This document shows, piece by piece, positions 1 through 64,000 of a DNA stretch of 64,000 nt (positions within the stretch are counted from its first letter, which is position 1; every line of letters starts with the position of its first letter). Source of the stretch: Paraburkholderia hospita (GTDB lineage: Bacteria; Pseudomonadota; Gammaproteobacteria; Burkholderiales; Burkholderiaceae); NCBI RefSeq assembly GCF_002902965.1, contig NZ_CP026106.1:3205804-3269803 (forward strand), given 5' to 3'. Below the pieces are notes generated by a model. It was not told the DNA's origin. It saw nothing but the letters and a program-made list of their open reading frames with translations, and searched no databases. The position numbers were made by a program, and so were the translations under genes.

Positions 1-146
1 AGGAAGCGCGCGCGAAGAAGAACGCCGAGTTGAAAAAGCTCGAAGACGCGGGCTACCAGCCTGGCCGCGCGAACGACCCGAACTACCCGCAGGATTTGCA
101 AGACGCGCAGAAAAAGGCAGGTATTGGCACGGGCGCGAGCCAATAA
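1..146 (+). CDS. DUF4148-type protein, C-terminal end only
   Basis: The reading frame enters from the left edge and stops at TAA 144-146. The visible 47 residues are lysine- and alanine-rich and end in a segment reading GYQPGRANDPNYPQDLQDA followed by a Lys-Lys-Ala-Gly-Ile-Gly tail. I recognise this as the C-terminus of the small secreted DUF4148 proteins common in Burkholderiaceae, whose N-terminal signal peptide would lie outside the window. Function of the family is unknown. The start cannot be assigned. The 286 bases to the next gene hold no gene; they contain a poor match (246-264) to the 17-bp element found elsewhere in the window. Confidence 0.75.
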   Translation, partial: EARAKKNAELKKLEDAGYQPGRANDPNYPQDLQDAQKKAGIGTGASQ

Positions 147-432
147 ACATCGTTTGATTGAGTCAGCCGCACGCGGCGTTGTCTGCGTGCGGCCGTGCCG
201 GTTCTCGCAGTGTCGATAGTCGCTGTTATTCCTTTTCCGCCAGTCCTCCCTAAGCGCTCACTTTCTGTCCGGCCGCCGCCGTTTCAGCGTCCTGTTCCAC
301 GAACGCCTGACGCTATGTGATACTTTCCAGCGCTTGTCCATACAACGAATTGCATCGCTACAACCTGGGCATAGCTGTGCAGTCGCACATTCCGGCTACA
401 ACTAAAGACGCCAACGCTTTCTCCAGTCAAAA

Positions 433-3400
433 ATGCCGAATCCATCACACGAGCCTGCCCGCCGCGCAGAAAAATTGACCGCTGTCGGCGCTGTCGATCA
501 GATCAGTTTTCGCCGCATCATTCGCCGCAATATCGCGCTGCCGCTCGCGCTCGGGGTCGTCACGATGGCGCTGTTCGTCGCGCTGATCGCCTATCTCGTC
601 AATACGATGAGCTGGGTCGAGCATTCGGAGCGCGTGATCGGCAACGCGAATGAAATGCTACGGCTTGCCGTCGATCGCGAGTCCGCATTGCGCGGCTTCC
701 TGATTACGGACGACGAGACTTTCCTCGCGCCGTATCAGCTCGGTCAGCCGCGTTTCGAAACCGAGATCAACACGCTGATGCAACTGGTGTCCGACAATCC
801 TTCCCAGGTCGAACAGCTCAAACGCATTCGCGGCGTGCAGCAGCGCTGGGACCAGTTCGCGCAGGAGATGATCGATCTACGCCGGCGTAACCTCGACTAC
901 ACCGACCAGGTGAAGAGTGGACGCGGAAAAATCGAATTCGACGAAACCCGGCGGCTCTTCGGCCAGTTTCTCGCTGTCGAGGAAGCGCTGCGTCAACAGC
1001 GCTCCAGCGACGCGCGCAGCGTCACCTTCGTTCTGGTGGGCGTCTTTCTGCTTTTCAGCCTGTCGATCAGCGGCTTCATCGCCTATCGCGGACGGCGCGA
1101 TCTGGTGAATCTGTCCGAGTCGTACGGCGGCGTGCTCGCGCGCCAGGCCGAGCACACTGAAGTCTTGCAGCAGCAGGTATGGCTGCGCTCCGGGCAGCGG
1201 CTGCTCGCGGAGAAGATCGTCGGCCAGTCGAGTTCGCCTCTCGTCGGCCGCGCGATCCTCGACTTTCTCGCCGAATATCTCGACGTCGTGGTCGCGGCAA
1301 TGTACGTGCGCGACCGCGCGACCAGCAGCCTCAAACGCATCGCCACCTACGGCTTCAGCCAAGAAAGCGAACAGGCGACGCGCACATTCCGCGAAGCCGA
1401 AAGCCTGATCGGCCAGGCGGCCGTGTCGCGCCGCACGCTCGTGTTGCACGACGTCCCCGACGACTACGTGAAAGTCGTCTCCGGCACGGGCATGAGCCCG
1501 CCGCGCAATCTCGTCGTGCTGCCTATCGAAAACGACGGCATCGTGAACGGCGTCGTCGAACTCGGCTTCATGCGCAACATCGCGCCGCGCGATCACGAGT
1601 TTCTGCAACTGATCGCGAACAGCATGGGCGACTCCATCGAGGCCGCACTGTATCGCGAGCGCCTGCAGGATGCGCTCGCCGAAACGCAGCAGTTGAATGA
1701 AGAGCTTCAGGTGCAGCAGGAAGAATTGCGCGTGTCGAACGAAGGGCTCGAAGAACGCGGTCGCGCGCTCGTCGAATCGCAATCGCGGCTCGAAGCGCAG
1801 CAGGCGGAACTCGAGCAGACCAACGTGCAGCTCGAAGACTACGCGAAGCGCCTGGAGCGCCAGAAGGCCGATCTGCTCGAAGCGCAGGACGAACTCGCCG
1901 CGAACGCCGCGCGGCTGGAGCAGTCGAGCCGCTACAAGTCCGAGTTCCTTGCGAACATGTCGCACGAACTGCGCACGCCGTTGAACAGCTCGCTGATTCT
2001 CGCGCGTCTGTTGCAGGAGAACCGCACGGGCAATCTGTCGGAAGAACAGGTGCGCTACGCGGAAACGATTCACGCGTCGAATAGCGACTTGCTGGTGCTG
2101 ATCAACGACATTCTCGATCTGTCGAAAGTGGAAGCCGGGCAGATCACAATCGACAGCGTAACGGTGCCCGTCGACTCGATGCTGCAATCGCTGCGCGAAA
2201 TGTTCGAGCCGATGGCGGCGGCGAAGCATTTGCAGTTCTCGGTCGAACGCGCGCCCGGCGTGCCCGAGACGTTCGTCACCGACGGCCAGCGTGTCACGCA
2301 GATTCTGCGTAATCTGCTGTCGAACGCATTGAAGTTCACCGAGCACGGCGAAGTCGCGCTGACGGTCGCCGCCGGCGACTCGGACACGCTGCGCTTCGAC
2401 GTGCGCGACACGGGTATCGGCATCGCCGCCGACAAGCTCGAACTGATCTTCGAAGCCTTCCAGCAGGCGGACGGCTCGACGAGCCGCCACTACGGCGGCA
2501 GCGGCCTCGGCCTGTCGATCTCGCGCGAATTCGCGCGGCTGCTGGGCGGCCGCGTGAGCGTCGCGAGCGAACCCGGCAAGGGCAGCGTGTTCACGCTATG
2601 GCTGCCGCTGCAAGGCCCTGCCGATGCGGAGGCCCGCGCGACGCAGGTAGCCGAGCCACTGACGCTGCCCGTGCGCAGCAAGCCCGCGCCGTCGCCCGTG
2701 GCCAAAGCCGCGTCTGTGTCGGCGCCCGTGCAGGCGGGCAACGCGCAGCCGACTATCGGCGACGACCGCGACAACCTGCGCCACGAAGACCGCCTGATTC
2801 TCGCGATCGAAGACGATCTCGTCTTTGCCGAGATCCTGCGCGATCTCACGCACGAACTCGAATTCGATTTCGTCCATGCCAGCGATGCGACGACAGGCCT
2901 CACGCTCGTGCGCGACATGCAGCCGACGGCTGTGCTGCTCGACGTCGGCCTGCCCGACCGCTCGGGGCTGACGGTGCTCGAATGGCTGAAGAACGATCCC
3001 ACCACGCGTCACATTCCGATTCACATCGTCTCCGCCACCGATCACGCTGAAAAGGCGCTGCATCTAGGCGCGGTCGGCTACACGCTGAAGCCCACTGCGC
3101 GCACCACGCTCGAAGCCGCGATCCGGCGGCTGGAGTCGCGCCTGCAGCAGCGCATGAAGCGCGTGCTGGTGATCGAGGACGATGCGGCAATGCGCGAGAG
3201 CATCCGCGCGCTGCTGCGGAGCGACACCACGGAAATCGTCGCCGTCGCGACGCTCGCGGGCGCGCTGGAGCAATTGTCCACAACGCTGTTCGATTGCGTC
3301 GTGACCGACCTCGCGCTGCCCGACGGCACCGGCTACGATCTGCTCGAACAGCTCGCCGCCGACGTCACGCATCAGGCGATGCCCGTCATCGTCTACACGG

Positions 3401-3963
3401 GCCGCATGCTGTCGGGCGACGAGGAGCACCGGCTGCGCCGCTACTCGAAATCGATCATCATCAAAGGCGCGAAATCGCCGGAACGTCTGCTCGATGAAGT
3501 GACGCTGTTCCTGCATAGCGTCGAGTCGTCGCTCGCGCCCGAGCAGCAGCGCATGCTGCGCACCGTGCGCCAGCGCGACAACCAGTTCGAAGGGCGCACC
3601 ATCCTGCTCGCGGAAGACGACGTGCGCAATATCTTCGCGCTGTCGCATGTGCTCGAGCCGCTTGGCGCGAAGCTCGAAATTGCGCGCAACGGGCGCGAAG
3701 CGCTCGAAGCGCTGAACAGCGGACGCGAGGTGGACCTCGTGCTGATGGACATCATGATGCCGGAGATGGATGGCCTGACGGCGATCGCACACATCCGCCG
3801 CGACGAGCGCTTCGCGCATCTGCCCATCGTCGCGCTGACGGCGAAAGCAATGGCGCAAGACCGCATGCGCTGCCTCGAAGCGGGCGCCGACGACTACATC
3901 TCGAAGCCCATCGACGTCGACAAGCTGATCTCGCTTTGCCGCGTCTGGCTGCGGCAACGCTAG
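433..3963 (+). CDS. Hybrid sensor histidine kinase: CHASE3-GAF-HisKA-HATPase with three receiver domains
   Basis: 1176-residue membrane kinase. A first transmembrane helix (about residues 35-57) and a second (about 198-216) bracket an extracytoplasmic CHASE3-like helical sensor. A GAF domain (about 265-410), a long Gln/Glu-rich coiled coil (about 415-500), a HisKA domain with phospho-accepting His511 in an F-x-x-x-SHELRTP motif, and an HATPase follow. Three receiver domains come next, with phosphorylatable aspartates at about D837, D959 and D1106; the last is the most canonical (LMDIMMPEMDG). It heads an operon with CheR, CheB and a receiver-kinase, the next gene starting 19 nt downstream. 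No clear Shine-Dalgarno site precedes the ATG, so the start is less certain than the domain reading. Ligand unknown. Confidence 0.9.
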   Translation: MPNPSHEPARRAEKLTAVGAVDQISFRRIIRRNIALPLALGVVTMALFVALIAYLVNTMSWVEHSERVIGNANEMLRLAVDRESALRGFLITDDETFLAPYQLGQPRFETEINTLMQLVSDNPSQVEQLKRIRGVQQRWDQFAQEMIDLRRRNLDYTDQVKSGRGKIEFDETRRLFGQFLAVEEALRQQRSSDARSVTFVLVGVFLLFSLSISGFIAYRGRRDLVNLSESYGGVLARQAEHTEVLQQQVWLRSGQRLLAEKIVGQSSSPLVGRAILDFLAEYLDVVVAAMYVRDRATSSLKRIATYGFSQESEQATRTFREAESLIGQAAVSRRTLVLHDVPDDYVKVVSGTGMSPPRNLVVLPIENDGIVNGVVELGFMRNIAPRDHEFLQLIANSMGDSIEAALYRERLQDALAETQQLNEELQVQQEELRVSNEGLEERGRALVESQSRLEAQQAELEQTNVQLEDYAKRLERQKADLLEAQDELAANAARLEQSSRYKSEFLANMSHELRTPLNSSLILARLLQENRTGNLSEEQVRYAETIHASNSDLLVLINDILDLSKVEAGQITIDSVTVPVDSMLQSLREMFEPMAAAKHLQFSVERAPGVPETFVTDGQRVTQILRNLLSNALKFTEHGEVALTVAAGDSDTLRFDVRDTGIGIAADKLELIFEAFQQADGSTSRHYGGSGLGLSISREFARLLGGRVSVASEPGKGSVFTLWLPLQGPADAEARATQVAEPLTLPVRSKPAPSPVAKAASVSAPVQAGNAQPTIGDDRDNLRHEDRLILAIEDDLVFAEILRDLTHELEFDFVHASDATTGLTLVRDMQPTAVLLDVGLPDRSGLTVLEWLKNDPTTRHIPIHIVSATDHAEKALHLGAVGYTLKPTARTTLEAAIRRLESRLQQRMKRVLVIEDDAAMRESIRALLRSDTTEIVAVATLAGALEQLSTTLFDCVVTDLALPDGTGYDLLEQLAADVTHQAMPVIVYTGRMLSGDEEHRLRRYSKSIIIKGAKSPERLLDEVTLFLHSVESSLAPEQQRMLRTVRQRDNQFEGRTILLAEDDVRNIFALSHVLEPLGAKLEIARNGREALEALNSGREVDLVLMDIMMPEMDGLTAIAHIRRDERFAHLPIVALTAKAMAQDRMRCLEAGADDYISKPIDVDKLISLCRVWLRQR

Positions 3964-3982
3964 GCGCGAGGAACCGTCAGCC

Positions 3983-4831
3983 ATGAGCCGTATCTCGTAC
4001 GACGATTCGCCGCAACGCATGCACGATTTCGATATCGAGCTGAAGCTGCTGCTGGAAGCGATCTATCTGAAGTACCAGCACGACTTCCGTCACTACTCGA
4101 TGTCGTCGCTGCGGCGGCGTCTCGTGCAGGCGCTCGAAGAGTTCGGCGTGACGACGCTCTCGCAGTTGCAGGACAGGATCATGCGCAACGAGGCGGACTT
4201 CGTGCGGCTCTTTCACTACCTGACGGTGCAGGTCAGCGACATGTTCCGCGACCCGGGCTACTTTCTCGCGCTGCGCAACCATGTGCTGCCCGTGCTGCAA
4301 ACGTATCCGTCGATCAAGGTGTGGGTGGCCGGCTGCAGCACAGGCGAGGAACTGTGGTCGCTGAAGATCCTGTTCGACGAAGCGGGTCTCACCGAGCGCA
4401 CGCTCTTCTACGCAACCGACATCAACCCCGACGCGCTCGCGCGGGCCGAAGCGGGCATATATGCACTCGACCGGATCGCGGGCTTCACGCGCAACTATCT
4501 GGCCGCGGGCGGCAAGCGCTCGCTCGCCGATTACTATCATGCGGCGTATAGCGGCGCGCGCTTCTCCGGCCCGCTAAAGGAGCGCGTAGTGTTCGCGGAC
4601 CACAGCCTGTCGACCGATGAAGTGTTTCTCGAAGCGCATCTCGTGTCGTGCCGCAATGTTCTGATCTATTTCGATCGCGGCCTGCAGGACCGCGCGCTGG
4701 GGCTGTTCAAGGACACGCTGGTGCGGCGCGGCTTTCTCGGCCTCGGCAGCAAGGAAAGCCTGCGCTTTTCGACGCAGTACGATGCATTTGAAGAATTTCG
4801 CGAGCGCGAGCGGATCTATCAGAAACGCTAG
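3983..4831 (+). CDS. CheR-type protein-glutamate methyltransferase
   Basis: 282-residue SAM-dependent methyltransferase of the CheR family, which in chemotaxis methylates glutamates of chemoreceptors. The N-terminal helical CheR_N region spans about 15-75. The SAM-binding motif reads VWVAGCSTGEE (about 113-123) and the conserved NVLIYFD lies at about 225-231. The usual TxFFRD is SDMFRD here (about 85-90). A GAGGAA-type ribosome site sits upstream of ATG 3983. It lies 19 nt after the hybrid kinase and 45 nt before CheB. No chemoreceptor, CheA or CheW gene is nearby, so its substrate is unclear and may be a sensor kinase of this operon. Confidence 0.9.
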   Translation: MSRISYDDSPQRMHDFDIELKLLLEAIYLKYQHDFRHYSMSSLRRRLVQALEEFGVTTLSQLQDRIMRNEADFVRLFHYLTVQVSDMFRDPGYFLALRNHVLPVLQTYPSIKVWVAGCSTGEELWSLKILFDEAGLTERTLFYATDINPDALARAEAGIYALDRIAGFTRNYLAAGGKRSLADYYHAAYSGARFSGPLKERVVFADHSLSTDEVFLEAHLVSCRNVLIYFDRGLQDRALGLFKDTLVRRGFLGLGSKESLRFSTQYDAFEEFRERERIYQKR

Positions 4832-4876
4832 ACTGCCCGTGCCCTCCAACATCGAACGAATGATCGATCGACGCGT

Positions 4877-5512
4877 ATGAACACACCTCGCCGACCTTCT
4901 CCACTGGGCGCAACCGCGCCGGTGGATACGCGCGCGTTCGAGGCGGTGGCGATCGGCGCGTCGGCGGGTGGCATCGACGCGCTGAACGTGCTGTTGCCCG
5001 CGCTGCCTGCGTCGTTCGGGCTCGCGGTGCTGATCGTCTCGCACGTGCCCGCCGATTCACCGAGCCGTCTGGCCGAAACGCTCGGCTATCGCTGCGCGCT
5101 GCCCGTCGTCGAGCCGGATGCGGGCGAGCCGCTGCTGCCGGGCCGCGTGCATCTCGCGCCGCCCGGCTATCACATGCTGATCGACGACGACCGCACGGTC
5201 GCGCTGTCGATCGATTCGACGGTGCGCTATTCGCGGCCGTCCATCGACGTGTTGTTCGAATCCGCCGCGCACGTGTACCGCGAGCGGTTGCTCGGCATCC
5301 TGCTGTCGGGCGCGAACGACGACGGCGCGCACGGCCTCGAAGTGATCCGCGCGATGGGCGGCCTCGCGTGGGTGCAGGACCCGCAAACGGCTGTCTCCGC
5401 GACGATGCCGCGCGCGGCCATCGCGCGCGGCGCCGTCGACGAAGTGCTTTCTCCAACCCTGATGGCCCGGCGGCTCGCCGGTTTGCCGCCTCACACTAGA
5501 ACGATGACATGA
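4877..5512 (+). CDS. CheB-type methylesterase, catalytic domain only
   Basis: 211 residues containing only the CheB esterase/deamidase domain, without the N-terminal receiver domain of classical CheB. The catalytic triad is visible: Ser29 in IGASAGG, His56 in VSHVPAD, and an Asp at about 148-149 in SGANDDGAHG. Lack of a receiver domain means activity is not controlled by direct CheA-type phosphorylation of this chain; the fused receivers of the neighbouring kinases may substitute (inference). Its stop overlaps the start of the next gene by four bases (ATGA, 5509-5512), indicating translational coupling. Confidence 0.9.
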   Translation: MNTPRRPSPLGATAPVDTRAFEAVAIGASAGGIDALNVLLPALPASFGLAVLIVSHVPADSPSRLAETLGYRCALPVVEPDAGEPLLPGRVHLAPPGYHMLIDDDRTVALSIDSTVRYSRPSIDVLFESAAHVYRERLLGILLSGANDDGAHGLEVIRAMGGLAWVQDPQTAVSATMPRAAIARGAVDEVLSPTLMARRLAGLPPHTRTMT

Positions 5513-6621
5513 GGAACTCACCCGTCAACATTCTGATCGTCGACGATATCGCGCATAACATCACGGCGCTCGAAGCGCTGCTGGCGCGTCCGGGGATCGA
5601 ACTGCTGGTCGCGAACTCGGGCACGGCCGCGCTCGACCTGCTGCTCAAGCATGAAGCCGCGCTCGCGATCCTCGACGTCAACATGCCCGGCATGAACGGC
5701 TTCGAGCTTGCGTCGCTGATGCGCGGCAGCCCGCGCACGTCGCACGTGCCTATCATCTTTCTGACGGCCACGGCGGAAGACGCGTCGCGCACGTTTCGCG
5801 GCTACGAAGCGGGCGCCGTCGATTTTCTGCACAAGCCGTTCGACCCGCGCATCCTGCAATCGAAGGTCGATGTGTTCGTGCAGCTGGAGCAGCACAAGCG
5901 GCAACTCGCCGATCAGCTGCTGACCACGCGCCAGCTGCTCGAAGCGAACGAAATGCTGATGGCCGTGCTCGGCCACGATCTGCGCACGCCGCTCGGCACG
6001 GTGCTGGCGTCGGCGGAATTTCTAGTGCGCAACGCCTCCGACGAGCAATCGGCAACTGTCGCGGGCCGCATCAGGAACAGCACGATGCGCATGTCGCGGA
6101 TGGTGCATCAGTTGCTCAATCTCGCGCGCCTGCAAGGCGGCCGCATGCAATTGCAGCCGCGTGCGAGCGATCTGGCGGCGCTGTGCCGCGGCGTGATCGA
6201 AGAGTTCGCGACGCACGAGCGCGCCGGCCAGATCGTGTTCACTTCGCGCGGCAATACGACGGGCACATGGGACACCGACCTGCTGTGGCAGGCCATTTCA
6301 AATCTGATCAGCAACGCGTTGCATCACGGCGAGCACGACAGCCCGATCACGGTCGACCTCAATGCCGACGAGCCGAACCGGCTGCGACTGACGGTCAGCA
6401 ATCGCGGCGCGATTCCGCCCGCGATGCTGCCACATCTGTTCGAAGCTTTCGGCTCGAACGGAGCAGGCGAGCGCTCGCGCGAAGGGCTCGGCCTCGGGCT
6501 GCACATCGTGGACAAGATCGTGCACATGCATGGCGGCAAGGTGACGGGCAAATCGGACGAGATCGTCGGCACTGTATTTACGGTCGAACTGCCGCGCACC
6601 GCGCAAAGCTGGGTGCTCTGA
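5509..6621 (+). CDS. Response regulator-histidine kinase (REC-HisKA-HATPase)
   Basis: 370-residue soluble protein. The N-terminal receiver domain (about 7-125) has the acidic pair VDD, phospho-acceptor Asp56 in ILDVNMPG and conserved Lys109 in LHKPF. A HisKA domain follows with His156 in LGHDLRTPLG, then an HATPase domain with an N-box near SNLISNALHHG and a G2 box near GLGLGLHIV. Having its receiver first and no membrane segment, it probably takes phosphate from the operon's upstream hybrid kinase and passes the signal on through its own kinase core (inference). It is translationally coupled to cheB and ends the operon. Confidence 0.9.
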   Translation: MRNSPVNILIVDDIAHNITALEALLARPGIELLVANSGTAALDLLLKHEAALAILDVNMPGMNGFELASLMRGSPRTSHVPIIFLTATAEDASRTFRGYEAGAVDFLHKPFDPRILQSKVDVFVQLEQHKRQLADQLLTTRQLLEANEMLMAVLGHDLRTPLGTVLASAEFLVRNASDEQSATVAGRIRNSTMRMSRMVHQLLNLARLQGGRMQLQPRASDLAALCRGVIEEFATHERAGQIVFTSRGNTTGTWDTDLLWQAISNLISNALHHGEHDSPITVDLNADEPNRLRLTVSNRGAIPPAMLPHLFEAFGSNGAGERSREGLGLGLHIVDKIVHMHGGKVTGKSDEIVGTVFTVELPRTAQSWVL

Positions 6622-6831
6622 CACGGCGCGACGGCCGGCAGGCCGCGCGCCTGAAATACTTCGTAAGAGATGCGCCGGCGGCGCGTGCGCCTTGCGCGGC
6701 ATGGGCAAGCGTCCGCGCCCCGTTTCGTGCGCCGCACTGGCGTGTGCGGCTGTCAGCCGATGTAATAACGGCTTGCAATCAAACCGCACTACAATGCTTG
6801 CCGTCCGATGCCCGTTGTTCGCCTCTTCATC

Positions 6832-7668
6832 ATGTCCAGCCGCCCTTCCCGTATTGCTCTCGCGTTGACCCTGCCCGTGCTTGCCGCGCTCGGCGCGTGC
6901 TCGACGCCGCCCAAGGCGAAGCTGCAGGAAGACTTCGTCAGCAGCGGCGCAAGTCCGTACACGCGCACGTTTCAGGTGACGAGCACGGAAGCCTGCGAAG
7001 GCGCGCGCCGCGCGCTCTTGAGCCAGGGCTACATGACGACGCTGGTGCGCCCCGATACCGTCGACGCCAGCAAGAACTTCCAGCCCGCCAGCGACTCGCA
7101 CTTCACCGTCGAATTCCATATCGTCTGCACGGCGGGTGACGACGCGACCAACAGCAGCATCGTCTATGCGAACGCGGTGCAGAGCGGCTACGCGCTCAAG
7201 AAGAGCGATACGTCGGCGAGCGTCGGGTTGAGCGTGCTCGGCTCACTGTCGCTGCCGATTCGCCAGAACAGCGACGCGATGGTGAAGATTTCCAGCGAAA
7301 CGATCCAGTCGGGCAAGTTCTACGACGGCTTCTTCAATCTGATCAGCCACTATCTGGCGAACGTGGTGCGCAGCATGCCTGTGCCCGGCAATACCGTCGA
7401 CGCGACGCCGCTGCCCATGCCCGCTCCCGCGCCGGCGCTGGTCGTCACGCCGATGTCGTCCACGCCCGGCGGCAACGCGGCGCCTGTCATCATGCCCGCG
7501 CCTTCGAAGGAACAGACCACGCCGGTTGCAGCGGCAGCGACGCCAGTTGCTTCGGCAACGCCTGTCTCCGCGACGACGCACGCGCACGAAGCCGCCGCCG
7601 CTTCACCCGATAACACGCCTGCGATCATCGAATCGCCGGCTTCGGGTGCGGCGGCTTTGGCGCAGTGA
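6832..7668 (+). CDS. DUF2242-type lipoprotein
   Basis: 278-residue predicted lipoprotein from ATG 6832. The signal peptide ends in a lipobox LGAC with Cys23 as the acylation site. An in-frame ATG at 6808 exists, but a TACAAT -10-like hexamer at 6790-6795 would leave almost no leader for it. The body (about 30-185) matches my recollection of the DUF2242 family, and the C-terminal 90 residues are Pro/Ala/Thr-rich and low complexity, probably a periplasmic linker. Function is unknown. It lies 210 nt after the signalling operon with its own apparent promoter. Confidence 0.75.
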   Translation: MSSRPSRIALALTLPVLAALGACSTPPKAKLQEDFVSSGASPYTRTFQVTSTEACEGARRALLSQGYMTTLVRPDTVDASKNFQPASDSHFTVEFHIVCTAGDDATNSSIVYANAVQSGYALKKSDTSASVGLSVLGSLSLPIRQNSDAMVKISSETIQSGKFYDGFFNLISHYLANVVRSMPVPGNTVDATPLPMPAPAPALVVTPMSSTPGGNAAPVIMPAPSKEQTTPVAAAATPVASATPVSATTHAHEAAAASPDNTPAIIESPASGAAALAQ

Positions 7669-7670
7669 AA

Positions 7671-8819
7671 TCACGCGGCCGTGTCCGCCGGCCCCCACCC
7701 TGGGATGTTCAGGTAATAGCGGGTCGAGCGACCGGCACCGACCTTGCACAGTAGCCCCATGTCCTCGAGTTCGATCAGTTCACGCGACGCTGTGGCCCGC
7801 GAGGTGCCGCCGACGCTCTCGTACTTTCTGGTGCTCATGCCTCCTTCGAAGCCGTTGGGACCGGCATCGAGCAGAAGGTTGACGACTTTGCGCTGTCGAG
7901 GCGTAAGTACCTTGTCCTGATGGTTCATCCAGAAAATGGCTTTAGCGAGCGTGGCGTCCACGACACTGGACGCTTCTTCGCAGGACACTCGCACCTGTTC
8001 CACGAACCACAGCACCCACTCGGTCACGTCCAGTTCGCCATGCTGGGCGCGCTCGAGCTGCGCATAGTAGTCGCGTCGCTTGTCGAGCAAGCGCTGTGAG
8101 GTACGAATCAGGCGGCTGACTTCACCGCTGTCGCGCGCCAGCACGAGGTCGATAAGCACTCGACCAATGCGGCCATTCCCGTCCTCAAAGGGGTGAATCG
8201 TCTCGAACCACAGATGAGCGAGTGCCGCCTTGACCAGATTGTCGTGCTCGGTCGTTGCGTTGAACCAGTCCAGGAACTTCTGCATTTCGGCCGGAACGTC
8301 CGCCGATGACGGAGCCTCGTAATGGACCTTTTCGCGTCCGACGCTCCCGCTGACGATTTGCATCGGCTCGGCTTGCTCGCGGTAGGCCCCGACAAGAAGT
8401 TTGGTCATGCCTGAGTAGCCGGTCGGGAAGAGCGCCGCCTGCCAGGCGCACAAGTGCTCGTGTGTGAGTGGCGCCTGCCTTTGCCGCACAGCGTCATCCA
8501 TGATGTCGAGCAGCCCTTCGACGCTTCGGGGCGCGATGGGGCCATCCTGATTCCCGACACCTAGTCGCCGTGCCACGGACGACCGCACGGCGGTGAGGTC
8601 AATGCGTTCGCCCTCGATGGCTGCCGTCGCGACTGCATCCTGGCTCCAGGCCTCGGCGGCCAGTTCAAGGCGCTGCTCGAAGCCAAGGCCCGACAGCTGG
8701 CCTTCAACGACGCCCTGAGCTCTGCGCGCGCGGGCCACCACGCCGCCGACGCGAACAGCGTCGTAGTGCATGCCTGGCCACGTGGCGGTCTGCCAGATGA
8801 GAGATGAGGTTGATGACAT
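7671..8819 (-). CDS. Fic-family protein with N-terminal inhibitory motif and C-terminal winged helix
   Basis: 382 residues. Fic enzymes usually transfer AMP from ATP to hydroxyl side chains of target proteins. The N-terminal DUF4172-like region carries TAAIEG (about 65-70), which fits the [S/T]xxxE[G/N] motif of the intramolecular inhibitory helix. The catalytic motif HPFEDGNGR lies at about 209-217 and is intact. The last 80 residues look like a DNA-binding winged helix (a segment around TSRKYESVGGTSRATAS was considered as the recognition region; the actual residues read MSTRKYESVGGTSRATA). The combination suggests a self-inhibited AMPylator that also binds DNA. A duplicated palindrome lies just upstream (8835-8938) and may be its operator. 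It ends three bases after the convergent lipoprotein gene. Confidence 0.85.
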   Translation of the reverse strand: MSSTSSLIWQTATWPGMHYDAVRVGGVVARARRAQGVVEGQLSGLGFEQRLELAAEAWSQDAVATAAIEGERIDLTAVRSSVARRLGVGNQDGPIAPRSVEGLLDIMDDAVRQRQAPLTHEHLCAWQAALFPTGYSGMTKLLVGAYREQAEPMQIVSGSVGREKVHYEAPSSADVPAEMQKFLDWFNATTEHDNLVKAALAHLWFETIHPFEDGNGRIGRVLIDLVLARDSGEVSRLIRTSQRLLDKRRDYYAQLERAQHGELDVTEWVLWFVEQVRVSCEEASSVVDATLAKAIFWMNHQDKVLTPRQRKVVNLLLDAGPNGFEGGMSTRKYESVGGTSRATASRELIELEDMGLLCKVGAGRSTRYYLNIPGWGPADTAA

Positions 8820-8834
8820 GGTGCCGGATGAGCG

Positions 8835-8938
8835 TTGAGGCGATTGTGGGCTCTAATCGACTCGAATTGTGAGTCGAAAATAGTGTAGCCCACTTTGAGG
8901 CGATTGAGCGTCTAATCGACTCAAATCATGAGTTGATA
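8835..8938. promoter_or_regulatory. Duplicated operator-like element upstream of fic
   Basis: Two copies of a ~44-bp element begin with TTGAGGCGATTG at 8835 and 8895, exactly 60 bp apart. Each contains an inverted repeat: TCGACTC-7 nt-GAGTCGA (8857-8877, perfect) and ATCGACTC-7 nt-GAGTTGAT (8915-8937, one mismatch). They lie immediately upstream of the fic start at 8819. The most economical reading is autoregulation by the C-terminal winged helix of the Fic protein. This is inference from position and symmetry. Confidence 0.6.
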
Positions 8939-9308
8939 CTCACTTGCCCTGCCGACTGAAGCCGCGTGCAGGGCCTGCCTCTCCGCAACTTGATCGACAG
9001 CTTTGCCATTCACGCGGCAATTTTATTTTCACCCCGCACTCAAGATTTCAGCCATTTTGCCGACCGCGAACGATTATCTGTTTTAAATCACCGATCGGTA
9101 AAAACGTTCTGAGCAAAGACGACCGAAGCATCGATACAAATCAAATAGTCGAAAATATTTTCCCGCTTGGGCTTTGCCTGCACTTCAGCACAGCGTCGAT
9201 CCAGCCGTTACTACCTTCACGGAATTAACAAAACGGTACGCAATTTCAGGCAGTAAAACCTGCCGATTCATTTGCGTGCCGCACGTTGCTAAAAATTGGA
9301 GAGGGTCC
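8939..9308. other. Noncoding stretch upstream of motA
   Basis: 370 bases without a credible gene, relatively AT-rich between about 9030 and 9250. I searched by eye for a sigma-28 type promoter (TAAA, ~15 nt, GCCGATAA) and did not find a convincing pair. A GCCGATT at 9262 has no TAAA partner at the right distance. It must contain the motA promoter and 5' leader. Confidence 0.4.
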
Positions 9309-10178
9309 ATGTTTGTCGCTATTGGTTGGGTGCTGGTTCTCGGCTCTGTGATCGGGAGCTTCGTGGGAGTGGGCGGCCATTTGCCCGCGCTGGTTCAGCC
9401 GTTCGAACTGCTGTGTATTTTCGGCGCGGCAATGGGCGCGTTCGTCGTCAGCAATCCCGTTTCGGTATTGAAGAAAACCATCAAGGCTTTGCCCGGATGC
9501 TTCAAGGGCGGCAGTTATTCGAAAGAGGTTTATCTCGAGCTGATTGCACTGCTTTACGAGTTGCTTCAGAAAGCACGTAAGGAAGGCATGATGGCGCTCG
9601 AAGCCGACGTCAATGCACCGGAAGAAAGCGCGCTTTTCCAAAAGTATTCGCACGTTTTGAAGGACCATCATCTGCTCGATTTCATCGTCGATTATCTGCG
9701 GATGATGGCGACGGGCAACGTCAACGTACACGAGGTGCAGGACCTGATGGACGAAGAGCTGGCGACGCATCACGCCGAATCGTCGGTGGCCGCGAACGCG
9801 ATCCAGAAGATGGCTGACGGCCTGCCCGCGTTCGGCATCGTCGCGGCCGTGATGGGCGTCGTGCATACGATGGGCTCGGTCGGCGCGCCGCCCGCCGTGC
9901 TCGGCGAAATGATCGCGGGCGCGCTGGTCGGCACATTCCTCGGGATTCTGCTCGCGTATGGCTTCATCGGCCCCGTTGCCGATCTGCTCAACGCGAAGGG
10001 CCGTGCGGAAGCCAAGCCGTATCAGTGCGTGAAGGCCGTGCTGCTCGCGTCGCTGTCCGGCTACGCGCCGCCCGTCGCCATCGAATTCGGCCGCAAGGTG
10101 CTGTTCACGGCCGACCGTCCGAGCTTCCAGGAGCTCGACGACGCCGTGCGCGCCACCAAGATGCCGAAGTCGGCCTGA
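9309..10178 (+). CDS. motA: Flagellar motor stator protein MotA
   Basis: 289 residues from ATG 9309, which has a GGAGAGGG ribosome site and gives the family's usual MFVAIG N-terminus; longer in-frame extensions are not credible. MotA forms the proton-conducting stator with MotB. Four transmembrane segments are seen, two at about 1-52 and two at about 165-225, the latter pair containing LPAFGIVAAVMGVV and GTFLGILLAYGF. The large cytoplasmic loop between them contacts the FliG rotor. motB follows after 23 nt. No flhDC or che genes adjoin it. Confidence 0.93.
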   Translation: MFVAIGWVLVLGSVIGSFVGVGGHLPALVQPFELLCIFGAAMGAFVVSNPVSVLKKTIKALPGCFKGGSYSKEVYLELIALLYELLQKARKEGMMALEADVNAPEESALFQKYSHVLKDHHLLDFIVDYLRMMATGNVNVHEVQDLMDEELATHHAESSVAANAIQKMADGLPAFGIVAAVMGVVHTMGSVGAPPAVLGEMIAGALVGTFLGILLAYGFIGPVADLLNAKGRAEAKPYQCVKAVLLASLSGYAPPVAIEFGRKVLFTADRPSFQELDDAVRATKMPKSA

Positions 10179-10201
10179 TGCGCGCATAGAGGGAGATCAG
10201 C

Positions 10202-11185
10202 ATGGCCGAAAGACGACCCCGCGGCGAAGAGGCGAGCGAGAAGGCCGCGCCCGTCATCGTGCGACGCTCGAAGAAGGGCGACGGGCACGGCGCGCATCAC
10301 GGCGGTGCATGGAAGATCGCCTACGCGGACTTCGTGACCGCGATGATGGCGTTCTTCCTGCTGATGTGGCTGCTCGGCTCGACGTCGAAGTACGACAAGC
10401 AGGGCATCGAGGATTACTTCAACACGCCGCTGTCGAGCCTGCTAGGCGGCAACGAAGGGACGGCGGCAGCGCGTCCGAACGTGATTCAGGGCGGCGGCCG
10501 CGACATCTCCGACACGCGCCCCGGCGACGGCAAGAAAGCGCAGCAGGAGCCCGCGAAGCCGACGCTCACGCAGGCGACGGTGGCGCCCAACGACACCGCG
10601 CGTCTCGAACAGCTGAAAGCGAAGCTGTCGGCACTGATCGAGGAGACGCCCGCGTTGAAGGCGTTCAAGGATCAGATCCGCATCTCGATCACGAACGAGG
10701 GCTTGCGCATCGAGATCGTCGATTCGCTGAAGCGTCCGATGTTCGCGACGGGCAGCGCGAAACTGCAGAGCTACGCGGTCGAGATTCTCACGCAGATCGG
10801 CGCGTCGCTGAACGATGTCGATAACCGCATTTCGATTGCGGGCCACACGGATGCCGCCACGTACGCGAACGGCCCGGCCGGATATTCGAACTGGGAGCTG
10901 TCGTCGGAGCGCGCGAACGCGGCGCGGCGCGCGCTCGTGGCGGGCGGCATGCGCGAAGACAAGCTGCTGCAGGTGCGCGGTCTCGCGGACGTGCTGCCGC
11001 TCAACGCGAACGTCGCCGACGAGCCAACCAACCGGCGCATCAGCGTGCTGGTGCTGAACAAAGCCGCCGAACAGGCGTTCTTCCGCGACGGCGGACGCAC
11101 GTCGATCGATGAAGCGCTGCCCGCAAGCGAAGCGATCCCCGACGTGGTGTCGAAACTGAAGGTAAGCACGCGCAGCGCGTATTGA
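10202..11185 (+). CDS. motB: Flagellar motor stator protein MotB
   Basis: 327 residues. A basic cytoplasmic N-terminus is followed by a single transmembrane helix (about 38-58, AYADFVTAMMAFFLLMWLL), with Asp43 as the conserved proton-carrying aspartate. A linker rich in Gly/Lys/Pro leads to an OmpA-like peptidoglycan-binding domain (about 165-285) with AGHTDA and NRRISVLVL motifs. It is expressed with motA (23 nt gap), and a rho-independent terminator follows at 11205-11239. Confidence 0.93.
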   Translation: MAERRPRGEEASEKAAPVIVRRSKKGDGHGAHHGGAWKIAYADFVTAMMAFFLLMWLLGSTSKYDKQGIEDYFNTPLSSLLGGNEGTAAARPNVIQGGGRDISDTRPGDGKKAQQEPAKPTLTQATVAPNDTARLEQLKAKLSALIEETPALKAFKDQIRISITNEGLRIEIVDSLKRPMFATGSAKLQSYAVEILTQIGASLNDVDNRISIAGHTDAATYANGPAGYSNWELSSERANAARRALVAGGMREDKLLQVRGLADVLPLNANVADEPTNRRISVLVLNKAAEQAFFRDGGRTSIDEALPASEAIPDVVSKLKVSTRSAY

Positions 11186-11204
11186 TCGCGATATCGTGTG
11201 TTCA

Positions 11205-11239
11205 GCCGCGCGCTTCGAAAGGAGCGCGCGGCTTTTTTT
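11205..11239 (+). terminator. Rho-independent terminator after motB
   Basis: GCCGCGCGC (11205-11213) pairs with GCGCGCGGC (11224-11232) across a 10-nt loop, followed by seven T residues. It ends the motAB transcript. Confidence 0.85.
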
Positions 11240-11494
11240 GCTTCGCTCCAGCGCGGATTGATCACCCGATTTGACCACACAACGAAACGGTCATCCTCAC
11301 CGTTTCGCCAAGCGACACATTCGCATCGTCAATTGCGTCCGGCCTTGCGCTCAGGCAAAGCAATTTCAGCGCTGCACTTCACAACCGCAACACGTTTCTG
11401 ATATTGGTAGAGGAAGCGTAGCTGTTGCGCTTGCGCGAGATCACGCGTGCAAACGTGCATTTCCCTTCCAATGCTTCATTGACGGAGAACGACA

Positions 11495-12082
11495 ATGCAA
11501 AGAAGACACTTCGTGACAGCAAGTGCTGCTGCACTCGCATACGGCAGTCTGCTGTTGTCGGGCTGCAGCACGACGACGAGCAGCGGCGAATCGGCGGCAA
11601 CCGACATGTCCAAGCGGCAGTCGATCGACGCGAGCGTCGACGGCACGATGGCGAAACTCTACACGACCGTGAAGGGCTCGCGTGAACTGGTCGCCAAGGC
11701 GCGCGGCGTACTCGTGTTTCCTTCCGTGCTACAGGTGGGCTTCGTGGTGGGCGGGCAGTATGGCGAAGGCGCGCTGCGCGTCGACGGCAGCACGGCCGGC
11801 TACTACAGCACGGTCTCCGGCTCGTTCGGCCTGACGGCGGGCGCGCAGTCGAAGGCGATCATCTTCCTCTTCATGACGCAGGACGCGCTCGACAAATTCC
11901 GCAACGCCAAGGGCTGGTCGGCGGGCGCCGATGCGTCGGTGGCGCTCATCAAGGTCGGGGCGAACGGCGCAGTCGATACTACGACGGCAACCGCGCCTGT
12001 CGAGGCGATCATTATGACGAACTCCGGACTGATGGCCGACGTGTCGCTCGCGGGCACCAAGGTGTCGAAGCTGAACATCTGA
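11495..12082 (+). CDS. SYLF/YSC84-type lipoprotein
   Basis: 195 residues. The signal peptide has an RRHF twin-arginine-like start and a lipobox LLSGC with Cys24. The mature part is one SYLF (YSC84-like) domain, recognisable from ARGVLVFPSVLQVGFVVGG, GYYSTVSGSFGLTAGAQSK and a final AIIMTNSGLMADVSLAGTK region. Bacterial members are small envelope lipoproteins of unknown role; eukaryotic relatives bind phosphoinositides. It is monocistronic, with a hairpin terminator at 12146. Confidence 0.8.
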   Translation: MQRRHFVTASAAALAYGSLLLSGCSTTTSSGESAATDMSKRQSIDASVDGTMAKLYTTVKGSRELVAKARGVLVFPSVLQVGFVVGGQYGEGALRVDGSTAGYYSTVSGSFGLTAGAQSKAIIFLFMTQDALDKFRNAKGWSAGADASVALIKVGANGAVDTTTATAPVEAIIMTNSGLMADVSLAGTKVSKLNI

Positions 12083-12145
12083 GCTTGATGCCGTGCGACG
12101 TGGCGCGCTCGCCGCCGTCGCGCATCGCTGCCCGTAGAAACACAA

Positions 12146-12183
12146 ACGGCTCGCCGTGACCAATGGCGAGCCGTCTGCTTTTT
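12146..12183. terminator. Hairpin terminator between convergent genes
   Basis: ACGGCTCGCC (12146-12155) pairs perfectly with GGCGAGCCGT (12165-12174) over a 9-nt loop, followed by CTGCTTTTTG on the + strand. It lies between the SYLF lipoprotein and the oppositely oriented outer-membrane gene and fits best as the + strand terminator. Confidence 0.75.
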
Positions 12184-12199
12184 GCTTGCTACGCGGCGA

Positions 12200-12850
12200 T
12201 CAGAAGCGATACGTTACGCCGACCTTCACGATGGGGTACCAGCGCCACTTGTCGGCCTTGTCCTGCAGGGCTTGGCGTTGCTGGTCGACGTTCGCCTGAC
12301 CCGCCTCGGCGACGATGTCCGCCGGGACGTCGAGCGTCACGTGCGGGCGGCCATAGGTGACGCCTGCATCGAAGAACGCCGAGAAGCCCTTCTGCGCGAC
12401 AGGCGTATGACCAAAGCCAATGCCGATATACGGACGCACCGTCGGATACTTCGCCTCCGCGTGAACCGTCTCACCGTTCGTCGCGTAGTTGGTGCCGTTG
12501 ATGCTGACCGTGCCGCTCGGGCTGATCGCATCGCCCGATACGTTATCCCCGCCGATCAACATACCGGCCGTGATGCGGAACGGCACCGTGGCGGGCGCCG
12601 GGAAGAAGTCGAGGTACAGGCCGCCGTGATAGATCTTGGCCTTGCCGTCGTAGTTCAGGGCACCGGCGCTGAAGTTGTGCGAGAACGCAATGCCATTGAA
12701 TTCGGCGCGGATGTTGTCGCGCGTGCCGAGCGGTTCGGAGAAGCCGATACCGAGGCCTTCCGTGCCGACCTGACCATAAATTTCGTGCGCGTGTGCGACG
12801 GGCGCGGACAGCGCAAAGCCCGCCGCAAGCGTGACCAACAGCCTTTTCAT
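12200..12850 (-). CDS. Outer-membrane beta-barrel protein, unknown function
   Basis: 216 residues from the ATG at 12848-12850, chosen because it gives a clean signal peptide (MKRLLVTLAAGFALSAPVAHA) cleaved before HEIYGQ. The mature chain alternates aromatic and polar strands and ends in VGVTYRF; a C-terminal Phe is typical of BAM-inserted barrels. The segment YPTVRPYIGIGFGHTP resembles a conserved strand-turn of small porin-like proteins. Near the C-terminus a Gln/Ala-rich helical stretch (about 180-200) is inserted. Substrate unknown. Confidence 0.7.
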   Translation of the reverse strand: MKRLLVTLAAGFALSAPVAHAHEIYGQVGTEGLGIGFSEPLGTRDNIRAEFNGIAFSHNFSAGALNYDGKAKIYHGGLYLDFFPAPATVPFRITAGMLIGGDNVSGDAISPSGTVSINGTNYATNGETVHAEAKYPTVRPYIGIGFGHTPVAQKGFSAFFDAGVTYGRPHVTLDVPADIVAEAGQANVDQQRQALQDKADKWRWYPIVKVGVTYRF

Positions 12851-13100
12851 CTGTGAGATTTCCATCGGGGTTCTGGAGGGCGCCTGACCTTGACGCCGCG
12901 TGTATCGGGAAAAATTACCCGTCACACGCAATGACCTTGCGTTGCGGCGGCGTCCCAGACCCGTCTTATTACGGACCACTCACAGAAAATCTTTAGTGAA
13001 TATTTAAAACGTTCTCTGCGTGCCGCCTCAAGCCCTTTAAATGGCGGGTTTCTCAGCGGAAATCGGTAAATTACACGGCCTTACCAATGCTTTAAATCCG

Positions 13101-14039
13101 TCATTCGATGCCGCGCGTCAATCGCTGGATCGCCTGAGGCGGCTGGCCGTACGCACGCAAAAAAGCCCGGCGCATGCGCTCGCGGTCGCCGAAGCCCACA
13201 TCGCGCGCAACCACGTCGACGCCGTGCCGCCCCGTCTCGAGCATCAGACGCGCCGCTTCGACGCGCAGCCGCTCGACCGCCTTCGCGGGCGTCTGCCCCG
13301 TTTCTTCCCTGAACGCGCGCGTGAACTGCCGCGGGCTCAGATGCGCGGCGTCCGCGAGCTGCTCGACGGAAAGCAGCGTGTTCAGATTGCGCCTCGCGTA
13401 CGACAGCGCCGTCTGGATGCGATCGGACTTCGGCTCGAGTTCGAGCAGCGCCGAAAACTGCGATTGACCGCCCGCGCGCCGGTGATACACGACGAGCTTG
13501 CGCGCGACATGGCGCGCGAGCTCCACGCCCGCGTCCTTCTCGACGAACGCCAGCGCAAGGTCGATGCACGCCGTCATACCCGCCGACGTCCACACGTCGT
13601 TATCGATGATGAAGATGCGATCCTCTTCCACTTTCACAGCCGGATAACGTTTGCGCATGTCTTCGGCGTAGTACCAGTGCGTGGTCGCGCGCCTGTCGTC
13701 GAGCAAGCCCGCATCGGCCAGATGAAACGCGCCCGTGCAGGCGGCGGCAACACGGCGCGCCGCCGGCGCCGCCCGCTTCAGGAACGCGATCAGCGACGGC
13801 GGCGACGGCTGCAGATCGTTGTCGCCGACGACGAGGATCGTGTCGAAGCGGCTGTCGTCGAACGGCTGGGTCGACACCTCGAAACCGGACGAGCACGGCA
13901 CCGGGCCGCCGTGCTCGGACAGCAGCACGTACTCGTACAACGGCTCGCTCATCTCGCGGTTCGCGAACTCCAGCACGCTCGTCATGCCGAGATTCATCAC
14001 CTGAAAACCGGGGAATAGAACGATTCCGACGCGCAGCAT
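13101..14039 (-). CDS. GlxA-family AraC-type transcriptional regulator
   Basis: 312 residues. The N-terminal half is a DJ-1/PfpI-like domain (about 1-175) with the elbow-like Cys101 in ACTGAFHLADAGLLDDRRATTHW. The C-terminal 100 residues form an AraC double helix-turn-helix (LSVEQLADAAHLSPRQFTRA, then a second helix pair around VARDVGFGDRERMRRAF). This is the GlxA architecture, where the amidase-like fold serves as a sensor. It is transcribed away from the SDR gene at 14168, with 128 nt between starts, so it probably controls that gene (inference). Confidence 0.85.
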   Translation of the reverse strand: MLRVGIVLFPGFQVMNLGMTSVLEFANREMSEPLYEYVLLSEHGGPVPCSSGFEVSTQPFDDSRFDTILVVGDNDLQPSPPSLIAFLKRAAPAARRVAAACTGAFHLADAGLLDDRRATTHWYYAEDMRKRYPAVKVEEDRIFIIDNDVWTSAGMTACIDLALAFVEKDAGVELARHVARKLVVYHRRAGGQSQFSALLELEPKSDRIQTALSYARRNLNTLLSVEQLADAAHLSPRQFTRAFREETGQTPAKAVERLRVEAARLMLETGRHGVDVVARDVGFGDRERMRRAFLRAYGQPPQAIQRLTRGIE

Positions 14040-14167
14040 GGTTTGGCTCCAGCGATGTCTGAAAAAGAGGCATCTACGACATTGAGGCCATGTGAGTATG
14101 CACCTAATCTGACGGTCATGCAGACGACGCCGCGTCGCCTGCGCCCTCTGACCTCAGGAGCATTGAT

Positions 14168-14983
14168 ATGTCGAATTCTTCCAATACCGCAGCGAACCTC
14201 GGCACGGCCGTCGTGACGGGCGCCTCGTCGGGCATCGGTGCGATTTACGCGGATCGCCTCGCACGCCGTGGCTATGACCTGATCCTCGTTGCCCGCAACC
14301 GCGCGCGCCTCGAACAACTGGCGACGCGAATCTCGAACGAAACGGGCCGCTCGGTAGAAATCGTCGCCGCCGATCTGAACGACGACGCCGATATCCGACG
14401 CGTCGAAAACGTGCTGCGCACCGACGCGAGCATCACGATGCTGGTGAACAACGCGGGCGTTGGCGCCGCGGCGCCGCTGGTGGATTCCGACGTCGACAAG
14501 ATGGAAGCGATGATCAAGCTGAACGTCGTCGCGCTGACGCGGCTCACGTACGCCATCGCGCCCGGCTTCGTCGCGCGTGGCGGCGGCAACGTCATCAACA
14601 TTGCGTCGATTGTGGCAGTGGCGCCCGAGATCCTGAATGGCGTCTACGGTGGTACGAAGGCATTCGTGCTGGCGTTCACCCAATCGCTGCATCACGAACT
14701 GGCGAGCAAGGGTGTGAAGGTGCAAGCCGTTTTGCCGGGCGCGACGCGCACCGAATTCTGGAGCGTCGCGGGCGTGCCGATCGAGGCCGTCGAAGAGCGA
14801 GGCATCGTGATGTCGGCGGAACAGATGGTGGATGCGTCGCTCGTCGGCTTCGATCAGGGCGAACTCGCGACGATTCCGTCGCTGCCGGATTACGCCGACT
14901 GGCAAGCGTTCGAGTCGGCGCGCACCGCGCTTGGGCCGAATCTGTCGCGTACGGCGCCGGCTGCGCGGTTCAATGTGGCTTGA
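14168..14983 (+). CDS. SDR-family NAD(P)-dependent oxidoreductase
   Basis: 271-residue classical short-chain dehydrogenase. The cofactor motif TGASSGIG is at 17-24, NNAG at 94-97, and the catalytic Ser147, Tyr160 and Lys164 are all present. The arginine after the second strand (VARNRARL) favours NADP(H). An AGGAG site precedes ATG 14168. It is divergent from the GlxA-type regulator and is its likely target. The substrate cannot be read from sequence. The 378 bases after it hold the tandem palindrome array. Confidence 0.85.
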   Translation: MSNSSNTAANLGTAVVTGASSGIGAIYADRLARRGYDLILVARNRARLEQLATRISNETGRSVEIVAADLNDDADIRRVENVLRTDASITMLVNNAGVGAAAPLVDSDVDKMEAMIKLNVVALTRLTYAIAPGFVARGGGNVINIASIVAVAPEILNGVYGGTKAFVLAFTQSLHHELASKGVKVQAVLPGATRTEFWSVAGVPIEAVEERGIVMSAEQMVDASLVGFDQGELATIPSLPDYADWQAFESARTALGPNLSRTAPAARFNVA

Positions 14984-15058
14984 TGTTGTGAGGTGAGTGC
15001 GGTGCGACGCGATGGGGGTTTCACGTCGCGTTGTGCTTTGCCGTGCGGGTTGCGGCGA

Positions 15059-15351
15059 GTTTATGGGTCTAAACCATGTGCTCGAAGCGTAGCGCGTCGC
15101 GAACGGCCAGCACGCGGTGAGGCGCAGAGTTTATGCGCCTAAACCGCATGCCCGAAGCGATGGACGTCGCGAGCGGCTAACACGCGGCGAGGCGCGGCAT
15201 TTATGCGCCTGACCCGCATGCCCCAAACGCCGCACGTCGCGAACTAACCCGCGCGGAGGCGCGGGGTTTTTGCGCCTAAACCGCATGCCCAAAACGTCGG
15301 ACGCCGCGAACGGCCAGCCGGCGCCGAGGCGCAGAGTTTATGCGCCTAAAC
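15059..15351. repeat. Five tandem ~70-bp units, each with a parS-like 16-bp palindrome
   Basis: A 16-bp core close to GTTTATGCGCCTAAAC occurs at 15059-15074, 15129-15144, 15199-15214, 15266-15281 and 15336-15351, spaced 70, 70, 67 and 70 bp. The flanks repeat too (CGCATGCCC after the core, then a CGTCGCGAACGGC-like block and GGCGAGGCGC before the next core). Copies 2 and 5 are identical in the core; copies 1, 3 and 4 differ by a few bases. The core is one base from the perfect palindrome GTTTATGCGCATAAAC, which I recall as the ParB-binding parS type of a Burkholderia secondary chromosome. No ORF fits here. A second site is at 59585. Confidence 0.75.
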
Positions 15352-15361
15352 TCGACGCGCC

Positions 15362-16477
15362 TCACGCGCCGAGCAGCACGCCGGTGCGGAACGCCTGTTT
15401 CCCCGTCACGCGGCCAAGCGGTGCGCCCGCTGTCACGAAACGGATCGCGCGTCGCATATAGAGCACGCCTTCCGTATTGCTGGTGATCGTCGTGGTTTCG
15501 TCCGTCAACGGATCGACGATATCGAACAGCGCGTCGCCGACGCGAATCCAGTCGCCAATCTTCACGCGATGCACGAGGATGCCGCTAACGGGCGCGTAGA
15601 ACTGCTCGCTGCCCGCGAGCGGCGTCGCGGGCGTCGGCAGTTCCGGCAGCGGCTTCGCGCTGCCTTCGATCGCCTTGCGATGCGTCAGATAGTCGACGAG
15701 CGCATCGGCGTCCTGCTGCGCAACTTCATACGATACGTCACGCTGTCCACGGCATTCGATCGTCACCGCAACCGTGCCCGTCGGTGCCGGCTTGCCGGCG
15801 GGCATCTGTTGCTGCAAATGCCACCACAAGAGGCTGTGCGTTTCATCGAACGCCTGGCCGCCTGAGTCCGTTGCGAGCAGCGACGCTTCCGAGCGCAGAT
15901 AGCGCGCGAGCGGCTCGATCTCCGGCCAGCCCGCTTCGCTCGTGTAGACGTGCATCACCGCTTCGAGCGAGCAATGCAGATCGATCACGACGTCCGCGTC
16001 ATAAGAGAGCTTCAGCAATGCGAGTTGCAACGACTCGTACTCGGTGAGCGGCTTTTGCGCATCCAGTTGCTCACGCACCAGCTCACGGATCAGATTGCGG
16101 TTCTCCCGCGCATCGGCGCCGAGGCGGTCCTTCGCGCGATCCAGCAGCGTCGTGAACTGCATGAAGTGCCGGTTGAAGTTCTTCCCACTGCCCGTTTCGA
16201 AACGGCCGATGAACTGGCCGAGCACATGCTGCCCAAGCCCGACGGGGTTCGCGACGGGCACGAGCACGATTTCGGCTTTCAGCAGGCCTTGCGCTTCGAG
16301 CTCGACTAGGCGCCGCTTGAGCAGCACCGTCGTGAGCATCGCGGGCGTTTCGTCCGCGTGCAGCGACGACTGGATATAAATCTTTTGCCCGCTGTTTTGC
16401 GGGCCGAAATGAAACGCGACGAGTTCGCGTGACGTACCCACGGCGGGCGAGAGAAGCGGAATCGATTGCCTGTTCAT
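15362..16477 (-). CDS. M14-type succinylglutamate desuccinylase/aspartoacylase family protein
   Basis: 371 residues. Zinc ligands are visible as His40 and Glu43 in SSLHADETPA and His168 in VIDLHCSLEA, the pattern of the AstE/AspA branch of M14 metallohydrolases that remove N-acyl groups from amino acids. The C-terminal part (about 285-365) is a small beta domain typical of this branch. It is followed on the same strand by the gene for its likely partner: the amino-acid-binding protein at 16514-17287 lies just upstream (36 nt), so the two are probably co-transcribed. Substrate unknown; an N-acylated or derivatised amino acid is plausible. Confidence 0.8.
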   Translation of the reverse strand: MNRQSIPLLSPAVGTSRELVAFHFGPQNSGQKIYIQSSLHADETPAMLTTVLLKRRLVELEAQGLLKAEIVLVPVANPVGLGQHVLGQFIGRFETGSGKNFNRHFMQFTTLLDRAKDRLGADARENRNLIRELVREQLDAQKPLTEYESLQLALLKLSYDADVVIDLHCSLEAVMHVYTSEAGWPEIEPLARYLRSEASLLATDSGGQAFDETHSLLWWHLQQQMPAGKPAPTGTVAVTIECRGQRDVSYEVAQQDADALVDYLTHRKAIEGSAKPLPELPTPATPLAGSEQFYAPVSGILVHRVKIGDWIRVGDALFDIVDPLTDETTTITSNTEGVLYMRRAIRFVTAGAPLGRVTGKQAFRTGVLLGA

Positions 16478-16513
16478 GTGACTCTTCTGAATGTCGTTCG
16501 ACGTGTAACCGGA

Positions 16514-17287
16514 TCAGTTACCGTACGGATCGAAGTCGAAATACTTGTGCGCGATCTGCGCGTAGGTGCCGTCTTTGCGCATCGACGCGATTGCGGTGTT
16601 GATTGACGTCTGCAACGCGGCTTCGTCCTTGCGCAAGCCGATGCCGACGCCGCGATCGCCCATATCGAGCGGCTCGCCGACAAACGCGAAGCCCTTGCCT
16701 TGCGGCGTGCGCAGGAAGCCATAGTCGGCTTCGACGGTGCCGAGCAACGCGCCGTCCAGGCGTCCGTTGACCAGGTCGCTGAATACTTCGTCCTGGCCTT
16801 TGTACGCGACCACGTGCACGCCCGCGGGCGCCCAGTGCGACTGCGCGAACGACTCGAACTGCGTGCCCGTTTGCACGCCGATCTGCTTGCCGGCGAGCGT
16901 CGTGGGCGCGCTGCCGTTCAGCGCGGTGCCCTGCTTCGCCACCAGCCGCGATTTGAACTGGAACAGCTTCGACGAAAAGAGAATCTGCTGCTCGCGCTTC
17001 GCGGTGATCGCCATCGACGACATGATCGCGTCGATCTTGCGCGCCTGCAGCGCCGGAATCATGCCGGAGAACTCCAGTTCGACCCATTCGCAGCGCGCGT
17101 GAATGCGCTTGCAGATTTCATTGCCGAGATCGACGTCGAAGCCCTTGAGACTGCCGTCGGGGGATTTCGCGTCCATCGGCGGATAGGTCGGGTCGATGCC
17201 GAGACGAATCGTGTCGTTATCGCGTGCGAACGCGCCCTGGCTTGCGAAGCCCAGTGCGACAAGGAGAAGTATCAGCGAAGTCTTCAT
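16514..17287 (-). CDS. Family 3 amino-acid ABC transporter substrate-binding protein
   Basis: 257 residues from ATG at 17285-17287, which yields the signal peptide MKTSLILLLVALGFASQGAFA. The mature protein has the family signatures GIDPTYPPMDAKSPDG, GFDVDLGNEIC and SSMAITAKREQQ, closest to lysine/arginine/ornithine- and octopine-type periplasmic binding proteins. No permease or ATPase genes adjoin, so it either borrows another transporter or its partners lie elsewhere. It is divergent from a LysR regulator (138 nt between starts) and upstream of an M14 deacylase. Confidence 0.85.
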   Translation of the reverse strand: MKTSLILLLVALGFASQGAFARDNDTIRLGIDPTYPPMDAKSPDGSLKGFDVDLGNEICKRIHARCEWVELEFSGMIPALQARKIDAIMSSMAITAKREQQILFSSKLFQFKSRLVAKQGTALNGSAPTTLAGKQIGVQTGTQFESFAQSHWAPAGVHVVAYKGQDEVFSDLVNGRLDGALLGTVEADYGFLRTPQGKGFAFVGEPLDMGDRGVGIGLRKDEAALQTSINTAIASMRKDGTYAQIAHKYFDFDPYGN

Positions 17288-17424
17288 GGCTAACGGGCCT
17301 ATCGGTCGGCTGTGACGGGATGGATTCTGAGCCGATCCTACGATGCGCCAGTGATACAAAAAAGTGCAAATCTGTCTATCATGATCACTTCTTCTGATCG
17401 CCCGCTTTTCCGCCCCTGTCGACG

Positions 17425-18357
17425 ATGGCCCTGACCATTTCCCAACTTCGCGTGTTCACGGCCGTGGCCGAGCACGGCAGCATCCGCGCCGCGTCGCGCG
17501 CGCTCGGTATCGCGCAAAGCGGGATCACGCAGCAATTGCAGAATCTCGAATCGATGCTCGGCGCCACGCTCATCACGCGCACCAATCGCGGCATCGCGCT
17601 GACGGCGATCGGGCAGCGCATGCTGCAACGCGCGGCGACGATCCTCGGCGAATGCGCGCGCGCCGAACATGAAGCGCAGCAACTGCGCGGCGAGTACACC
17701 GGACAGGTCACGTTCGGCATGACAACCGAGCCACTGATCGACGCGGGCGCGCCCGTGCTGACCGAGTTTCGCGAGCGCTTTCCGCGCGTGGCCGCGCACA
17801 TGCGCACGGGCACGTCGCGGATGATGATTCAGTGGATACGCGAAGGCACGCTCGACTTCGCCGTCGCGCTCGTCTCGAAGCACACGGATACGACCGACCT
17901 CTCCGTGACGAAGCTGTATCCGTCCGATCCCGTCGTCGTGTGCAGACGCGGTCATCCGATGGCGCATGCGAAGTCGCTTGCCGAACTCGCGGATTGCTCG
18001 TGGATCGCGACGCGCTCGCCCAATCTCACCGACGATCCGCAAGCGCACCGCCTAAACGATCTGTTCGCGAGTCACCGTCTCGCGCCGCCGAGAATCGTCT
18101 CGACCGTCGAAGGGCTGTTCGAGTCACTGCATCTGGTGAGCGAGACGGATTGTCTGTCGCTGGAGGCAGCCGTGGTGACGAAGCGCGGGCCGTTCGCGCG
18201 CGTGTTGACCACGATCGACGTGCGCGAGCGCGTCGCCGCGCAGGACGTCTGCGTGTTGCAACGCGCCGCCGCGCCGCTCACACCCGCCGCCCAGGAACTC
18301 GCGACAATGATCGCGTCGTACACGCGAACCGTGCGTGCGCGAAATCATCGGACATAG
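17425..18357 (+). CDS. LysR-family transcriptional regulator
   Basis: 310 residues. The N-terminal winged helix-turn-helix (about 1-65) reads LRVFTAVAEHGSIRAASRAL, then IAQSGITQQLQNLE; the rest is the LysR effector-binding domain. Divergent orientation to the binding-protein/M14 pair implies that it controls them. Its effector is unknown. The 217 nt between it and the next gene carry one dispersed copy of the 17-bp element. Confidence 0.88.
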   Translation: MALTISQLRVFTAVAEHGSIRAASRALGIAQSGITQQLQNLESMLGATLITRTNRGIALTAIGQRMLQRAATILGECARAEHEAQQLRGEYTGQVTFGMTTEPLIDAGAPVLTEFRERFPRVAAHMRTGTSRMMIQWIREGTLDFAVALVSKHTDTTDLSVTKLYPSDPVVVCRRGHPMAHAKSLAELADCSWIATRSPNLTDDPQAHRLNDLFASHRLAPPRIVSTVEGLFESLHLVSETDCLSLEAAVVTKRGPFARVLTTIDVRERVAAQDVCVLQRAAAPLTPAAQELATMIASYTRTVRARNHRT

Positions 18358-18389
18358 TTGAGCCGGCAACCACCACTCACTGTTCAGGC

Positions 18390-18406
18390 TCCCGTAAACC
18401 CTCACC
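18390..18406 (+). repeat. Dispersed 17-bp origin element
   Basis: TCCCGTAAACCCTCACC, flanked by C before and TGAA after. It is intergenic, 169 bp before the start of the HD-domain gene. It matches the inverted consensus of the array at 62438-63880. Confidence 0.7.
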
Positions 18407-18574
18407 TGAAGCACGTTCCGCCGGCCCTGGCAGAAAACCGCGCGCAGTTGGCAGCATCGCGTGTATCAATGCTTTTGCCGCGCACGAGGGCTCTCCCTAC
18501 ACTTTGATCACACGCCGATCGCTCACTTCGACACAGCGAACGGCCACCACCGATCACGTTCTGGAGAACCCGAA

Positions 18575-19264
18575 ATGAGCGAAATCATCGCAGGCATCAA
18601 GATCCCCGACAGCAAGATGGCGCGCGAAGCGACGCAACTCGTGCGCGACACCGAAACCGATCTGCTCTATCACCACTCGCGCCGCGTGTTCCTGTTCGGC
18701 GCGCTGACAGGCGAGCGCAAGCAACTGAAGTACGACCCGGAGTTGCTGTACATCAGCGCGATGTTCCATGACATGGGCCTGATGGAGAAATACAGCAGCG
18801 CGCACGATCGCTTCGAAGTCGACGGCGCGAATGTTGCGCGCAATTTTCTGCAGGGCTACGGCATCGACGAAAACGACATCGACATGGTGTGGGACTCGAT
18901 CGCGCTGCACACGACACCGGGCATTCCGCAGTACAAGAAACCCGTGGTCGCGCTGGTGACGGCCGGCGTCGAAATGGATGTGCTGGGTCTCGCCTACGAC
19001 GAGTTCTCGACGGAAGACCGCAAGCTGATCGTCGCAGCGCATCCGCGCGGCGAGAGCTTCAAGGAAAACATCATCGATGCGTTCGCGAACGGCACGAAAC
19101 ACAAGCCGCTGACGACGTTCGGCAACGTGAAGGCCGATGTGCTCGCGCTGAAAGACCCGGAATACAAACGCCTGAACTTCTGCAGCATCATTCTCGGCTC
19201 GGCGTGGAACGACTCGAACGTGCAGGCGGGTGCGTGCCGCAATCCCGCGCACAACCACGGCTAA
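18575..19264 (+). CDS. HD-domain protein, cyanamide hydratase-like
   Basis: 229 residues from ATG 18575, preceded by CTGGAG at 18561. The HD metal motif is readable: HHSRR (about 32-36) followed by AMFHDMGL (about 62-69), with later conserved His in ALHTTPG. The spacing and the VFLFGAL segment resemble the cyanamide hydratase/HDIG-type group that hydrolyses small nitriles or phosphoesters. I cannot assign the substrate. It appears monocistronic, with a strong terminator at 19342. Confidence 0.75.
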   Translation: MSEIIAGIKIPDSKMAREATQLVRDTETDLLYHHSRRVFLFGALTGERKQLKYDPELLYISAMFHDMGLMEKYSSAHDRFEVDGANVARNFLQGYGIDENDIDMVWDSIALHTTPGIPQYKKPVVALVTAGVEMDVLGLAYDEFSTEDRKLIVAAHPRGESFKENIIDAFANGTKHKPLTTFGNVKADVLALKDPEYKRLNFCSIILGSAWNDSNVQAGACRNPAHNHG

Positions 19265-19341
19265 GCGCGACTGACCACTCTCTCCTCGTCAAGGTCTGTT
19301 GACGATCAAGCCGCTTGCAGTCTCCGCTCAAGCGTGCCTTT

Positions 19342-19377
19342 GAATCCGCGTTCTCGCGAACGCGGATTCTTTTTTTG
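19342..19377 (+). terminator. Rho-independent terminator after the HD-domain gene
   Basis: GAATCCGCG (19342-19350) pairs perfectly with CGCGGATTC (19361-19369), followed by a run of T. It separates the + strand HD gene from the convergent AraC gene. Confidence 0.85.
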
Positions 19378-19415
19378 TTGCGAAGGCACTGCGAACGGAT
19401 GCGCTCGCGCGGCAC

Positions 19416-20378
19416 TCATCGCGCCGGAATCGCGCGTGACGACCGTCGAACCGTGTGCGAAGGCAACTCGCCAAACTGCGCCTTGTACGCATTGGCGAAA
19501 TGCCCGAGGTGCACAAATCCCCATTGCGCGGCGGCATCGCTGACAGAGAGGTCAGCCTGGCGCGTATCGAGCAACAGACGCCGCACCTGCCCGAGCCGCA
19601 ACGAGCGCACGTAGGTCAGCGGATTGGTTTGCACGACAGCCTGAAAACTGTTCTGCACCGTGCGCCGGCTCACGCGCAATTGCGTGCAGAGGCTTTGAAT
19701 GTCGATGAGCTCGTCGGGATGGTTGATCACGAAGTCGTGAATGCGGCGCACGATATCGGCCTGACACGCATAGGTCAGCCGGTTTGACGATGCGGGCACG
19801 TGATACGCGAGCAGATCGACGAGCGCCTCGCTCACCTGATTGCGCACCGCGTGCTGCGCGCGGATGTCGTCGAAGGCGTCGGGCTGCGCCAGCACGCGTT
19901 CGATCAGCGTCGCGAGCTGCAGCCCCGCGCGCGTGCAAGCGGCGTTCGGAATATCGAGTACGGTGCGGCGAAAGAGATTGTCGTCGAGTTCGACGCCCGC
20001 GCAATCGGCGACGCCTTGCAGCATGTCTGAATCGACCACGACGCCGATCAGCGCCATGTCGTCGGGCGAATGGAACTCGAACGGCGTGCCGCCTTGCGCC
20101 ATCACGAACCCGCCGCGATCGATCCGCACGCCGCCGAACGAGAACGCCCCCGCGCCCGCGAGCGGAATGCCAAACGTCATATGATTGACCGGCAACTGCC
20201 CGCGCTGCACGACACGCAGATTCGCCGACTCGTGGAACACCTGCACGCCGTCCAGCTCGATCTGCTTCACCGCGCTGCGAAACGTGCCTGAACCGATTTG
20301 GTCGTAACGCTGATCCCAACCCCGCAGCGCGGCCGCGTGGTCATCGGCATCGTTGAAGAACTGGTGATGGACGTACAC
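19416..20378 (-). CDS. AraC-family transcriptional regulator
   Basis: 320 residues. An N-terminal cupin-like sensing region (about 1-190) is followed by an AraC helix-turn-helix domain (about 215-310), recognisable from SLCTQLRVSRRTVQNSFQ and WGFVHLGHFANAYKAQFGE. Overall form resembles EutR/FeaR-type activators. Nothing obviously regulated lies beside it; the nearest divergent gene is the MarR regulator 286 nt away. A TetR-type palindrome sits in its upstream region (20425-20440). Confidence 0.85.
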   Translation of the reverse strand: MYVHHQFFNDADDHAAALRGWDQRYDQIGSGTFRSAVKQIELDGVQVFHESANLRVVQRGQLPVNHMTFGIPLAGAGAFSFGGVRIDRGGFVMAQGGTPFEFHSPDDMALIGVVVDSDMLQGVADCAGVELDDNLFRRTVLDIPNAACTRAGLQLATLIERVLAQPDAFDDIRAQHAVRNQVSEALVDLLAYHVPASSNRLTYACQADIVRRIHDFVINHPDELIDIQSLCTQLRVSRRTVQNSFQAVVQTNPLTYVRSLRLGQVRRLLLDTRQADLSVSDAAAQWGFVHLGHFANAYKAQFGELPSHTVRRSSRAIPAR

Positions 20379-20424
20379 GGTGCCCCCACAATCTCAAAAA
20401 AACCGCCAAGTTGCGTAGAATAAA

Positions 20425-20440
20425 CCGACCAAGCGGTCGG
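20425..20440. promoter_or_regulatory. TetR-type operator-like palindrome
   Basis: CCGACC-AAGC-GGTCGG, a perfect 6-bp inverted repeat with a 4-nt centre, 47 bp upstream of the AraC start. The pattern is like operators of TetR/AcrR regulators. No TetR gene is adjacent; the only one in the window is at 54636-55268. Confidence 0.45.
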
Positions 20441-20664
20441 GAAAATACTTCCGAGGGTTTGTCCTGGGCGTTTTCGTCGGCTGGACGCGACAGTCCGTGG
20501 ATTTCCATGGACGCGGCGCTGATTTCCTTATTGTAGTCAGCGTCAAAAATCCGCCGAAGCCTTCCAGAACATCAGGCACGCTAAAGAAAATCCTTAATAC
20601 CCGGCTGTTACCGAGCTAGATTTACTTATATCCTAGCGAATTGCTTTTTCCCGCCTGGATATCA

Positions 20665-21141
20665 ATGGTGACGACCCGATCCCGCTCTGCCACGCCTCTC
20701 GCGATGCATCGCAATCTGCCGATGCTGCTGCTGCGCGCGCGCGAACTCATGATGGCGCGCTTTCGTCCGTTGCTCACGGCGCAGGGGCTGACCGAGCAGC
20801 AATGGCGCATCATTCGCGCGCTGCACGAGAACGGGCCGCTGGAGCCCCGGCAGATATGCGCACTGTGCACGATTTCGAGTCCGAGTCTCGCGGGCGTGCT
20901 TGCGCGCATGGAAGATCTTGGCCATGTGACGAAAGAGCGCTTTGAGGACGATCAACGGCGCGTGCGCGTGTCGCTGACTGCGCAGAGTGTGGAGATCGTC
21001 GAGCGGATGAAGCCGATGCTCGAAGCGGAATATCGCGCGTTGGAGGACAAGGTTGGTGCGAAGGTTGTCGGCGATCTCTATGTGGCGGTGGATGCGTTGA
21101 TCAGGGAACTGGATGCGGGGGAAAGCCGTGACACGGAGTGA
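20665..21141 (+). CDS. MarR-family regulator, HpaR-like
   Basis: 158 residues from ATG 20665. The winged helix region LTEQQWRIIRALHENGPLEP, followed by SSPSLAGVLARMEDLGHV, is characteristic of HpaR-type MarR proteins that repress aromatic-acid degradation operons. It faces the monooxygenase/MFS cluster convergently, so control of that cluster is likely but would act at a distance. A TTG at 20641 in frame is a weaker start. Confidence 0.82.
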   Translation: MVTTRSRSATPLAMHRNLPMLLLRARELMMARFRPLLTAQGLTEQQWRIIRALHENGPLEPRQICALCTISSPSLAGVLARMEDLGHVTKERFEDDQRRVRVSLTAQSVEIVERMKPMLEAEYRALEDKVGAKVVGDLYVAVDALIRELDAGESRDTE

Positions 21142-21203
21142 GACGAACGCGCCAGCGAAAACGCGCGGCGCGTGACATCAACGGGATCGGCAAGGAGATA
21201 TGG

Positions 21204-21383
21204 CTATTCGCTTGCCCCCTCCCCCGCCGCCTCGATCAACTTCAGCGACGCATCCGCATCGCCAATCTTCTCAATCGCCAGCAGCGCAAACCGCGCAAGA
21301 AACATTGGCGCATTAGCCTCGCCGACTTGAGTCATCGTCTTGCACAGCCGCGTATAGACGGTATCGAGTTCTGCATCGGTCAT
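21204..21383 (-). CDS. DUF2783-type small protein
   Basis: 59 residues. The start at 21383 has a GGAG site 6 nt upstream. The chain, beginning MTDAELDTVYTRLCKTMT and ending in an acidic tail, fits the DUF2783 family, which I recall next to FAD-dependent aromatic monooxygenases. It follows the monooxygenase gene by 28 nt on the same strand, so is the last gene of that operon. Role unknown; possibly an accessory to the hydroxylase. Confidence 0.7.
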   Translation of the reverse strand: MTDAELDTVYTRLCKTMTQVGEANAPMFLARFALLAIEKIGDADASLKLIEAAGEGASE

Positions 21384-21411
21384 CGCGTTCTCCATTCGTT
21401 GAATCGGTTGA

Positions 21412-23106
21412 TCAAGCAAGCGCGCGCGCAATCGCGGTCTCGACATCATCCGCGCTCGCATTGCGCCAGCGCCCCAACACATGCCCATCCGGGCGCACTA
21501 GATACACGGTGCCCGGCTTCGCGTCATAACGCTCGAAGATGCGTCCCGTGTGATCCCACGCATGCACGCCCTGCGCTTGCGGATGCAAACGCGCGCTCAG
21601 CGACACGACCTTGAACGGCACGCCGCGTTCACGCATCGCTTGCGCAAGCGCAGTGAAATCAGCGGACACCTCGCCCTCTTCACTAAAACACAGCGCCGTA
21701 AACCGCACACCGACGAGATCAGTCAAATGCGCTTCACGCGCATGCCCACCTTCAGCAATCGTCACCGGAAACTCGGCAAGCACCGCCCCCGGCACAGGCC
21801 CCGCAGCAAACGCATCGCCATCGGCGACATTCAGCGGCGACTGCACATAAGTAATCGCCGACGTCTGCCGCGGATTAATCAGTGAGCGCACACCCGGATG
21901 CTTCACAGCAAGACTCAACACAGCCTTGCGCATCAGATCGAATGCAAACGACGGCGGCGCCATGAACTCGGTACTCTTCGTGCCATAACTCAAGTTCTCA
22001 TGCGTAGCGGCAACACGCTCATCCGAATAGCTATCGAGCAACTTCGCCGATGCCAATCCCTTCACAACAAACGCCAGCTTCCAAGCGATATTGTCCGCAT
22101 CATCGATACCCGAGTTCGCGCCGCGCACGCCGAAGATCGGCACGAGATGCGCGGCATCGCCCGCGAACATCACGCGCTGATGACGATAACGCTCGAGCGT
22201 CAACGCATTGGCCTTGTAGATCGTGATCCAGATCGGCGCCCAGTCGCCTTTCTCGCCCATCATATCGAGCAGGCTTTGCACACGCGGCATCACGTTTTCA
22301 GGCTTCACAGCCTGCTCCGCGTCTTCGCCGTCGCGCAACTGATAGTCGATACGCCACACGTTATCCGGCTGCTTGTGCACGAGCACGGTCGAGCCCGGAT
22401 TCGACGAAGGATCGAAATACGCGAGACGCTCCGTCGGACGATCGCTTTGCAGTTCGATATCGACGATCACATAGCGCCCTTCGTAGCTCGTGCCTTGCAA
22501 CTGCAAGCCGAGCGCTTCGCGGATCGTGCTGCGCCCGCCATCGGCGGCGACGACCCAATCCGTCTCTAGCGCATAGTCGCCATCAGGCGTGGTCAATTGA
22601 AGCGTTGCACCGTCGTCGCGCGAATCGATCGACTTCACCCGCGTCTGCCAGCGGATATCGATCAGATCGGCGCGCTTCTCCGCTGCATCGAGCAAGAACT
22701 GTTCGATGTGATATTGCGCGAGGTTGACCATCGGCGGCAGCTTCTGGTTTTCGTCCTGCGGCATCGTGAAGTGCAGCACTTCCGTATCGCGATAGAAGCT
22801 GCGTCCGCCCGTCCACGGCAAGCCTGTTTTCAGAAAGCCGTCGAGTGCGCCGAGCCGTTCGATGATCTCCAGGCTACGGCGTGAAATACAGATTGCGCGG
22901 CTGCCATAGCAAACGGAATCGTCCGCTTCGATCAGCACGCAGCGCACGCCGTGATTTGCGAGACCGAGCGCGACAGCCAGTCCGACGGGCCCGCCGCCGA
23001 CAATCGTCACCGCGTGACGCTGCGCGTCCACACCCTGCGTCAGTTGCGGCAAGCGCGCTGCGTACTTTTTCCCAGCGAACGGATACGGTTTGAATTGCTT
23101 GTTCAT
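21412..23106 (-). CDS. FAD-dependent aromatic hydroxylase (MhpA/PheA-type)
   Basis: 564 residues. The dinucleotide-binding motif IVGGGPVGLAVALG lies at about 35-48, DG in VVAADGGRSTIREALG near 185-200, and the FAD ribityl-binding GD motif in FAGDAAHLVPIFGVRGANSG at about 315-335. A C-terminal thioredoxin-like domain (about 430-560) is typical of the 3-(3-hydroxyphenyl)propionate and phenol hydroxylase group. It likely hydroxylates a phenolic acid with NAD(P)H and O2. It lies 22 nt after the MFS gene in an operon MFS-hydroxylase-DUF2783; the exact substrate is not readable. Confidence 0.85.
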   Translation of the reverse strand: MNKQFKPYPFAGKKYAARLPQLTQGVDAQRHAVTIVGGGPVGLAVALGLANHGVRCVLIEADDSVCYGSRAICISRRSLEIIERLGALDGFLKTGLPWTGGRSFYRDTEVLHFTMPQDENQKLPPMVNLAQYHIEQFLLDAAEKRADLIDIRWQTRVKSIDSRDDGATLQLTTPDGDYALETDWVVAADGGRSTIREALGLQLQGTSYEGRYVIVDIELQSDRPTERLAYFDPSSNPGSTVLVHKQPDNVWRIDYQLRDGEDAEQAVKPENVMPRVQSLLDMMGEKGDWAPIWITIYKANALTLERYRHQRVMFAGDAAHLVPIFGVRGANSGIDDADNIAWKLAFVVKGLASAKLLDSYSDERVAATHENLSYGTKSTEFMAPPSFAFDLMRKAVLSLAVKHPGVRSLINPRQTSAITYVQSPLNVADGDAFAAGPVPGAVLAEFPVTIAEGGHAREAHLTDLVGVRFTALCFSEEGEVSADFTALAQAMRERGVPFKVVSLSARLHPQAQGVHAWDHTGRIFERYDAKPGTVYLVRPDGHVLGRWRNASADDVETAIARALA

Positions 23107-23128
23107 CGAATGCTCCAGATCGATTCCT

Positions 23129-24493
23129 TCAGGCGAGCCGCGCCGGTGGCGCTTCGCGTTTATCCATCGGCAGCAGCGTGACGACGACCACGCCGATCAC
23201 CAGCAGCACCGCCGAATACAGCAGCCCCGCCGAGAAACTGTGCGTCGCGTCCCGCAGCCATCCGACGATCAGCGGGTTGAGCGCCGAACTGATGTTGCCC
23301 GTCGCGTTGATCACGGCGATGCCGATAGCGCGTGCGCGAAAGCTCAGCGCATGATCGGGCGTGGTCCAGAAGATCGACATCGCCGTGTACGAACCCGCCG
23401 ACGCGAGGCACACGCCGAACATGCGCATCGCCGGATTCGCCGAGTATGCGGTGCACAGCCAGCCCGCAGCGGAGAACAGCATCGGAATCATCAGATGCCA
23501 TTTGCGTTCCCGCTTGCGGTCCGAGCGGCGTCCCCACCAGATCATCGCGACGATCGTGCACACCTGCGGAATCGCGGCGAGCAAGCCAATCGTGCGATTG
23601 CTCGCATCCGCGCTGAAGCTCTTCACGATCAGCGGCGTCCACACGGCAACCATTGCCAGCGTGTTCACGAGGCAGAAGTACGCAATCGCGAACTTCACGA
23701 CAGCCGGCGACAGCAGTTCACTGACGATGCTCTTCTGATCATTCGTATGAGCACTCACGGTAGCGCTCTGCTTATGTTCCGCAGCAAGTGCCGCGGCAAG
23801 CGTGCGCTTCTCTTCATCATCGAGCCAGCGCGCCTTTTGCGGGCTGTCGTCGAGATACGCATACACGACAAGACCGAGAATCGCCGACGGCAAGCCTTCG
23901 AGCAGGAAGAGCCATTGCCAGCCCTTCAACCCGAGCGTCCCGTCGAGTCCAAGAATGAAGCCCGACAACGCCGAACCAACCGCGGCCGTCACGGGCATCG
24001 CAATCATGAACAGCGCGTTGGCGCGCGCCCGGTACGCGGCCGGAAACCAGTAGGTCAGATACAGCAGAATGCCTGGCAGAAAGCCCGCTTCCGTCACGCC
24101 GACCAGCACGCGCAACACGTACAGCGTGCCGGGGCTCGACGCGAACATCGTCGCCGTCGACGCAAGCCCCCACGCAATCATGATCGTGCCGATCCACCTG
24201 CGCGCGCCGATGCGCGCCAGCACGACGTTGCCCGGAATGCCGAACGCGATGTAGGCGACGTAGAAGAGCGTCGTCGCGAGACCGAATTGCGTGCTCGTGA
24301 GCCCGAGGTCCTTCATCATCGTCAGGCCGGCGAAGCCGATGTTGATGCGGTCGAGAAACGAGAAGAAAAACAGCACGAACAGGAACCCCAGCAGATGCCG
24401 CGATACCTTGGCGATCACCGGCTGTTCGTGCGCATGCGGCGCGGTGGTGGCAGGCGTCGCATGCAGCGCGCCGGCTCGCGAGGAGGTGTCCAT
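23129..24493 (-). CDS. MFS transporter, ACS (anion:cation symporter) family
   Basis: 454 residues with about 12 transmembrane helices split by a cytoplasmic loop at about 210-250. SFLDRINIGFAGLTMMKDLGL in the first helix and loop, and YVAYIAFGIPGNVVLARIGAR, are typical of ACS transporters of aromatic and sugar acids (phthalate, hydroxyphenylpropionate, glucarate). Adjacent to the hydroxylase gene, it most likely imports that enzyme's substrate. Confidence 0.85.
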   Translation of the reverse strand: MDTSSRAGALHATPATTAPHAHEQPVIAKVSRHLLGFLFVLFFFSFLDRINIGFAGLTMMKDLGLTSTQFGLATTLFYVAYIAFGIPGNVVLARIGARRWIGTIMIAWGLASTATMFASSPGTLYVLRVLVGVTEAGFLPGILLYLTYWFPAAYRARANALFMIAMPVTAAVGSALSGFILGLDGTLGLKGWQWLFLLEGLPSAILGLVVYAYLDDSPQKARWLDDEEKRTLAAALAAEHKQSATVSAHTNDQKSIVSELLSPAVVKFAIAYFCLVNTLAMVAVWTPLIVKSFSADASNRTIGLLAAIPQVCTIVAMIWWGRRSDRKRERKWHLMIPMLFSAAGWLCTAYSANPAMRMFGVCLASAGSYTAMSIFWTTPDHALSFRARAIGIAVINATGNISSALNPLIVGWLRDATHSFSAGLLYSAVLLVIGVVVVTLLPMDKREAPPARLA

Positions 24494-24650
24494 ACCGTTG
24501 TCTCCGATGTTGTCGCTTTCTGATGCGTCGCAGTATGGAGCGCGGCTATGTGCTGCCTGTCCTCATTTTGGGTACAACGTGGGGCCTGTTAAGGCCTGGG
24601 GAAAACGCGGATAAGTCAGCGGAAATGCGTGCTGAAAAAAGAGGAATGCG

Positions 24651-25469
24651 TCAGGCCTTGCCCGGCCCAATGCACAGCGCAAACAGCTGCCGCTGGCTCG
24701 AAATGCCGAGCCGCCGGAACGCGCGCTTCTGATACGTGACGACGCTCGTCGCCTTGATGCCCATCGTGTCGCCGATTTCCTGCGCGGTGCGTCCTTCGAG
24801 CACGCCCGTCAGCACGTCGAGTTCGCGCTTCGACAGTTCGGGACAGAGGCCGCGCACGCGCGCGAGCATCAGATGCGAGATCGCCAGATCGCGCTGGCCG
24901 CAGATCGCGTAGTGATGCTTCGCTGCGTGTGCGATCAACGGCGCCATCGCTTCGATCAACGCGATCTCGCGCGGATGGTAATTGCCGAAGCGTCGGTCGC
25001 GATACAGGTTCACCGAGAGCCAGATATCGGGCGTCGGCTGCACGAGCAGCGACACGCGGTCCGACACGTTCGGCTGCTGATAACACGCCGCGCGATACGC
25101 TTCGTTGAGAATGTCTTCGCTCGTCTGCTGATGCAGCACGAGTGTCGAGCCGGCCTTGTCGTTGCGCGCCGACGAAACGATCTTCTGGTTGCCGTCGAGC
25201 GCATAGAAGTGGCGCGCGTAAGTATCCGCCACGTCGCGCAGAAAACGCCCGCCGCGATGGTCCGCCACAGAAACAGTACGCGGCCGGTTGCCGAACTCGT
25301 ACGCGAAGATCGTGCACTGCGAAATCGCCGCGATGTCGCCGAGCAGTTTCAGCACTTCGGCGGCGAGCGCATTCGAATCGTCGCTGCCGATCGACGATAC
25401 GAGGCCCGTCGCGCGGCTGAGATCCAGCTGCCCTTGCGAGACGGGACGGTCGAGACGCCATGAACGCAT
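24651..25469 (-). CDS. LuxR-family transcriptional regulator
   Basis: 272 residues. The C-terminal LuxR helix-turn-helix (about 205-265) begins LSKRELDVLTGVLEGRTAQE and includes GIKATSVVTYQKRAFRRLGI. The N-terminal 190 residues look like a GAF/autoinducer-like sensing domain but I cannot name a ligand. It is 157 nt upstream of the MFS-hydroxylase operon on the same strand and is the best candidate for its activator. Confidence 0.85.
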   Translation of the reverse strand: MRSWRLDRPVSQGQLDLSRATGLVSSIGSDDSNALAAEVLKLLGDIAAISQCTIFAYEFGNRPRTVSVADHRGGRFLRDVADTYARHFYALDGNQKIVSSARNDKAGSTLVLHQQTSEDILNEAYRAACYQQPNVSDRVSLLVQPTPDIWLSVNLYRDRRFGNYHPREIALIEAMAPLIAHAAKHHYAICGQRDLAISHLMLARVRGLCPELSKRELDVLTGVLEGRTAQEIGDTMGIKATSVVTYQKRAFRRLGISSQRQLFALCIGPGKA

Positions 25470-25748
25470 GATCGGAGTACGGCCAGAAGCGGCGAGAGAA
25501 AACGTGGAATCGCATCATTTTAATCTGCGCGGCGTTTACGCATAGCCGGCTGGCGCTTCGACATCCAGACCGATGCAAAAACATCGGCTCCGCTTGAGCG
25601 CATGCATAAAAACACTTCACGCCATTACGAACAATCCCGCAAGCCGCCGCGAAATTGCCTACAGTGAAAAGTTCAAACGCTCGTGCCGTTTTCATAGATG
25701 GCGCGCGCGACCCGCGTGCCGCATCGCAACATCTTCCGGAGATGAGTT

Positions 25749-27143
25749 ATGGCGACATGGAAACCCGATCCGACTTTCTATCCTTCCGCGCGCATGGCAA
25801 GCAGCGCGCCGAAGGAAACTGTCGCGTATGTGGCGAGCTTCGATCCGTCGCGCGAAACGCCCGACGAGCTCGCCGTCGTCGATGTCGATCCGGGCTCGGC
25901 GGAATATGGGCGCATCGTCGGCCGCGTGGCGATGCCCAATACGGGCGACGAGCTGCATCACTTCGGCTGGAACGCGTGCAGCTCGTGCCTGTGTCCGAAC
26001 GCGCCGCATCCGCATACGGAGCGTCGCTATCTCGTCGTGCCGGGGCTGCGCTCGTCGCGCATCCATATTCTCGATACGAAGCCCGACAAACGGCAGCCGC
26101 AGATCGTACGCGTGCTCGAACCTGCGGAAGTCGCGGAAAAGGCGGGCTATACGCGCCCGCATACCGTGCACTGCGGGCCGGCGGGCATCTATGTGGTGTC
26201 GCTCGCGAATGCGCAGGGCGAAGCGCCCGGCGGCATTTTCCTGATGGATCACGAGACCTTCGATATTCGCGGCCAGTGGGAAATCGATCGCGGCCCGCAG
26301 GAGCTGTCGTACGACGGCTGGTGGCATCTCGGCTACGACACCGTCGTGACGAGCGAATGGGGCCTGCCCGCGACGTTCGAGAACGGCCTCGTGCCGGAAG
26401 TGCTGCTGGGCGGCAAGTACGGGCATCGGCTGCACTTCTGGGACATGAATACGCGCAAGCACAAGCAGGTCGTCGACTTCGGCGCGGAGAACCAGCTGGT
26501 GTTCGAACTGCGTCCCGCACACGATCCGACCAAAGCCTACGGCTTCGTCAATTCAGTGATCAGCCTCAAGGACCTGTCGGCGTCGATCTGGACGTGGTAT
26601 CGCGACGGCGATCAATGGGCCGCGCGCAAGGTGATCGAGATTCCCGCCGAGCCCGCCGACGCCTCATTGCTTCCGCCCATGCTCAAAGGCTTCGGCGCCG
26701 TGCCGCCGCTTGTCACGGATATCGCGCTGTCGCTCGATGACCGCTTCCTGTACGTGTCATGCTGGGGCACGGGCGATCTCAGGCAATACGACGTCTCCGA
26801 TCCGATGAAGCCTGAATTGACGGGCACGGTGCGCATCGGCGGGATTGCCGCGCGGGCGACGCATCCGGCAGCAGGCGAGCGCCCGCTGAACGGCGGCCCG
26901 CAGATGGTCGAAGTGAGCCGCGACGGTAGCCGCGTGTACTTCACCAACTCGCTGTACGGCGCGATTGACGAGCAGTTCTATACGGAAGGGATCGACGGCT
27001 GGATGGTCAAGCTCGACGCCGGGAAGAACGGCGGCCTGAGCGTGGCGAACGACTTCTTCGTCGACTGGCCGAAGTCGCATCGGCCGCATCAGATCCGGCT
27101 GGAAGGCGGCGATGCGTCGTCGGATTCATATTGCTATCCGTGA
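25749..27143 (+). CDS. mtoX: Selenium-binding protein SBP56 / methanethiol oxidase
   Basis: 464 residues, full length for the SBP56 family, which in bacteria oxidises methanethiol to formaldehyde, H2S and H2O2 using copper. Conserved stretches include HHFGWNACSSCLCPNAPHPH (CSSC motif), PHTVHCGPAGIYV, DGWWHLGYDTVVTSEWG and the C-terminal SHRPHQIRLEGGD. Histidines of these motifs are proposed copper ligands. No signal peptide is seen. The membrane-protein gene at 27151 follows after 7 nt, so the two are one operon. The symbol is by family identity; substrate is inferred. Confidence 0.8.
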   Translation: MATWKPDPTFYPSARMASSAPKETVAYVASFDPSRETPDELAVVDVDPGSAEYGRIVGRVAMPNTGDELHHFGWNACSSCLCPNAPHPHTERRYLVVPGLRSSRIHILDTKPDKRQPQIVRVLEPAEVAEKAGYTRPHTVHCGPAGIYVVSLANAQGEAPGGIFLMDHETFDIRGQWEIDRGPQELSYDGWWHLGYDTVVTSEWGLPATFENGLVPEVLLGGKYGHRLHFWDMNTRKHKQVVDFGAENQLVFELRPAHDPTKAYGFVNSVISLKDLSASIWTWYRDGDQWAARKVIEIPAEPADASLLPPMLKGFGAVPPLVTDIALSLDDRFLYVSCWGTGDLRQYDVSDPMKPELTGTVRIGGIAARATHPAAGERPLNGGPQMVEVSRDGSRVYFTNSLYGAIDEQFYTEGIDGWMVKLDAGKNGGLSVANDFFVDWPKSHRPHQIRLEGGDASSDSYCYP

Positions 27144-27150
27144 GCATGCA

Positions 27151-27762
27151 ATGAACGGCGTGTGGGCAACGGTGATCGGCAGCGGCATTTTTCATGGCGT
27201 GAACCCGGCGATGGGCTGGCTGTTCGCGGCCGCGCTCGGGCTTCAGCATGGCAGCCGCAAGGCCCTGCTGATGGCGCTGCCGCCGCTCGCGCTCGGGCAT
27301 GCCGTCTCCGTGATGTTCGTGACGACGTCGGCCGTCGCGCTCGGGCTCTTCACGCACACCGAACATCTGCGCACGGTGATGGGCGTGCTGCTGATCGCGT
27401 GGGCCGCGTATCACCATTTCTATGGACACAAGCAGCGCGTGCGCGTCGGCATGACGGCTGGCTTCGTCGGGCTCGCGCTGTGGTCGGCAGCAATGGCGAC
27501 GATGCACGGCGCGGGCTTGATGCTGCTGCCCGCGTTGTTGCCGCTGTGCGGCGCGGGGGTGCCCGTCGGCAGTTCGCTCGAATCGGTCGGTCAGGTGACG
27601 GCTGTGCATACCGTCGTCACGCTCGCGACGGCAAGCGCGATCGCGCTCGCCGCCTATCAGTATCTCGGGCTCGGCATGCTGCGCCGTGGCTGGGTCAATT
27701 TTGACTGGCTCTGGTGCGGCGCGCTGACCGTCACGGGCGTGCTGATGATCGTCACCGGCTAG
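27151..27762 (+). CDS. Polytopic membrane protein with histidine motifs, partner of SBP56
   Basis: 203 residues from ATG 27151 (the frame opens earlier, inside mtoX). About six hydrophobic helices. Histidines lie in SGIFHGVNPAMGW near the N-terminus, LALGHAVSVMF, AWAAYHHFYGHKQR and TMHGAGLMLLP, a layout reminiscent of metal permeases of the NicO/UreH type. Because SBP56 proteins need copper, a metal-supply role is attractive but is inference. I did not recognise a named family. Confidence 0.6.
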   Translation: MNGVWATVIGSGIFHGVNPAMGWLFAAALGLQHGSRKALLMALPPLALGHAVSVMFVTTSAVALGLFTHTEHLRTVMGVLLIAWAAYHHFYGHKQRVRVGMTAGFVGLALWSAAMATMHGAGLMLLPALLPLCGAGVPVGSSLESVGQVTAVHTVVTLATASAIALAAYQYLGLGMLRRGWVNFDWLWCGALTVTGVLMIVTG

Positions 27763-27784
27763 CTGCACGCAGTGTTCGAACGGG

Positions 27785-27867
27785 TCCCGAATAACCTCAC
27801 CTTTCGCTACAGTGCCGTGCGGGTTGCGAGCCAACTCACCGTTGCGCGGCTCCCGGATAGTCTCACC
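27785..27867 (+). repeat. Two dispersed 17-bp origin elements
   Basis: TCCCGAATAACCTCACC at 27785-27801 and TCCCGGATAGTCTCACC at 27851-27867, 66 bp apart in the same orientation. They lie between the membrane-protein gene and the VOC gene at 27927. The 66-bp spacing is six helical turns of 11 bp, similar to spacings in the origin array. Confidence 0.65.
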
Positions 27868-27926
27868 TGAAGCGCAATCGTGAGCGTATCGATGACAGGC
27901 AAGCTCACCATTCCGGAGACATCGCG

Positions 27927-28322
27927 ATGACGACCGCCCGTCCATTCCTGCTGTTCCAGGACCACAACGCCGAAGAAGCGATGAAGTTCTACGTATCACT
28001 ATTCGACGACGGCCGGATCGTCGAAATCGTCCATTACGCGCCGGACGCGCCGGGGCACGAAGGTTCGGTGATGAAAGGCACGTTCCATGTCGCGGGGCAA
28101 ACGGTGATGTGCACCGACAGCATCGCGAGGCACGACTTCACGTTCACGCCGGCGTTCTCGCTGTTCGTCGACTGCGATTCGCAAGCGCAGCAGGAGAAGC
28201 TGTGCGCGGCGCTGTCCGAAGGCGGCGCGCAACTGATGCCGATCGACGACTACGGCTTCAGCCGCCGGTTCGCGTGGGTCAGCGACCGCTTCGGCGTGTC
28301 GTGGCAACTGAACCTGCCCTGA
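27927..28322 (+). CDS. VOC-family (PhnB/3-demethylubiquinone methyltransferase-like) protein
   Basis: 131 residues of a vicinal-oxygen-chelate fold. N-terminal PFLLFQDHNAEEAMKFYVSLF, the FTFTPAFSLFVDCDSQAQ strand and C-terminal GFSRRFAWVSDRFGVSWQLN are typical of the family sometimes annotated as 3-demethylubiquinone-9 3-methyltransferase, though these small proteins lack a methyltransferase fold. It is monocistronic. Function unknown. Confidence 0.8.
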   Translation: MTTARPFLLFQDHNAEEAMKFYVSLFDDGRIVEIVHYAPDAPGHEGSVMKGTFHVAGQTVMCTDSIARHDFTFTPAFSLFVDCDSQAQQEKLCAALSEGGAQLMPIDDYGFSRRFAWVSDRFGVSWQLNLP

Positions 28323-28350
28323 CCCGGGCATGACATCCTTCATATCAATT

Positions 28351-28371
28351 CCGTTATAGAGCGCATAACGG
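28351..28371. promoter_or_regulatory. Inverted repeat upstream of the BMP-type binding protein
   Basis: CCGTTAT-7 nt-ATAACGG, perfect 7-bp arms, 73 bp upstream of the start at 28444. Size and position suit an operator; no regulator gene is beside it. Confidence 0.5.
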
Positions 28372-28443
28372 ATTTCAATTTCGACCTCGATATTGGCTTA
28401 CGACCATCTCCGCTGACTCCCCTTTCCCGTCTCCGGAGATTTC

Positions 28444-29556
28444 ATGAAAATAAGAATGGCTCGCGCAGTCATGCGCTCGCTGCGTCTTCCTGCTGCGCTT
28501 CTGGCCGCCCTCGGCGCCACTGCCGTGTTGAGCACGGCCGCCTTGGCTGCGGAACCGCTCGGCGTCGCATTCGTCTACCTCGGCAATCCCGGCGACGCCG
28601 GCTGGACCTACGCGCACGAGCAAGGCGTGAAGTCGATCGAAACGAAGTTCGGCGACAAGATCAAGGTGACGCGCGTCGAGAACGTGCCCGAATCGGCGGA
28701 TTCGGAGCGCGTGTTCCGCGACCTCGCGAGCAAGGGGAACAAGATCATCGTCGGATCGAGCTTCGGCTTCCAGGACTTCGAACTGAAGACCGCCAAGGAC
28801 TACCCCGATATCGTCTTCGAGCACGCAACCGGCTACAAGAAGGCCGCGAACTTCGCGACCTACGACGTGCGCACCTATCAGAGCGCCTATCTGGCAGGGC
28901 TCGTCGGCGGCTATACGACGAAGAGCAACACGCTCGGCTTCGTCGCGTCGGTGCCCGTGCCGGAAGTGGTGCGCAACATCAATGCATTCACGATGGGCGC
29001 GCGCTCGGTCAATCCGAACGCGAAAGTGAAAGTAGTGTGGATCAACACCTGGTTCGATCCGGGCAAGGAAAAGCAGGCAGCCGAAACGCTGATCGGCCAG
29101 GGCGCCGACGTGCTGATCCAGAACACCGATTCGACGGCTACGATGCAGACGGCCGAGCAGAAGAAGGTGCATGCGTTCGGCTGGGATTCGGACATGAAGC
29201 AGTTCGGGCCCAACGCGCAACTGGGCGCATGCGTGAGTTACTGGGGTGTCTACTATTCGCATCTGATCGAGCAGGTGCAGTCGGGCAAGTGGACCAACGC
29301 GCCGACGTGGTGGGGTCTCAAGGAAAAAGCGATCGACCTCGCGAGCATCAACACGCAAGCCGTGTCGCCTACCGCGCAGAAAGCGCTGGCGCAGAAGCGC
29401 GACGACATCATCGCAGGCAAGTTCGACCCGTTCTCCGGGCCGATCAAGGATCAAGGCGGCGTGATCAAGGTGGCAGCGGGCAAGTCGCTGTCGGATGCGG
29501 ATCTGTTACGGCTGAACTGGTTCGTGCAGGGCGTCGACGGATCGCTGCCGAAGTAA
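28444..29556 (+). CDS. BMP-family ABC transporter substrate-binding protein
   Basis: 370 residues. A signal peptide (about 1-36, ending ALAA) is followed by the PnrA/BMP signature GVAFVYLGNPGDAGWTYAHE, KIIVGSSFGFQD and VLIQNTDSTATMQ. Family members bind purine nucleosides or related compounds in the periplasm. ABC ATPase and permease genes are absent. Its downstream neighbour, 33 nt away, is a cytidine/deoxycytidylate deaminase-fold enzyme with a strong ribosome site, so the pair probably serves nucleoside or base salvage. Confidence 0.85.
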   Translation: MKIRMARAVMRSLRLPAALLAALGATAVLSTAALAAEPLGVAFVYLGNPGDAGWTYAHEQGVKSIETKFGDKIKVTRVENVPESADSERVFRDLASKGNKIIVGSSFGFQDFELKTAKDYPDIVFEHATGYKKAANFATYDVRTYQSAYLAGLVGGYTTKSNTLGFVASVPVPEVVRNINAFTMGARSVNPNAKVKVVWINTWFDPGKEKQAAETLIGQGADVLIQNTDSTATMQTAEQKKVHAFGWDSDMKQFGPNAQLGACVSYWGVYYSHLIEQVQSGKWTNAPTWWGLKEKAIDLASINTQAVSPTAQKALAQKRDDIIAGKFDPFSGPIKDQGGVIKVAAGKSLSDADLLRLNWFVQGVDGSLPK

Positions 29557-29589
29557 CGCTCACGTGAACAATCACGGAGGAGACACCGT

Positions 29590-30132
29590 TTGAGCCTGAC
29601 CAATCCCTCGAAACAGAACGCGTCGGACTTCCCCGAGCAGGGGCTTGCGCCGACGCGCGAACAGATCGTGCGTCATCTGCGTCGTGCGAGCGTCGTGGCG
29701 GAGCGCGCGACACTGATGGGCCATCATCCGTTCGGCGCGATTCTCGTCGGCCCGGATCAGGAGACCGTGCTGATCGAACAAGGCAACGTCGATACCGTCA
29801 ATCATGCGGAATCCGTGCTTGCGCGCATTGCTGCGCTCAACTTCACGCCGCAGTATCTGTGGAGCTGCACGCTCTACACGACCGTCGAGCCGTGCTGCAT
29901 GTGCGCGGGCACCGCGTACTGGGCGAACATCGGGCGCGTGGTGTTCGGGATGACGGAAGAACGTCTGCTGCAAGCCACCGGTAATCATGCTGAAAACCCA
30001 ACGATGAGCGTGTCGTCGCAATACGTCTTCGATCATTGTCAAAAGCGCGTCGAGTTGATCGGGCCTGTCGCCGAAGTCGAAGAAGAAATCATGCAGGTAC
30101 AGCGCGCGTTTTGGGCTTCGCGTTCGAACTGA
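29590..30132 (+). CDS. Nucleoside/base deaminase (CDA-fold), TTG start
   Basis: 180 residues. The zinc and catalytic motifs are VNHAESVLAR (HAE, about 77-79) and TVEPCCMCAG (PCxxC, about 102-107), as in guanine deaminase, TadA-like and cytosine deaminase proteins. The start is TTG 29590, supported by GGAGGAG at 29575-29581; no ATG near it fits. It forms an operon with the upstream BMP-type binding protein, which suggests deamination of an imported purine or pyrimidine. Confidence 0.85.
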   Translation: MSLTNPSKQNASDFPEQGLAPTREQIVRHLRRASVVAERATLMGHHPFGAILVGPDQETVLIEQGNVDTVNHAESVLARIAALNFTPQYLWSCTLYTTVEPCCMCAGTAYWANIGRVVFGMTEERLLQATGNHAENPTMSVSSQYVFDHCQKRVELIGPVAEVEEEIMQVQRAFWASRSN

Positions 30133-30299
30133 ATCGCATCGCATTGTTAAATGATTGCTCGCATCACCGCAACGATCTGTTCTCCCGCACCTAGCTATTC
30201 ATAGGCAGATTCGCCCACTACCATTCGCGTTCAATCGGAAGCGGCGTCATTACGTCGCACTCCACAGTGAACAGAACACGCGAAGGTCCTCGATTGCCT

Positions 30300-30869
30300 A
30301 TGACGTCCCACGCTTCTTCTCAAAGCGCAGGTAAGAGTCTGCGCTACAGCCGCACGGCCATTGCGCTGCACTGGCTGATCGCGCTGCTGATGATCTGCGG
30401 CTTCTATCTCGGCTGGATCATGACGGACATTCCGGGCTTCACGCCGACGAAGCTCAAATACGTCTCGTGGCACAAGTGGATCGGCGTCACCGTGTTCGCG
30501 CTGGCCGTGCTGCGCGTCGTGTGGCGCGCAACGCATGCAGCGCCGCCGATGCCCGTCGCGATGCCCGCCTGGCAAAAGGCCGCCGCGCACGCGACGCACG
30601 CGCTGCTCTATGTGCTGATGCTTGCCATTCCAATCACCGGCTACTTCTTCAGCTCGGCGGCGGGCGTGCAGGTCGTGTACCTCGGCGTGCTGCCGCTGCC
30701 GACTTTCATCGGCCCCGATCAGGCGCTGAAGGCCATTCTGCGCACCACGCATATCGCGTTGAACTACACGCTGCTCGTGCTGTTCGCAATGCATGTGCTT
30801 GCGGCGCTCAAGCATCAGTTCGTCGAACGCGACGGACTGCTGGCACGCATGATTCCCTTCCTCAAATGA
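30300..30869 (+). CDS. Cytochrome b561
   Basis: 189 residues from ATG 30300 (a GTG at 30267 is in frame but has no ribosome site). Four transmembrane helices with haem-ligand histidines in IALHWLIALLM, WHKWIGVTVF, HATHALLYVLMLAIPITGY and LNYTLLVLFAMHVLAALKH mark a bacterial b561 di-haem quinol oxidase-like protein. Two YceI genes follow at 48 and 36 nt, a recurrent arrangement in proteobacteria linked to quinone or isoprenoid redox chemistry. Confidence 0.88.
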   Translation: MTSHASSQSAGKSLRYSRTAIALHWLIALLMICGFYLGWIMTDIPGFTPTKLKYVSWHKWIGVTVFALAVLRVVWRATHAAPPMPVAMPAWQKAAAHATHALLYVLMLAIPITGYFFSSAAGVQVVYLGVLPLPTFIGPDQALKAILRTTHIALNYTLLVLFAMHVLAALKHQFVERDGLLARMIPFLK

Positions 30870-30917
30870 GCGCGCTTTTCAAGGCGCTTTCACGTTGAAC
30901 TTACGCTGGATCATCGA

Positions 30918-31487
30918 ATGAACATGAAGAACTACTCTTATCGCCGCGTGCTGGCGGGCGCCGCCGCCGTTCTGTTCGCCGCCGCGTCGCCGGCGTTCGC
31001 GCAAGTCGATGCGGGCAAGAGCACGGTCGTCGCGACATCGAAGCAGATGAACGTGCCCGTCGACGGCACGTTCAAGAAGTTCAACGCACAACTGACATTC
31101 GATCCCGCGAAGCCGACGGCAGGCAGCGCGAATCTGTCGATCGACACCGACAGCTACGACCTCGGCGACCCCGAATACAACAAGCAGGTGCGCGGCAAGG
31201 AATGGTTCGACAGCGCGACGTTCCCGAAAGCGACCTTCGTTTCGACAGCGATCGCGCCCGCAGGCGGTAATCAGTACAAGGTCACGGGCAAGCTGACCAT
31301 CAAGGGCAAATCGCAGACGGTCACGGTGCCTGTTTCAATCACGCAGCAGGGCGCGACGCAGACGTTCGACGGCTCGCTGCCCATCAAACGCACGCAGTAC
31401 GACATCGGCTCGGGCGAATGGAAAGATACGTCGGTGGTCGCCGACGACGTCGTCATCAAGTTTCACATCGTCGCCGCACAGCATTAA
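30918..31487 (+). CDS. YceI-family periplasmic protein (first of pair)
   Basis: 189 residues with signal peptide (cleavage after PAFA, about residue 27). The YceI lipocalin-like fold is seen from FNAQLTFDPAKPTAGSANLS, VRGKEWFDSATFPKATFVS and KLTIKGKSQTVTVPVS. Family members bind polyisoprenoid quinones. It is in an operon with cytochrome b561 and another YceI and probably acts as a quinone carrier or sink for it. Confidence 0.88.
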   Translation: MNMKNYSYRRVLAGAAAVLFAAASPAFAQVDAGKSTVVATSKQMNVPVDGTFKKFNAQLTFDPAKPTAGSANLSIDTDSYDLGDPEYNKQVRGKEWFDSATFPKATFVSTAIAPAGGNQYKVTGKLTIKGKSQTVTVPVSITQQGATQTFDGSLPIKRTQYDIGSGEWKDTSVVADDVVIKFHIVAAQH

Positions 31488-31523
31488 GCGCGCGGGGCAC
31501 ACTCATCAACTTAGGAGAATAAC

Positions 31524-32102
31524 GTGAAGAAACAACTGTTGATCGCAGCGGGCGCGCTGATCGCGGGCATGTCGTTCAATGCAATGGCAGCCGATACGTA
31601 CCAGCTCGATCCGAACCACACGTACCCGAGCTTCGAAGCCGATCACTTCGGCGGCATCTCGGTATGGCGCGGCAAGTTCAAGAAGTCGAGCGGCACGGTG
31701 ACGCTCGATCGCGCAGCGAAGACGGGCACGGTCGACGTGACGATCGACACGACGTCGATCGATACGGGCAACGACAAGCTCGACAAGCATCTGCAAACGC
31801 CCGAGTTCTTCGACGCAGCGAAGTACCCGACGGCGACCTACAAGGGCACGCAGATCCGCTTCGACGGCGACACGCCCGTCGAGGTGATCGGCACGCTGAC
31901 GCTGCATGGCGTGACGAAGCCGCTGAACCTGAAGATCGAATCGTTCAAGTGCTTCATCAACCCGATGCTCAAGCGCGAAGTGTGCGGCGCGGAATCGACG
32001 GCGACGTTCGATCGCGCGGACTTCGGCATGGACTGGGGCAAGTCGTACGGCTTCAACACGAAGACCGTGTTGCATATCCAGACGGAAGGCGTGAAGCAGT
32101 AA
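31524..32102 (+). CDS. YceI-family periplasmic protein (second of pair)
   Basis: 192 residues with signal peptide ending NAMA (about residue 22). Signature [19 protein letters not shown], then [20 protein letters not shown] and [19 protein letters not shown], is canonical for YceI. Two cysteines near [17 protein letters not shown] may form a disulphide. An AGGAG site precedes it. The operon ends in a terminator at 32128-32151. Confidence 0.9.
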
Positions 32103-32127
32103 GCGCTTCGAGCTGACTGCTGCGCGA

Positions 32128-32151
32128 GCCGCCTTCGGGCGGCTTTTTTTA
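32128..32151 (+). terminator. Rho-independent terminator of the b561-YceI operon
   Basis: AGCCGCC (32128-32134), TTCG tetraloop, GGCGGCT (32139-32145), then T run to 32151. Confidence 0.9.
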
Positions 32152-32186
32152 TGCTGCGGCCTTTGCGTAGCGCCAACGCGAACCGC

Positions 32187-32203
32187 TCCCGTAAACGCTC
32201 ACC
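32187..32203 (+). repeat. Dispersed 17-bp origin element
   Basis: TCCCGTAAACGCTCACC, followed by T. It is intergenic, 165 bp upstream of the small leader-peptide gene, and is one of the closest matches to consensus. Confidence 0.7.
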
Positions 32204-32367
32204 TATCGACGGTTTCGCGCCGACATGCAGTGAGCTTTTGTTGGTCCACTTCCATCACTTCTGCGCGAACAGTCCTGTCGCCGCGGGCTCGACGTGCCTG
32301 GCATGGTCTCTGCCTTTGAATGGGCAATCCCGCAAGCAAGCGGGCTTCACGCCGAAGGAGCAAGATG

Positions 32368-32556
32368 ATGAACACGCTCACCATCAAAGATCTGTCCGTC
32401 AACGCAACCCTCGACCGCGCCGCGCTCGCGAACGTGCGCGGCGGCATCGGCAGAACGCCGCCCCAGATCGCCGCGTGGGAATTGTCCGGCAAGCCCGCGA
32501 CATGGCAAGGCCTCGTACTCGGCGACGACGGCCGTCTGCATCCGCCGACGCCGTAA
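32368..32556 (+). CDS. Small protein with a double-glycine-type leader, candidate RiPP precursor
   Basis: 62 residues from ATG 32368; AAGGAG at 32355-32360 is 7 nt away, whereas ATG 32365 is only 4 nt away. The first 26 residues run MNTLTIKDLSVNATLDRAAL and end NVRGG, i.e. an amphipathic leader closing in Gly25-Gly26 as in peptides cleaved by C39-peptidase exporters. The remaining 36 residues are rich in Pro, Gly and Trp (two Trp) and contain no Cys. I recall similar LTIKDL...VRGG short proteins in Burkholderiaceae, usually called hypothetical. A flavin monooxygenase gene starts 79 nt downstream. No transporter or peptidase gene is visible nearby, so the assignment is tentative. Confidence 0.55.
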   Translation: MNTLTIKDLSVNATLDRAALANVRGGIGRTPPQIAAWELSGKPATWQGLVLGDDGRLHPPTP

Positions 32557-32635
32557 CCGCCCGACGCCCACGGTTGCAAAACGCGCGACGGGTGTCCGTT
32601 CAACTGATAGCGGCTACCGTCGAGGATCGTCGAAC

Positions 32636-33856
32636 ATGTCACAGAGTCACTGGGATGTCGTGATAGCAGGCGGCGGCCTGGGCGGCGCCACGCTCGGCCG
32701 CGCGCTTGCGATGCACGGCGCTCGCGTGTTGATCGTCGAGCGCGAGCTGGCCTTCAAGGACCGCGTGCGCGGCGAAGGCATGCTGCCGTGGGGCGTCGCG
32801 GAAGCGCGCGCGCTCGGCATCGACGCGCTGATGCGCGACAGCGGCGCGTGCGAAGTCCGCTGGTGGAAACGCTATCTGAACGGCACAGCACGCGACACCC
32901 GCGATCTGATCGCCACCACGCCGACGAACAACGGCTGCTTCAACTTCTATCATCCGTCAATGCAGCAGACGCTGCTCGATGCGGCGCGCGATGCGGGCGC
33001 CGTAATCAGGCGAGGCGTGACGGTAGTCGGACTCGAAACGGGCGATGCACCGGTTCTCCTGATACGTACGGAGAACGGCGACGAGCGTTTACAGGCGAAG
33101 CTGGTGATCGGCGCGGATGGCCGCCGTTCCGTCATGCGACGGCTCGCAGGCTTCACGCAGAATCAGGACGCGTCGCGCCTCATCATAGCCGGCGTGCTGC
33201 ATGAAGATCTCGATACGCCCGATGACACCGTTCACTATTTCCAGCAGCCATCCGCAGCACGAAGCGCGTTGATCTTTCCACTCGGCGAGCGGCGCTATCG
33301 CTCGTATTTCATCTACGGCGCGGGGACGCGCGAGCATCCGTTGAGCGGCAGTCACAGCGCGCAGACCTTCATCGACCTATCCGTCGAAACGGGCGTGCCG
33401 CGTGAATGGTACGCGGACGCACGCACGACGGGGCCGCTCGCGGCTTATCCTGGCGCCGATTGCTGGGTCAAGCATCCATATCGCGATGGCGTCGCGCTGA
33501 TCGGCGACGCGGCGGCGACGTCCGATCCGTCGTTCGGCTGCGGACTCGCGTTGACGCTGCGCGACGTGCGCGTGTTGCGCGACTGTCTGCTATCGAACGA
33601 CGACTGGTCCGCAGCCGCCGAAGACTATGCGCGTCAGCACGATGCGTACTATGCAGCGCTGCATCGTATCGAAGACTGGCTGACACAATTGATGTACGAA
33701 ACAGGCGCGCTCGCCGATGCGCGCAGGGCGCGTGTGTTCCCGCATCTCGCGAAAGAGCCGCAGCGCGTGCCCGACCTGCAGGGCCGCGGCCCCGACAATC
33801 CAACCGACGATCACGCACGCCGCCGCTTCTTCGCGGAAGACGTCGCGACGGTATGA
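32636..33856 (+). CDS. FAD-dependent monooxygenase (PHBH fold)
   Basis: 406 residues. The nucleotide-binding motif VVIAGGGLGGATLGRALA is at about 8-25, the DG motif in LVIGADGRRSVMRRLAG at about 155-171, and the ribityl GD motif in GVALIGDAAATSDPSFGCGL at about 285-304. GEGMLPWGVAEARALG near 43 is the FAD-contacting loop. This is the class A flavin monooxygenase group, which also contains halogenase-like tailoring enzymes. Position right after the leader-peptide gene on the same strand suggests it may modify that peptide, but a small-molecule substrate is equally possible. Confidence 0.8.
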   Translation: MSQSHWDVVIAGGGLGGATLGRALAMHGARVLIVERELAFKDRVRGEGMLPWGVAEARALGIDALMRDSGACEVRWWKRYLNGTARDTRDLIATTPTNNGCFNFYHPSMQQTLLDAARDAGAVIRRGVTVVGLETGDAPVLLIRTENGDERLQAKLVIGADGRRSVMRRLAGFTQNQDASRLIIAGVLHEDLDTPDDTVHYFQQPSAARSALIFPLGERRYRSYFIYGAGTREHPLSGSHSAQTFIDLSVETGVPREWYADARTTGPLAAYPGADCWVKHPYRDGVALIGDAAATSDPSFGCGLALTLRDVRVLRDCLLSNDDWSAAAEDYARQHDAYYAALHRIEDWLTQLMYETGALADARRARVFPHLAKEPQRVPDLQGRGPDNPTDDHARRRFFAEDVATV

Positions 33857-33860
33857 ACCG

Positions 33861-34232
33861 CTAATCGCCGCCGTACTCGGAATACTTGCGCGAATCGCCG
33901 CGCACCTTGTGCGCCGGATACTTCGCGCGATTCAATTCGATCTTCTCCAGCACCGCCGCATAGAGATCGACGTCGAGCCGGTCGGCGAGCATCACGAGAT
34001 ACGCGAGTACGTCGGCCATTTCGTGACGGATTGCGGTGAGCTTGTCATCGGCGAGTTCGTTCTTTTCGCCCGACTGCAGCCATTGAAACGGCTCCAGCAA
34101 TTCGCTCGCTTCGACGCTCAATGCCGTCGCGAGATTCTTCGGCGAATGAAAGCGCGACCAGTCACGCTCGTCGACGAACTGCCTCAACAGATCGCGCACC
34201 GCGAGCAGATCGCTGCTGCGTTCCTTCTCCAT
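33861..34232 (-). CDS. MazG-like nucleotide pyrophosphohydrolase
   Basis: 123 residues, all-alpha. The metal-binding pattern is EASE (Glu41, Glu44) and EMAD (Glu71, Asp74), as in MazG/RS21-C6/dCTPase house-cleaning enzymes that hydrolyse non-canonical or deoxy-NTPs to NMP and pyrophosphate. PKNLATALSVEASELLEPFQW is the most conserved segment. It ends four bases from the convergent monooxygenase gene. Confidence 0.85.
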   Translation of the reverse strand: MEKERSSDLLAVRDLLRQFVDERDWSRFHSPKNLATALSVEASELLEPFQWLQSGEKNELADDKLTAIRHEMADVLAYLVMLADRLDVDLYAAVLEKIELNRAKYPAHKVRGDSRKYSEYGGD

Positions 34233-34264
34233 ACGGACACTCCACTCAAACCTTCAACACAGAA

Positions 34265-36754
34265 TCATTGCCCCGTCCGGCCAAGTATCAACCGATGCAC
34301 GGGCGCGCCCGGCAGGAACGACGTCTTCTCACCGCGCACCCAGGCTTCATGACCGGCGAGAAAGTATGGCGACAGCGGATGGCCCGACTGTCCGCCCGGC
34401 ATTTCGAAGATGCCGCTCTGCTCGCGTCCCGGCGATACGATCATCCGCTCCGATGCGCCGAACGCCGGCGCCTGCACGCGCGGCATGTTGATGTCGCCGG
34501 GCAACGGATCGTGCGGCGCGCCGAGCCAGCCGCGCACCCACGGCAGCCACGCCGGCACGATGCGCGCAAACGGATGCTCGATGGCCGCACGATTGCGCTC
34601 GCCCCAGCGCGCCTGTTCGATCGGCGTATCGGGTGGCAACTGAGCAATCGTGCGATCGATGCGGTCGAGCACGAACGCGCGCCAGTCCCTGAAGCCTTCC
34701 GGCATCCACGCGTGATGCTCGGCGAGCGTCTCCATCACGGCTTCATAGCGCGAGTTTGCAACGCGCAGACCGAGCGGCGGATTACCGTTGCCGCCGCCCG
34801 GCATCGCACCGGCAAGTTCGGCGTCGAGCCTGCCGAACCACGCGTCGTACAGCGAGAAGAAGAAACCGCGCGTGATGCGATAGCCAACAGCGTCGACATC
34901 CGCGCGTCCATTCCATGCGACCAGTTGCTGCCGGAACGCCGCGCGCTGCGGATGGCCTTCGAGCGCGCCAGCATCGAGCGCTTCGAGCGCCACGCGCCGC
35001 CAGACCTCGATCCATTGCGCGCGGTCGTCGGTCTGGATCGACAGCATGGCGTGTTCGTCCGGGCTCGGCGCGGCGAGCAGATCGTCGCGAATCTGCGACG
35101 CGCGCGCGCCGAGGTCGGCGCCCGAGTCGCCGATCAGCACGGCGTCGCGCGACATCACCACGCGATTGTTCGCCGTCCACAGGCGGCCGAGGGGCGGATC
35201 GACGCGCTTCGGATACGACGCGGGCGGCAGATAGTGCTGCCAGCCTTTATACGTCGCCGAATCGTACGGTGTGTCGCTGTCCGGGCCGTTTTGCACGTCG
35301 GCCGGATCGCGCTGCGGCAGCGGCCCCGCCAGCGTCCAGCCGATCTTGCCGCGCGAGTCCGCGACCATGATGTTCTGGGTCGGGAGGCCGCTGGTTTGCG
35401 CGACGCGCAGCGCTTCGCCGATCGTCTTCGCGTCTTCGAGCTTTTGCAGATTGAGGTTCACGGCCTCGCGATCGTGCGCGACCCAGCGCAATGCATACGC
35501 GCGCGCGCCGATCGTCAGTTCCGGTCCCCAGCGCGTTTCTGCCACCGGCAAGTCGACGCTCTCGCCGCCCTTCACGTCGATGCGCTCGTGATAGACGGTC
35601 GCGCGCGCCCACGCGCCATCGGGCGTGCGGTACTGCAACCGGTCGGCAGCATTGCGATGCAACTCGATCAGGTCGATATAGCGGCCGTAGCTGTTCGTGA
35701 AGCTCCACGCGATCTTGCCGTTGCTGCCCGCAATCACGAGCGGCGCGCCGGGCAGGCTCATGCCCGTCAGCGCGTGCATCGGCAGTCCGTCACCCGCGGG
35801 CCACATCAGCGAAACGCGATACCAGATGTTCGGCAGCGACAGCCCGAGGTGCATGTCGCTCGCGAGGATCGCGCCGCCATGCGCGCTGTGCGCGCCGTCG
35901 ACGACCCAGCCGTTGCTGCCCACAGCCGATTCGCTCACGTCCTCAGTCTGCTCGCTTGCGACGCTCGCGGGCTTCGGTGCCGAGAGCCAGTCGGGGCGCG
36001 TCGAAGGAATGCGTGCGGGTTCGACGCGCGGCGTCGATGCGCTGTCGAAAGGCGCATCCCAATGGCTCGCGGCGGGGAGCAGGAACGTGTACAGATCGGC
36101 GTCCACACGGTCGCGCAACACGGCGCGCGCAAGGATGCGGCGCGTTTCGGACGATTGCAGATCGAAGTACATCGCGTAGACGACCAGCAGCGAATCTTCG
36201 GCACGCCACGGCTCGGGCTGCGTGCGCAGCATCCAGTATTCGAACGGCCGCGACGACAGCGCCGCGAGCCCCGCATTGACGCCCGCCGTGTAGCGCTCAA
36301 GCAGTTGCCGCTGATCGGCGGGCATCGCTTCGACGATGGCGTGCGCGCGAGCGCGAAAGCGGTGCAGCCGATTGCGCCTGTCGAGTTCGAGCGCGTTCGG
36401 GCCGACCAGCGCCGACATCTCGCCCGCCGCGACGCGCCTGAGCAGGTCCATCTGAAGGAAGCGGTCCTGCGCGTGCAGGAAGCCTGTCGCGTACGCGACA
36501 TCGTCTCGCGTCGCGCCGTGAATGGTCGGCACGCCGAGCGCGTCGCGCTCGATCGTCACCGGCGACGACAGCAACGACGCACGCTGCGTGCCATCGAGCT
36601 GCGCAAGACTGCCGCGCAGCAGCAGCCAGCCACCGAGCAGCGCCGCGCCCAGCAACGTGACGACGAGGCCCGCCAGCACGAGCGCGGCGAGGCCGACGGA
36701 TTTACCGATCGATCTGCTTGACGACTGACTTGCGACGGCGGGACGACGGCTCAT
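34265..36754 (-). CDS. Penicillin acylase-family N-terminal nucleophile hydrolase
   Basis: 829 residues from the ATG at 36752-36754 (an upstream in-frame ATG adds 33 unconvincing residues). A transmembrane helix at about 18-46 anchors the precursor. The alpha chain carries GVPTIHGATRDDVAYATGFLH, and the autoproteolytic site with the N-terminal nucleophile of the beta chain is Ser280 in VGSNGWVVDG. Members cleave amide bonds of beta-lactams, acyl-homoserine lactones or other N-acyl compounds. It is divergent from an XRE-cupin regulator, with a palindrome between the two starts (36858-36882). Confidence 0.87.
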   Translation of the reverse strand: MSRRPAVASQSSSRSIGKSVGLAALVLAGLVVTLLGAALLGGWLLLRGSLAQLDGTQRASLLSSPVTIERDALGVPTIHGATRDDVAYATGFLHAQDRFLQMDLLRRVAAGEMSALVGPNALELDRRNRLHRFRARAHAIVEAMPADQRQLLERYTAGVNAGLAALSSRPFEYWMLRTQPEPWRAEDSLLVVYAMYFDLQSSETRRILARAVLRDRVDADLYTFLLPAASHWDAPFDSASTPRVEPARIPSTRPDWLSAPKPASVASEQTEDVSESAVGSNGWVVDGAHSAHGGAILASDMHLGLSLPNIWYRVSLMWPAGDGLPMHALTGMSLPGAPLVIAGSNGKIAWSFTNSYGRYIDLIELHRNAADRLQYRTPDGAWARATVYHERIDVKGGESVDLPVAETRWGPELTIGARAYALRWVAHDREAVNLNLQKLEDAKTIGEALRVAQTSGLPTQNIMVADSRGKIGWTLAGPLPQRDPADVQNGPDSDTPYDSATYKGWQHYLPPASYPKRVDPPLGRLWTANNRVVMSRDAVLIGDSGADLGARASQIRDDLLAAPSPDEHAMLSIQTDDRAQWIEVWRRVALEALDAGALEGHPQRAAFRQQLVAWNGRADVDAVGYRITRGFFFSLYDAWFGRLDAELAGAMPGGGNGNPPLGLRVANSRYEAVMETLAEHHAWMPEGFRDWRAFVLDRIDRTIAQLPPDTPIEQARWGERNRAAIEHPFARIVPAWLPWVRGWLGAPHDPLPGDINMPRVQAPAFGASERMIVSPGREQSGIFEMPGGQSGHPLSPYFLAGHEAWVRGEKTSFLPGAPVHRLILGRTGQ

Positions 36755-36857
36755 CGTTCGGGTTCGTAGTGGTTCGGGGAATCGGGACGTCCGGGCATTG
36801 TGCACGAAGCAGTTTGCACGCTCGCATTCGACTGTAACGAAAGCGCTGACCATCCAA

Positions 36858-36882
36858 CATACTGGAATTTTGATCCAGTATG
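36858..36882. promoter_or_regulatory. Perfect 9-bp inverted repeat at the XRE-cupin start
   Basis: CATACTGGA (36858-36866), 7-nt spacer, TCCAGTATG (36874-36882). It ends 9 bases before ATG 36892 and includes an alternative ATG at 36880. Its position suits an autoregulatory operator for the XRE-cupin gene. It lies about 100 bp from the divergent penicillin acylase start and could act on both. Confidence 0.65.
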
Positions 36883-36891
36883 CTAGACGCC

Positions 36892-37482
36892 ATGGATATC
36901 AACGCACTGATTGCGCGCCGCGTGCGCGAACTGCGCGACAGCCACGGGCTGTCGCTCGAAGCGCTCGCCGAACGCAGCGGCGTGAGCCGCTCGGCTATCT
37001 CGCTGATTGAGCGCGCACAAAGCAGCCCGACGGCAACCGTGCTCGACAAGCTCGCCACCGCGCTCGGCGTCGTGCTCGCGTCGCTGTTCGAAGCGTCCGC
37101 GACGCCCGCCGAGGCGCCATCGCCACTCGCACGCGCCGCAGAGCAGGCTGTCTGGACCGATCCCGGGTCCGGCTATGTGCGGCGCAGTCTGTCGCCGGCG
37201 CTGCCGTCGCCGATCCAGTTAGTGGAGGTTCACTTTCCCGCCGGCCAGCGCGTCGCCTACGAGACCGGTGCGCGCGACGCCGAAATCCATCAGCAGATCT
37301 GGCTCATCGAAGGCGCGATGGAAATCAGCGCCGGCGACGCGCACTGGCGGCTCGAAGCGGGCGACTGCGTGGCGATGCGTCTCGATTGCCCGACCGTGTT
37401 TCACAACCCGACGCGCAAACCGGCGCGCTATCTGGTGGCGCTGTCGACGCTGCCCTTTTCATCTGTGAGGAGAAACGCATGA
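36892..37482 (+). CDS. XRE-family regulator with C-terminal cupin
   Basis: 196 residues. The helix-turn-helix (about 5-62) reads RELRDSHGLSLEALAERSGV and SRSAISLIERAQSSPTATVL. A cupin sensing domain (about 105-190) follows, with EIHQQIWLIEGAMEISAGD. Start 36892 is preferred since ATG 36880 lies within the palindromic operator. Its stop overlaps the GNAT gene start (ATGA, 37479-37482), so it is translationally coupled to that gene. Confidence 0.87.
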   Translation: MDINALIARRVRELRDSHGLSLEALAERSGVSRSAISLIERAQSSPTATVLDKLATALGVVLASLFEASATPAEAPSPLARAAEQAVWTDPGSGYVRRSLSPALPSPIQLVEVHFPAGQRVAYETGARDAEIHQQIWLIEGAMEISAGDAHWRLEAGDCVAMRLDCPTVFHNPTRKPARYLVALSTLPFSSVRRNA

Positions 37483-38006
37483 CGGAAACGATTAGCGTGC
37501 GGCGCGTCGGCGCGCACGAAGCCGCGCAGTGCATCGACAGCCTTGCCGATGTGCTGATCGATTGCGTCGCGGGCGGCGCTTCCGTCAGCTTTATGTGGCC
37601 GCTCGCGCGCGACAAGGCGATCGCGTTCTGGCAGATGGTGGCGGCGGGCGTCGAACGCGGCGAGCGCGCGCTGCTGATCGCGGAAGACGCGGACGGGCGC
37701 ATCGCCGGTACGGTGCAGCTCGTGCTCGCGCAGCCCGACAACCAGCCGCATCGCGCGGATCTCGCGAAGATGCTCGTGCATCGCCGCGCGCGTCGGCAAG
37801 GCGTCGCGCATCGGCTGATGGCCGCCGCCGATGCCGTGGCCCGCGACGAAGGCAAGACCGTGCTCGTCCTCGATACCGTGACGGGCGGCGAGGCCGAGCG
37901 CGTGTATGAGCGTGCGGGCTGGCAGCGCGTCGGTGAAGTGCCGAACTATGCGTTGATGCCGGATGGATCGTCCTGCGGCACGACCTTCTATTTCAAGCAT
38001 CTTTAA
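37479..38006 (+). CDS. GNAT-family N-acetyltransferase
   Basis: 175 residues from ATG 37479, with a GAGGAG site 7 nt upstream. The acetyl-CoA-binding region is KMLVHRRARRQGVAHRLMAA (about 98-117), with the R-R-x-G-x-A core. The C-terminal motif VYERAGWQRVGEVPNYALM is typical of GNATs acting on small molecules or antibiotics. Coupled to the XRE-cupin gene, which probably regulates both. Confidence 0.85.
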   Translation: MTETISVRRVGAHEAAQCIDSLADVLIDCVAGGASVSFMWPLARDKAIAFWQMVAAGVERGERALLIAEDADGRIAGTVQLVLAQPDNQPHRADLAKMLVHRRARRQGVAHRLMAAADAVARDEGKTVLVLDTVTGGEAERVYERAGWQRVGEVPNYALMPDGSSCGTTFYFKHL

Positions 38007-38048
38007 AGCAGCCGCTCGACCGTTACGCAAAAAAGGGAAATATAAGAT

Positions 38049-38062
38049 TTGACAAACGTTTG
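38049..38062. promoter_or_regulatory. -35-like hexamer with overlapping palindrome
   Basis: TTGACA (38049-38054) overlaps the 10-bp palindrome CAAACGTTTG (38053-38062). This is 81 bp upstream of the conserved hypothetical gene at 38143. The palindrome resembles LacI/GalR-type operator cores. No good -10 hexamer is seen at the standard spacing. Confidence 0.35.
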
Positions 38063-38142
38063 CGGATTAGGGAAATCAGCCCTTAATCTTTTCCGCCTTG
38101 CGCCGTTATCGCTAGAGCATTCCCAATTTTTTCTCAGGCGAT

Positions 38143-38607
38143 ATGGCTAAGACCATCCCGTTTCCCGGCAGCAATCAGGCAACGCGCGCGCGGCAAGCAA
38201 AAGCAATGCTTCTGCCCATCCCACGCAGCATGGCTGTCGAGCTGATCCTGCCCGTGCACATTGCCCTCGACGCGCTGCGTCGCGGCGCAGGCAGCATGAG
38301 TGCCGCGCAGACGCTCACGCAGACGATGCTGCTGACCGGCTTTCTGTGCGACCTCGGCTACGGTGAGATGACATACGATCAGCTGCGCACCGCGGATCAG
38401 GCGCTCGCCGTCACGTTCGAGCGCGGCCGTACGAGCGACGAGTGGCGTATCGACGAAGCGCATATCGAGCTGCTCTCGCACATCGTCAGCACTTACGACG
38501 CGCAATTGCAGCGCGCGCCGCTCAGCGCGCTGACGGATGCGAGCGCCCGGCTCGACCGCATCATGGCAAACGGCGACGCGGAGCCGACCATCCGCAAGCA
38601 GGCGTAA
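38143..38607 (+). CDS. Conserved hypothetical protein
   Basis: 154 residues, mostly alpha-helical, without signal peptide or membrane segment. It begins MAKTIPFPGSNQATRARQAK and contains a long helix around RGAGSMSAAQTLTQTMLLTG. I recall similar proteins in Paraburkholderia genomes, sometimes loosely named Fis-family regulator, but I see no convincing Fis helix-turn-helix. Monocistronic, with a dispersed 17-bp element 18 bp after its stop. Confidence 0.6.
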   Translation: MAKTIPFPGSNQATRARQAKAMLLPIPRSMAVELILPVHIALDALRRGAGSMSAAQTLTQTMLLTGFLCDLGYGEMTYDQLRTADQALAVTFERGRTSDEWRIDEAHIELLSHIVSTYDAQLQRAPLSALTDASARLDRIMANGDAEPTIRKQA

Positions 38608-38625
38608 CGGTTGCTGGACGCCAGC

Positions 38626-38642
38626 TCCCGAAAACGCTCACC
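38626..38642 (+). repeat. Dispersed 17-bp origin element
   Basis: TCCCGAAAACGCTCACC. Intergenic, 170 bp before the ankyrin-repeat gene. Confidence 0.7.
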
Positions 38643-38811
38643 GTCACCGAAACGCGCGAACCAGCGCTTCTGTCCGTCTTCGTTGCGCATCCCTTTGCCG
38701 GGCAACGCGTGACCCGGCTAAGGGCAACATCAAGCAGGCATTGCCTGTATCCTCTGCTGTACCTGACGCGCCGTGCGAACGGCGACGTTCGTTCGACAGT
38801 GGAGAAGCTTC

Positions 38812-39339
38812 ATGACAGACGACAAGCGCAGCCCAGACGACATCGATCCTGATCTGCTCGAAGTGGCGCGCGAAATATTCGACGCAGCCCGGCGCGGCGA
38901 AGCGAACATGCTGGCTGCCGTCATCGAGAAAGGCGCGCCGCCGAATCTGCGCAACGAGAAAGGCGACAGCCTCGTGATGCTCGCCGCGTATCACGGCCAT
39001 GCGGATGCCGTGCGCGTGCTGCTCGAACGCGGCGCGGACCCGAACCTGCGTAACGACAACGGACAGACTCCGCTCGCAGGCGCGGCCTTCAAGGGCTTCA
39101 AGGATGTCGTGCAGACGCTGCTCGCGCATGGCGCGGACGTCGAAGGCGCGTCGCCGGACGGACGCACGGCGTTGATGATCGCTGCGATGTTCAATCGCAC
39201 GGAAATGGTCGAACTGCTGCTCGCGCATGGCGCGAACCCTGACGCGCGCGACGCGAACGGCGTGTCGGCCGCCGATGCCGCAAGCCGCATGGGCGCACCG
39301 GAAACGGCCGCGCTGCTCGCGAAAAAGGCGGGCGCATGA
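38812..39339 (+). CDS. Ankyrin-repeat protein
   Basis: 175 residues from ATG 38812 (GGAG at 38801). After an acidic N-terminus, four ankyrin repeats of about 33 residues follow (about 43-172): SLVMLAAYHGHADAVRVLLE, TPLAGAAFKGFKDVVQTLLA, TALMIAAMFNRTEMVELLLA and a capping repeat. Such cytosolic proteins mediate protein-protein contacts. Its stop overlaps the start of the LD-carboxypeptidase gene (ATGA), so the two are translationally coupled. Confidence 0.88.
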   Translation: MTDDKRSPDDIDPDLLEVAREIFDAARRGEANMLAAVIEKGAPPNLRNEKGDSLVMLAAYHGHADAVRVLLERGADPNLRNDNGQTPLAGAAFKGFKDVVQTLLAHGADVEGASPDGRTALMIAAMFNRTEMVELLLAHGANPDARDANGVSAADAASRMGAPETAALLAKKAGA

Positions 39340-40202
39340 AGCTGGAAGGCAAGACAGTCGCCGTCGTGGCGCCGGCTGGCGTGCCCGACATGCAGCACGT
39401 CGAGCAAAGCATCGCATTGCTCGAAAGCTGGGGCCTGCGCGTGCAGGTCGGCGCGCATGTGCGCGACCGCTATCGCTATCACGCGGGCAAGCATGAGGAC
39501 CGCGCCGCCGATCTGCATCGCGCGTTGACCGATCCTTCCGTCGATATCGTCTGGGTTGCGCGCGGCGGCTACGGCAGCATTTATACGCTGCATGCGCTGC
39601 CCGATGCTGTGCCGTGCGCGAAAACGCTCGTGGGTTTTTCCGACGCGACTGCGCTATTCGGTGCGCTGCATGGCATGCCGAATGTGCGCGTGATTCACGG
39701 TCCGACGTTGAACGGGCTCGCGACCAAACTCGACGACGCTTCGCGCACAAGCATGCTCGCCGAGCTGCACGAAGAGCGCGCCGCGCCCGTGCCGTTGCAG
39801 CTTCTGTATGGCTCGGATGCGCGTCGTGTCGAAGGACATCTTGGGGGCGGCAACATCACCGTGCTCGCGAGTCTTGCGGGCACGCAATGGCAGGCGCGCT
39901 GCGACGGCGCGATCGTGCTGCTCGAAGACGTGACCGAGCTTGCCTATCGGATCGACCGCAGTGTCATGCAGTTGCGCGAAGCGGGTGTGTTCGATGGCGC
40001 GCGTGCCTTCGTGCTCGGCGATTTCATCCGCTGTCCGCTGCCTGAAAACGCGGACTTCACGTTGCACGACATGATGGTCGATCTGTTGAAGCCGTACAGC
40101 GTGCCTATTTACGCCGGCTTTCCGATCGGCCACGGTTCGCGCAATCACGCGTGGACGTATGGCGCGCCGGCAGCGCTCGAAGGCGATCAACTGGTGCGTT
40201 AG
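39336..40202 (+). CDS. ldcA: LD-carboxypeptidase (muramoyltetrapeptide carboxypeptidase)
   Basis: 288 residues of the S66 family, which trims the terminal D-alanine from murein tetrapeptides during cell-wall recycling. Characteristic stretches are VARGGYGSIYTLHALP (about 74-89), LVGFSDATALFGALHG (about 98-113, containing the presumed nucleophile Ser near 102), VIHGPTLNG and a C-terminal GFPIGHGSRNHAWTYG with the catalytic His. Coupled with the ankyrin gene. Its stop codon overlaps that of the convergent NTF2-like gene. Confidence 0.85.
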   Translation: MKLEGKTVAVVAPAGVPDMQHVEQSIALLESWGLRVQVGAHVRDRYRYHAGKHEDRAADLHRALTDPSVDIVWVARGGYGSIYTLHALPDAVPCAKTLVGFSDATALFGALHGMPNVRVIHGPTLNGLATKLDDASRTSMLAELHEERAAPVPLQLLYGSDARRVEGHLGGGNITVLASLAGTQWQARCDGAIVLLEDVTELAYRIDRSVMQLREAGVFDGARAFVLGDFIRCPLPENADFTLHDMMVDLLKPYSVPIYAGFPIGHGSRNHAWTYGAPAALEGDQLVR

Positions 40203-40729
40203 CGCGTCAGTTGCGTGATGACGTGCTGAACGGTTTCGATGCCGGGCGCGTCTTTGCTCAGCGCGTCGCGCGCGCACCACGGGTATGGCAAGCGGTTCGC
40301 CCAATTCAATATGCTCCCGGCGAATTCCGCGGGCAATGTCGACATCTCTTCGATCGTGATGTGCAGCCGCGTCACTCGCGACGATGCAACATCGCTCGTC
40401 CATTCGTAGCGGCCATAACCGACGCGCGCCGCGCCCGTCGCCTTTTCCGTCATGCAGACGAGCCAGTCGCACGAGAACTCGCTTTGGTTAGCAGTGGGTA
40501 TCGCGCCGACGCAAAACGTGTACACGTTCTCGTACTTCAGCGCGAAGTCGCTCACCAGCACGGACGCAATCGCATCGCGCCCATGCGTTTCCTGGGGAAA
40601 CGCGATGGCGGCCGTTTTCACGGTCATCGCCAAAGACGCATCGTGCGCGAATGCATCCGTCAACAGATGCGGACGGTTGCCGTCCTTCGCCAATATGTAG
40701 GATTCGATCGAGCCTTTGAGTTCAGTCAT
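40199..40729 (-). CDS. NTF2/SnoaL-like protein
   Basis: 176 residues. The fold is suggested by the N-terminal helix pair followed by mixed beta-strands, with segments LTDAFAHDASLAMTV, HGRDAIASVLVSDFALKYENV and DWLVCMTEKATGAARVGYGR. Proteins of this shape include dehydratases, isomerases and non-enzymatic binding proteins. I see no catalytic signature that fixes function. Convergent with ldcA, overlapping by four bases at the stops. Confidence 0.6.
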   Translation of the reverse strand: MTELKGSIESYILAKDGNRPHLLTDAFAHDASLAMTVKTAAIAFPQETHGRDAIASVLVSDFALKYENVYTFCVGAIPTANQSEFSCDWLVCMTEKATGAARVGYGRYEWTSDVASSRVTRLHITIEEMSTLPAEFAGSILNWANRLPYPWCARDALSKDAPGIETVQHVITQLTR

Positions 40730-40962
40730 CTGTCAAAGCGTGTCAACGTAACGAGCCGATCAGTCTAAGCGGCTCACGTCGCTGCATTTCGCTTGCCCTT
40801 GATGCCGGGCGGGCTTCTTCCATTTTCACGCATGCGGCGCGCATTCTTTGCACAACATGACGAAACTGCGTTGCGCGCGATGCGCTTTGCGTTCGACAAT
40901 GCCTCTTGCGTGCGCGATTCCCCACTTGCGCCCGCATCCCACAGTTCGAACACGCGCCCTCG

Positions 40963-42264
40963 ATGAACTCCCGCTTCGCCAGTCTCACGCGCATTCATTC
41001 TTTCTTGCCGCTTGCCGGCGCGACGCTGATGCTGGGCATCGCGATGTCGTTCACCGCGCCATATCTGTCGTTGTTCGGCGTCGAGCAGACAGGCATGACG
41101 CCGTTGCAACTCGGTCTGTTCATGACGTTAATTGCGGCGAGCGGTGTGGTCGCAAGCGCGTGGGCGGGTAAATGGTCGGATAAGCATGGGCATCATCGCG
41201 CGCTGTTGCTCGCGGCGTTGATCGCGGCCTCGCTCGGCTTTCTGCTGCTTTGTTTCGTGCGCAACTATCTGGCGCTGCTCGTGATCGGCGTGGCGTTTCT
41301 CGGCGCGGGCGGCTCGGCGATGTCGCTGGTGTTCTCGTTCGGTCGCGCGGCGCTGCCTGTGCACGACGAAGCGGAGCGCTCGTTCGCGCTGGCGACGCTG
41401 CGCACGGTGCTGTCGATGGCGTGGGTGTTCGGGCCGTCCGTCGGCGCGCTGGTGCTGGCGGGCGCGGGCTTTTACGGGCTCTTTCTGTTCGCGGCCGCGT
41501 GCTTCGCGGCATGCGGCGCGATCGTGTGGCGCATGCGCGAATCACCCGCTGGCGATCCGCACAGCACGCCGGCGCACTATGCAGGCGACCCTGCCTCGTC
41601 GCTCGAAGTGACGACCGTCACCGAGCCCGCTGAGCCTCCGCCGCCTTCGCCGCCTCATGCGCCCGGCACGCAGCGGCAGATCTGGCGTTCCGTCGTCGCG
41701 CTGACGCTGATCGGCCTCGCCGCGAACGCAACGATGATCGTGCTGCCGCTTTACGTCGTGCATGGCCTGAAGGGCACGCGGCTCGATGTGTCGATCATGC
41801 TCGGGCTCGGCGCATTCCTCGAAATCCCGATGATGCTCGCGCTCGGCGCGCGCGGCTCGACGCTCAACAAGCTGAACTGGCTCGCGGCGTGCGCGGCTGT
41901 GCATGTGGTGTATTTCATTGCAGTCGCGGCTGCGGGCACGGTCAACGTGCTGATCCCCATGCAAGCTTTCAATGCATTCGTCGTGGCCGTCACGTCGTGT
42001 CTTGGCATGACGTATATGCAGGACCTGATTCCGCGTTCGCCCGGCGCGGCGACGGCGTTGTTCTTCAACGCTTCGCGGGTTGGGTCGATTCTGTCGGGTG
42101 TGTTGTCGGGTGTGCTGGTCGCGGGTCTTGGTTATCGTGGGACATTTCTCGTCTGTGGATGCCTCGCGCTTGGAGCGCTGATTCTGTTTGCTGATCCGCC
42201 ATGGAAGCGTATTGCGCTGCGGGTGCGGGATGCGTGGGAGGACTGGCGGCATCCTGCTCAGTGA
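40963..42264 (+). CDS. MFS sugar efflux transporter, SetA/SetB-like
   Basis: 433 residues from ATG 40963 (an upstream in-frame ATG at 40906 adds a non-hydrophobic extension). About 12 transmembrane helices are split by a Pro/Glu-rich cytoplasmic loop (about 200-230). MLGIAMSFTAPYLSLFGVEQ and the motif-A-like GKWSDKHGHHRALLL match the SET family, which exports sugars and related compounds. Monocistronic or followed at 213 nt by the cupin gene. Confidence 0.8.
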   Translation: MNSRFASLTRIHSFLPLAGATLMLGIAMSFTAPYLSLFGVEQTGMTPLQLGLFMTLIAASGVVASAWAGKWSDKHGHHRALLLAALIAASLGFLLLCFVRNYLALLVIGVAFLGAGGSAMSLVFSFGRAALPVHDEAERSFALATLRTVLSMAWVFGPSVGALVLAGAGFYGLFLFAAACFAACGAIVWRMRESPAGDPHSTPAHYAGDPASSLEVTTVTEPAEPPPPSPPHAPGTQRQIWRSVVALTLIGLAANATMIVLPLYVVHGLKGTRLDVSIMLGLGAFLEIPMMLALGARGSTLNKLNWLAACAAVHVVYFIAVAAAGTVNVLIPMQAFNAFVVAVTSCLGMTYMQDLIPRSPGAATALFFNASRVGSILSGVLSGVLVAGLGYRGTFLVCGCLALGALILFADPPWKRIALRVRDAWEDWRHPAQ

Positions 42265-42477
42265 GGAAGGGAACTCTGCGCGTCGCTTGCGATCTTGCTG
42301 CGATGCGTAAGGGTGCTGATTCGGCTCAGCGCGAGCCCGGTCGTCTGGGTTTCTCAGTCCGCATCGCGGTGCGATATCTCACCATCCTGACCGACACGCA
42401 AGATCCCGCGCTACGAAGGCGTCTTGTCCTTCCCGCAAGCCGCTATTATCGAAATTCAATCCAAAGGAGAACCACTG

Positions 42478-42960
42478 ATGAGCCGACCGGATTTCATCAA
42501 GCACTGGACTGAACTCGAGCAACCGGATGCGCATTCCTATCCCGGCGATACCGAGCCAATGGCGCTGGACGCGCCGCTTTCCGCCGCACTCGGCATTACA
42601 CGTATTGGCATCCATCACGTAAGGCTTCTGCCTGGCCGAAGGACGTCGTATCCACATGCCGAAAGTACCGAGCAGGAGTTTGTGTACGTGCTCGAAGGCG
42701 AGCCCGACGTATGGATCGACGGCACGCTTTATCCCATTGCTGAAGGCGATTCCGTCGCGTTTCCGGCAGGCACTGGCATCTGCCATACCTTCATCAACAA
42801 TACGAAGGAGGACGTCAGGCTGATGGTGATCGGCGAACGTCCGCGCGACGATAACCGTATTCGTTATCCGCTGAACGAAACGCATGAACTTACCCGCCCG
42901 GATCGCTGGGTGGACTGGCCGACCAGACCGCTCGGCGACCATGACGGGAGACCGGACTGA
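42478..42960 (+). CDS. Cupin-domain protein
   Basis: 160 residues from ATG 42478, preceded by AAAGGAGA. A single cupin barrel is seen with RTSYPHAESTEQEFVYVLEG (motif 1, metal-type His and Glu) and PAGTGICHTFINN (motif 2, His). The arrangement is like small metal-binding cupins of unknown substrate. The C-terminus is acidic and Trp-rich. Confidence 0.8.
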   Translation: MSRPDFIKHWTELEQPDAHSYPGDTEPMALDAPLSAALGITRIGIHHVRLLPGRRTSYPHAESTEQEFVYVLEGEPDVWIDGTLYPIAEGDSVAFPAGTGICHTFINNTKEDVRLMVIGERPRDDNRIRYPLNETHELTRPDRWVDWPTRPLGDHDGRPD

Positions 42961-43016
42961 GTTTGACGCAAAGGGTTGCCCCGCCGGCGCCCGCCACATA
43001 CAAGCCACCCTTTGAC

Positions 43017-43033
43017 TCCCGAAAACCCTCACC
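43017..43033 (+). repeat. Dispersed 17-bp origin element
   Basis: TCCCGAAAACCCTCACC, followed by T. Intergenic, 186 bp upstream of hpnR. A weak reverse-orientation match lies at 43099-43115. Confidence 0.7.
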
Positions 43034-43218
43034 TCCCCACTACGCCCCCACCGAGCAAGCCCACCCGATGACAAGTAGAATCGGGTAGAGCCCACTGCGG
43101 TGAGGTCCGGCAGGACGCACAGGCTCAGCAGTCGACCCGTACCAGGGATACCAGCACGAAAGCCCGGCACGCAGCGTCCCAGCACGCACGCGCGCCCTTT
43201 CCGCCGCAAGGAGATCTC

Positions 43219-44760
43219 ATGAAGGTGCTCGCTGTTCACCCCAGTGGCCTGATGTACACCCGCGTGTATCTGCGCCTCGAGCCGCTCGGACTCGAAACGG
43301 TCGCCGCCGTGATACGCGAAGCCGGCCACGATATCCGCCTGATCGACCTGCAGGTCGAATCCCATCGCGCGCTGCACAATCTCATCCGCACGTGGAGGCC
43401 CGACGTGGTCTGTTTCTCCGCCAACTATCTCGCCAATATCCCCGAAATCATCGATCTGTCGAAGGCGATCAAGGCGCATTTGCCGGGCTGTTTCGTATTT
43501 GTCGGCGGACATAGCGCATCGTTCACCGCGCGCGACATGTTGAGACACGCTGAAGGCGCGATCGATTGCATCCTCAAAGGCGAAGGCGAAGCGAAGGTCG
43601 TCGAGCTGCTCACTGCCGTTGCGCGCAAGGGCGAGCTATTACGCATTCCGGGCGTCGTCACGAGCAACGGCGAAGGACCACCGCCCGGCTTCACCGAAAG
43701 CCTCGACCAGATTCGCCCCGCGCGCGATCTGCTGCGGCATCGGCGCAAGTACTTCATCGGCGTGCTCGATCCATGCGCGTCGATCGAGTTTGCGCGTGGC
43801 TGCCCGTGGGACTGCACGTTCTGCAGCGCGTGGACCTTCTATGGACGCAGCTATCGTTCGCGCAGCCCCGAAGTCATTGCCGACGAATTGGCGTCGATTC
43901 GCGAACCGGGCGTGTTCATCGTCGACGACGTCGCCTTCGTGCATGCCGATCACGGCATGGCGATCGGACGCGAAGTGGAGCGACGCGGCATCCGCAAGAA
44001 GTATTACCTCGAGACGCGCGGCGACGTGCTGTTGCGCAACAAGGAAGTGTTCGAGTATTGGCGCACGCTCGGTCTGCAATACATGTTCATCGGACTCGAA
44101 GCCGTCGACGCCGAAGGGCTGAAGGCGTTTCGCAAGCGCATCGACGTCGACAAGAACTTCGAGGCGCTCGCCTTCGCGCGCTCGCTCGGCATCACGGTCG
44201 CGATCAATCTGATCGCCGATCCCGACTGGGATCACCAGCGTTTCGAAACGATCCGGCAATGGTGTCTGGAGATTCCCGAGATCGTGAACATCAGCGTGAC
44301 CACGCCGTATCCGGGCACGGAAATATGGTTGCGCGAACAACGGCGACTGACGAGCCTCGACTATCGGCTCTACGACATCCAGCATGCCGTGCTGCCGACC
44401 AAGCTGCCGCTAGCCGAGTTCTACGCGGAACTGGTACGCACGCAACAGGTACTCAACCGCAAACATCTCGGCTGGGGCGCGTTGTATCGCGCGGCGGGCG
44501 AAGCCGCTTCGCTGCTGATGCGTGGACAGACCAACTTCGTGCGCATGCTGTGGCGCTTTAACTCGGTGTTCAATCCGAATCTGCAATTGAGCGATCACGC
44601 GCGCGAAGTGCGCTACGAGATGACGCCGCCGCCCGCGCAACTGCCGGGAGAGAGCAACGTCAAGGTGCTGTACGTGCACGGCCCGGCGGGACGCAAAGGC
44701 CGCAAGATCGACGACGCAACCGAGAAATTCGTCGATCAGACCCGCATGGGTACGGGCTGA
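43219..44760 (+). CDS. hpnR: Hopanoid C-3 methylase (B12-binding radical SAM)
   Basis: 513 residues, the usual length. The N-terminal cobalamin-binding domain (about 1-140) includes LRLEPLGLETVAAVIREAGH and FVGGHSASF. The radical-SAM cluster motif CPWDCTFC supplies Cys195, Cys199 and Cys202. The rest is the TIM barrel and a C-terminal helical extension. I recall this form as HpnR, which adds the 3-methyl group to hopanoids using SAM and methylcobalamin, known from Burkholderiales. An AAGGAG site precedes it. No other hopanoid gene is adjacent. Confidence 0.8.
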   Translation: MKVLAVHPSGLMYTRVYLRLEPLGLETVAAVIREAGHDIRLIDLQVESHRALHNLIRTWRPDVVCFSANYLANIPEIIDLSKAIKAHLPGCFVFVGGHSASFTARDMLRHAEGAIDCILKGEGEAKVVELLTAVARKGELLRIPGVVTSNGEGPPPGFTESLDQIRPARDLLRHRRKYFIGVLDPCASIEFARGCPWDCTFCSAWTFYGRSYRSRSPEVIADELASIREPGVFIVDDVAFVHADHGMAIGREVERRGIRKKYYLETRGDVLLRNKEVFEYWRTLGLQYMFIGLEAVDAEGLKAFRKRIDVDKNFEALAFARSLGITVAINLIADPDWDHQRFETIRQWCLEIPEIVNISVTTPYPGTEIWLREQRRLTSLDYRLYDIQHAVLPTKLPLAEFYAELVRTQQVLNRKHLGWGALYRAAGEAASLLMRGQTNFVRMLWRFNSVFNPNLQLSDHAREVRYEMTPPPAQLPGESNVKVLYVHGPAGRKGRKIDDATEKFVDQTRMGTG

Positions 44761-44789
44761 TCGCAACTGCGCGCGCGTCGTCCGTGCGG

Positions 44790-45530
44790 TCAGAACGGCT
44801 CTTTAAAAGGACGTAGATCGATTTCGTGCGTCCATGCGGACGGATGCTGAAGATGGAGCTGCCAGTACGCTTCGGCGATGGCGTCGACATTCAGCAATCC
44901 GTTTTCGCCGCGCTCGGCGGCAGCCTGCGGACGCGAGACATGCAAGCGCTCGCCGTCGATGCCGCCGTCGATCACCACATGCGCGACATGCAGCCCGAGC
45001 GGCCCGAACTCGCGCGCCATGCTTTGCGCGACCATCCGCAGCCCGGCTTTTGCCGCGGCAAAATGCGCGAAGCCGGGCTTGCCACGCAAGCTCGCCGATG
45101 CGCCCGTGAAGATCATCGTGCCACGGCCGAGCGGCGCGAGACGCCGTGCCGCTTCGCGCCCCACCAGAAAGCCGCCGACCGGCCCGGAGCGCAAGAAGTC
45201 CTGCATCTGCGCTTCCGTCAGGTCGCGAAACGGAACATGCCGGTTGTTGCCGACGTTATAGATGACGAGCGAAGGCACATCGATAGCGTCGGGCGGCGAC
45301 ATCGCCCGGTCGAAAAGACGCATGATGTCCGCTTCCGATGTGCCGTCCATCGCGAACGATTCAGCCGATCCGCCGCCGCTCGCAATGCCGTTCGTCACGA
45401 TGTCGAGTTTGGCCTGCGTGCGGCCCGCGACATACACGTGATACCCGTTCGCGGCGATCTTCCTGCACAGCGCCGCGCCCAGTCCGAGTTCGGCGCCGAC
45501 GCCGATCACCAGTGCGCTGTTTCGCTTCAT
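44790..45530 (-). CDS. Atypical SDR-family protein lacking the catalytic tyrosine
   Basis: 246 residues of Rossmann fold. The cofactor loop is GVGAELGLGAALC (about 10-22) rather than TGxxxGIG, NNAG is replaced by NVGN, and the YxxxK position reads FAHFAAAKAGLR, i.e. Phe where the catalytic Tyr is expected; Lys and the preceding Ser (FTGASASLRG) remain. I recall a clade of SDR-like proteins with this FAxAK pattern. It may be a divergent enzyme or a non-catalytic protein. Convergent with hpnR. Confidence 0.75.
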   Translation of the reverse strand: MKRNSALVIGVGAELGLGAALCRKIAANGYHVYVAGRTQAKLDIVTNGIASGGGSAESFAMDGTSEADIMRLFDRAMSPPDAIDVPSLVIYNVGNNRHVPFRDLTEAQMQDFLRSGPVGGFLVGREAARRLAPLGRGTMIFTGASASLRGKPGFAHFAAAKAGLRMVAQSMAREFGPLGLHVAHVVIDGGIDGERLHVSRPQAAAERGENGLLNVDAIAEAYWQLHLQHPSAWTHEIDLRPFKEPF

Positions 45531-45952
45531 CGTGTGTCTCCGTTGTCCTCTCGCGCATGCGGCGCGGGAATCGTCGCGTGATTATAGGCAGCGGATGCAA
45601 GCGGCTGCCCGTGAACTGCACGCTCGCATCAGCGCTTCGAATCTGATCTGTGTCTGCGAGAGCGCAGCGCGTATGCACACAGTGTCCGCGAAGTGACAAA
45701 AATCATTGAGCGTTGCCCGATTTTTCGTCAATCTCATGTTCGCTCGATGCCGTCCGCGCCGGTTCGCGGGGGAATGAAAGGGTCAGCTCGCAAAGACCCT
45801 CGTAAGCGGCACGATCACGATGCGAACAGCGACGCCTCTCGCGGCCTCGCACCACACGCACTGACACTCTGGCCTTTTCGACCGTACCGACGCAAGCCGT
45901 GAGCGGACTGCGCGCCGCCGCGCACCGTATTGCCCTCGCCTTTAGACATTGC
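45531..45952. other. Noncoding stretch between SDR and GGDEF genes
   Basis: 422 bases between divergent genes. No gene, tRNA, terminator or repeat was recognised. An in-frame GTG at 45899 could extend the GGDEF gene. Both promoters should lie here. Confidence 0.4.
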
Positions 45953-47542
45953 ATGAAAACCATCACGCGTCTCTACCGCTTCCGGATTGCCGGCATACTG
46001 TTCGCCAGCGTCGCCGTGCTGATTGCGCTCGCGAGTTGCGGCCTGGCGGGGCTCTCCAGGCTCGACGCGTACACGGACACGCTGTATCGGGGGAACATGC
46101 TTCCCATCGCGCAATTGAACGAGCTCCGCGCGGCCTCGCTCGATGCGCGCCGCGAATTCTGGAGGGCGAACCAGTTTCGCGATCACATGAGGACGGCCGC
46201 ATCGCTGAAGGTGGTCCAGGCAGACGAGGTGCGCATCGAGAACGCATGGAGGGCGTATTTTCCGTCCGGCGTCAGCTCCCCGCCCGAAGCATTGCTCGCT
46301 GGCAAGATCGCGAACAGTCTGCCGACGTTCCGCGCGATTCTCCGGAAAGCTGTCGCGTTACTGGAACGAGGCGATTACGAAGCGGCGGCCAAGTGGTTCG
46401 ACGGCAACATCGAGTTCCTCAACGGTTTCGATGTGCTGATAGGCAAGTGCATCGACACCAACACGTTGCAGGCGACGGAGCTTGCAGGCAAAAGCGAATC
46501 CATCTTTCGCGCGATGTTCTGGGCGACGTTCGCGTGCATCGTGATCTGCGTCGCGGGCGCGGTCAGCCTGTCGATCTGGCTCATGCGCCAGCGCGATGAC
46601 GCATTGAGCGAATCGCGCTATCACTTGTGGCTGGCCAATCGCGTGTTCGACCTGACGCGCGATGGCGTGATGATCACTGACTCGCATGGCAATATCGAGC
46701 GGGTCAATCCTGCCTTCACGCGGGTCACCGGCTACACGCAACAGGAAGTGCTAGGGCGCAATCCAAGGCTACTGAGCTCGGGCCGTCAGTCGCCCGAGTT
46801 CTATCGCGTGTTCTGGCGAAGCCTGAAGGAGACGGGTCACTGGCACGGTGAAGTGTGGAACCGCAAGAAGAGTGGCGACATCTATCTGGAGGCGCTGTCC
46901 ATTGCAGGCGTGCAAGAACGCGACGGCGGATACACGCACTATGTGGCGATCCTCAGCGACATTACGCAACGTCATCAGCACGAGCAGCGTCTGCGCAACC
47001 TCGCCACGCACGACGCGCTGACAGGACTACCCAACCGCGTGCTGCTCGACGAGCGTCTGAAGCACGCCATCTCCCGCGCGAAACGCCATGGAATGCACAT
47101 CGCCGTCATGTTCATCGATCTCGACGGCTTCAAGCAGGTCAACGACACGCGCGGGCACGCTGTCGGCGACGACGTATTGAAAGCCGTCGCCGAGCGGCTC
47201 GTGCATAGCGTCCGCGAAAGCGATACGGTCGCGCGGCTTGGCGGCGATGAGTTCGTCGTCATTCTGGAAGACGTCGGGAGCATGCGGCAAATCGAACCCG
47301 TGGCGCGGGCAGTGCTCAATGCAGTCGGCCGGCCGATCGCGCTTCCCGGCGACGCAGTGAGCGTCACACCAAGCGTCGGCATCAGCCTGTATCCCGATGA
47401 CGCTGCCAACGCGGAACAACTGCTTCTGCGGGCGGACCGCGCGATGTATGTCGCGAAGAACATGGGCAAGAACAACCTCTGCTTTTTCTCGACCCTCGAA
47501 GCGGCCAGCCATCCACAGCCGGCCATGACTGCGACGGCCTAG
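45953..47542 (+). CDS. Membrane diguanylate cyclase with 4-helix sensor, PAS and GGDEF
   Basis: 529 residues from ATG 45953, which directly precedes the first transmembrane helix (about 10-35). A periplasmic four-helix-bundle sensor like those of chemoreceptors (about 36-190) and a second helix (about 192-215) lead to a PAS domain (about 225-345, DGVMITDSHGNIERVNPAF) and a GGDEF domain (about 355-515). The active-site loop ARLGGDEFVVIL is intact, so synthesis of cyclic di-GMP is expected. No RxxD inhibitory site directly precedes it. No EAL domain is present. Confidence 0.88.
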   Translation: MKTITRLYRFRIAGILFASVAVLIALASCGLAGLSRLDAYTDTLYRGNMLPIAQLNELRAASLDARREFWRANQFRDHMRTAASLKVVQADEVRIENAWRAYFPSGVSSPPEALLAGKIANSLPTFRAILRKAVALLERGDYEAAAKWFDGNIEFLNGFDVLIGKCIDTNTLQATELAGKSESIFRAMFWATFACIVICVAGAVSLSIWLMRQRDDALSESRYHLWLANRVFDLTRDGVMITDSHGNIERVNPAFTRVTGYTQQEVLGRNPRLLSSGRQSPEFYRVFWRSLKETGHWHGEVWNRKKSGDIYLEALSIAGVQERDGGYTHYVAILSDITQRHQHEQRLRNLATHDALTGLPNRVLLDERLKHAISRAKRHGMHIAVMFIDLDGFKQVNDTRGHAVGDDVLKAVAERLVHSVRESDTVARLGGDEFVVILEDVGSMRQIEPVARAVLNAVGRPIALPGDAVSVTPSVGISLYPDDAANAEQLLLRADRAMYVAKNMGKNNLCFFSTLEAASHPQPAMTATA

Positions 47543-47563
47543 TGGCCGTTTAGTGCCGGGACC

Positions 47564-47845
47564 TCACGGTTCAGGATTGTCGAGATCCGACTGCACGACG
47601 GTTTCGCCGTGACGTTGCGCGGCTTCGCGCGCCTGGTCGCCGTCGGTGAACGGACCGATGTCGGGTGCGCCCGTGAACGGAAACAGCAACCGGCCATCTG
47701 TCTTGCGGACAACCTTCAACTGGCCCATGTACGAACCTTCCGTCGTGCGGCGGTAGGTGGCGTAGATCTGATAGTCGTCCGTCGACTCGGGTTTCGAGGC
47801 CACAGCATTGCGCGCTTTCGGGAAAATCATCCGTGGCCTTGTCAT
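47564..47845 (-). CDS. DUF6723-like small protein
   Basis: 93 residues with a GGGAG site ahead of the start at 47845. Sequence such as YQIYATYRRTTEGSYMGQLK and LLFPFTGAPDIGPFTDGDQA suggests a small beta-rich domain; I recall it as DUF6723 of Burkholderiaceae. No signal peptide. Function unknown. Confidence 0.65.
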   Translation of the reverse strand: MTRPRMIFPKARNAVASKPESTDDYQIYATYRRTTEGSYMGQLKVVRKTDGRLLFPFTGAPDIGPFTDGDQAREAAQRHGETVVQSDLDNPEP

Positions 47846-48212
47846 CTTGCAACTCCCCTCCCTGTGGATGCCGGACTCGGCGCTTTCGCCGGCAACCGGT
47901 TGAAATGACGCATTCCTCTGCGCAGTGAATGCGCACGAACGCGCGACGGTTCATGCCGACGCGGCAAAAATTGCCGCTATCGCGACGCCCGCTGTCGAGA
48001 CGGTATTCACGAGATGCTCCTGTGTTTGACGTCCTTGCATTCCCTTTCAGCAAGCGACGTACCGCTTTTCGGCCGACGCTTCACGAGCGCGACGCGCGGC
48101 ACGTCTGGCCGCATGTGCGATGTGCACCGCGCTCGTCGGGAACGGCGCATGCTCGAATAGATGAGCCGCAGCGCAACGCCATGCGTCTTTGCAATGGGAA
48201 AAGGAGAGCGAC
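47846..48212. other. Noncoding stretch
   Basis: 367 bases between the minus-strand DUF6723-like gene and the small + strand gene at 48213. No credible gene or repeat; the AAAGGAGA site of the small gene lies at its right end. Confidence 0.4.
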
Positions 48213-48362
48213 ATGCCACTCAAGCGAGGCACATCGAAGGAAACGATCGGGCACAACGTCAAGGCCGAAAAGAAGGCGGGCAAATCGCAGAAGCAATCTG
48301 TCGCCATTGCGCTGAATCAGGCGCGCAAGTCAGGCGCAAAGATTCCGAAGAAGCACAGCTAG
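48213..48362 (+). CDS. Small basic conserved protein
   Basis: 49 residues with AAAGGAGA 5-8 nt upstream of ATG 48213. It begins MPLKRGTSKETIGHNVKAEK and ends in GAKIPKKHS, with about a quarter Lys and a central KQSVAIALNQARKSG motif. I recall many short proteins of this type in Burkholderiales and other proteobacteria (near DUF6496), role unknown; the charge suggests nucleic-acid contact. The strong ribosome site and family-like motif support it despite its size. Confidence 0.7.
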   Translation: MPLKRGTSKETIGHNVKAEKKAGKSQKQSVAIALNQARKSGAKIPKKHS

Positions 48363-48434
48363 ATATCCGATGTGACGCTGCGCGGGCGGATCGATCCGGT
48401 CGCGCAGCGCCTGCGTGAAGTGGTTCCGCACAGG

Positions 48435-48836
48435 CTAGTGCGCGCGCTCTTCGTCGTATTCGGGACGCACGCCGCGCGGCAGCCACGGTTCCTTGTGCTT
48501 GCACCAGAGTTCATACGTGGGCTCGAACAGTCCCGTCTCGTCAAAAGCGCCAAGCGGTAAAGCGATTTCATCGCGATCGGCGTACATCATGAACGCCACC
48601 GATCCGCACAGCGGACAGAAATGACGCCGGCCCTGTTCCGAGCTTCGCCACTCGCGCGTGTCGCCCGTCAACGTGACGGCGCTGCGGTCGAAGATCGCGT
48701 AAGAGCTGAAGGCCGATCCGTGCACCTGCCGACATGTCATGCAATGACACATACCGACGCGCATCGGCGAACCGATCGCGCGGAAACGCACGGCGCCGCA
48801 CGCGCACCCGCCTCCATACGTCTTTTGCTGGTTCAT
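48435..48836 (-). CDS. GFA/CENP-V-family zinc protein
   Basis: 133 residues from the ATG at 48834-48836. Zinc-binding cysteines are in GGGCACGAVRF (CxC), MCHCMTCRQVHG (CxxC region) and FCPLCGS (CxxC). This is the glutathione-dependent formaldehyde-activating enzyme-like fold; most members are not proven GFA enzymes. The pattern is complete. Monocistronic. Confidence 0.85.
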   Translation of the reverse strand: MNQQKTYGGGCACGAVRFRAIGSPMRVGMCHCMTCRQVHGSAFSSYAIFDRSAVTLTGDTREWRSSEQGRRHFCPLCGSVAFMMYADRDEIALPLGAFDETGLFEPTYELWCKHKEPWLPRGVRPEYDEERAH

Positions 48837-48958
48837 CGCGTCTCTCCATTGAGGTTGAGCTTTGTTGACACGCAGGGAACATACCAATGATGATGCCGCG
48901 AAATTCCGCAGCAATCATCCCGGACGCAACGCCTATACTGCATCGATAAACTCCGGTT

Positions 48959-48988
48959 CGCCGGGTGCCGGCGCGACGGCACCCGGCG
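48959..48988. promoter_or_regulatory. Perfect 12-bp inverted repeat upstream of a hybrid kinase
   Basis: CGCCGGGTGCCG, 6-nt loop, CGGCACCCGGCG. It ends 21 bp before ATG 49010 and covers the alternative GTG start at 48965. As RNA it would form a very stable hairpin close to the ribosome site; as DNA it could be an operator. There is no T run, so a terminator is unlikely. Confidence 0.6.
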
Positions 48989-49009
48989 AACCATTCTCTA
49001 TCGCACATT

Positions 49010-50797
49010 ATGAGTGACGGTATCGAAAGCGCCCGCCGGGCGGGCGTACTGCGCACGGACGATCTGAAAGACCGGCCGGCGCGCGCACCCGATCATGCCG
49101 CCGAAGTCCGCACGCTCGTCATCGTCGCAAGCGCACAAACGGGACGCCGCGACACTTTGCTGCAAGCCATCGCCGATGCGGCGCTCGGCGCGTGCCGCGC
49201 AGGCAGCGCGGGCATCAGCCTGCTTGAAACGACGAGCGAAGGCGCAGCCGTGTTCCGCTGGCGCGCGGTCGCCGGCGCGTGCGCGGCGTTCGAAGGCAAA
49301 ACCACGGCGTGGGCCGAATGTCCGTGCGGGATGACGCTCGAACTCGGCGCGCCGCAACTGTTCGTCGAGCCGCACACCTTCTTCAAGAGCCTGCGCGATG
49401 CGGGGGCGGTCATCACCGAAGGCATCATCACGCCGATTCCGATTCGTTGCCCCGCGTCGAAGCCGCTCGGTGCGATCTGGGTCGCGTCACACGATGCACA
49501 TCGTTTCGATCGCGAAGACGTGCGCCTGCTCGGCAATCTTGCCGTGCTTGCGGGCGCGGCGCTCACGCTGCTCGACGCGCAACAGGCCGCCGAAGCGGAA
49601 ACCGAGGCCGCGCAACAGGCGCGGCGCGCGCTCGAAGACGCTGCGCACCGGCGCGACGAATTCATCGCGATGCTCGGCCATGAACTGCGCAATCCGATGG
49701 CGCCCATCGACAGTTCCATTGCCGCGCTCAAGCTGCTGTGCACAGGCCAGGAGCAGGCCAACGATGTCCTCGCCATCGCGCAACGGCAGATGCGCCAACT
49801 GCGCACGCTCGTCGACGATCTGCTCGATGCCGCGCGCCTGCGGCACGGCAAACTCGCGATCAAGTACAGCCGCACGTCACTGAACGAGATCGTGTATGAC
49901 GCGATCACGGCGCTCAAGCATCACATCGACGCACGCAAGCATCGCCTCGTGATCGAAGGGCTCGATCAGCCCGTTTATGTGCGCGCCGATCATGTACGCC
50001 TGAGCCAAGTGGTCGGCAACCTGCTGTCGAACGCGGCCAAATACACGCCTGCGGGCGGCACGCTGCAACTGCGCGTGCAAACGGACACGGACAGCGCAGC
50101 CGATGAGGCAGCGCACAGCGGCATGGTGTCGATCGTCATCGAGGACAACGGCGTCGGCATGAGTCCCGACGCGCTCGAGCATGTGTTTGAACTGTTCGCG
50201 CAGTCGCCATCGAGCGCGCGCCGCTCAGAAGGCGGACTCGGCATCGGGCTCGCGGTCGCGAAGCGGCTCATCGAACTGCATGGCGGCACCATTACGCTCG
50301 ACAGCCAAGGCGTCGGGCTTGGCACACGCGTCGTCCTACGGCTGCCGATACTCGACCGTGAGACGCGCATCGCGCACGATGCAACGGCGGCGTCGGCCGC
50401 GACGAGCGCCGAGCCGAGCCGCATCCTGCTCGTCGACGACAACGCCGACGCGCTCGACGCGCTGCATCTGCTGCTCGAACTCGAAGGTCACGATGTGATC
50501 ATCGCGCGCAGCGGCCGCGATGCGTTGAAGGTCGCGGCGCAAGCCTTGCCCGAGGTGGGCATCATCGATATCGGCATGCCGGAGATGGACGGCTTCGAAG
50601 TGGCGCGCGCCATCCGCTCGAACAAGGCGCTGGCGCACATGTTCCTGATCGCGCTGACGGGCTACTCCTCCGAATCCGACAAGTCGCGCGCGCTCGCGGC
50701 AGGCTTCGACTATCACCTGACGAAGCCTGTTTCGATGGAACGGCTCGCCGACGTGCTGTCGCATCGCGACGGCCGGAACATCAGCGGTCTTGTCTGA
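49010..50797 (+). CDS. Soluble hybrid sensor kinase: GAF-HisKA-HATPase-REC
   Basis: 595 residues from ATG 49010. A GAF domain (about 40-190) is followed by a short coiled coil and HisKA with His224 in MLGHELRNPMAPI. The HATPase domain has VVGNLLSNAAKYTPAGG (N box) and GGLGIGLAVAKRLIELHGG (G2). The C-terminal receiver domain has phospho-acceptor Asp520 in IIDIGMPEMDG. No membrane helix, so it senses a cytoplasmic signal. The upstream hairpin (48959-48988) may control translation. No partner regulator gene is adjacent. Confidence 0.88.
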   Translation: MSDGIESARRAGVLRTDDLKDRPARAPDHAAEVRTLVIVASAQTGRRDTLLQAIADAALGACRAGSAGISLLETTSEGAAVFRWRAVAGACAAFEGKTTAWAECPCGMTLELGAPQLFVEPHTFFKSLRDAGAVITEGIITPIPIRCPASKPLGAIWVASHDAHRFDREDVRLLGNLAVLAGAALTLLDAQQAAEAETEAAQQARRALEDAAHRRDEFIAMLGHELRNPMAPIDSSIAALKLLCTGQEQANDVLAIAQRQMRQLRTLVDDLLDAARLRHGKLAIKYSRTSLNEIVYDAITALKHHIDARKHRLVIEGLDQPVYVRADHVRLSQVVGNLLSNAAKYTPAGGTLQLRVQTDTDSAADEAAHSGMVSIVIEDNGVGMSPDALEHVFELFAQSPSSARRSEGGLGIGLAVAKRLIELHGGTITLDSQGVGLGTRVVLRLPILDRETRIAHDATAASAATSAEPSRILLVDDNADALDALHLLLELEGHDVIIARSGRDALKVAAQALPEVGIIDIGMPEMDGFEVARAIRSNKALAHMFLIALTGYSSESDKSRALAAGFDYHLTKPVSMERLADVLSHRDGRNISGLV

Positions 50798-50859
50798 CGT
50801 TAATCCCGCTTGCGCTAAAGGTGAGCCGGGACGTGCGCGTCGACGTCACTTTGCAGAGG

Positions 50860-51002
50860 TCCCGCAAACTCTCACCATTGATCGATCCGCACTCGTCACG
50901 GCATCTTTGACGATACCCGCAAAGCCTTATCCATCAAGGGCTTGCACTTTGTGGCGTTGCGCGTTCCGAGGGCTTTTCACTCACTCCCGTAAGTTCTCAC
51001 CT
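50860..51002 (+). repeat. Two dispersed 17-bp origin elements
   Basis: TCCCGCAAACTCTCACC at 50860-50876 and TCCCGTAAGTTCTCACC at 50986-51002, same orientation, in the 393-bp gap between the hybrid kinase and the oxidoreductase gene. Nothing else was recognised in the gap. Confidence 0.7.
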
Positions 51003-51190
51003 TTACGCCACGCGGCGCGCTTGCCGCTGTCTTCTGTTCGCAGACCCAGGTAACGAACTGCGCTTCCACTTGCTTGTTCACAGCCATGCATTTCTGTTTG
51101 GTCGTCGTGCTAAATCGTTGATTTACCAGGGTTCTGGATTCGCCGATCATGTCTTCCGTCAACTGCGTTCATCTTCTGCCGGAGCACACC

Positions 51191-52177
51191 ATGTCCATGC
51201 AAGCCCTCGTTCTCAGCCAGTACAAAGGTCCCCTCGTACCGACCACGATGCCCATTCCCGAACCGGCACGCGGCGAAGTGCTCGTGCGGATCAGCGCAAG
51301 CGGCCTCAATCCGCTCGACACGAAGATTCGCGCGGGCAGCGCCGCGCATGCGCGTCATCCGTTGCCGCTCGTGCTCGGCATCGATCTCGCGGGCGTGGTC
51401 GTCGCACTCGGCGCGGACGTGACGCGCTTCAAGATCGGCAACGAGGTCTATGGGATGACGGGCGGCGTCGGCGGCATCCAGGGTTCGCTTGCGCAATACG
51501 CGGCCGTCGACGCGCAACTGCTCGCACACAAGCCGTCCAATCTGTCGATGCGCGAAGCCGCCGCGTTGCCGCTCGCGTTCATCACGTCGTATGCGGGCAT
51601 CGTCGACCGCGCGCACTTGCAGGCGGGTCAAACCGTGCTCGTGCAAGGCGGTGCGGGCGGTGTCGGGCACGTGTCGGTGCAGTTGGCGCGCGCGCTCGGC
51701 GCACGAGTCTTCGCAACGGCGAGCGCGCGTGATCAGGATCTCGTCGTGCGACTCGGCGCGACGCCGATCGACTACGCGGCGCGCACGGTCGAACAATATG
51801 TTGGCGAACTGACCGCGGGCGAAGGTTTCGATCTCGTCGTCGATACGGTCGGCGGCGCAACGCTCGATGCATCGTTCGCGGCCGTCCGGCATTTCGGGCA
51901 TGTCGTGAGCGCGCTCGGTTGGGGCACGCATGCGCTCGCGCCGCTGTCGTTCCGCGAGGCCACGTATTCCGGTGTGTTCACGCTGCATCCGTTGCTCACC
52001 GGTCAGCATCGCGCGCATCACGGCGAGATGCTCGCCGAGGCGACGCGTCTTGCGGAACAGGGCAAGCTTGCGCCGTATCTCGATCCGCGCCGCTTCGATC
52101 TCGCATCGGCGGAACGCGCGTATGACGCGATCACGGAGCGCACTGCGCGCGGCAAGATCGTGGTTGAAATCGAATGA
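51191..52177 (+). CDS. Zinc-independent quinone oxidoreductase (MDR family)
   Basis: 328 residues from ATG 51191 (GGAG at 51181). The MDR catalytic domain starts MQALVLSQYKGPLVP, and the NADPH-binding motif is VLVQGGAGGVGHVSVQLARA (about 140-160). The cysteine and histidine zinc ligands of alcohol dehydrogenases are absent, indicating the quinone reductase/enoyl reductase branch. Convergent with the LysR gene 15 nt away. Confidence 0.85.
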   Translation: MSMQALVLSQYKGPLVPTTMPIPEPARGEVLVRISASGLNPLDTKIRAGSAAHARHPLPLVLGIDLAGVVVALGADVTRFKIGNEVYGMTGGVGGIQGSLAQYAAVDAQLLAHKPSNLSMREAAALPLAFITSYAGIVDRAHLQAGQTVLVQGGAGGVGHVSVQLARALGARVFATASARDQDLVVRLGATPIDYAARTVEQYVGELTAGEGFDLVVDTVGGATLDASFAAVRHFGHVVSALGWGTHALAPLSFREATYSGVFTLHPLLTGQHRAHHGEMLAEATRLAEQGKLAPYLDPRRFDLASAERAYDAITERTARGKIVVEIE

Positions 52178-52192
52178 CGGCGGCAGGTCGGC

Positions 52193-53062
52193 TCACACGT
52201 TCGCGAGCCGCTCGATCACGACATCGAGCAACGCGCGCAGACGTGCGAGACGTTTCAGGTCGCGATGGTAGCCAAGCCAAACGTCGCGGCCCGGCGGTGC
52301 TTCGCCCAGATCGATGCGTCGCAGGCCCGGCGTGTTGTCGCCGAGCGGACACGGCAGCACCGCGAAGCCGCCGCCTTCGGCGCACATTCGCGCCTGCACG
52401 CCGCGGTTGTTGCTTGCGTACGCGATGTGCGCGTTCGGCAGCATCTGCCGGATCCACGCGACGTCGGGCAACTCGCCGAACGCGGTATCCATGGTGATGA
52501 GCGACTGGCCTGCGCCATCACCGCGCGCGGGCGCGACGAGATCGATGCGCCCATAGAGCGCGTAGTCCATGTGCATCAACTTGCGCTGGATGACGTCGGG
52601 TTCGTCGAACGGTGTGATGCGGAACACCAGATCGGCCTCGCGGCGCGCGAGGTTGTAGCGGCGAGAATCGGTGATCAGTTCGATCGACATCTGCGGATGG
52701 CGCGTAAGAAAGCCAGCGAACACCGGCGTCAGCACATGAATGCCGTACCAGTCCGACGACGAGACACGCAGCGCGCCCGTTAGTTGCTGCTCGTTGCCCG
52801 CAAGCGAACGCATGAACGCGTGCGCTTCTTCTTCCATGCGCTCGGCGTAGGTCAACACGGCATGACCTTCGTCGGTCAGCACGAAGCCTTCAGCCGTGCG
52901 CTGAAACAGCGTGTGGCCGACGGCTTCCTCGAGCGCGCGCAGACGCCGGCCCATAGTCGGCTGGGTCTGTCCTAGCTGGCGCGCGGCCGCGCCCAGCGTG
53001 CCGCAGCGCGCGACGGCAAGGAAGATCCGCACGTCGCTCCAGTCCAGTTTCGAATCATTCAT
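52193..53062 (-). CDS. LysR-family transcriptional regulator
   Basis: 289 residues from the ATG at 53060-53062. The winged helix-turn-helix reads FLAVARCGTLGAAARQLGQT then QPTMGRRLRALEE. It faces away from the 17-bp element group at 53172-53374 in its upstream region. It is convergent with the oxidoreductase gene and may regulate it from the far side, but this is uncertain. Confidence 0.88.
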   Translation of the reverse strand: MNDSKLDWSDVRIFLAVARCGTLGAAARQLGQTQPTMGRRLRALEEAVGHTLFQRTAEGFVLTDEGHAVLTYAERMEEEAHAFMRSLAGNEQQLTGALRVSSSDWYGIHVLTPVFAGFLTRHPQMSIELITDSRRYNLARREADLVFRITPFDEPDVIQRKLMHMDYALYGRIDLVAPARGDGAGQSLITMDTAFGELPDVAWIRQMLPNAHIAYASNNRGVQARMCAEGGGFAVLPCPLGDNTPGLRRIDLGEAPPGRDVWLGYHRDLKRLARLRALLDVVIERLANV

Positions 53063-53171
53063 AGACGCCTTCAGCCGCATGCGATAGGTCGCGTTGCCTG
53101 CGATTATGAACGGCGTCGGCGAGCTTGCGGTGATCGTCGTGCTCGCTGGATTTGCACAGTTGCCTCGTGAA

Positions 53172-53374
53172 GGTGAGAGGTTTCAGGAGCACGTCGGATG
53201 GGTATCTGGCATCCCGCAAAACCTCACCTTTGATGAGCGCATGCTCGTTGCGAGGCCACCTGTTTGAATGCCGCGCGTGCTTTTGCAGCCTTTATAGCGG
53301 GGTTTTGGCGCTTCAGGTGATGCAACGACTGCGTCTCCGGTTCACCGCACGCATGACTCCCGAAAAGCCTCACC
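53172..53374. repeat. Three dispersed 17-bp origin elements, one inverted
   Basis: GGTGAGAGGTTTCAGGA at 53172-53188 (the only dispersed copy in reverse orientation), TCCCGCAAAACCTCACC at 53212-53228 and TCCCGAAAAGCCTCACC at 53358-53374. They occupy the 334-bp gap between the LysR start and the end of the outer-membrane gene. The first two form a divergent pair, with the conserved GGTGAG/CTCACC ends outermost. No other feature was seen in the gap. Confidence 0.7.
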
Positions 53375-53396
53375 CATCACGACGAGTGAACCGATC

Positions 53397-53924
53397 TCAG
53401 AACTTCACCTTCACCTGAAACCCGATTGTGAAAGGCAGGTTATCGGAAGGGATAGGCGGAATCACAATGAAGTTAGCCCCGACGCGCTTGTATTCGACCA
53501 TCACGATCGGCGCGGCCACGGGTCCAATCGTGTGATCGTGGCCAAGTCCCCAGTTGCCGTAGTTGTAGCCGGAGATAATGCCGCCCATCACGGCAAGGCG
53601 AATGAAGCCCCAGTGCACGAACTCGGGCGCCCACACGCCGCCGCCGTACCACGATGGACGACGCAACGAATTGCGGAAGCCGCCCGCCGTCAGCGCCCAT
53701 TGCCCGTTGAGCCAGCACTCGACGCCAAGACCAGGATTGAACTGCTCGAAGTCGGTGCCCGGGTCCGGGTTGATATGATATGAGCCGAGCATGGCATCGA
53801 CCCACACGCCGCCGCTGCACCAGTCGGCTGCCTGCGCACCCGACGCTCCCATCAAACCGATGCCTGCTACCGCTGCCGCCGCGCATGCTCGACGAATCTT
53901 GTTCTTGATCTTTCCAAACGGCAT
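53397..53924 (-). CDS. Outer-membrane beta-barrel-like protein
   Basis: 175 residues with signal peptide ending AQA (about residue 32). The mature chain has alternating aromatic/glycine strands (SYHINPDPGTDFEQFNPGLG, WALTAGGFRNSLRRPSWYGG, GGIISGYNYGNWG) and ends in VKVKF. I recall similar small proteins in Burkholderia hosts and phages. PagP-like acylation was considered, but no active-site set could be assigned. Confidence 0.65.
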   Translation of the reverse strand: MPFGKIKNKIRRACAAAAVAGIGLMGASGAQAADWCSGGVWVDAMLGSYHINPDPGTDFEQFNPGLGVECWLNGQWALTAGGFRNSLRRPSWYGGGVWAPEFVHWGFIRLAVMGGIISGYNYGNWGLGHDHTIGPVAAPIVMVEYKRVGANFIVIPPIPSDNLPFTIGFQVKVKF

Positions 53925-54136
53925 GTGCTCTCCGCAACCGGTCGCGCGCCGGCGTCTGAATGTCGCGATTAGTGTCGAATTCCTCTCCAGTCGCGCACTC
54001 TACCCCACAAATCTTGCAGTGAGATGGAGTGTGCGCTCGGAACGACAGCACGCGCGCAAACGCCAACGATAGCGAACAAACGGTTACGGTCCGGTGAACG
54101 CGCCGCGCGCGCGTTCACCGTCGATATGACCGTGGA

Positions 54137-54613
54137 TTACAGGCCCAGCTCCGTCAGCCCCGGATGATCGTCCGGACGGCGGCCCAGCGGCCAGCGGTAC
54201 AGTCGATCTTCTTCGCGGATCGGCTTGTCGTTGATGCTCGCGTGGCGATACGCCATCAGTCCGTTCTCGTCGAATTCCCAGTTCTCGTTGCCGTACGAAC
54301 GGAACCAGTTGCCCGAGTCGTCGTGCCACTCATAGGCGAAGCGCACGGCGATGCGGTTGTCGGTGAAGGCCCACAGTTCCTTGATCAGCCGGTAGTCGAG
54401 TTCCCTCGCCCACTTGCGCTGCAGAAACGTAACGATCTCCGGACGCCCCGTGGGGAAATCCGCACGGTTACGCCATTTGCTATCCGGCGTGTAAGCCAGT
54501 GACACGCGCTCAGGCTCGCGCGTATTCCATGCATCTTCAGCGGCGCGCACTTTCTGGATGGCCGTCTCGCGCGTGAAGGGCGGGACGGGAGGACGTCTTT
54601 CGATATCAGCCAT
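54137..54613 (-). CDS. DUF1348/NTF2-like protein
   Basis: 158 residues from the ATG at 54611-54613. [57 protein letters not shown] and [20 protein letters not shown] are the conserved blocks of the DUF1348 group of the NTF2 superfamily. Enzymatic role unknown. It follows the TetR gene by 22 nt on the same strand, so it is probably controlled by it. Confidence 0.85.
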
Positions 54614-54635
54614 GATGGTTCCTCGTTGAACTGCG

Positions 54636-55268
54636 TCAGGTGGACGCTCGCCCATTGGACGAGCGGGTGCTTGCACTGTTGGAATCGAGCAGATGCCCGG
54701 CTGCGGTGCGCGCGTCGAGCGCGGCATCGGCGTCGCCGCTCACGAGCGCGACGCCGATCGCGCCGTCGATCAGGATCAGCCATTGCCGCGACAGCCGCGC
54801 CGCGCGCCGGCTATCGCCGCCCGTCGATGCGACGTATTCGTCGCATTGCGCGCGCACGAAGGCGAGCAGACGCTCCTTGTGTTCGCGTGCGACGACGCGA
54901 ATCGGATCGTCAGGCGAAGCGATCTCGCCCGCGGCGTTGAGAAACGCGCAGCCATGAAAATCTTCCGATACGAACCATTCGCGCAATACGTCGAACATGG
55001 CGAGCATGCGCGCGCGCGGATGCTTGCCACGGCGTAAGGTTCCTTCGATAAACCATTTCATCCAGCGTTCGTCGCGCCGCTCGAGCGCGGCCGCCACCAA
55101 CGCATCTTTCGATTCGAAATGCGTGTAGAAACTTTTGCGCGCCGTGCCCGATTGCCGGACGATCGCATCCACGCCCGTTGCGTGAATGCCGCCCGCGTAA
55201 ATCAGCGCTTCCGCGGCGTCGAGCAGCCGTTCGCGCGCGCTGCCAGTCGTGTCGTCGAGAGTAGCCAT
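54636..55268 (-). CDS. TetR/AcrR-family transcriptional regulator
   Basis: 210 residues. The N-terminal helix-turn-helix (about 10-58) includes [20 protein letters not shown] and [20 protein letters not shown]. The C-terminal ligand domain is helical, with unknown effector. It is first in an operon with the DUF1348 gene. A palindrome-like sequence AGAACGATCATTCT sits 12 bp upstream of its start and may be its own operator. It is divergent from the third YceI gene. Confidence 0.88.
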
Positions 55269-55279
55269 GCGCGAAGGGT

Positions 55280-55293
55280 AGAACGATCATTCT
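55280..55293. promoter_or_regulatory. Imperfect palindrome between tetR and yceI-like genes
   Basis: AGAACGATCATTCT, one mismatched base pair in an otherwise symmetrical 14-mer, 12 bp from the TetR start. Typical placement for TetR self-repression. It could also affect the divergent YceI gene at 55386. Confidence 0.4.
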
Positions 55294-55385
55294 CCTTCGT
55301 CAAGTATTCGCTCGCTTCGCATTTGCGGTCACTTCGGCGCTTCAGGCATTATCGTGTTGGAGAACCGTTCAAAAGGATGAGTGTC

Positions 55386-56024
55386 ATGAGCATCATTTTT
55401 CGCCGCGCCGTGGCCGCGGTTGCGATGACGGCGGCGCTGGGCGCATGTACGCCGTTGCAGGTCGTCACGCATACGGTCACGCAAACGGAAGCCCGCGTGC
55501 CTGTCGGCCAGTACAAGCTCGATCCGCATCACACGAGCGTCACGTTCAACGTCGATCACTTCAAGTACACGCGCTTCACGATGCGCTTCGATCGCGTGGC
55601 GGGGGAGATCGACTGGAAGGAAGGCGGGCTCGACAAGAGCCAGGTCGCGGTGACGATCGACGCGGCGAGCATCGACACGAATGTCCCGCAACTGGACAAG
55701 ATGGTGAAGGGGACGGATATGCTCGATGCGGAGCGCAATCCGCAGATCCGCTTTGTCAGCACGCGTTTCGAGCGCACGGGCGACGCGCGCGGCAAGCTGA
55801 CGGGTGATCTGACGATACGCGGCGTGACGCAGCCGGTGACGCTCGATGTGACGTTCAATGGCTACGGCGTCGACCCGCTGACGAAAGCCGATACGCTCGG
55901 CTTTTCAGCGGACGGCCAGTTCAGCCGCTCGAAGTTTGGTCTGACGACGTGGTATCCCGCAGTAGGCGACGATATTCACTTCATCATTCAGGCAGAGGCT
56001 GAGCGGCCGCGCGCTGCGAGTTGA
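55386..56024 (+). CDS. YceI-family lipoprotein
   Basis: 212 residues from ATG 55386 (AAGGA 8 nt upstream; ATG 55377 in frame is too close to it). The signal peptide ends in LGAC, so this YceI protein is likely lipid-anchored, unlike the two at 30.9-32.1 kb. The fold is seen from YKLDPHHTSVTFNVDHFKYT, VKGTDMLDAERNPQIRFVS and DLTIRGVTQPVTLDVTFNG. It is divergent from the TetR gene. Confidence 0.85.
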   Translation: MSIIFRRAVAAVAMTAALGACTPLQVVTHTVTQTEARVPVGQYKLDPHHTSVTFNVDHFKYTRFTMRFDRVAGEIDWKEGGLDKSQVAVTIDAASIDTNVPQLDKMVKGTDMLDAERNPQIRFVSTRFERTGDARGKLTGDLTIRGVTQPVTLDVTFNGYGVDPLTKADTLGFSADGQFSRSKFGLTTWYPAVGDDIHFIIQAEAERPRAAS

Positions 56025-56054
56025 TTCTATTTGTACGCGCGCGGCGCGGCGCTG

Positions 56055-57083
56055 TCAGACGGTCCAGTCGAGGATCACCTTGCCGCTTTCGCCTGACAGC
56101 ATCGTGGCGAACGCCTGTTCGTAATCGTCGACGGCGAAGCGGTGCGTGAGAATCGGCGAAAGATCCAGTCCGCTTTGCAGCATCGCGACCATCTTGTACC
56201 AGGTCTCGAACATCTCGCGGCCATAAATGCCCTTGATTTCGAGGCCCTTGAAGATGACCTGGGTCCAGTCGATCGCCGTTTGCGCAGGCGGAATGCCGAG
56301 CAACGCGATCTTGCCGCCGTGGTTCATCGCTTCGAGCATCGACGTGAACGCGCTCGGCACGCCCGACATTTCGAGTCCCACGTCGAAGCCTTCCGTCATG
56401 TGCAGATCGTTCATCACGTCGCGCAGCGATTCGCGCGCCACATTCACCGCGCGCGTCGCACCCATCTTGCGAGCAAGCTCCAGGCGGTAATCGTTGATGT
56501 CGGTAATCACGACGTTGCGCGCGCCCACGTGCTTCGCGATCGCGACAGCCATGATGCCGATCGGTCCCGCGCCCGTGATCAGCACGTCTTCCCCAACCAG
56601 ATTGAACGACAGCGCCGTGTGCGTCGCGTTGCCGAACGGATCGAAAATCGCGGCGAGATCGTCGGAGATTTCAGGCGGAATCTTGAACGCGTTGAACGCG
56701 GGAATCACGAGATATTCCGCAAACGCGCCTTCGCGATTCACGCCAACGCCAACCGTATTGCGGCACAAATGACGACGTCCCGCGCGACAGTTGCGACAGA
56801 ATCCGCACGTGATATGCCCTTCGCCCGACACGCGGTCGCCGATCGAAAAGCCGCGCACCTCCTGGCCCATTTCGACGATTTCGCCAACATATTCATGACC
56901 GACGTGCATCGGCACGGGAATGGTCTTCTGCGCCCAGTCGTCCCACTTCCAGATATGGATGTCGGTGCCGCAAATGGCCGTGCGCGTGATGCGGATCATC
57001 ACATCGTTATGTCCGACTTCGGGTTTCTTCACGCGGGTCAACGTGAGGCCCGGTGCGCGTTCGAGTTTTGCCAGTGCTTTCAT
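56055..57083 (-). CDS. tdh: L-threonine 3-dehydrogenase
   Basis: 342 residues, the standard length. It oxidises L-threonine to 2-amino-3-ketobutyrate with NAD+. Catalytic zinc site near [20 protein letters not shown] (Cys around 38), structural zinc cysteines in [15 protein letters not shown], and the NAD-binding segment [20 protein letters not shown] are all present. It lies 18 nt downstream of kbl in the kbl-tdh operon, whose product the next enzyme splits to glycine and acetyl-CoA. I recall kbl-tdh sitting near the origin of chromosome 2 in Burkholderia. Confidence 0.95.
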
Positions 57084-57101
57084 TGCTAGTGATGCCCCGT
57101 T

Positions 57102-58301
57102 TCAGATAACGCCAAGCGAACGGCCGACGCGCGCGAATGCATCGACGGCCCGATCGATCTGTTCCGCCGTGTGCGCGGCGCTCATCTGCGTGCGAATGCG
57201 CGCGCGGCCTTTCGGCACGACGGGATACGAAAAGCCGATCACGTACACGCCTTCCTTGAGCAGCGCGTCGGCCATGTTCGATGCAAGTTGCGCATCGCCG
57301 AGCATCACGGGAATGATGGGATGTTCGCCCGGCACGAGCGTGAAGCCGTGCGCGCTCATCGCCTGACGGAAATGCGCGCCGTTTGCGCGTACGCGTTCGC
57401 GCAACTGCTTGCCTTCGTCGCTGGCGAGCAGTTCGAGCACCTTCAGCGATGCGGCGGCGATACTCGGCGTTAGCGTGTTCGAGAACAGATAGGGACGTGA
57501 GCGCTGCCGCAACAGATCGACGACCTCCTGGCGCGCCGCGATGTAGCCGCCCGATGCGCCACCCAGTGCCTTGCCCAGCGTGCCCGTGATGATGTCGATG
57601 CGATCGAGCACGCCGCAATGTTCAGGCGTGCCGCGTCCGTGTTCGCCGATAAAGCCGACGGCGTGCGAATCGTCGACCATCACGAGTGCGCCATAGCGGT
57701 CCGCGAGATCGCAGATGCCCGCGAGATCGGCAATGATGCCGTCCATCGAAAACACGCCGTCCGTCGCGATCAGCTTGAAGCGCGCGCCCGCTGCATCGGC
57801 TTCGCGCAGCTTCGCTTCGAGATCGGCGAGGTCGTTGTTCTTGTAGCGGTAACGCTTTGCTTTCGACAGACGCACGCCGTCGATGATGCTCGCGTGATTG
57901 AGTTCGTCGCTGATGATGGCGTCGTTATCGTCAAGCAGCGTTTCGAACAGGCCGCCGTTTGCATCGAAGCAACTCGAATAGAGGATGCAGTCGTCCGTCT
58001 TCAGGAATGCGGACAGCGCGCGTTCGAGTTGCTTGTGCACGGTCTGCGTGCCGCAGATGAAACGCACCGACGCCATGCCGAAGCCGTCCTGGTCGAGCCC
58101 GTCTTTTGCGGCGGCGATCAGGCGCGCGTCGTTCGCGAGGCCGAGATAGTTGTTCGCGCAGAAGTTCAGCACGTCGGCGCCGCTCTCGAGACGAATATCG
58201 GACGATTGCGGGCTCGCGATCACGCGCTCGGTCTTGTGGAAACCATCGGCGCGAATCTGGTCGAGCGTGCTGCGCAGATGCGCGAGGAAGGGGTCACGCA
58301 T
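57102..58301 (-). CDS. kbl: Glycine C-acetyltransferase (2-amino-3-ketobutyrate CoA ligase)
   Basis: 399 residues from the ATG at 58299-58301. A PLP enzyme of the alpha-oxoamine synthase family: [20 protein letters not shown], the [19 protein letters not shown] block, and the PLP-lysine in [20 protein letters not shown]. It converts 2-amino-3-ketobutyrate plus CoA to glycine and acetyl-CoA. First gene of kbl-tdh; divergent from an XRE-cupin regulator whose likely operator is at 58396-58411. Confidence 0.95.
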
Positions 58302-58395
58302 GAAACGGCTCCTTGAATGGACGGCTCTGCAGCGCACCATGCGGCGCGGCGGCCTGTTATAGTCGGCTTCAGTTTTATCGGAAATTTTCGTTTTT

Positions 58396-58411
58396 TCGAA
58401 CTAAAGTTCGA
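58396..58411. promoter_or_regulatory. Inverted repeat between kbl and the XRE-cupin regulator
   Basis: TCGAAC-TAAA-GTTCGA, a perfect 6-bp inverted repeat, followed 5 bp later by another TCGAAC half-site (58416-58421). It lies in the 143-bp divergent region and is a good candidate operator for control of kbl-tdh and the regulator. Confidence 0.6.
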
Positions 58412-58444
58412 TATGTCGAACAACTCTAAACGATAGGTCAGGAA

Positions 58445-59059
58445 ATGGCAAGTTCGGGAACGCGCAGGAGTTCGTCGTCTACGGCGGCCACGGCAGCCCA
58501 GTCGGTTGCGGCGCCGCCGCGCGTTGGAGAGCAGATTCAACGATTGCGCAGTGAACGCAAAATGACGCTCGACGATCTGTCGCGCGCGGCCGGGGTGTCG
58601 AAATCGATGCTGTCGGAAATCGAACGCGACAAGGCGAATCCGACGATCGCCGTCGCGTGGCGGCTGACGAATGCGTTGGGCGTCAGTCTCGATTCGCTGT
58701 TCGCACCGCAGAAAGCGCCGGAGCCGGTGGCCGTTTCCGGCCCTCATGAGATCCCGACGCTGAGCGGCCATGACGCGCGATACCAGTTGCGCGTATGGGG
58801 ACCGATTGAACTGGCGGGGAAATTCGAATGGTACGAACTGACGCTGCAAGCGGGTGGTGCGTTGGTGTCGAGCGCGCATGAGCCGGGGACGCGCGAGCAT
58901 CTGACTGTGCTGCATGGCTCCATCGATATCGAAGCGGCGGGCACCACGAAGCGCCTGAAGACCGCCGACACCGCACGCTACGTCGCCGACGAGCCGCATG
59001 CGATCCGCAATGCGGGGAAAGGCGAGGCCAAAGCCCTGCTTGTCGTCATTCACGGCTAA
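58445..59059 (+). CDS. XRE-family regulator with cupin domain
   Basis: 204 residues. After a low-complexity Ser/Ala N-terminus, the helix-turn-helix (about 27-82) reads RLRSERKMTLDDLSRAAGVS and SMLSEIERDKANPTIAVAWR. The C-terminal cupin (about 130-200) likely senses a small metabolite, plausibly threonine or glycine given the divergent kbl-tdh operon (inference). The inverted repeat at 58396-58411 is in the shared promoter region. Confidence 0.87.
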   Translation: MASSGTRRSSSSTAATAAQSVAAPPRVGEQIQRLRSERKMTLDDLSRAAGVSKSMLSEIERDKANPTIAVAWRLTNALGVSLDSLFAPQKAPEPVAVSGPHEIPTLSGHDARYQLRVWGPIELAGKFEWYELTLQAGGALVSSAHEPGTREHLTVLHGSIDIEAAGTTKRLKTADTARYVADEPHAIRNAGKGEAKALLVVIHG

Positions 59060-59100
59060 CCTGAGTCGCGACTCTTCGGCGTACACTCGGCTTGCAGCAA

Positions 59101-59122
59101 ATACTGTATGTTTGTACAGTAT
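59101..59122. promoter_or_regulatory. LexA (SOS) box
   Basis: ATACTGTA, 6 nt, TACAGTAT: the core CTGT (59104-59107)-8 nt-ACAG (59116-59119) exactly fits the proteobacterial LexA consensus, with the flanking TA/TA symmetry of strong E. coli boxes. It lies 23 bp upstream of the start at 59146, in operator position for that gene. Confidence 0.8.
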
Positions 59123-59145
59123 ACGCAGTCCGATGGAGCCGAAGA

Positions 59146-59544
59146 ATGAACGAACTGAACAAGGAACAGGATCTGGCTGCGCTGCGCTTCAAGTCCGCAG
59201 CGCGTGACCTCGAACACATCGTCCGGCACATTGCGGCGCGATACATCGTGCAGGAGTTGCCGCTCACCTGGCGGCTTCTGCATGCGATCGAAGCGGAAGC
59301 GCTCGCGGATCTCGGTTTTGCCAGCCGGCACGATCCCGTAATGCTTGGGTTGTTTCAACGGCCCGACGACTTTCAGTTCCCCGAGACCGATGATGCCGTC
59401 GACTTTGGCCGATCGAATGCGCTGCCGGCTGTGTTCGCGTTCGCTGTCGCGGCTTATGACGCTGCGGAAAAGTCGAAGGCTTCAACGACCAGAAGTCGAG
59501 TTACGAGCGATGAGCGCAGCGGCGGGCGGGCATGGGGCGGATGA
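59146..59544 (+). CDS. Hypothetical protein under a LexA box
   Basis: 132 residues from ATG 59146, with GGAG at 59135-59138. It is soluble and mainly helical, beginning MNELNKEQDLAALRFKSAAR, with a C-terminal basic tail of low complexity. I recognise no domain. The strong LexA box just ahead suggests induction by DNA damage. It sits between the threonine-degradation genes and the recombinase-like/kfrA-like/origin region, so a link to replicon maintenance or stress control of replication is possible. Confidence 0.65.
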   Translation: MNELNKEQDLAALRFKSAARDLEHIVRHIAARYIVQELPLTWRLLHAIEAEALADLGFASRHDPVMLGLFQRPDDFQFPETDDAVDFGRSNALPAVFAFAVAAYDAAEKSKASTTRSRVTSDERSGGRAWGG

Positions 59545-59584
59545 CGTGTTGATTGGACGTCGCTGCGATCTGCGGGCGGCAGGA

Positions 59585-59600
59585 GTTTATGCGCGTAAAG
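59585..59600. repeat. Single parS-like site near the origin
   Basis: GTTTATGCGCGTAAAG, two bases from the perfect palindrome GTTTATGCGCATAAAC and close to the core of the tandem array at 15059-15351. It lies 104 bp upstream of the recombinase-like gene. Confidence 0.5.
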
Positions 59601-59703
59601 TCTGCGCGACCTGCCGAACCAGGACGCCGACGGTTTCCAACACAAAGTATCCCGCCCGTCGACCGACTACAATCGTCCCATGCAACTAACGGAAAGACAG
59701 ACT

Positions 59704-60762
59704 ATGGTCTCCACCGATCCTGTTGGCCCCACTGGTCTATCCGCCACTGGTGCGGATCTATTCGATACGGAACGTCAAGACTGGCTGGTCGATCCGCGCA
59801 CGGCATTCGATGCATGGCTCGCCGGACAAAACTTTCGCCATTCGTCGGCGGAGGTGTATCGCGCGCAGTGGGGACTTTTTCTCGAATGGCTACAGGCGCG
59901 TCACAAGAATCTCGTCACGGTCGATATGCGATCGATAGCGGAATTCGTCGGCGGACTGTCGATCCGAAAGCCGCAACGCGCCCGATATCTCCGGTTGATC
60001 GAGCGCGTGCTCGACCATGTGCGCGAGATCGAACTCGCATCGACCAACCCCGCGCGATTCATTGCTCAGGATGGCGAAGCGGAATGGCGTAACGCGCGCG
60101 ACAACGAGCCAACAGGGTTTCTGACCATCGCAGAGCGTTCGGCCTTGATCGCTTATCTTTCTTCGCCCGTGACAAATCTGACGTCGGCCCAACGCTGGCG
60201 CGAGCGCCGCGATCGCGCCTTGATTGCTGTTTTTCTTGGCGGCGGTATCAAGACAGGCGAAGCGCGCACGATTTCGGTTGATTGCATGACAGCGGGTTCG
60301 CCGTGGGTCGTGATCGAAGCGACCAATCCATTGTTCACGCGGAGAACGCGGCTCGCACCATTTGCCGTGTCCGTTCTCGACGCCTGGCTCAACGAACGCA
60401 AGCAAGCGGAACTGCCCGGCGAGCTGGTTTTCCCCGCCTCGCCATCAGGTCGTCCCATGCATAAAGCGACGATGCTTCGCGCCGTCGACGCGCTTGTCGA
60501 AGCGGCCGGAATCAGTCGATCGCGCGAAGCACGGGCAAGTCCCCACACTTTGCGTAACTCGTTCGCTGCCGATCTGTTCGAAAGCGGGGTGGAACCGGAG
60601 GTCGTCGGACAATGGCTTGGATTCGCGCAGGCTGTTTCCGCGAATCGATTGCATCGCGCGTGGAAGATCTGGAATGATCAGGAAAAATTCGACGCCGAAA
60701 TGCGCCTTGCGGAAACACCAACGTCTTCTGAAGATCCCGAGCAGACGCAGGACCGCGGCTAG
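59704..60762 (+). CDS. Tyrosine-recombinase-fold protein, apparently missing catalytic residues
   Basis: 352 residues from ATG 59704, chosen because GGAAAG lies 7 nt upstream; ATG 59680 would follow a TACAAT -10-like site almost directly. An N-terminal SAM-like core-binding domain (about 30-130) and a catalytic-type domain (about 135-325) are present. Box II HTLRNSFAADLF keeps His281 and Arg284. However the box I arginine is Lys (GGGIKTGEARTIS, about residue 183), the LGH motif is LGF, and no Tyr is found in the C-terminal NRLHRAWKIWN where the nucleophile belongs. It may bind DNA without strand transfer. Two 17-bp elements follow its stop, before the convergent kfrA-like gene. Confidence 0.75.
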   Translation: MVSTDPVGPTGLSATGADLFDTERQDWLVDPRTAFDAWLAGQNFRHSSAEVYRAQWGLFLEWLQARHKNLVTVDMRSIAEFVGGLSIRKPQRARYLRLIERVLDHVREIELASTNPARFIAQDGEAEWRNARDNEPTGFLTIAERSALIAYLSSPVTNLTSAQRWRERRDRALIAVFLGGGIKTGEARTISVDCMTAGSPWVVIEATNPLFTRRTRLAPFAVSVLDAWLNERKQAELPGELVFPASPSGRPMHKATMLRAVDALVEAAGISRSREARASPHTLRNSFAADLFESGVEPEVVGQWLGFAQAVSANRLHRAWKIWNDQEKFDAEMRLAETPTSSEDPEQTQDRG

Positions 60763-60767
60763 ACGCC

Positions 60768-60808
60768 TCCCGTAAACCTTCACCCTCGAAGCCCCGAAAA
60801 CGCTCACC
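60768..60808 (+). repeat. Two 17-bp origin elements between convergent genes
   Basis: TCCCGTAAACCTTCACC at 60768-60784 and CCCCGAAAACGCTCACC at 60792-60808, 24 bp apart. They fill the 81-bp gap between the stops of the recombinase-like and kfrA-like genes, so are not promoter elements for either. Confidence 0.7.
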
Positions 60809-60843
60809 TCGAGTGCTTTCGGAGAAACCAACTCGTTTTGCGA

Positions 60844-62049
60844 TCAGGTCAACGCCGAAGTTTGCGTCGTAGCCATAAAGCGTGTCACCGCCGCCAACCG
60901 CGAAACGCCCGTTCCCGACGAGTGCTCGCATTCAGGACAAAGGAGCTCATAGCGGTGATCGACCTGTGAAAGCTCCGGCTCACCTTCGGCGCATTTCGGA
61001 CAGCGGGTCGGCACCGCTACATGTCCATCGGCGGCCGTTCCGATCGACTCCAATTCCTGCGTGCTCAGCCTGCCTGCACTTGCCAGCTGACAGAGCAATT
61101 CCGCGACGGCAGGGTCGATGCCTTGCTGGGCGCGCAGCGCAGTCATCTGGCGCGTCAGCAGATCAAGCTCGTCCGATTGTTCGCGCCATTGCGCCTCCAA
61201 CCTGTCGCCGCGCGCCTTGGCAGCCGCTAGTTGCTGGATGAAATCAAATTCCTTCCGGCTCGCATCGCGCACCCCCGTCTGATACGTCGCAGCCATCGCA
61301 CGCAAGGAGTCCAGTTCCACGAGCATTGGCTTGACGCGACGCTCGGCCTCGGCCACGGCGTCCTTGATCTGTTGCGCGTAATGCTCGGCGTTTTGCCGCA
61401 TTTCGGCGTGCAACGCATCGAGACGGTCCCGCAGGCCCGCGTTTGTCGACTGTTCGGTATCAAGACGCTTGTGCAACGATTCGTTCTCGGCTTCCAGTCG
61501 CCGGACGGACGCCTTCAATCCTTCCTGATGTGCCGATCCGCTAGTGTTCACTGCGGCAAGTTGAGTCTCAAGAACACGGACGCGTTCCCAGGCGGCGTCG
61601 GCGCGTGCCTCGCTGCGCTGTATAGCTTCTTCGGAAACTTCTTTTCGAATTTTGCCTTCGTGAGAATCGCGCTCGGCCGCAGCGCGCAATGCATGGAGTT
61701 CCCGACGCTCGTCATCGAGCGACGCTTTTGCGTGTGACAGCGCATCTTCGAAAAGCGCACCCAATAGTTCGCCCGCTTTTTCTTCCAACGCTTTGGGAAT
61801 CACGCCGGCGCCAACGCGCACGCGCGAGGCAGAGCGAATACGTTCCCAGAAACTGTCGATGTCTTTTGGGATGTCACTCGCACTGCCCGTTTGCGTCAAG
61901 TCACGCACCGCAGCCATGGACGGGCGAATGCCGAGGTCGAAGAAGAGGCGTTTGCAGGCATGAAGCGACAGTTCCTGGCGACGTGCCCCATTGGTACGCA
62001 GTGTATCGAGTTCTTTTCGGATGGCTTGGCGTTCTTCGTCCAGGTTCAT
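60844..62049 (-). CDS. KfrA-like coiled-coil DNA-binding protein with C-terminal zinc ribbon
   Basis: 401 residues. The N-terminal domain (about 1-75) has RPSMAAVRDLTQTGSASDIP, matching the KfrA_N type of plasmid DNA-binding proteins that aid segregation and stability. From about 90 to 310 it is an almost unbroken Glu/Lys/Arg/Ala coiled coil. Unusually the C-terminus (about 345-385) carries two CxxC pairs (RCPKCAEG and LLCPECEHS), a likely zinc ribbon. Its position beside an iteron array supports a role in replicon partition or origin architecture. The initiator RepA and ParAB are not in the window. Confidence 0.75.
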   Translation of the reverse strand: MNLDEERQAIRKELDTLRTNGARRQELSLHACKRLFFDLGIRPSMAAVRDLTQTGSASDIPKDIDSFWERIRSASRVRVGAGVIPKALEEKAGELLGALFEDALSHAKASLDDERRELHALRAAAERDSHEGKIRKEVSEEAIQRSEARADAAWERVRVLETQLAAVNTSGSAHQEGLKASVRRLEAENESLHKRLDTEQSTNAGLRDRLDALHAEMRQNAEHYAQQIKDAVAEAERRVKPMLVELDSLRAMAATYQTGVRDASRKEFDFIQQLAAAKARGDRLEAQWREQSDELDLLTRQMTALRAQQGIDPAVAELLCQLASAGRLSTQELESIGTAADGHVAVPTRCPKCAEGEPELSQVDHRYELLCPECEHSSGTGVSRLAAVTRFMATTQTSALT

Positions 62050-62437
62050 GATTGTCTCTAAGCTACGTGAGTTCGACGAATCATAACAATTTACGTAGTG
62101 TTTGATACGTTTTCAGGCTTCGATGCGTCTTTCTCGCCACAGCCGGTCGGATCAAGCCAAATTCGTTGCGTCGGTATCAATGGCGCGGTTTGATCCGTGA
62201 AACAAATCGAAGAATACCTGCTAAGCCGTTGTTAATAAATATATTTACTTGCTGACAGGATGTTTTGGCACTGTTTCACGCACGAGGTGCGAGCGTTCTC
62301 GATGTTGATGTGTGGGTTTTTTTGGGATGCTCGCGGGGCCCGTTGTTGAGAGTAATAAAAGTAAACACCTTTGAACCTTAGTTAAAAACGTTAACGCCTG
62401 GCAGAAGCCTTACTGGATAAGGCGTAGCGCCTGGTCA
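62050..62437. other. AT-rich origin-flanking noncoding region
   Basis: 388 bases with no gene. The part from about 62190 to 62405 is strikingly AT-rich for this genome (TTGTTAATAAATATATTTAC at 62229, GTAATAAAAGTAAACACC near 62354) and could be the unwinding element. An inverted pair CGTGAAAC (62196-62203) and GTTTCACG (62273-62280) flanks the first of these; each is half of the classical ParB-type GTTTCACGTGAAAC. A weak DnaA-box-like TTATCCAGT (complement strand, near 62412) adjoins the first iteron. Confidence 0.5.
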
Positions 62438-63880
62438 GGTGAAGGTTTACGGGATGGATGGTGAGCTTCGGCAGGATAACGCAGTGATGGAGTTCAGGGA
62501 CACAGGTGAGCAGGCTCGGGAAAGATCGTGAGTGGCTTCGGGAGCACTCTGATGGCGGTCGCCGATTATAGGTGAAGGTTTTCGGGAGCCATCGGCTGGT
62601 TGGGGCCCGTATACGCTGGCTGCTTCGATTTCGCACTCGCCGAGGCGTGGTGAGGGGATTCAGGAGAGGGAATTGAGGGTGATTTGGGTCCATTTTAAGA
62701 GCTCGAAGAGTGCTTGGTGAGCGCTCACGGGAGAAAACGGGAGTCGAAGGTGAGACTTTTCGGGGCCTGGAAGCCGTTTTGAGCCAATTTTTGACGCGCA
62801 ATGCACAAAGGTGAGGCTTTACGGGAGAGCAGAGCGTTCTTCGTTTCTAGAACAGGAGAAGAAAAACGACGTTTGCAGCAACGCAGGTGCCAAAGGTGAG
62901 CGGATTCAGGATTCGCAAAATGCACGCATATCTTGCGCCAGAATTGCCACCGGAAGTCGAAAGGTGAGACGTTACGGGAGTAATTAGGTGCCCGTCGGAG
63001 CAAAAAGGTGAGGAAATGCGGGACTCGCCATCCAAAAATCGCCGCCGCAGGCAGTGCCGGTGCGGCCCGATGCGAGTCGTCAATCACCCTGCGGTTTTAC
63101 TTAGGTGAGGTTTTTCGGGAGAGCCGTTTGTCCAGTTTTTAGGCATCGTTTCATGTCGCGACTAGCTAAAGGTGAGGCTTTTCAGGAGACTACCGTCTTG
63201 CCTGCGGGCCAGACGGCCAAATAGGCATGAGCTAAGTGCCTAAATTGATTGGTTTTTTGTCGATTGTTGTCAAAAGGTGAGCGTATTCGGGGGCCGACGC
63301 GCTGGTGCCGAGCGATCCATTCATTACGAGCGATCACCGCTCAAGGTGAGAACATTCGGGAGCATTTTTCCGTCGACGATTTATCTATAGGGCGCGAAAT
63401 CCCGCCAGACCTCAGCTTGCGCGATGCCAAAGGTGAGAATATTCGGGGATCAGTGCCTGGGTCTGGTCTGATGACCGATCGTCCGAGCTGCGATGTGGTG
63501 CTCGGATTTAACATTCCGCCTTCTGGACGCGATTCATGACTGGTGAAGCGCGCTCCGCGTTGCGGATAGGAGTACGCAGATCCGGTGTCGAATTGAACCG
63601 CGCGACATACATGTGTGGATTCTCTGTTCCTACAGCATCGAGCGGGTCAAGGGAAAGGCACGTCTTACAAGCGTGCGCGCGCGTTTGTCCGCGTTGTGTC
63701 CCGGTGAAGCTGGCGGCCCAAACCGGCGTCGCGGATTTGCGACGCCCGCAAGGGTGAGAATTTTCAGGAAGTCATTCGCCAGCTTCTGGATCGGCCAGTT
63801 CGACGGCGTTTGCGCCTGGTCCGCGACCATCAACGCGGCCGGAAGAGGCTGATCGCTGTGAACGGTGAGGGTTTTCGGGA
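62438..63880 (-). repeat. Origin-type array of 19 iteron-like 17-bp elements
   Basis: GGTGAGnnTTTWCGGGA-type 17-mers all read in one direction, starting at 62438, 62460, 62505, 62527, 62571, 62649, 62716, 62749, 62810, 62895, 62963, 63007, 63104, 63171, 63276, 63345, 63432, 63753 and 63864. The first six bases (GGTGAG, twice GGTGAA, once CGTGAG) and the last five (CGGGA, CAGGA or CGGGG) are nearly fixed; a T-rich patch precedes the CGGGA end. Most copies have A residues before GGTGAG. Spacings are irregular (22 to 105 bp, one of 321 bp). No credible gene exists in the region; open frames through it merely translate the repeats. The arrangement fits binding of a replication initiator. Confidence 0.8.
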
Positions 63881-64000
63881 CCCGCTCCTGGTGAGTCTGG
63901 CAGGTTAAGCTGGTTTCACCCAACGTAGGTGAGAGAGGTGGTGTAGACGCGCATCACCACAGCCGGTATGCTTTCGCAAAATCTCTTCCTGAATCGACGC

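Follow-up and report, generated by a model that had tools for sequence, protein, structure and literature searches.

The window analysed here, a stretch of 64 kb of DNA, forms the end of a 3.27-Mb contig, the first gene of which encodes a Rep3-family initiator. This rep gene starts at contig base 1 and adjoins the end of the window if the contig is circular. Copies of the repeat that makes up the origin cluster are scattered over DNA at a distance from it, and the question raised by this locus is what these dispersed copies do. The answer favoured here, with a probability of about 0.6, is that they are predicted binding sites (iterons) of the chromosome-2 Rep3-family initiator, which would titrate or handcuff Rep.

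At the origin itself, 16 copies scoring 17 bits or more lie between 62438 and 63880, all on the minus strand. Such a cluster of direct repeats adjoining rep is characteristic of an iteron-regulated (Rep3/pi-type) replicon, and Rep itself carries two winged-helix Rep3 domains, Rep3_N and Rep3_C (PF01051, PF21205), both over the cut-off. Its match to the R6K pi protein (PDB 2nra) was weak (E 0.0041), and the structure prediction, with a mean pLDDT of 43.8, was too poor to support a domain assignment. Between the first iteron and a kfrA-like gene (60844..62049, minus strand; KfrA_N, PF11740) runs an AT-rich stretch (62050..62430), a putative unwinding region at which the polarity of the sites switches. 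On the other side of kfrA lies a tyrosine recombinase gene (59680..60762, plus strand; Phage_integrase, PF00589), whose best NCBIfam models, XerD and XerC, were both under cut-off. A kfrA hit was obtained at 78 of 80 named loci, and at these the origin-cluster sites scoring 19 bits or more were on one strand without exception (1115 of 1115).

Thirteen dispersed copies had been described in the initial annotation. All were found as 17-bp copies of TCCCGnAAnnnCTCACC and, as proposed there, are the very element that makes up the origin cluster. Twelve of the thirteen starts were exact, and the copy placed at 50986 really starts at 50985. All thirteen also lie outside called genes, as had been claimed, gene calls here and throughout being those of a codon-usage caller and not a curated annotation. 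The copies are located at 18390..18406 (27.5 bits, 32 bp past a LysR-type gene), 27785..27801 (25.6 bits), 27851..27867 (21.5 bits), 32187..32203 (26.3 bits), 38626..38642 (27.5 bits), 43017..43033 (28.6 bits), 50860..50876 (25.5 bits), 50985..51001 (23.2 bits), 53172..53188 (24.4 bits), 53212..53228 (23.8 bits) and 53358..53374 (27.3 bits), with a final pair, 60768..60784 and 60792..60808, between the 3' ends of the recombinase gene and kfrA. Twelve are on the plus strand; 53172 alone is on the minus strand. To speak of the whole window was too wide, because the first 18.4 kb are without any strong copy. The rarity of the element by chance was borne out: allowing up to two mismatches, TCCCGNAANNNCTCACC matched 32 times in the window, compared with 1.37 (sd 1.28) for 100 dinucleotide shuffles, one of the 32 being a plus-strand match at 63400, within the origin cluster, with a broken core. 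The tighter pattern YCCYGNANNNNYTCACC gave 28 window matches against 0.02 by chance.

Over the whole 11.5-Mb genome, YCCYGNANNNNYTCACC matched 77 times and its reversed control 6 times. Around the chromosome-2 origin, from 174 kb on its left to 15 kb on its right, lie 33 of the 77; the other 44 are elsewhere. Density is therefore not equal across replicons in this whole-genome pattern scan, equality being the outcome that would have spoken against the initial annotation: strong copies favour this replicon and the surroundings of its origin. Most are no more than 175 kb from that origin, and they are found again in other genera. Some copies are found off chromosome 2, including pairs adjoining recombinase-kfrA and ssb-primase genes. 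The opening 3 kb of C3, C4, C5 and C6 yielded no convincing iterons when searched for motifs. A mobile repeat as carrier of the sites was rejected, since no longer repeat surrounds them in the 20 largest repeat families out of at least 60.

The strict pattern was present in 97 of 97 genomes of the genus, 4-28 times in each, with at most one match per strand for the reversed control. In 24 chosen genomes from six genera, counted on the rep-bearing contig only, 153 strict sites lay on the kfrA arm at 2.2-100 kb out and 12 lay more than 250 kb away; this count leaves out sites on other contigs, some of which (e.g. in G129 and G038) are probably draft pieces of chromosome 2. Further counts come from 11 genomes, on stretches taken around known sites, the G187 (g25) stretch being left out though scanned: 165 of 179 dispersed sites were intergenic by gene calls, 141 of 180 had another site within 450 bp, and 33 of 39 locus groups were found in one or two genomes, so that the flanking genes for the most part change from species to species. 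Pooled over these genomes, the strict core was found in 100 of 165 dispersed sites vs 60 of 162 origin sites, and the dispersed sites were nearer the consensus (p=0.0015) on an origin-trained matrix, which gives scores and not affinity; in three of the 11 (G140, G143, G165) they scored under the origin sites. Sites of the origin type outside but near the origin are what would be expected of a titration array. In two g12 genomes an array lies at +147 to +160 kb, mostly in 23-bp steps. G020, G094 and G011 also have a minus/plus neighbour pair like 53172/53212, situated at -10.7 to -13.6 kb, and in G020 alone it is flanked by the same genes as in the window.

Comparison with more distant Rep proteins links the motif to the initiator. 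Reps that are 30-37% identical go with related but different origin repeats, the origin motif thus diverging together with Rep, and some go with near-origin copies of the local motif. The g16 genomes have a diverged Rep and no detected KfrA, and of the three KfrA-less g16 genomes at least G111 and G146 carry copies of their diverged iteron near the origin. Less in line with the favoured reading, several related replicons have few dispersed copies of the local motif or none. In the case of g17/g18, matches of the strict local pattern were at the origin in 10 of 10. Four g12 genomes have a second Rep3 replicon, apparently a chromosome 3, and it carries 0-2 dispersed copies of its local motif in each. 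Four shrunken replicons, in genomes without a KfrA_N hit, have kept the origin cluster and lack dispersed copies, this loss coinciding with both the lack of kfrA and a small size; the four genomes, of 1.1-1.2 Mb, are presumably those of endosymbionts.

One iteron copy, outside the window, lies within the coding sequence of hpnD. At this copy the rare arginine codons AGA/AGG are used in 10 of 10 genomes, whereas seven further conserved Arg columns show them in 0 of 70 cases; GGG is used in 10 of 10, compared with 8 of 50 over five further conserved Gly columns. In a 160-genome sample, 39 of 40 hpnD matches were still iteron-compatible. As judged from codon use, the copy is shown to be under DNA-level selection, and a by-product of the protein sequence is ruled out. 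In 20 of 20 genomes it is directed away from the origin, even in three of g10 where the other arm carries it. Its orientation is bound to that of the gene.

Direction is also a property of the array as a whole, one that, like the one-armed layout and the hpnD copy, went unmentioned in the initial annotation. Strict sites on the kfrA arm pointed toward the origin at 125:28 in the 24 genomes from six genera, opposite to the origin cluster. Counted by intergenic locus, the ratio was 50:8 with 2 ties, and by locus groups it was 27:5 (p about 0.0001 at even odds and 0.002 at composition odds; a tally by hand that omits group 0, i.e. the kfrA pair, the rep-side groups 1 and 32 and the mixed groups 2, 3, 17 and 29). 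One direction prevails in all four gene-orientation classes, weakly so in divergent gaps (11:7). Base composition was rejected as the source, its expected ratio being 1.4. Neither the polarity nor the one-armed layout is predicted by titration alone. Polarity, and not plain titration, may be the main feature, with Rep on the dispersed iterons meeting the replication fork by clamp-linked inactivation, as a directional barrier or as a marking of the replicated arm. Such a polar, mostly one-armed array would sense the passage of the fork, which would convert or sequester Rep for a once-per-cycle control like datA/RIDA. The ratios above agree with this, as do the switch of orientation at the AT-rich stretch and the constant facing of the hpnD copy. 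However, of three g10 genomes two have mostly the reverse orientation and g16 is mixed, polarity is weak within 10 kb of rep beyond the kfrA pair (17:10 in 78 species), low-score background matches share the lean (16:9), the hpnD orientation is gene-bound, and orthologous sites are not independent. To our knowledge, no Hda-like partner of Rep has been described. In the parts of the source considered, E. coli DnaA boxes favour the lagging strand, which its authors tie to RIDA (PMC12371093). Altogether, we consider fork sensing by the array unlikely.

KfrA could also read the sites and, by binding them, organise or tether the origin region. The gene adjoins the origin cluster in 10 of 10 relatives, at least one site lies at its 3' end, next to the recombinase gene, in 77 of 78 named species (at least two in 48 of 78), C4 has two kfrA paralogs each with a site pair nearby, and neither kfrA nor dispersed sites are present on the four shrunken replicons. 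On the other hand, these same four genomes keep the origin cluster, which argues against a dependence of the origin motif on KfrA, the KfrA-less g16 genomes named above have near-origin copies of their own, and the C4 pairs adjoin a recombinase start. Moreover, the KfrA operator of RA3 consists of 9-bp repeats in its own promoter and is absent elsewhere on that plasmid, according to the portion of the source covered (PMC7783346). An organising role of this kind appears quite improbable. The initial annotation had named both proteins: the sites are probably Rep-binding, and KfrA is disfavoured as their sole reader, though it may act as a second binder. It is very doubtful that a transcription factor, which might be Rep, uses the sites as operators to control neighbouring genes. 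Their intergenic position would suit a regulon, but the neighbours differ between species, one conserved copy sits in coding sequence, copies gather around one origin, and without the kfrA pair site density is lowest in divergent gaps (0.75 per kb) and highest in convergent ones (1.69 per kb). No conserved promoter set emerged, and a promoter role was rejected on the differing neighbours and the low divergent-gap density. Hardly credible, lastly, is that they are arm-type or accessory sites of the kfrA-side tyrosine recombinase; chromosome 2 and, in two places, C4 do carry pairs beside a recombinase gene, yet the main cluster is placed between rep and kfrA and changes along with Rep, the sites are spread across 100 kb, and further pairs lie between ssb and primase-like genes.

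From these comparisons we infer Rep binding, titration or handcuffing, and a role for polarity. If Rep is titrated or handcuffed by the dispersed iterons, the origin-near sites would be duplicated soon after initiation and, because they are on average nearer the consensus than the origin iterons, would soak up free Rep. Alternatively, they would pair with origin-bound Rep. In both cases the next initiation would be delayed until more Rep is made, and such a sponge probably helps to hold replication to once per cell cycle.

Iteron plasmids such as R6K, F and P1 resemble this locus in having a Rep3-type initiator and an iteron cluster, and they use handcuffing and extra inc iterons. Their extra iterons lie inside a small plasmid, whereas those described here are spread over 100 kb of chromosome. 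For F and R6K, handcuffing and extra inc iterons are described in the covered part of a recent ChIP-seq study of Vibrio cholerae (PMC11711613), which itself reports 8 regions on Chr1 and 6 on Chr2. In the case of V. cholerae chromosome II, the sections considered of Baek and Chattoraj (2014, PMC3937223) report extra RctB sites over ~74 kb, ~40 kb from the origin, which bind RctB and reduce mini-chromosome copy number. Both systems combine a plasmid-type initiator of a second chromosome with extra near-origin sites, here predicted from sequence only; in V. cholerae the sites are unrelated (methylation-dependent iterons and 39-mers), and those sections make no mention of polarity. E. coli DnaA boxes, for which titration by origin-proximal sites has been argued, likewise concentrate near the origin with a one-strand bias per replichore, in the portion of the source at hand (PMC12371093), but datA-type control involves DnaA and the primary chromosome, in contrast to an iteron initiator and mostly one arm. 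Dispersed titration thus has published precedents.

Nor does the view that no such system had been described in Burkholderiaceae hold. For Burkholderia cenocepacia J2315, Du et al. (2016, PMC4948915) gave the chromosome-2 iteron consensus ctCCCGAAAAacCTCACCTtt, and the legend of their S1 Table mentions more repeats through the genome, among them another cluster, 140 kb away from the origin. Motif and replicon type are shared with the present array; the parts of their main text that were covered contain no analysis of dispersed copies, polarity, cross-genus conservation, the hpnD copy or covariation with Rep. As far as the literature was searched, the element itself was already known and the organised array is new. 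Most of the detailed work on how a plasmid-type origin came under cell-cycle control concerns V. cholerae, and the array would add another case, in which the site sequence is unrelated. It offers a built-in contrast between large second chromosomes with dispersed sites and shrunken replicons without them, and the polarity and the rare-codon hpnD site make the idea directly testable.

Among the copies off chromosome 2, three (on C1, C4 and C5) have one sequence in common, for which an insertion sequence is at most a tentative explanation. The C4 copy of this sequence precedes an apparent transposase, as judged by eye, and the called genes next to the C5 copy differ from those on C4.

In the 11.5-Mb, six-contig genome of P. 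hospita, rep (encoding a Rep3-family initiator of 450 aa) begins at base 1 of chromosome 2 (contig C2) and is followed by parB and parA-type genes; the window takes in positions 3205804-3269803 of this 3,269,803-bp contig, so that its right end adjoins rep if the contig is circular. The gene order is then tyrosine recombinase, a site pair, kfrA, an AT-rich stretch, a cluster of 16 iterons of 17 bp, rep, parB and parA. At the rep locus, the closest source-named protein, a 99% match, came from Paraburkholderia caribensis MBA4. GC skew is negative left of the origin (the kfrA arm, negative kb) and positive to its right (the rep side, positive kb), the minimum lying close to -7 kb (resolution 1 kb).

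The 13 dispersed copies listed in the initial annotation are all present, one start having been misplaced by 1 bp, and 12 of them lie on the plus strand. The motif's excess over chance was borne out: the window holds 32 matches against 1.37 expected, and a tighter pattern gave 28 against 0.02. Genome-wide, this tighter pattern gave 77 matches versus 6 for the reversed control, 33 of the 77 falling between -174 and +15 kb of the chromosome-2 origin. Scanned with a matrix over -224 to +160 kb, C2 showed sites of at least 17 bits outside the window at three places only: a pair at -173 kb, another at -125 kb and a single site at +15.0 kb.

The motif recurs across relatives. The strict pattern was found in 97/97 genomes of the genus (4-28 matches each), and the order kfrA-rep-parB is retained in ten relatives from six genera. 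In these ten and P. hospita, mapping yielded 342 sites scoring 17 bits or more, of which 179 are dispersed (180 with a slightly different zone cut) and 165 of these intergenic. Grouping the dispersed loci by homologous flanking genes gave 39 groups, 33 of which occur in no more than two of the 11 genomes: the near-origin position is conserved and the neighbouring genes mostly are not. A site 3' of kfrA forms a group in 10 of the 11 genomes, with at least one site there in 77 of 78 named species. Other widely found groups are a site in hpnD (10 genomes), one near -11 kb (8), a remote one (5) and two of three genomes each.

The sites also show a polarity, with exceptions. Among 24 genomes, all 153 strict sites of the origin cluster point the same way, and between -100 and -2.2 kb, on the kfrA arm, 125 strict sites are opposite to the cluster and 28 are not. 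This majority held in 21 of 24 genomes; two of genus g10 were reversed and a third was tied. Put differently, GGTGAG...CGGGA is usually read in the direction that a fork would travel on leaving the AT-rich stretch. With intergenic loci beyond 4 kb as the unit of counting, the ratio was 50:8 with two ties. The ratio expected from base composition is 1.4:1, and low-score background matches stand at 16:9. The same bias appears in every gap class, with unequal size (convergent 26:2; tandem 24:0 and 17:9; divergent 11:7, or 5:4 by locus), so gene direction contributes to the polarity and does not explain it. Weighing against polarity, 78 named species gave only 17:10 in the 10 kb nearest rep once the kfrA site is set aside, and the bias fades to 9:7 more than 100 kb out. 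The rep side is sparse: up to 100 kb, the 24 genomes together have 14 strict sites there, and 13 of these lie no farther out than 20 kb.

One rep-side site lies within a coding sequence, hpnD (TIGR03465 above cut-off in P. hospita), at +11 to +17 kb in 9 of the 11 mapped genomes. It spans the codons of S-V-R-(I/V)-F-G-M, a peptide present in 10 of the 11. Its Arg is AGA/AGG in 10/10 genomes, versus 0/70 at seven further conserved Arg columns in the vicinity, and across the genes retrieved these two codons account for 2.5% of the Arg total; its Gly is GGG in 10/10, versus 8/50 at five other conserved Gly columns. In a 160-genome sample, an any-codon pattern requiring the exact peptide matched 40 genomes, the remaining 120 being uninformative: 38 carry AGA/AGG, one AGC (residue changed, iteron kept) and one CGG (site lost). 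The site is directed away from the origin in all 20 genomes in which it shares a contig with rep, including three of g10 with hpnD on the kfrA arm; in two of the 20 (G172, G174) this presupposes circular contigs.

Regarding the protein that may read the sites, Rep homologues of 30-37% identity accompany related but different origin repeats: cCCtG...CTCACc in genera g17 and g18, AGGTGaACGtcyATGGT-like in g16 and g7, CCCAaa....TTCACCT in g3 and tCCCATAaacgGcTACC on a second Rep3 replicon of g12. A KfrA_N match is absent in three g16 genomes, and four small-genome relatives lacking it retain 6-12 origin sites. Together, these observations indicate that the origin motif goes with Rep. No dispersed sites occur in the 61-72 kb replicons of those four, and the joint absence of kfrA and dispersed sites there is ambiguous. 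Nine diverged loci, each scored over 17-20 kb with its own matrix, held off-origin sites as follows: G112 8, G111 6, G131 and G102 3 each, G113 2, two loci 1 and two 0; the reversed-sequence control gave a single match at one locus and none at the other eight. In G111 and G146, copies of the local motif also lie on both strands at distances of 5-20 kb from rep. Two results speak against a general rule: copies of the strict g17/g18 pattern are confined to the origin (10/10), and remote copies on the second g12 replicon number 0-2 per genome.

Extra sites near the origin would be duplicated early, titrating or handcuffing Rep. Such a layout is the one expected of initiator titration, as demonstrated for RctB in V. 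cholerae (PMC3937223); titration has also been argued for DnaA, whose boxes are, like the dispersed iterons, origin-rich and strand-biased (PMC12371093). Pooled, the strict core occurs in 100/165 dispersed versus 60/162 origin sites, and dispersed sites are closer to consensus (p=0.0015, origin-trained leave-one-genome-out matrix), which is what an origin filled last would predict; the trend is opposite in three of the 11 genomes, and these are matrix scores rather than affinities. The main alternative is a function of the dispersed sites linked to the passing fork. The closer consensus match together with the layout led us to prefer titration or handcuffing of Rep, to which we assign a probability of roughly 0.6 from sequence comparison; Rep binding, an effect on initiation and a role for polarity are what we infer.

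The initial annotation knew of no such system in Burkholderiaceae, but the motif is in print: the B. cenocepacia chromosome-2 iteron is given as ctCCCGAAAAacCTCACCTtt (Du et al. 2016, PMC4948915), and the S1 Table legend of that paper mentions more repeats across the genome, among them a second cluster that lies 140 kb away from the origin. In the case of g12, two genomes mapped in detail (G143, G165; loci L090, L085) carry remote arrays at about +147 to +160 kb, with steps mostly of 23 bp, resembling that cluster; these arrays have a flanking gene family in common with remote pairs in three genomes of the genus under study (locus group 2). The motif and second cluster are therefore known. An organised multi-genus array, its polarity and one-armed layout, a coding-embedded site and variation of the motif with Rep were not found in the open-licence literature, with few subscription journals covered, and within it the organised array seems new.

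Iteron-like pairs also occur on other contigs. On contig C4 of P. hospita, pairs 19 bp apart (L166 9595-9630, L167 10294-10329) are flanked by a tyrosine recombinase gene on one side and a paralog of kfrA on the other, a setting reminiscent of the recombinase and kfrA genes on chromosome 2. By eye, a palindrome GACATTA-N6-TAATGTC lies upstream of both paralogs and is a candidate operator for KfrA that differs from the iteron. In four genomes, pairs 32-33 bp apart (L165 6307-6356, L172 10466-10514, L173 9541-9589, L174 11365-11414) lie immediately 3' of an ssb-like gene, ahead of a primase-like gene; the two tested of each matched Pfam SSB and DUF7146, respectively.

A cluster of near-palindromes (GTTTATGCGCCTAAAC) lies at window positions 15059-15367, about 49 kb from the origin, overlapping a 118-nt repeat. 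Its four matches differ by 1-3 mismatches from what we take to be the chromosome-2 parS motif, and it is possibly a remote secondary parS site. This motif occurs unchanged at C2:3474, with variants at positions 2482, 3262 and 3561.
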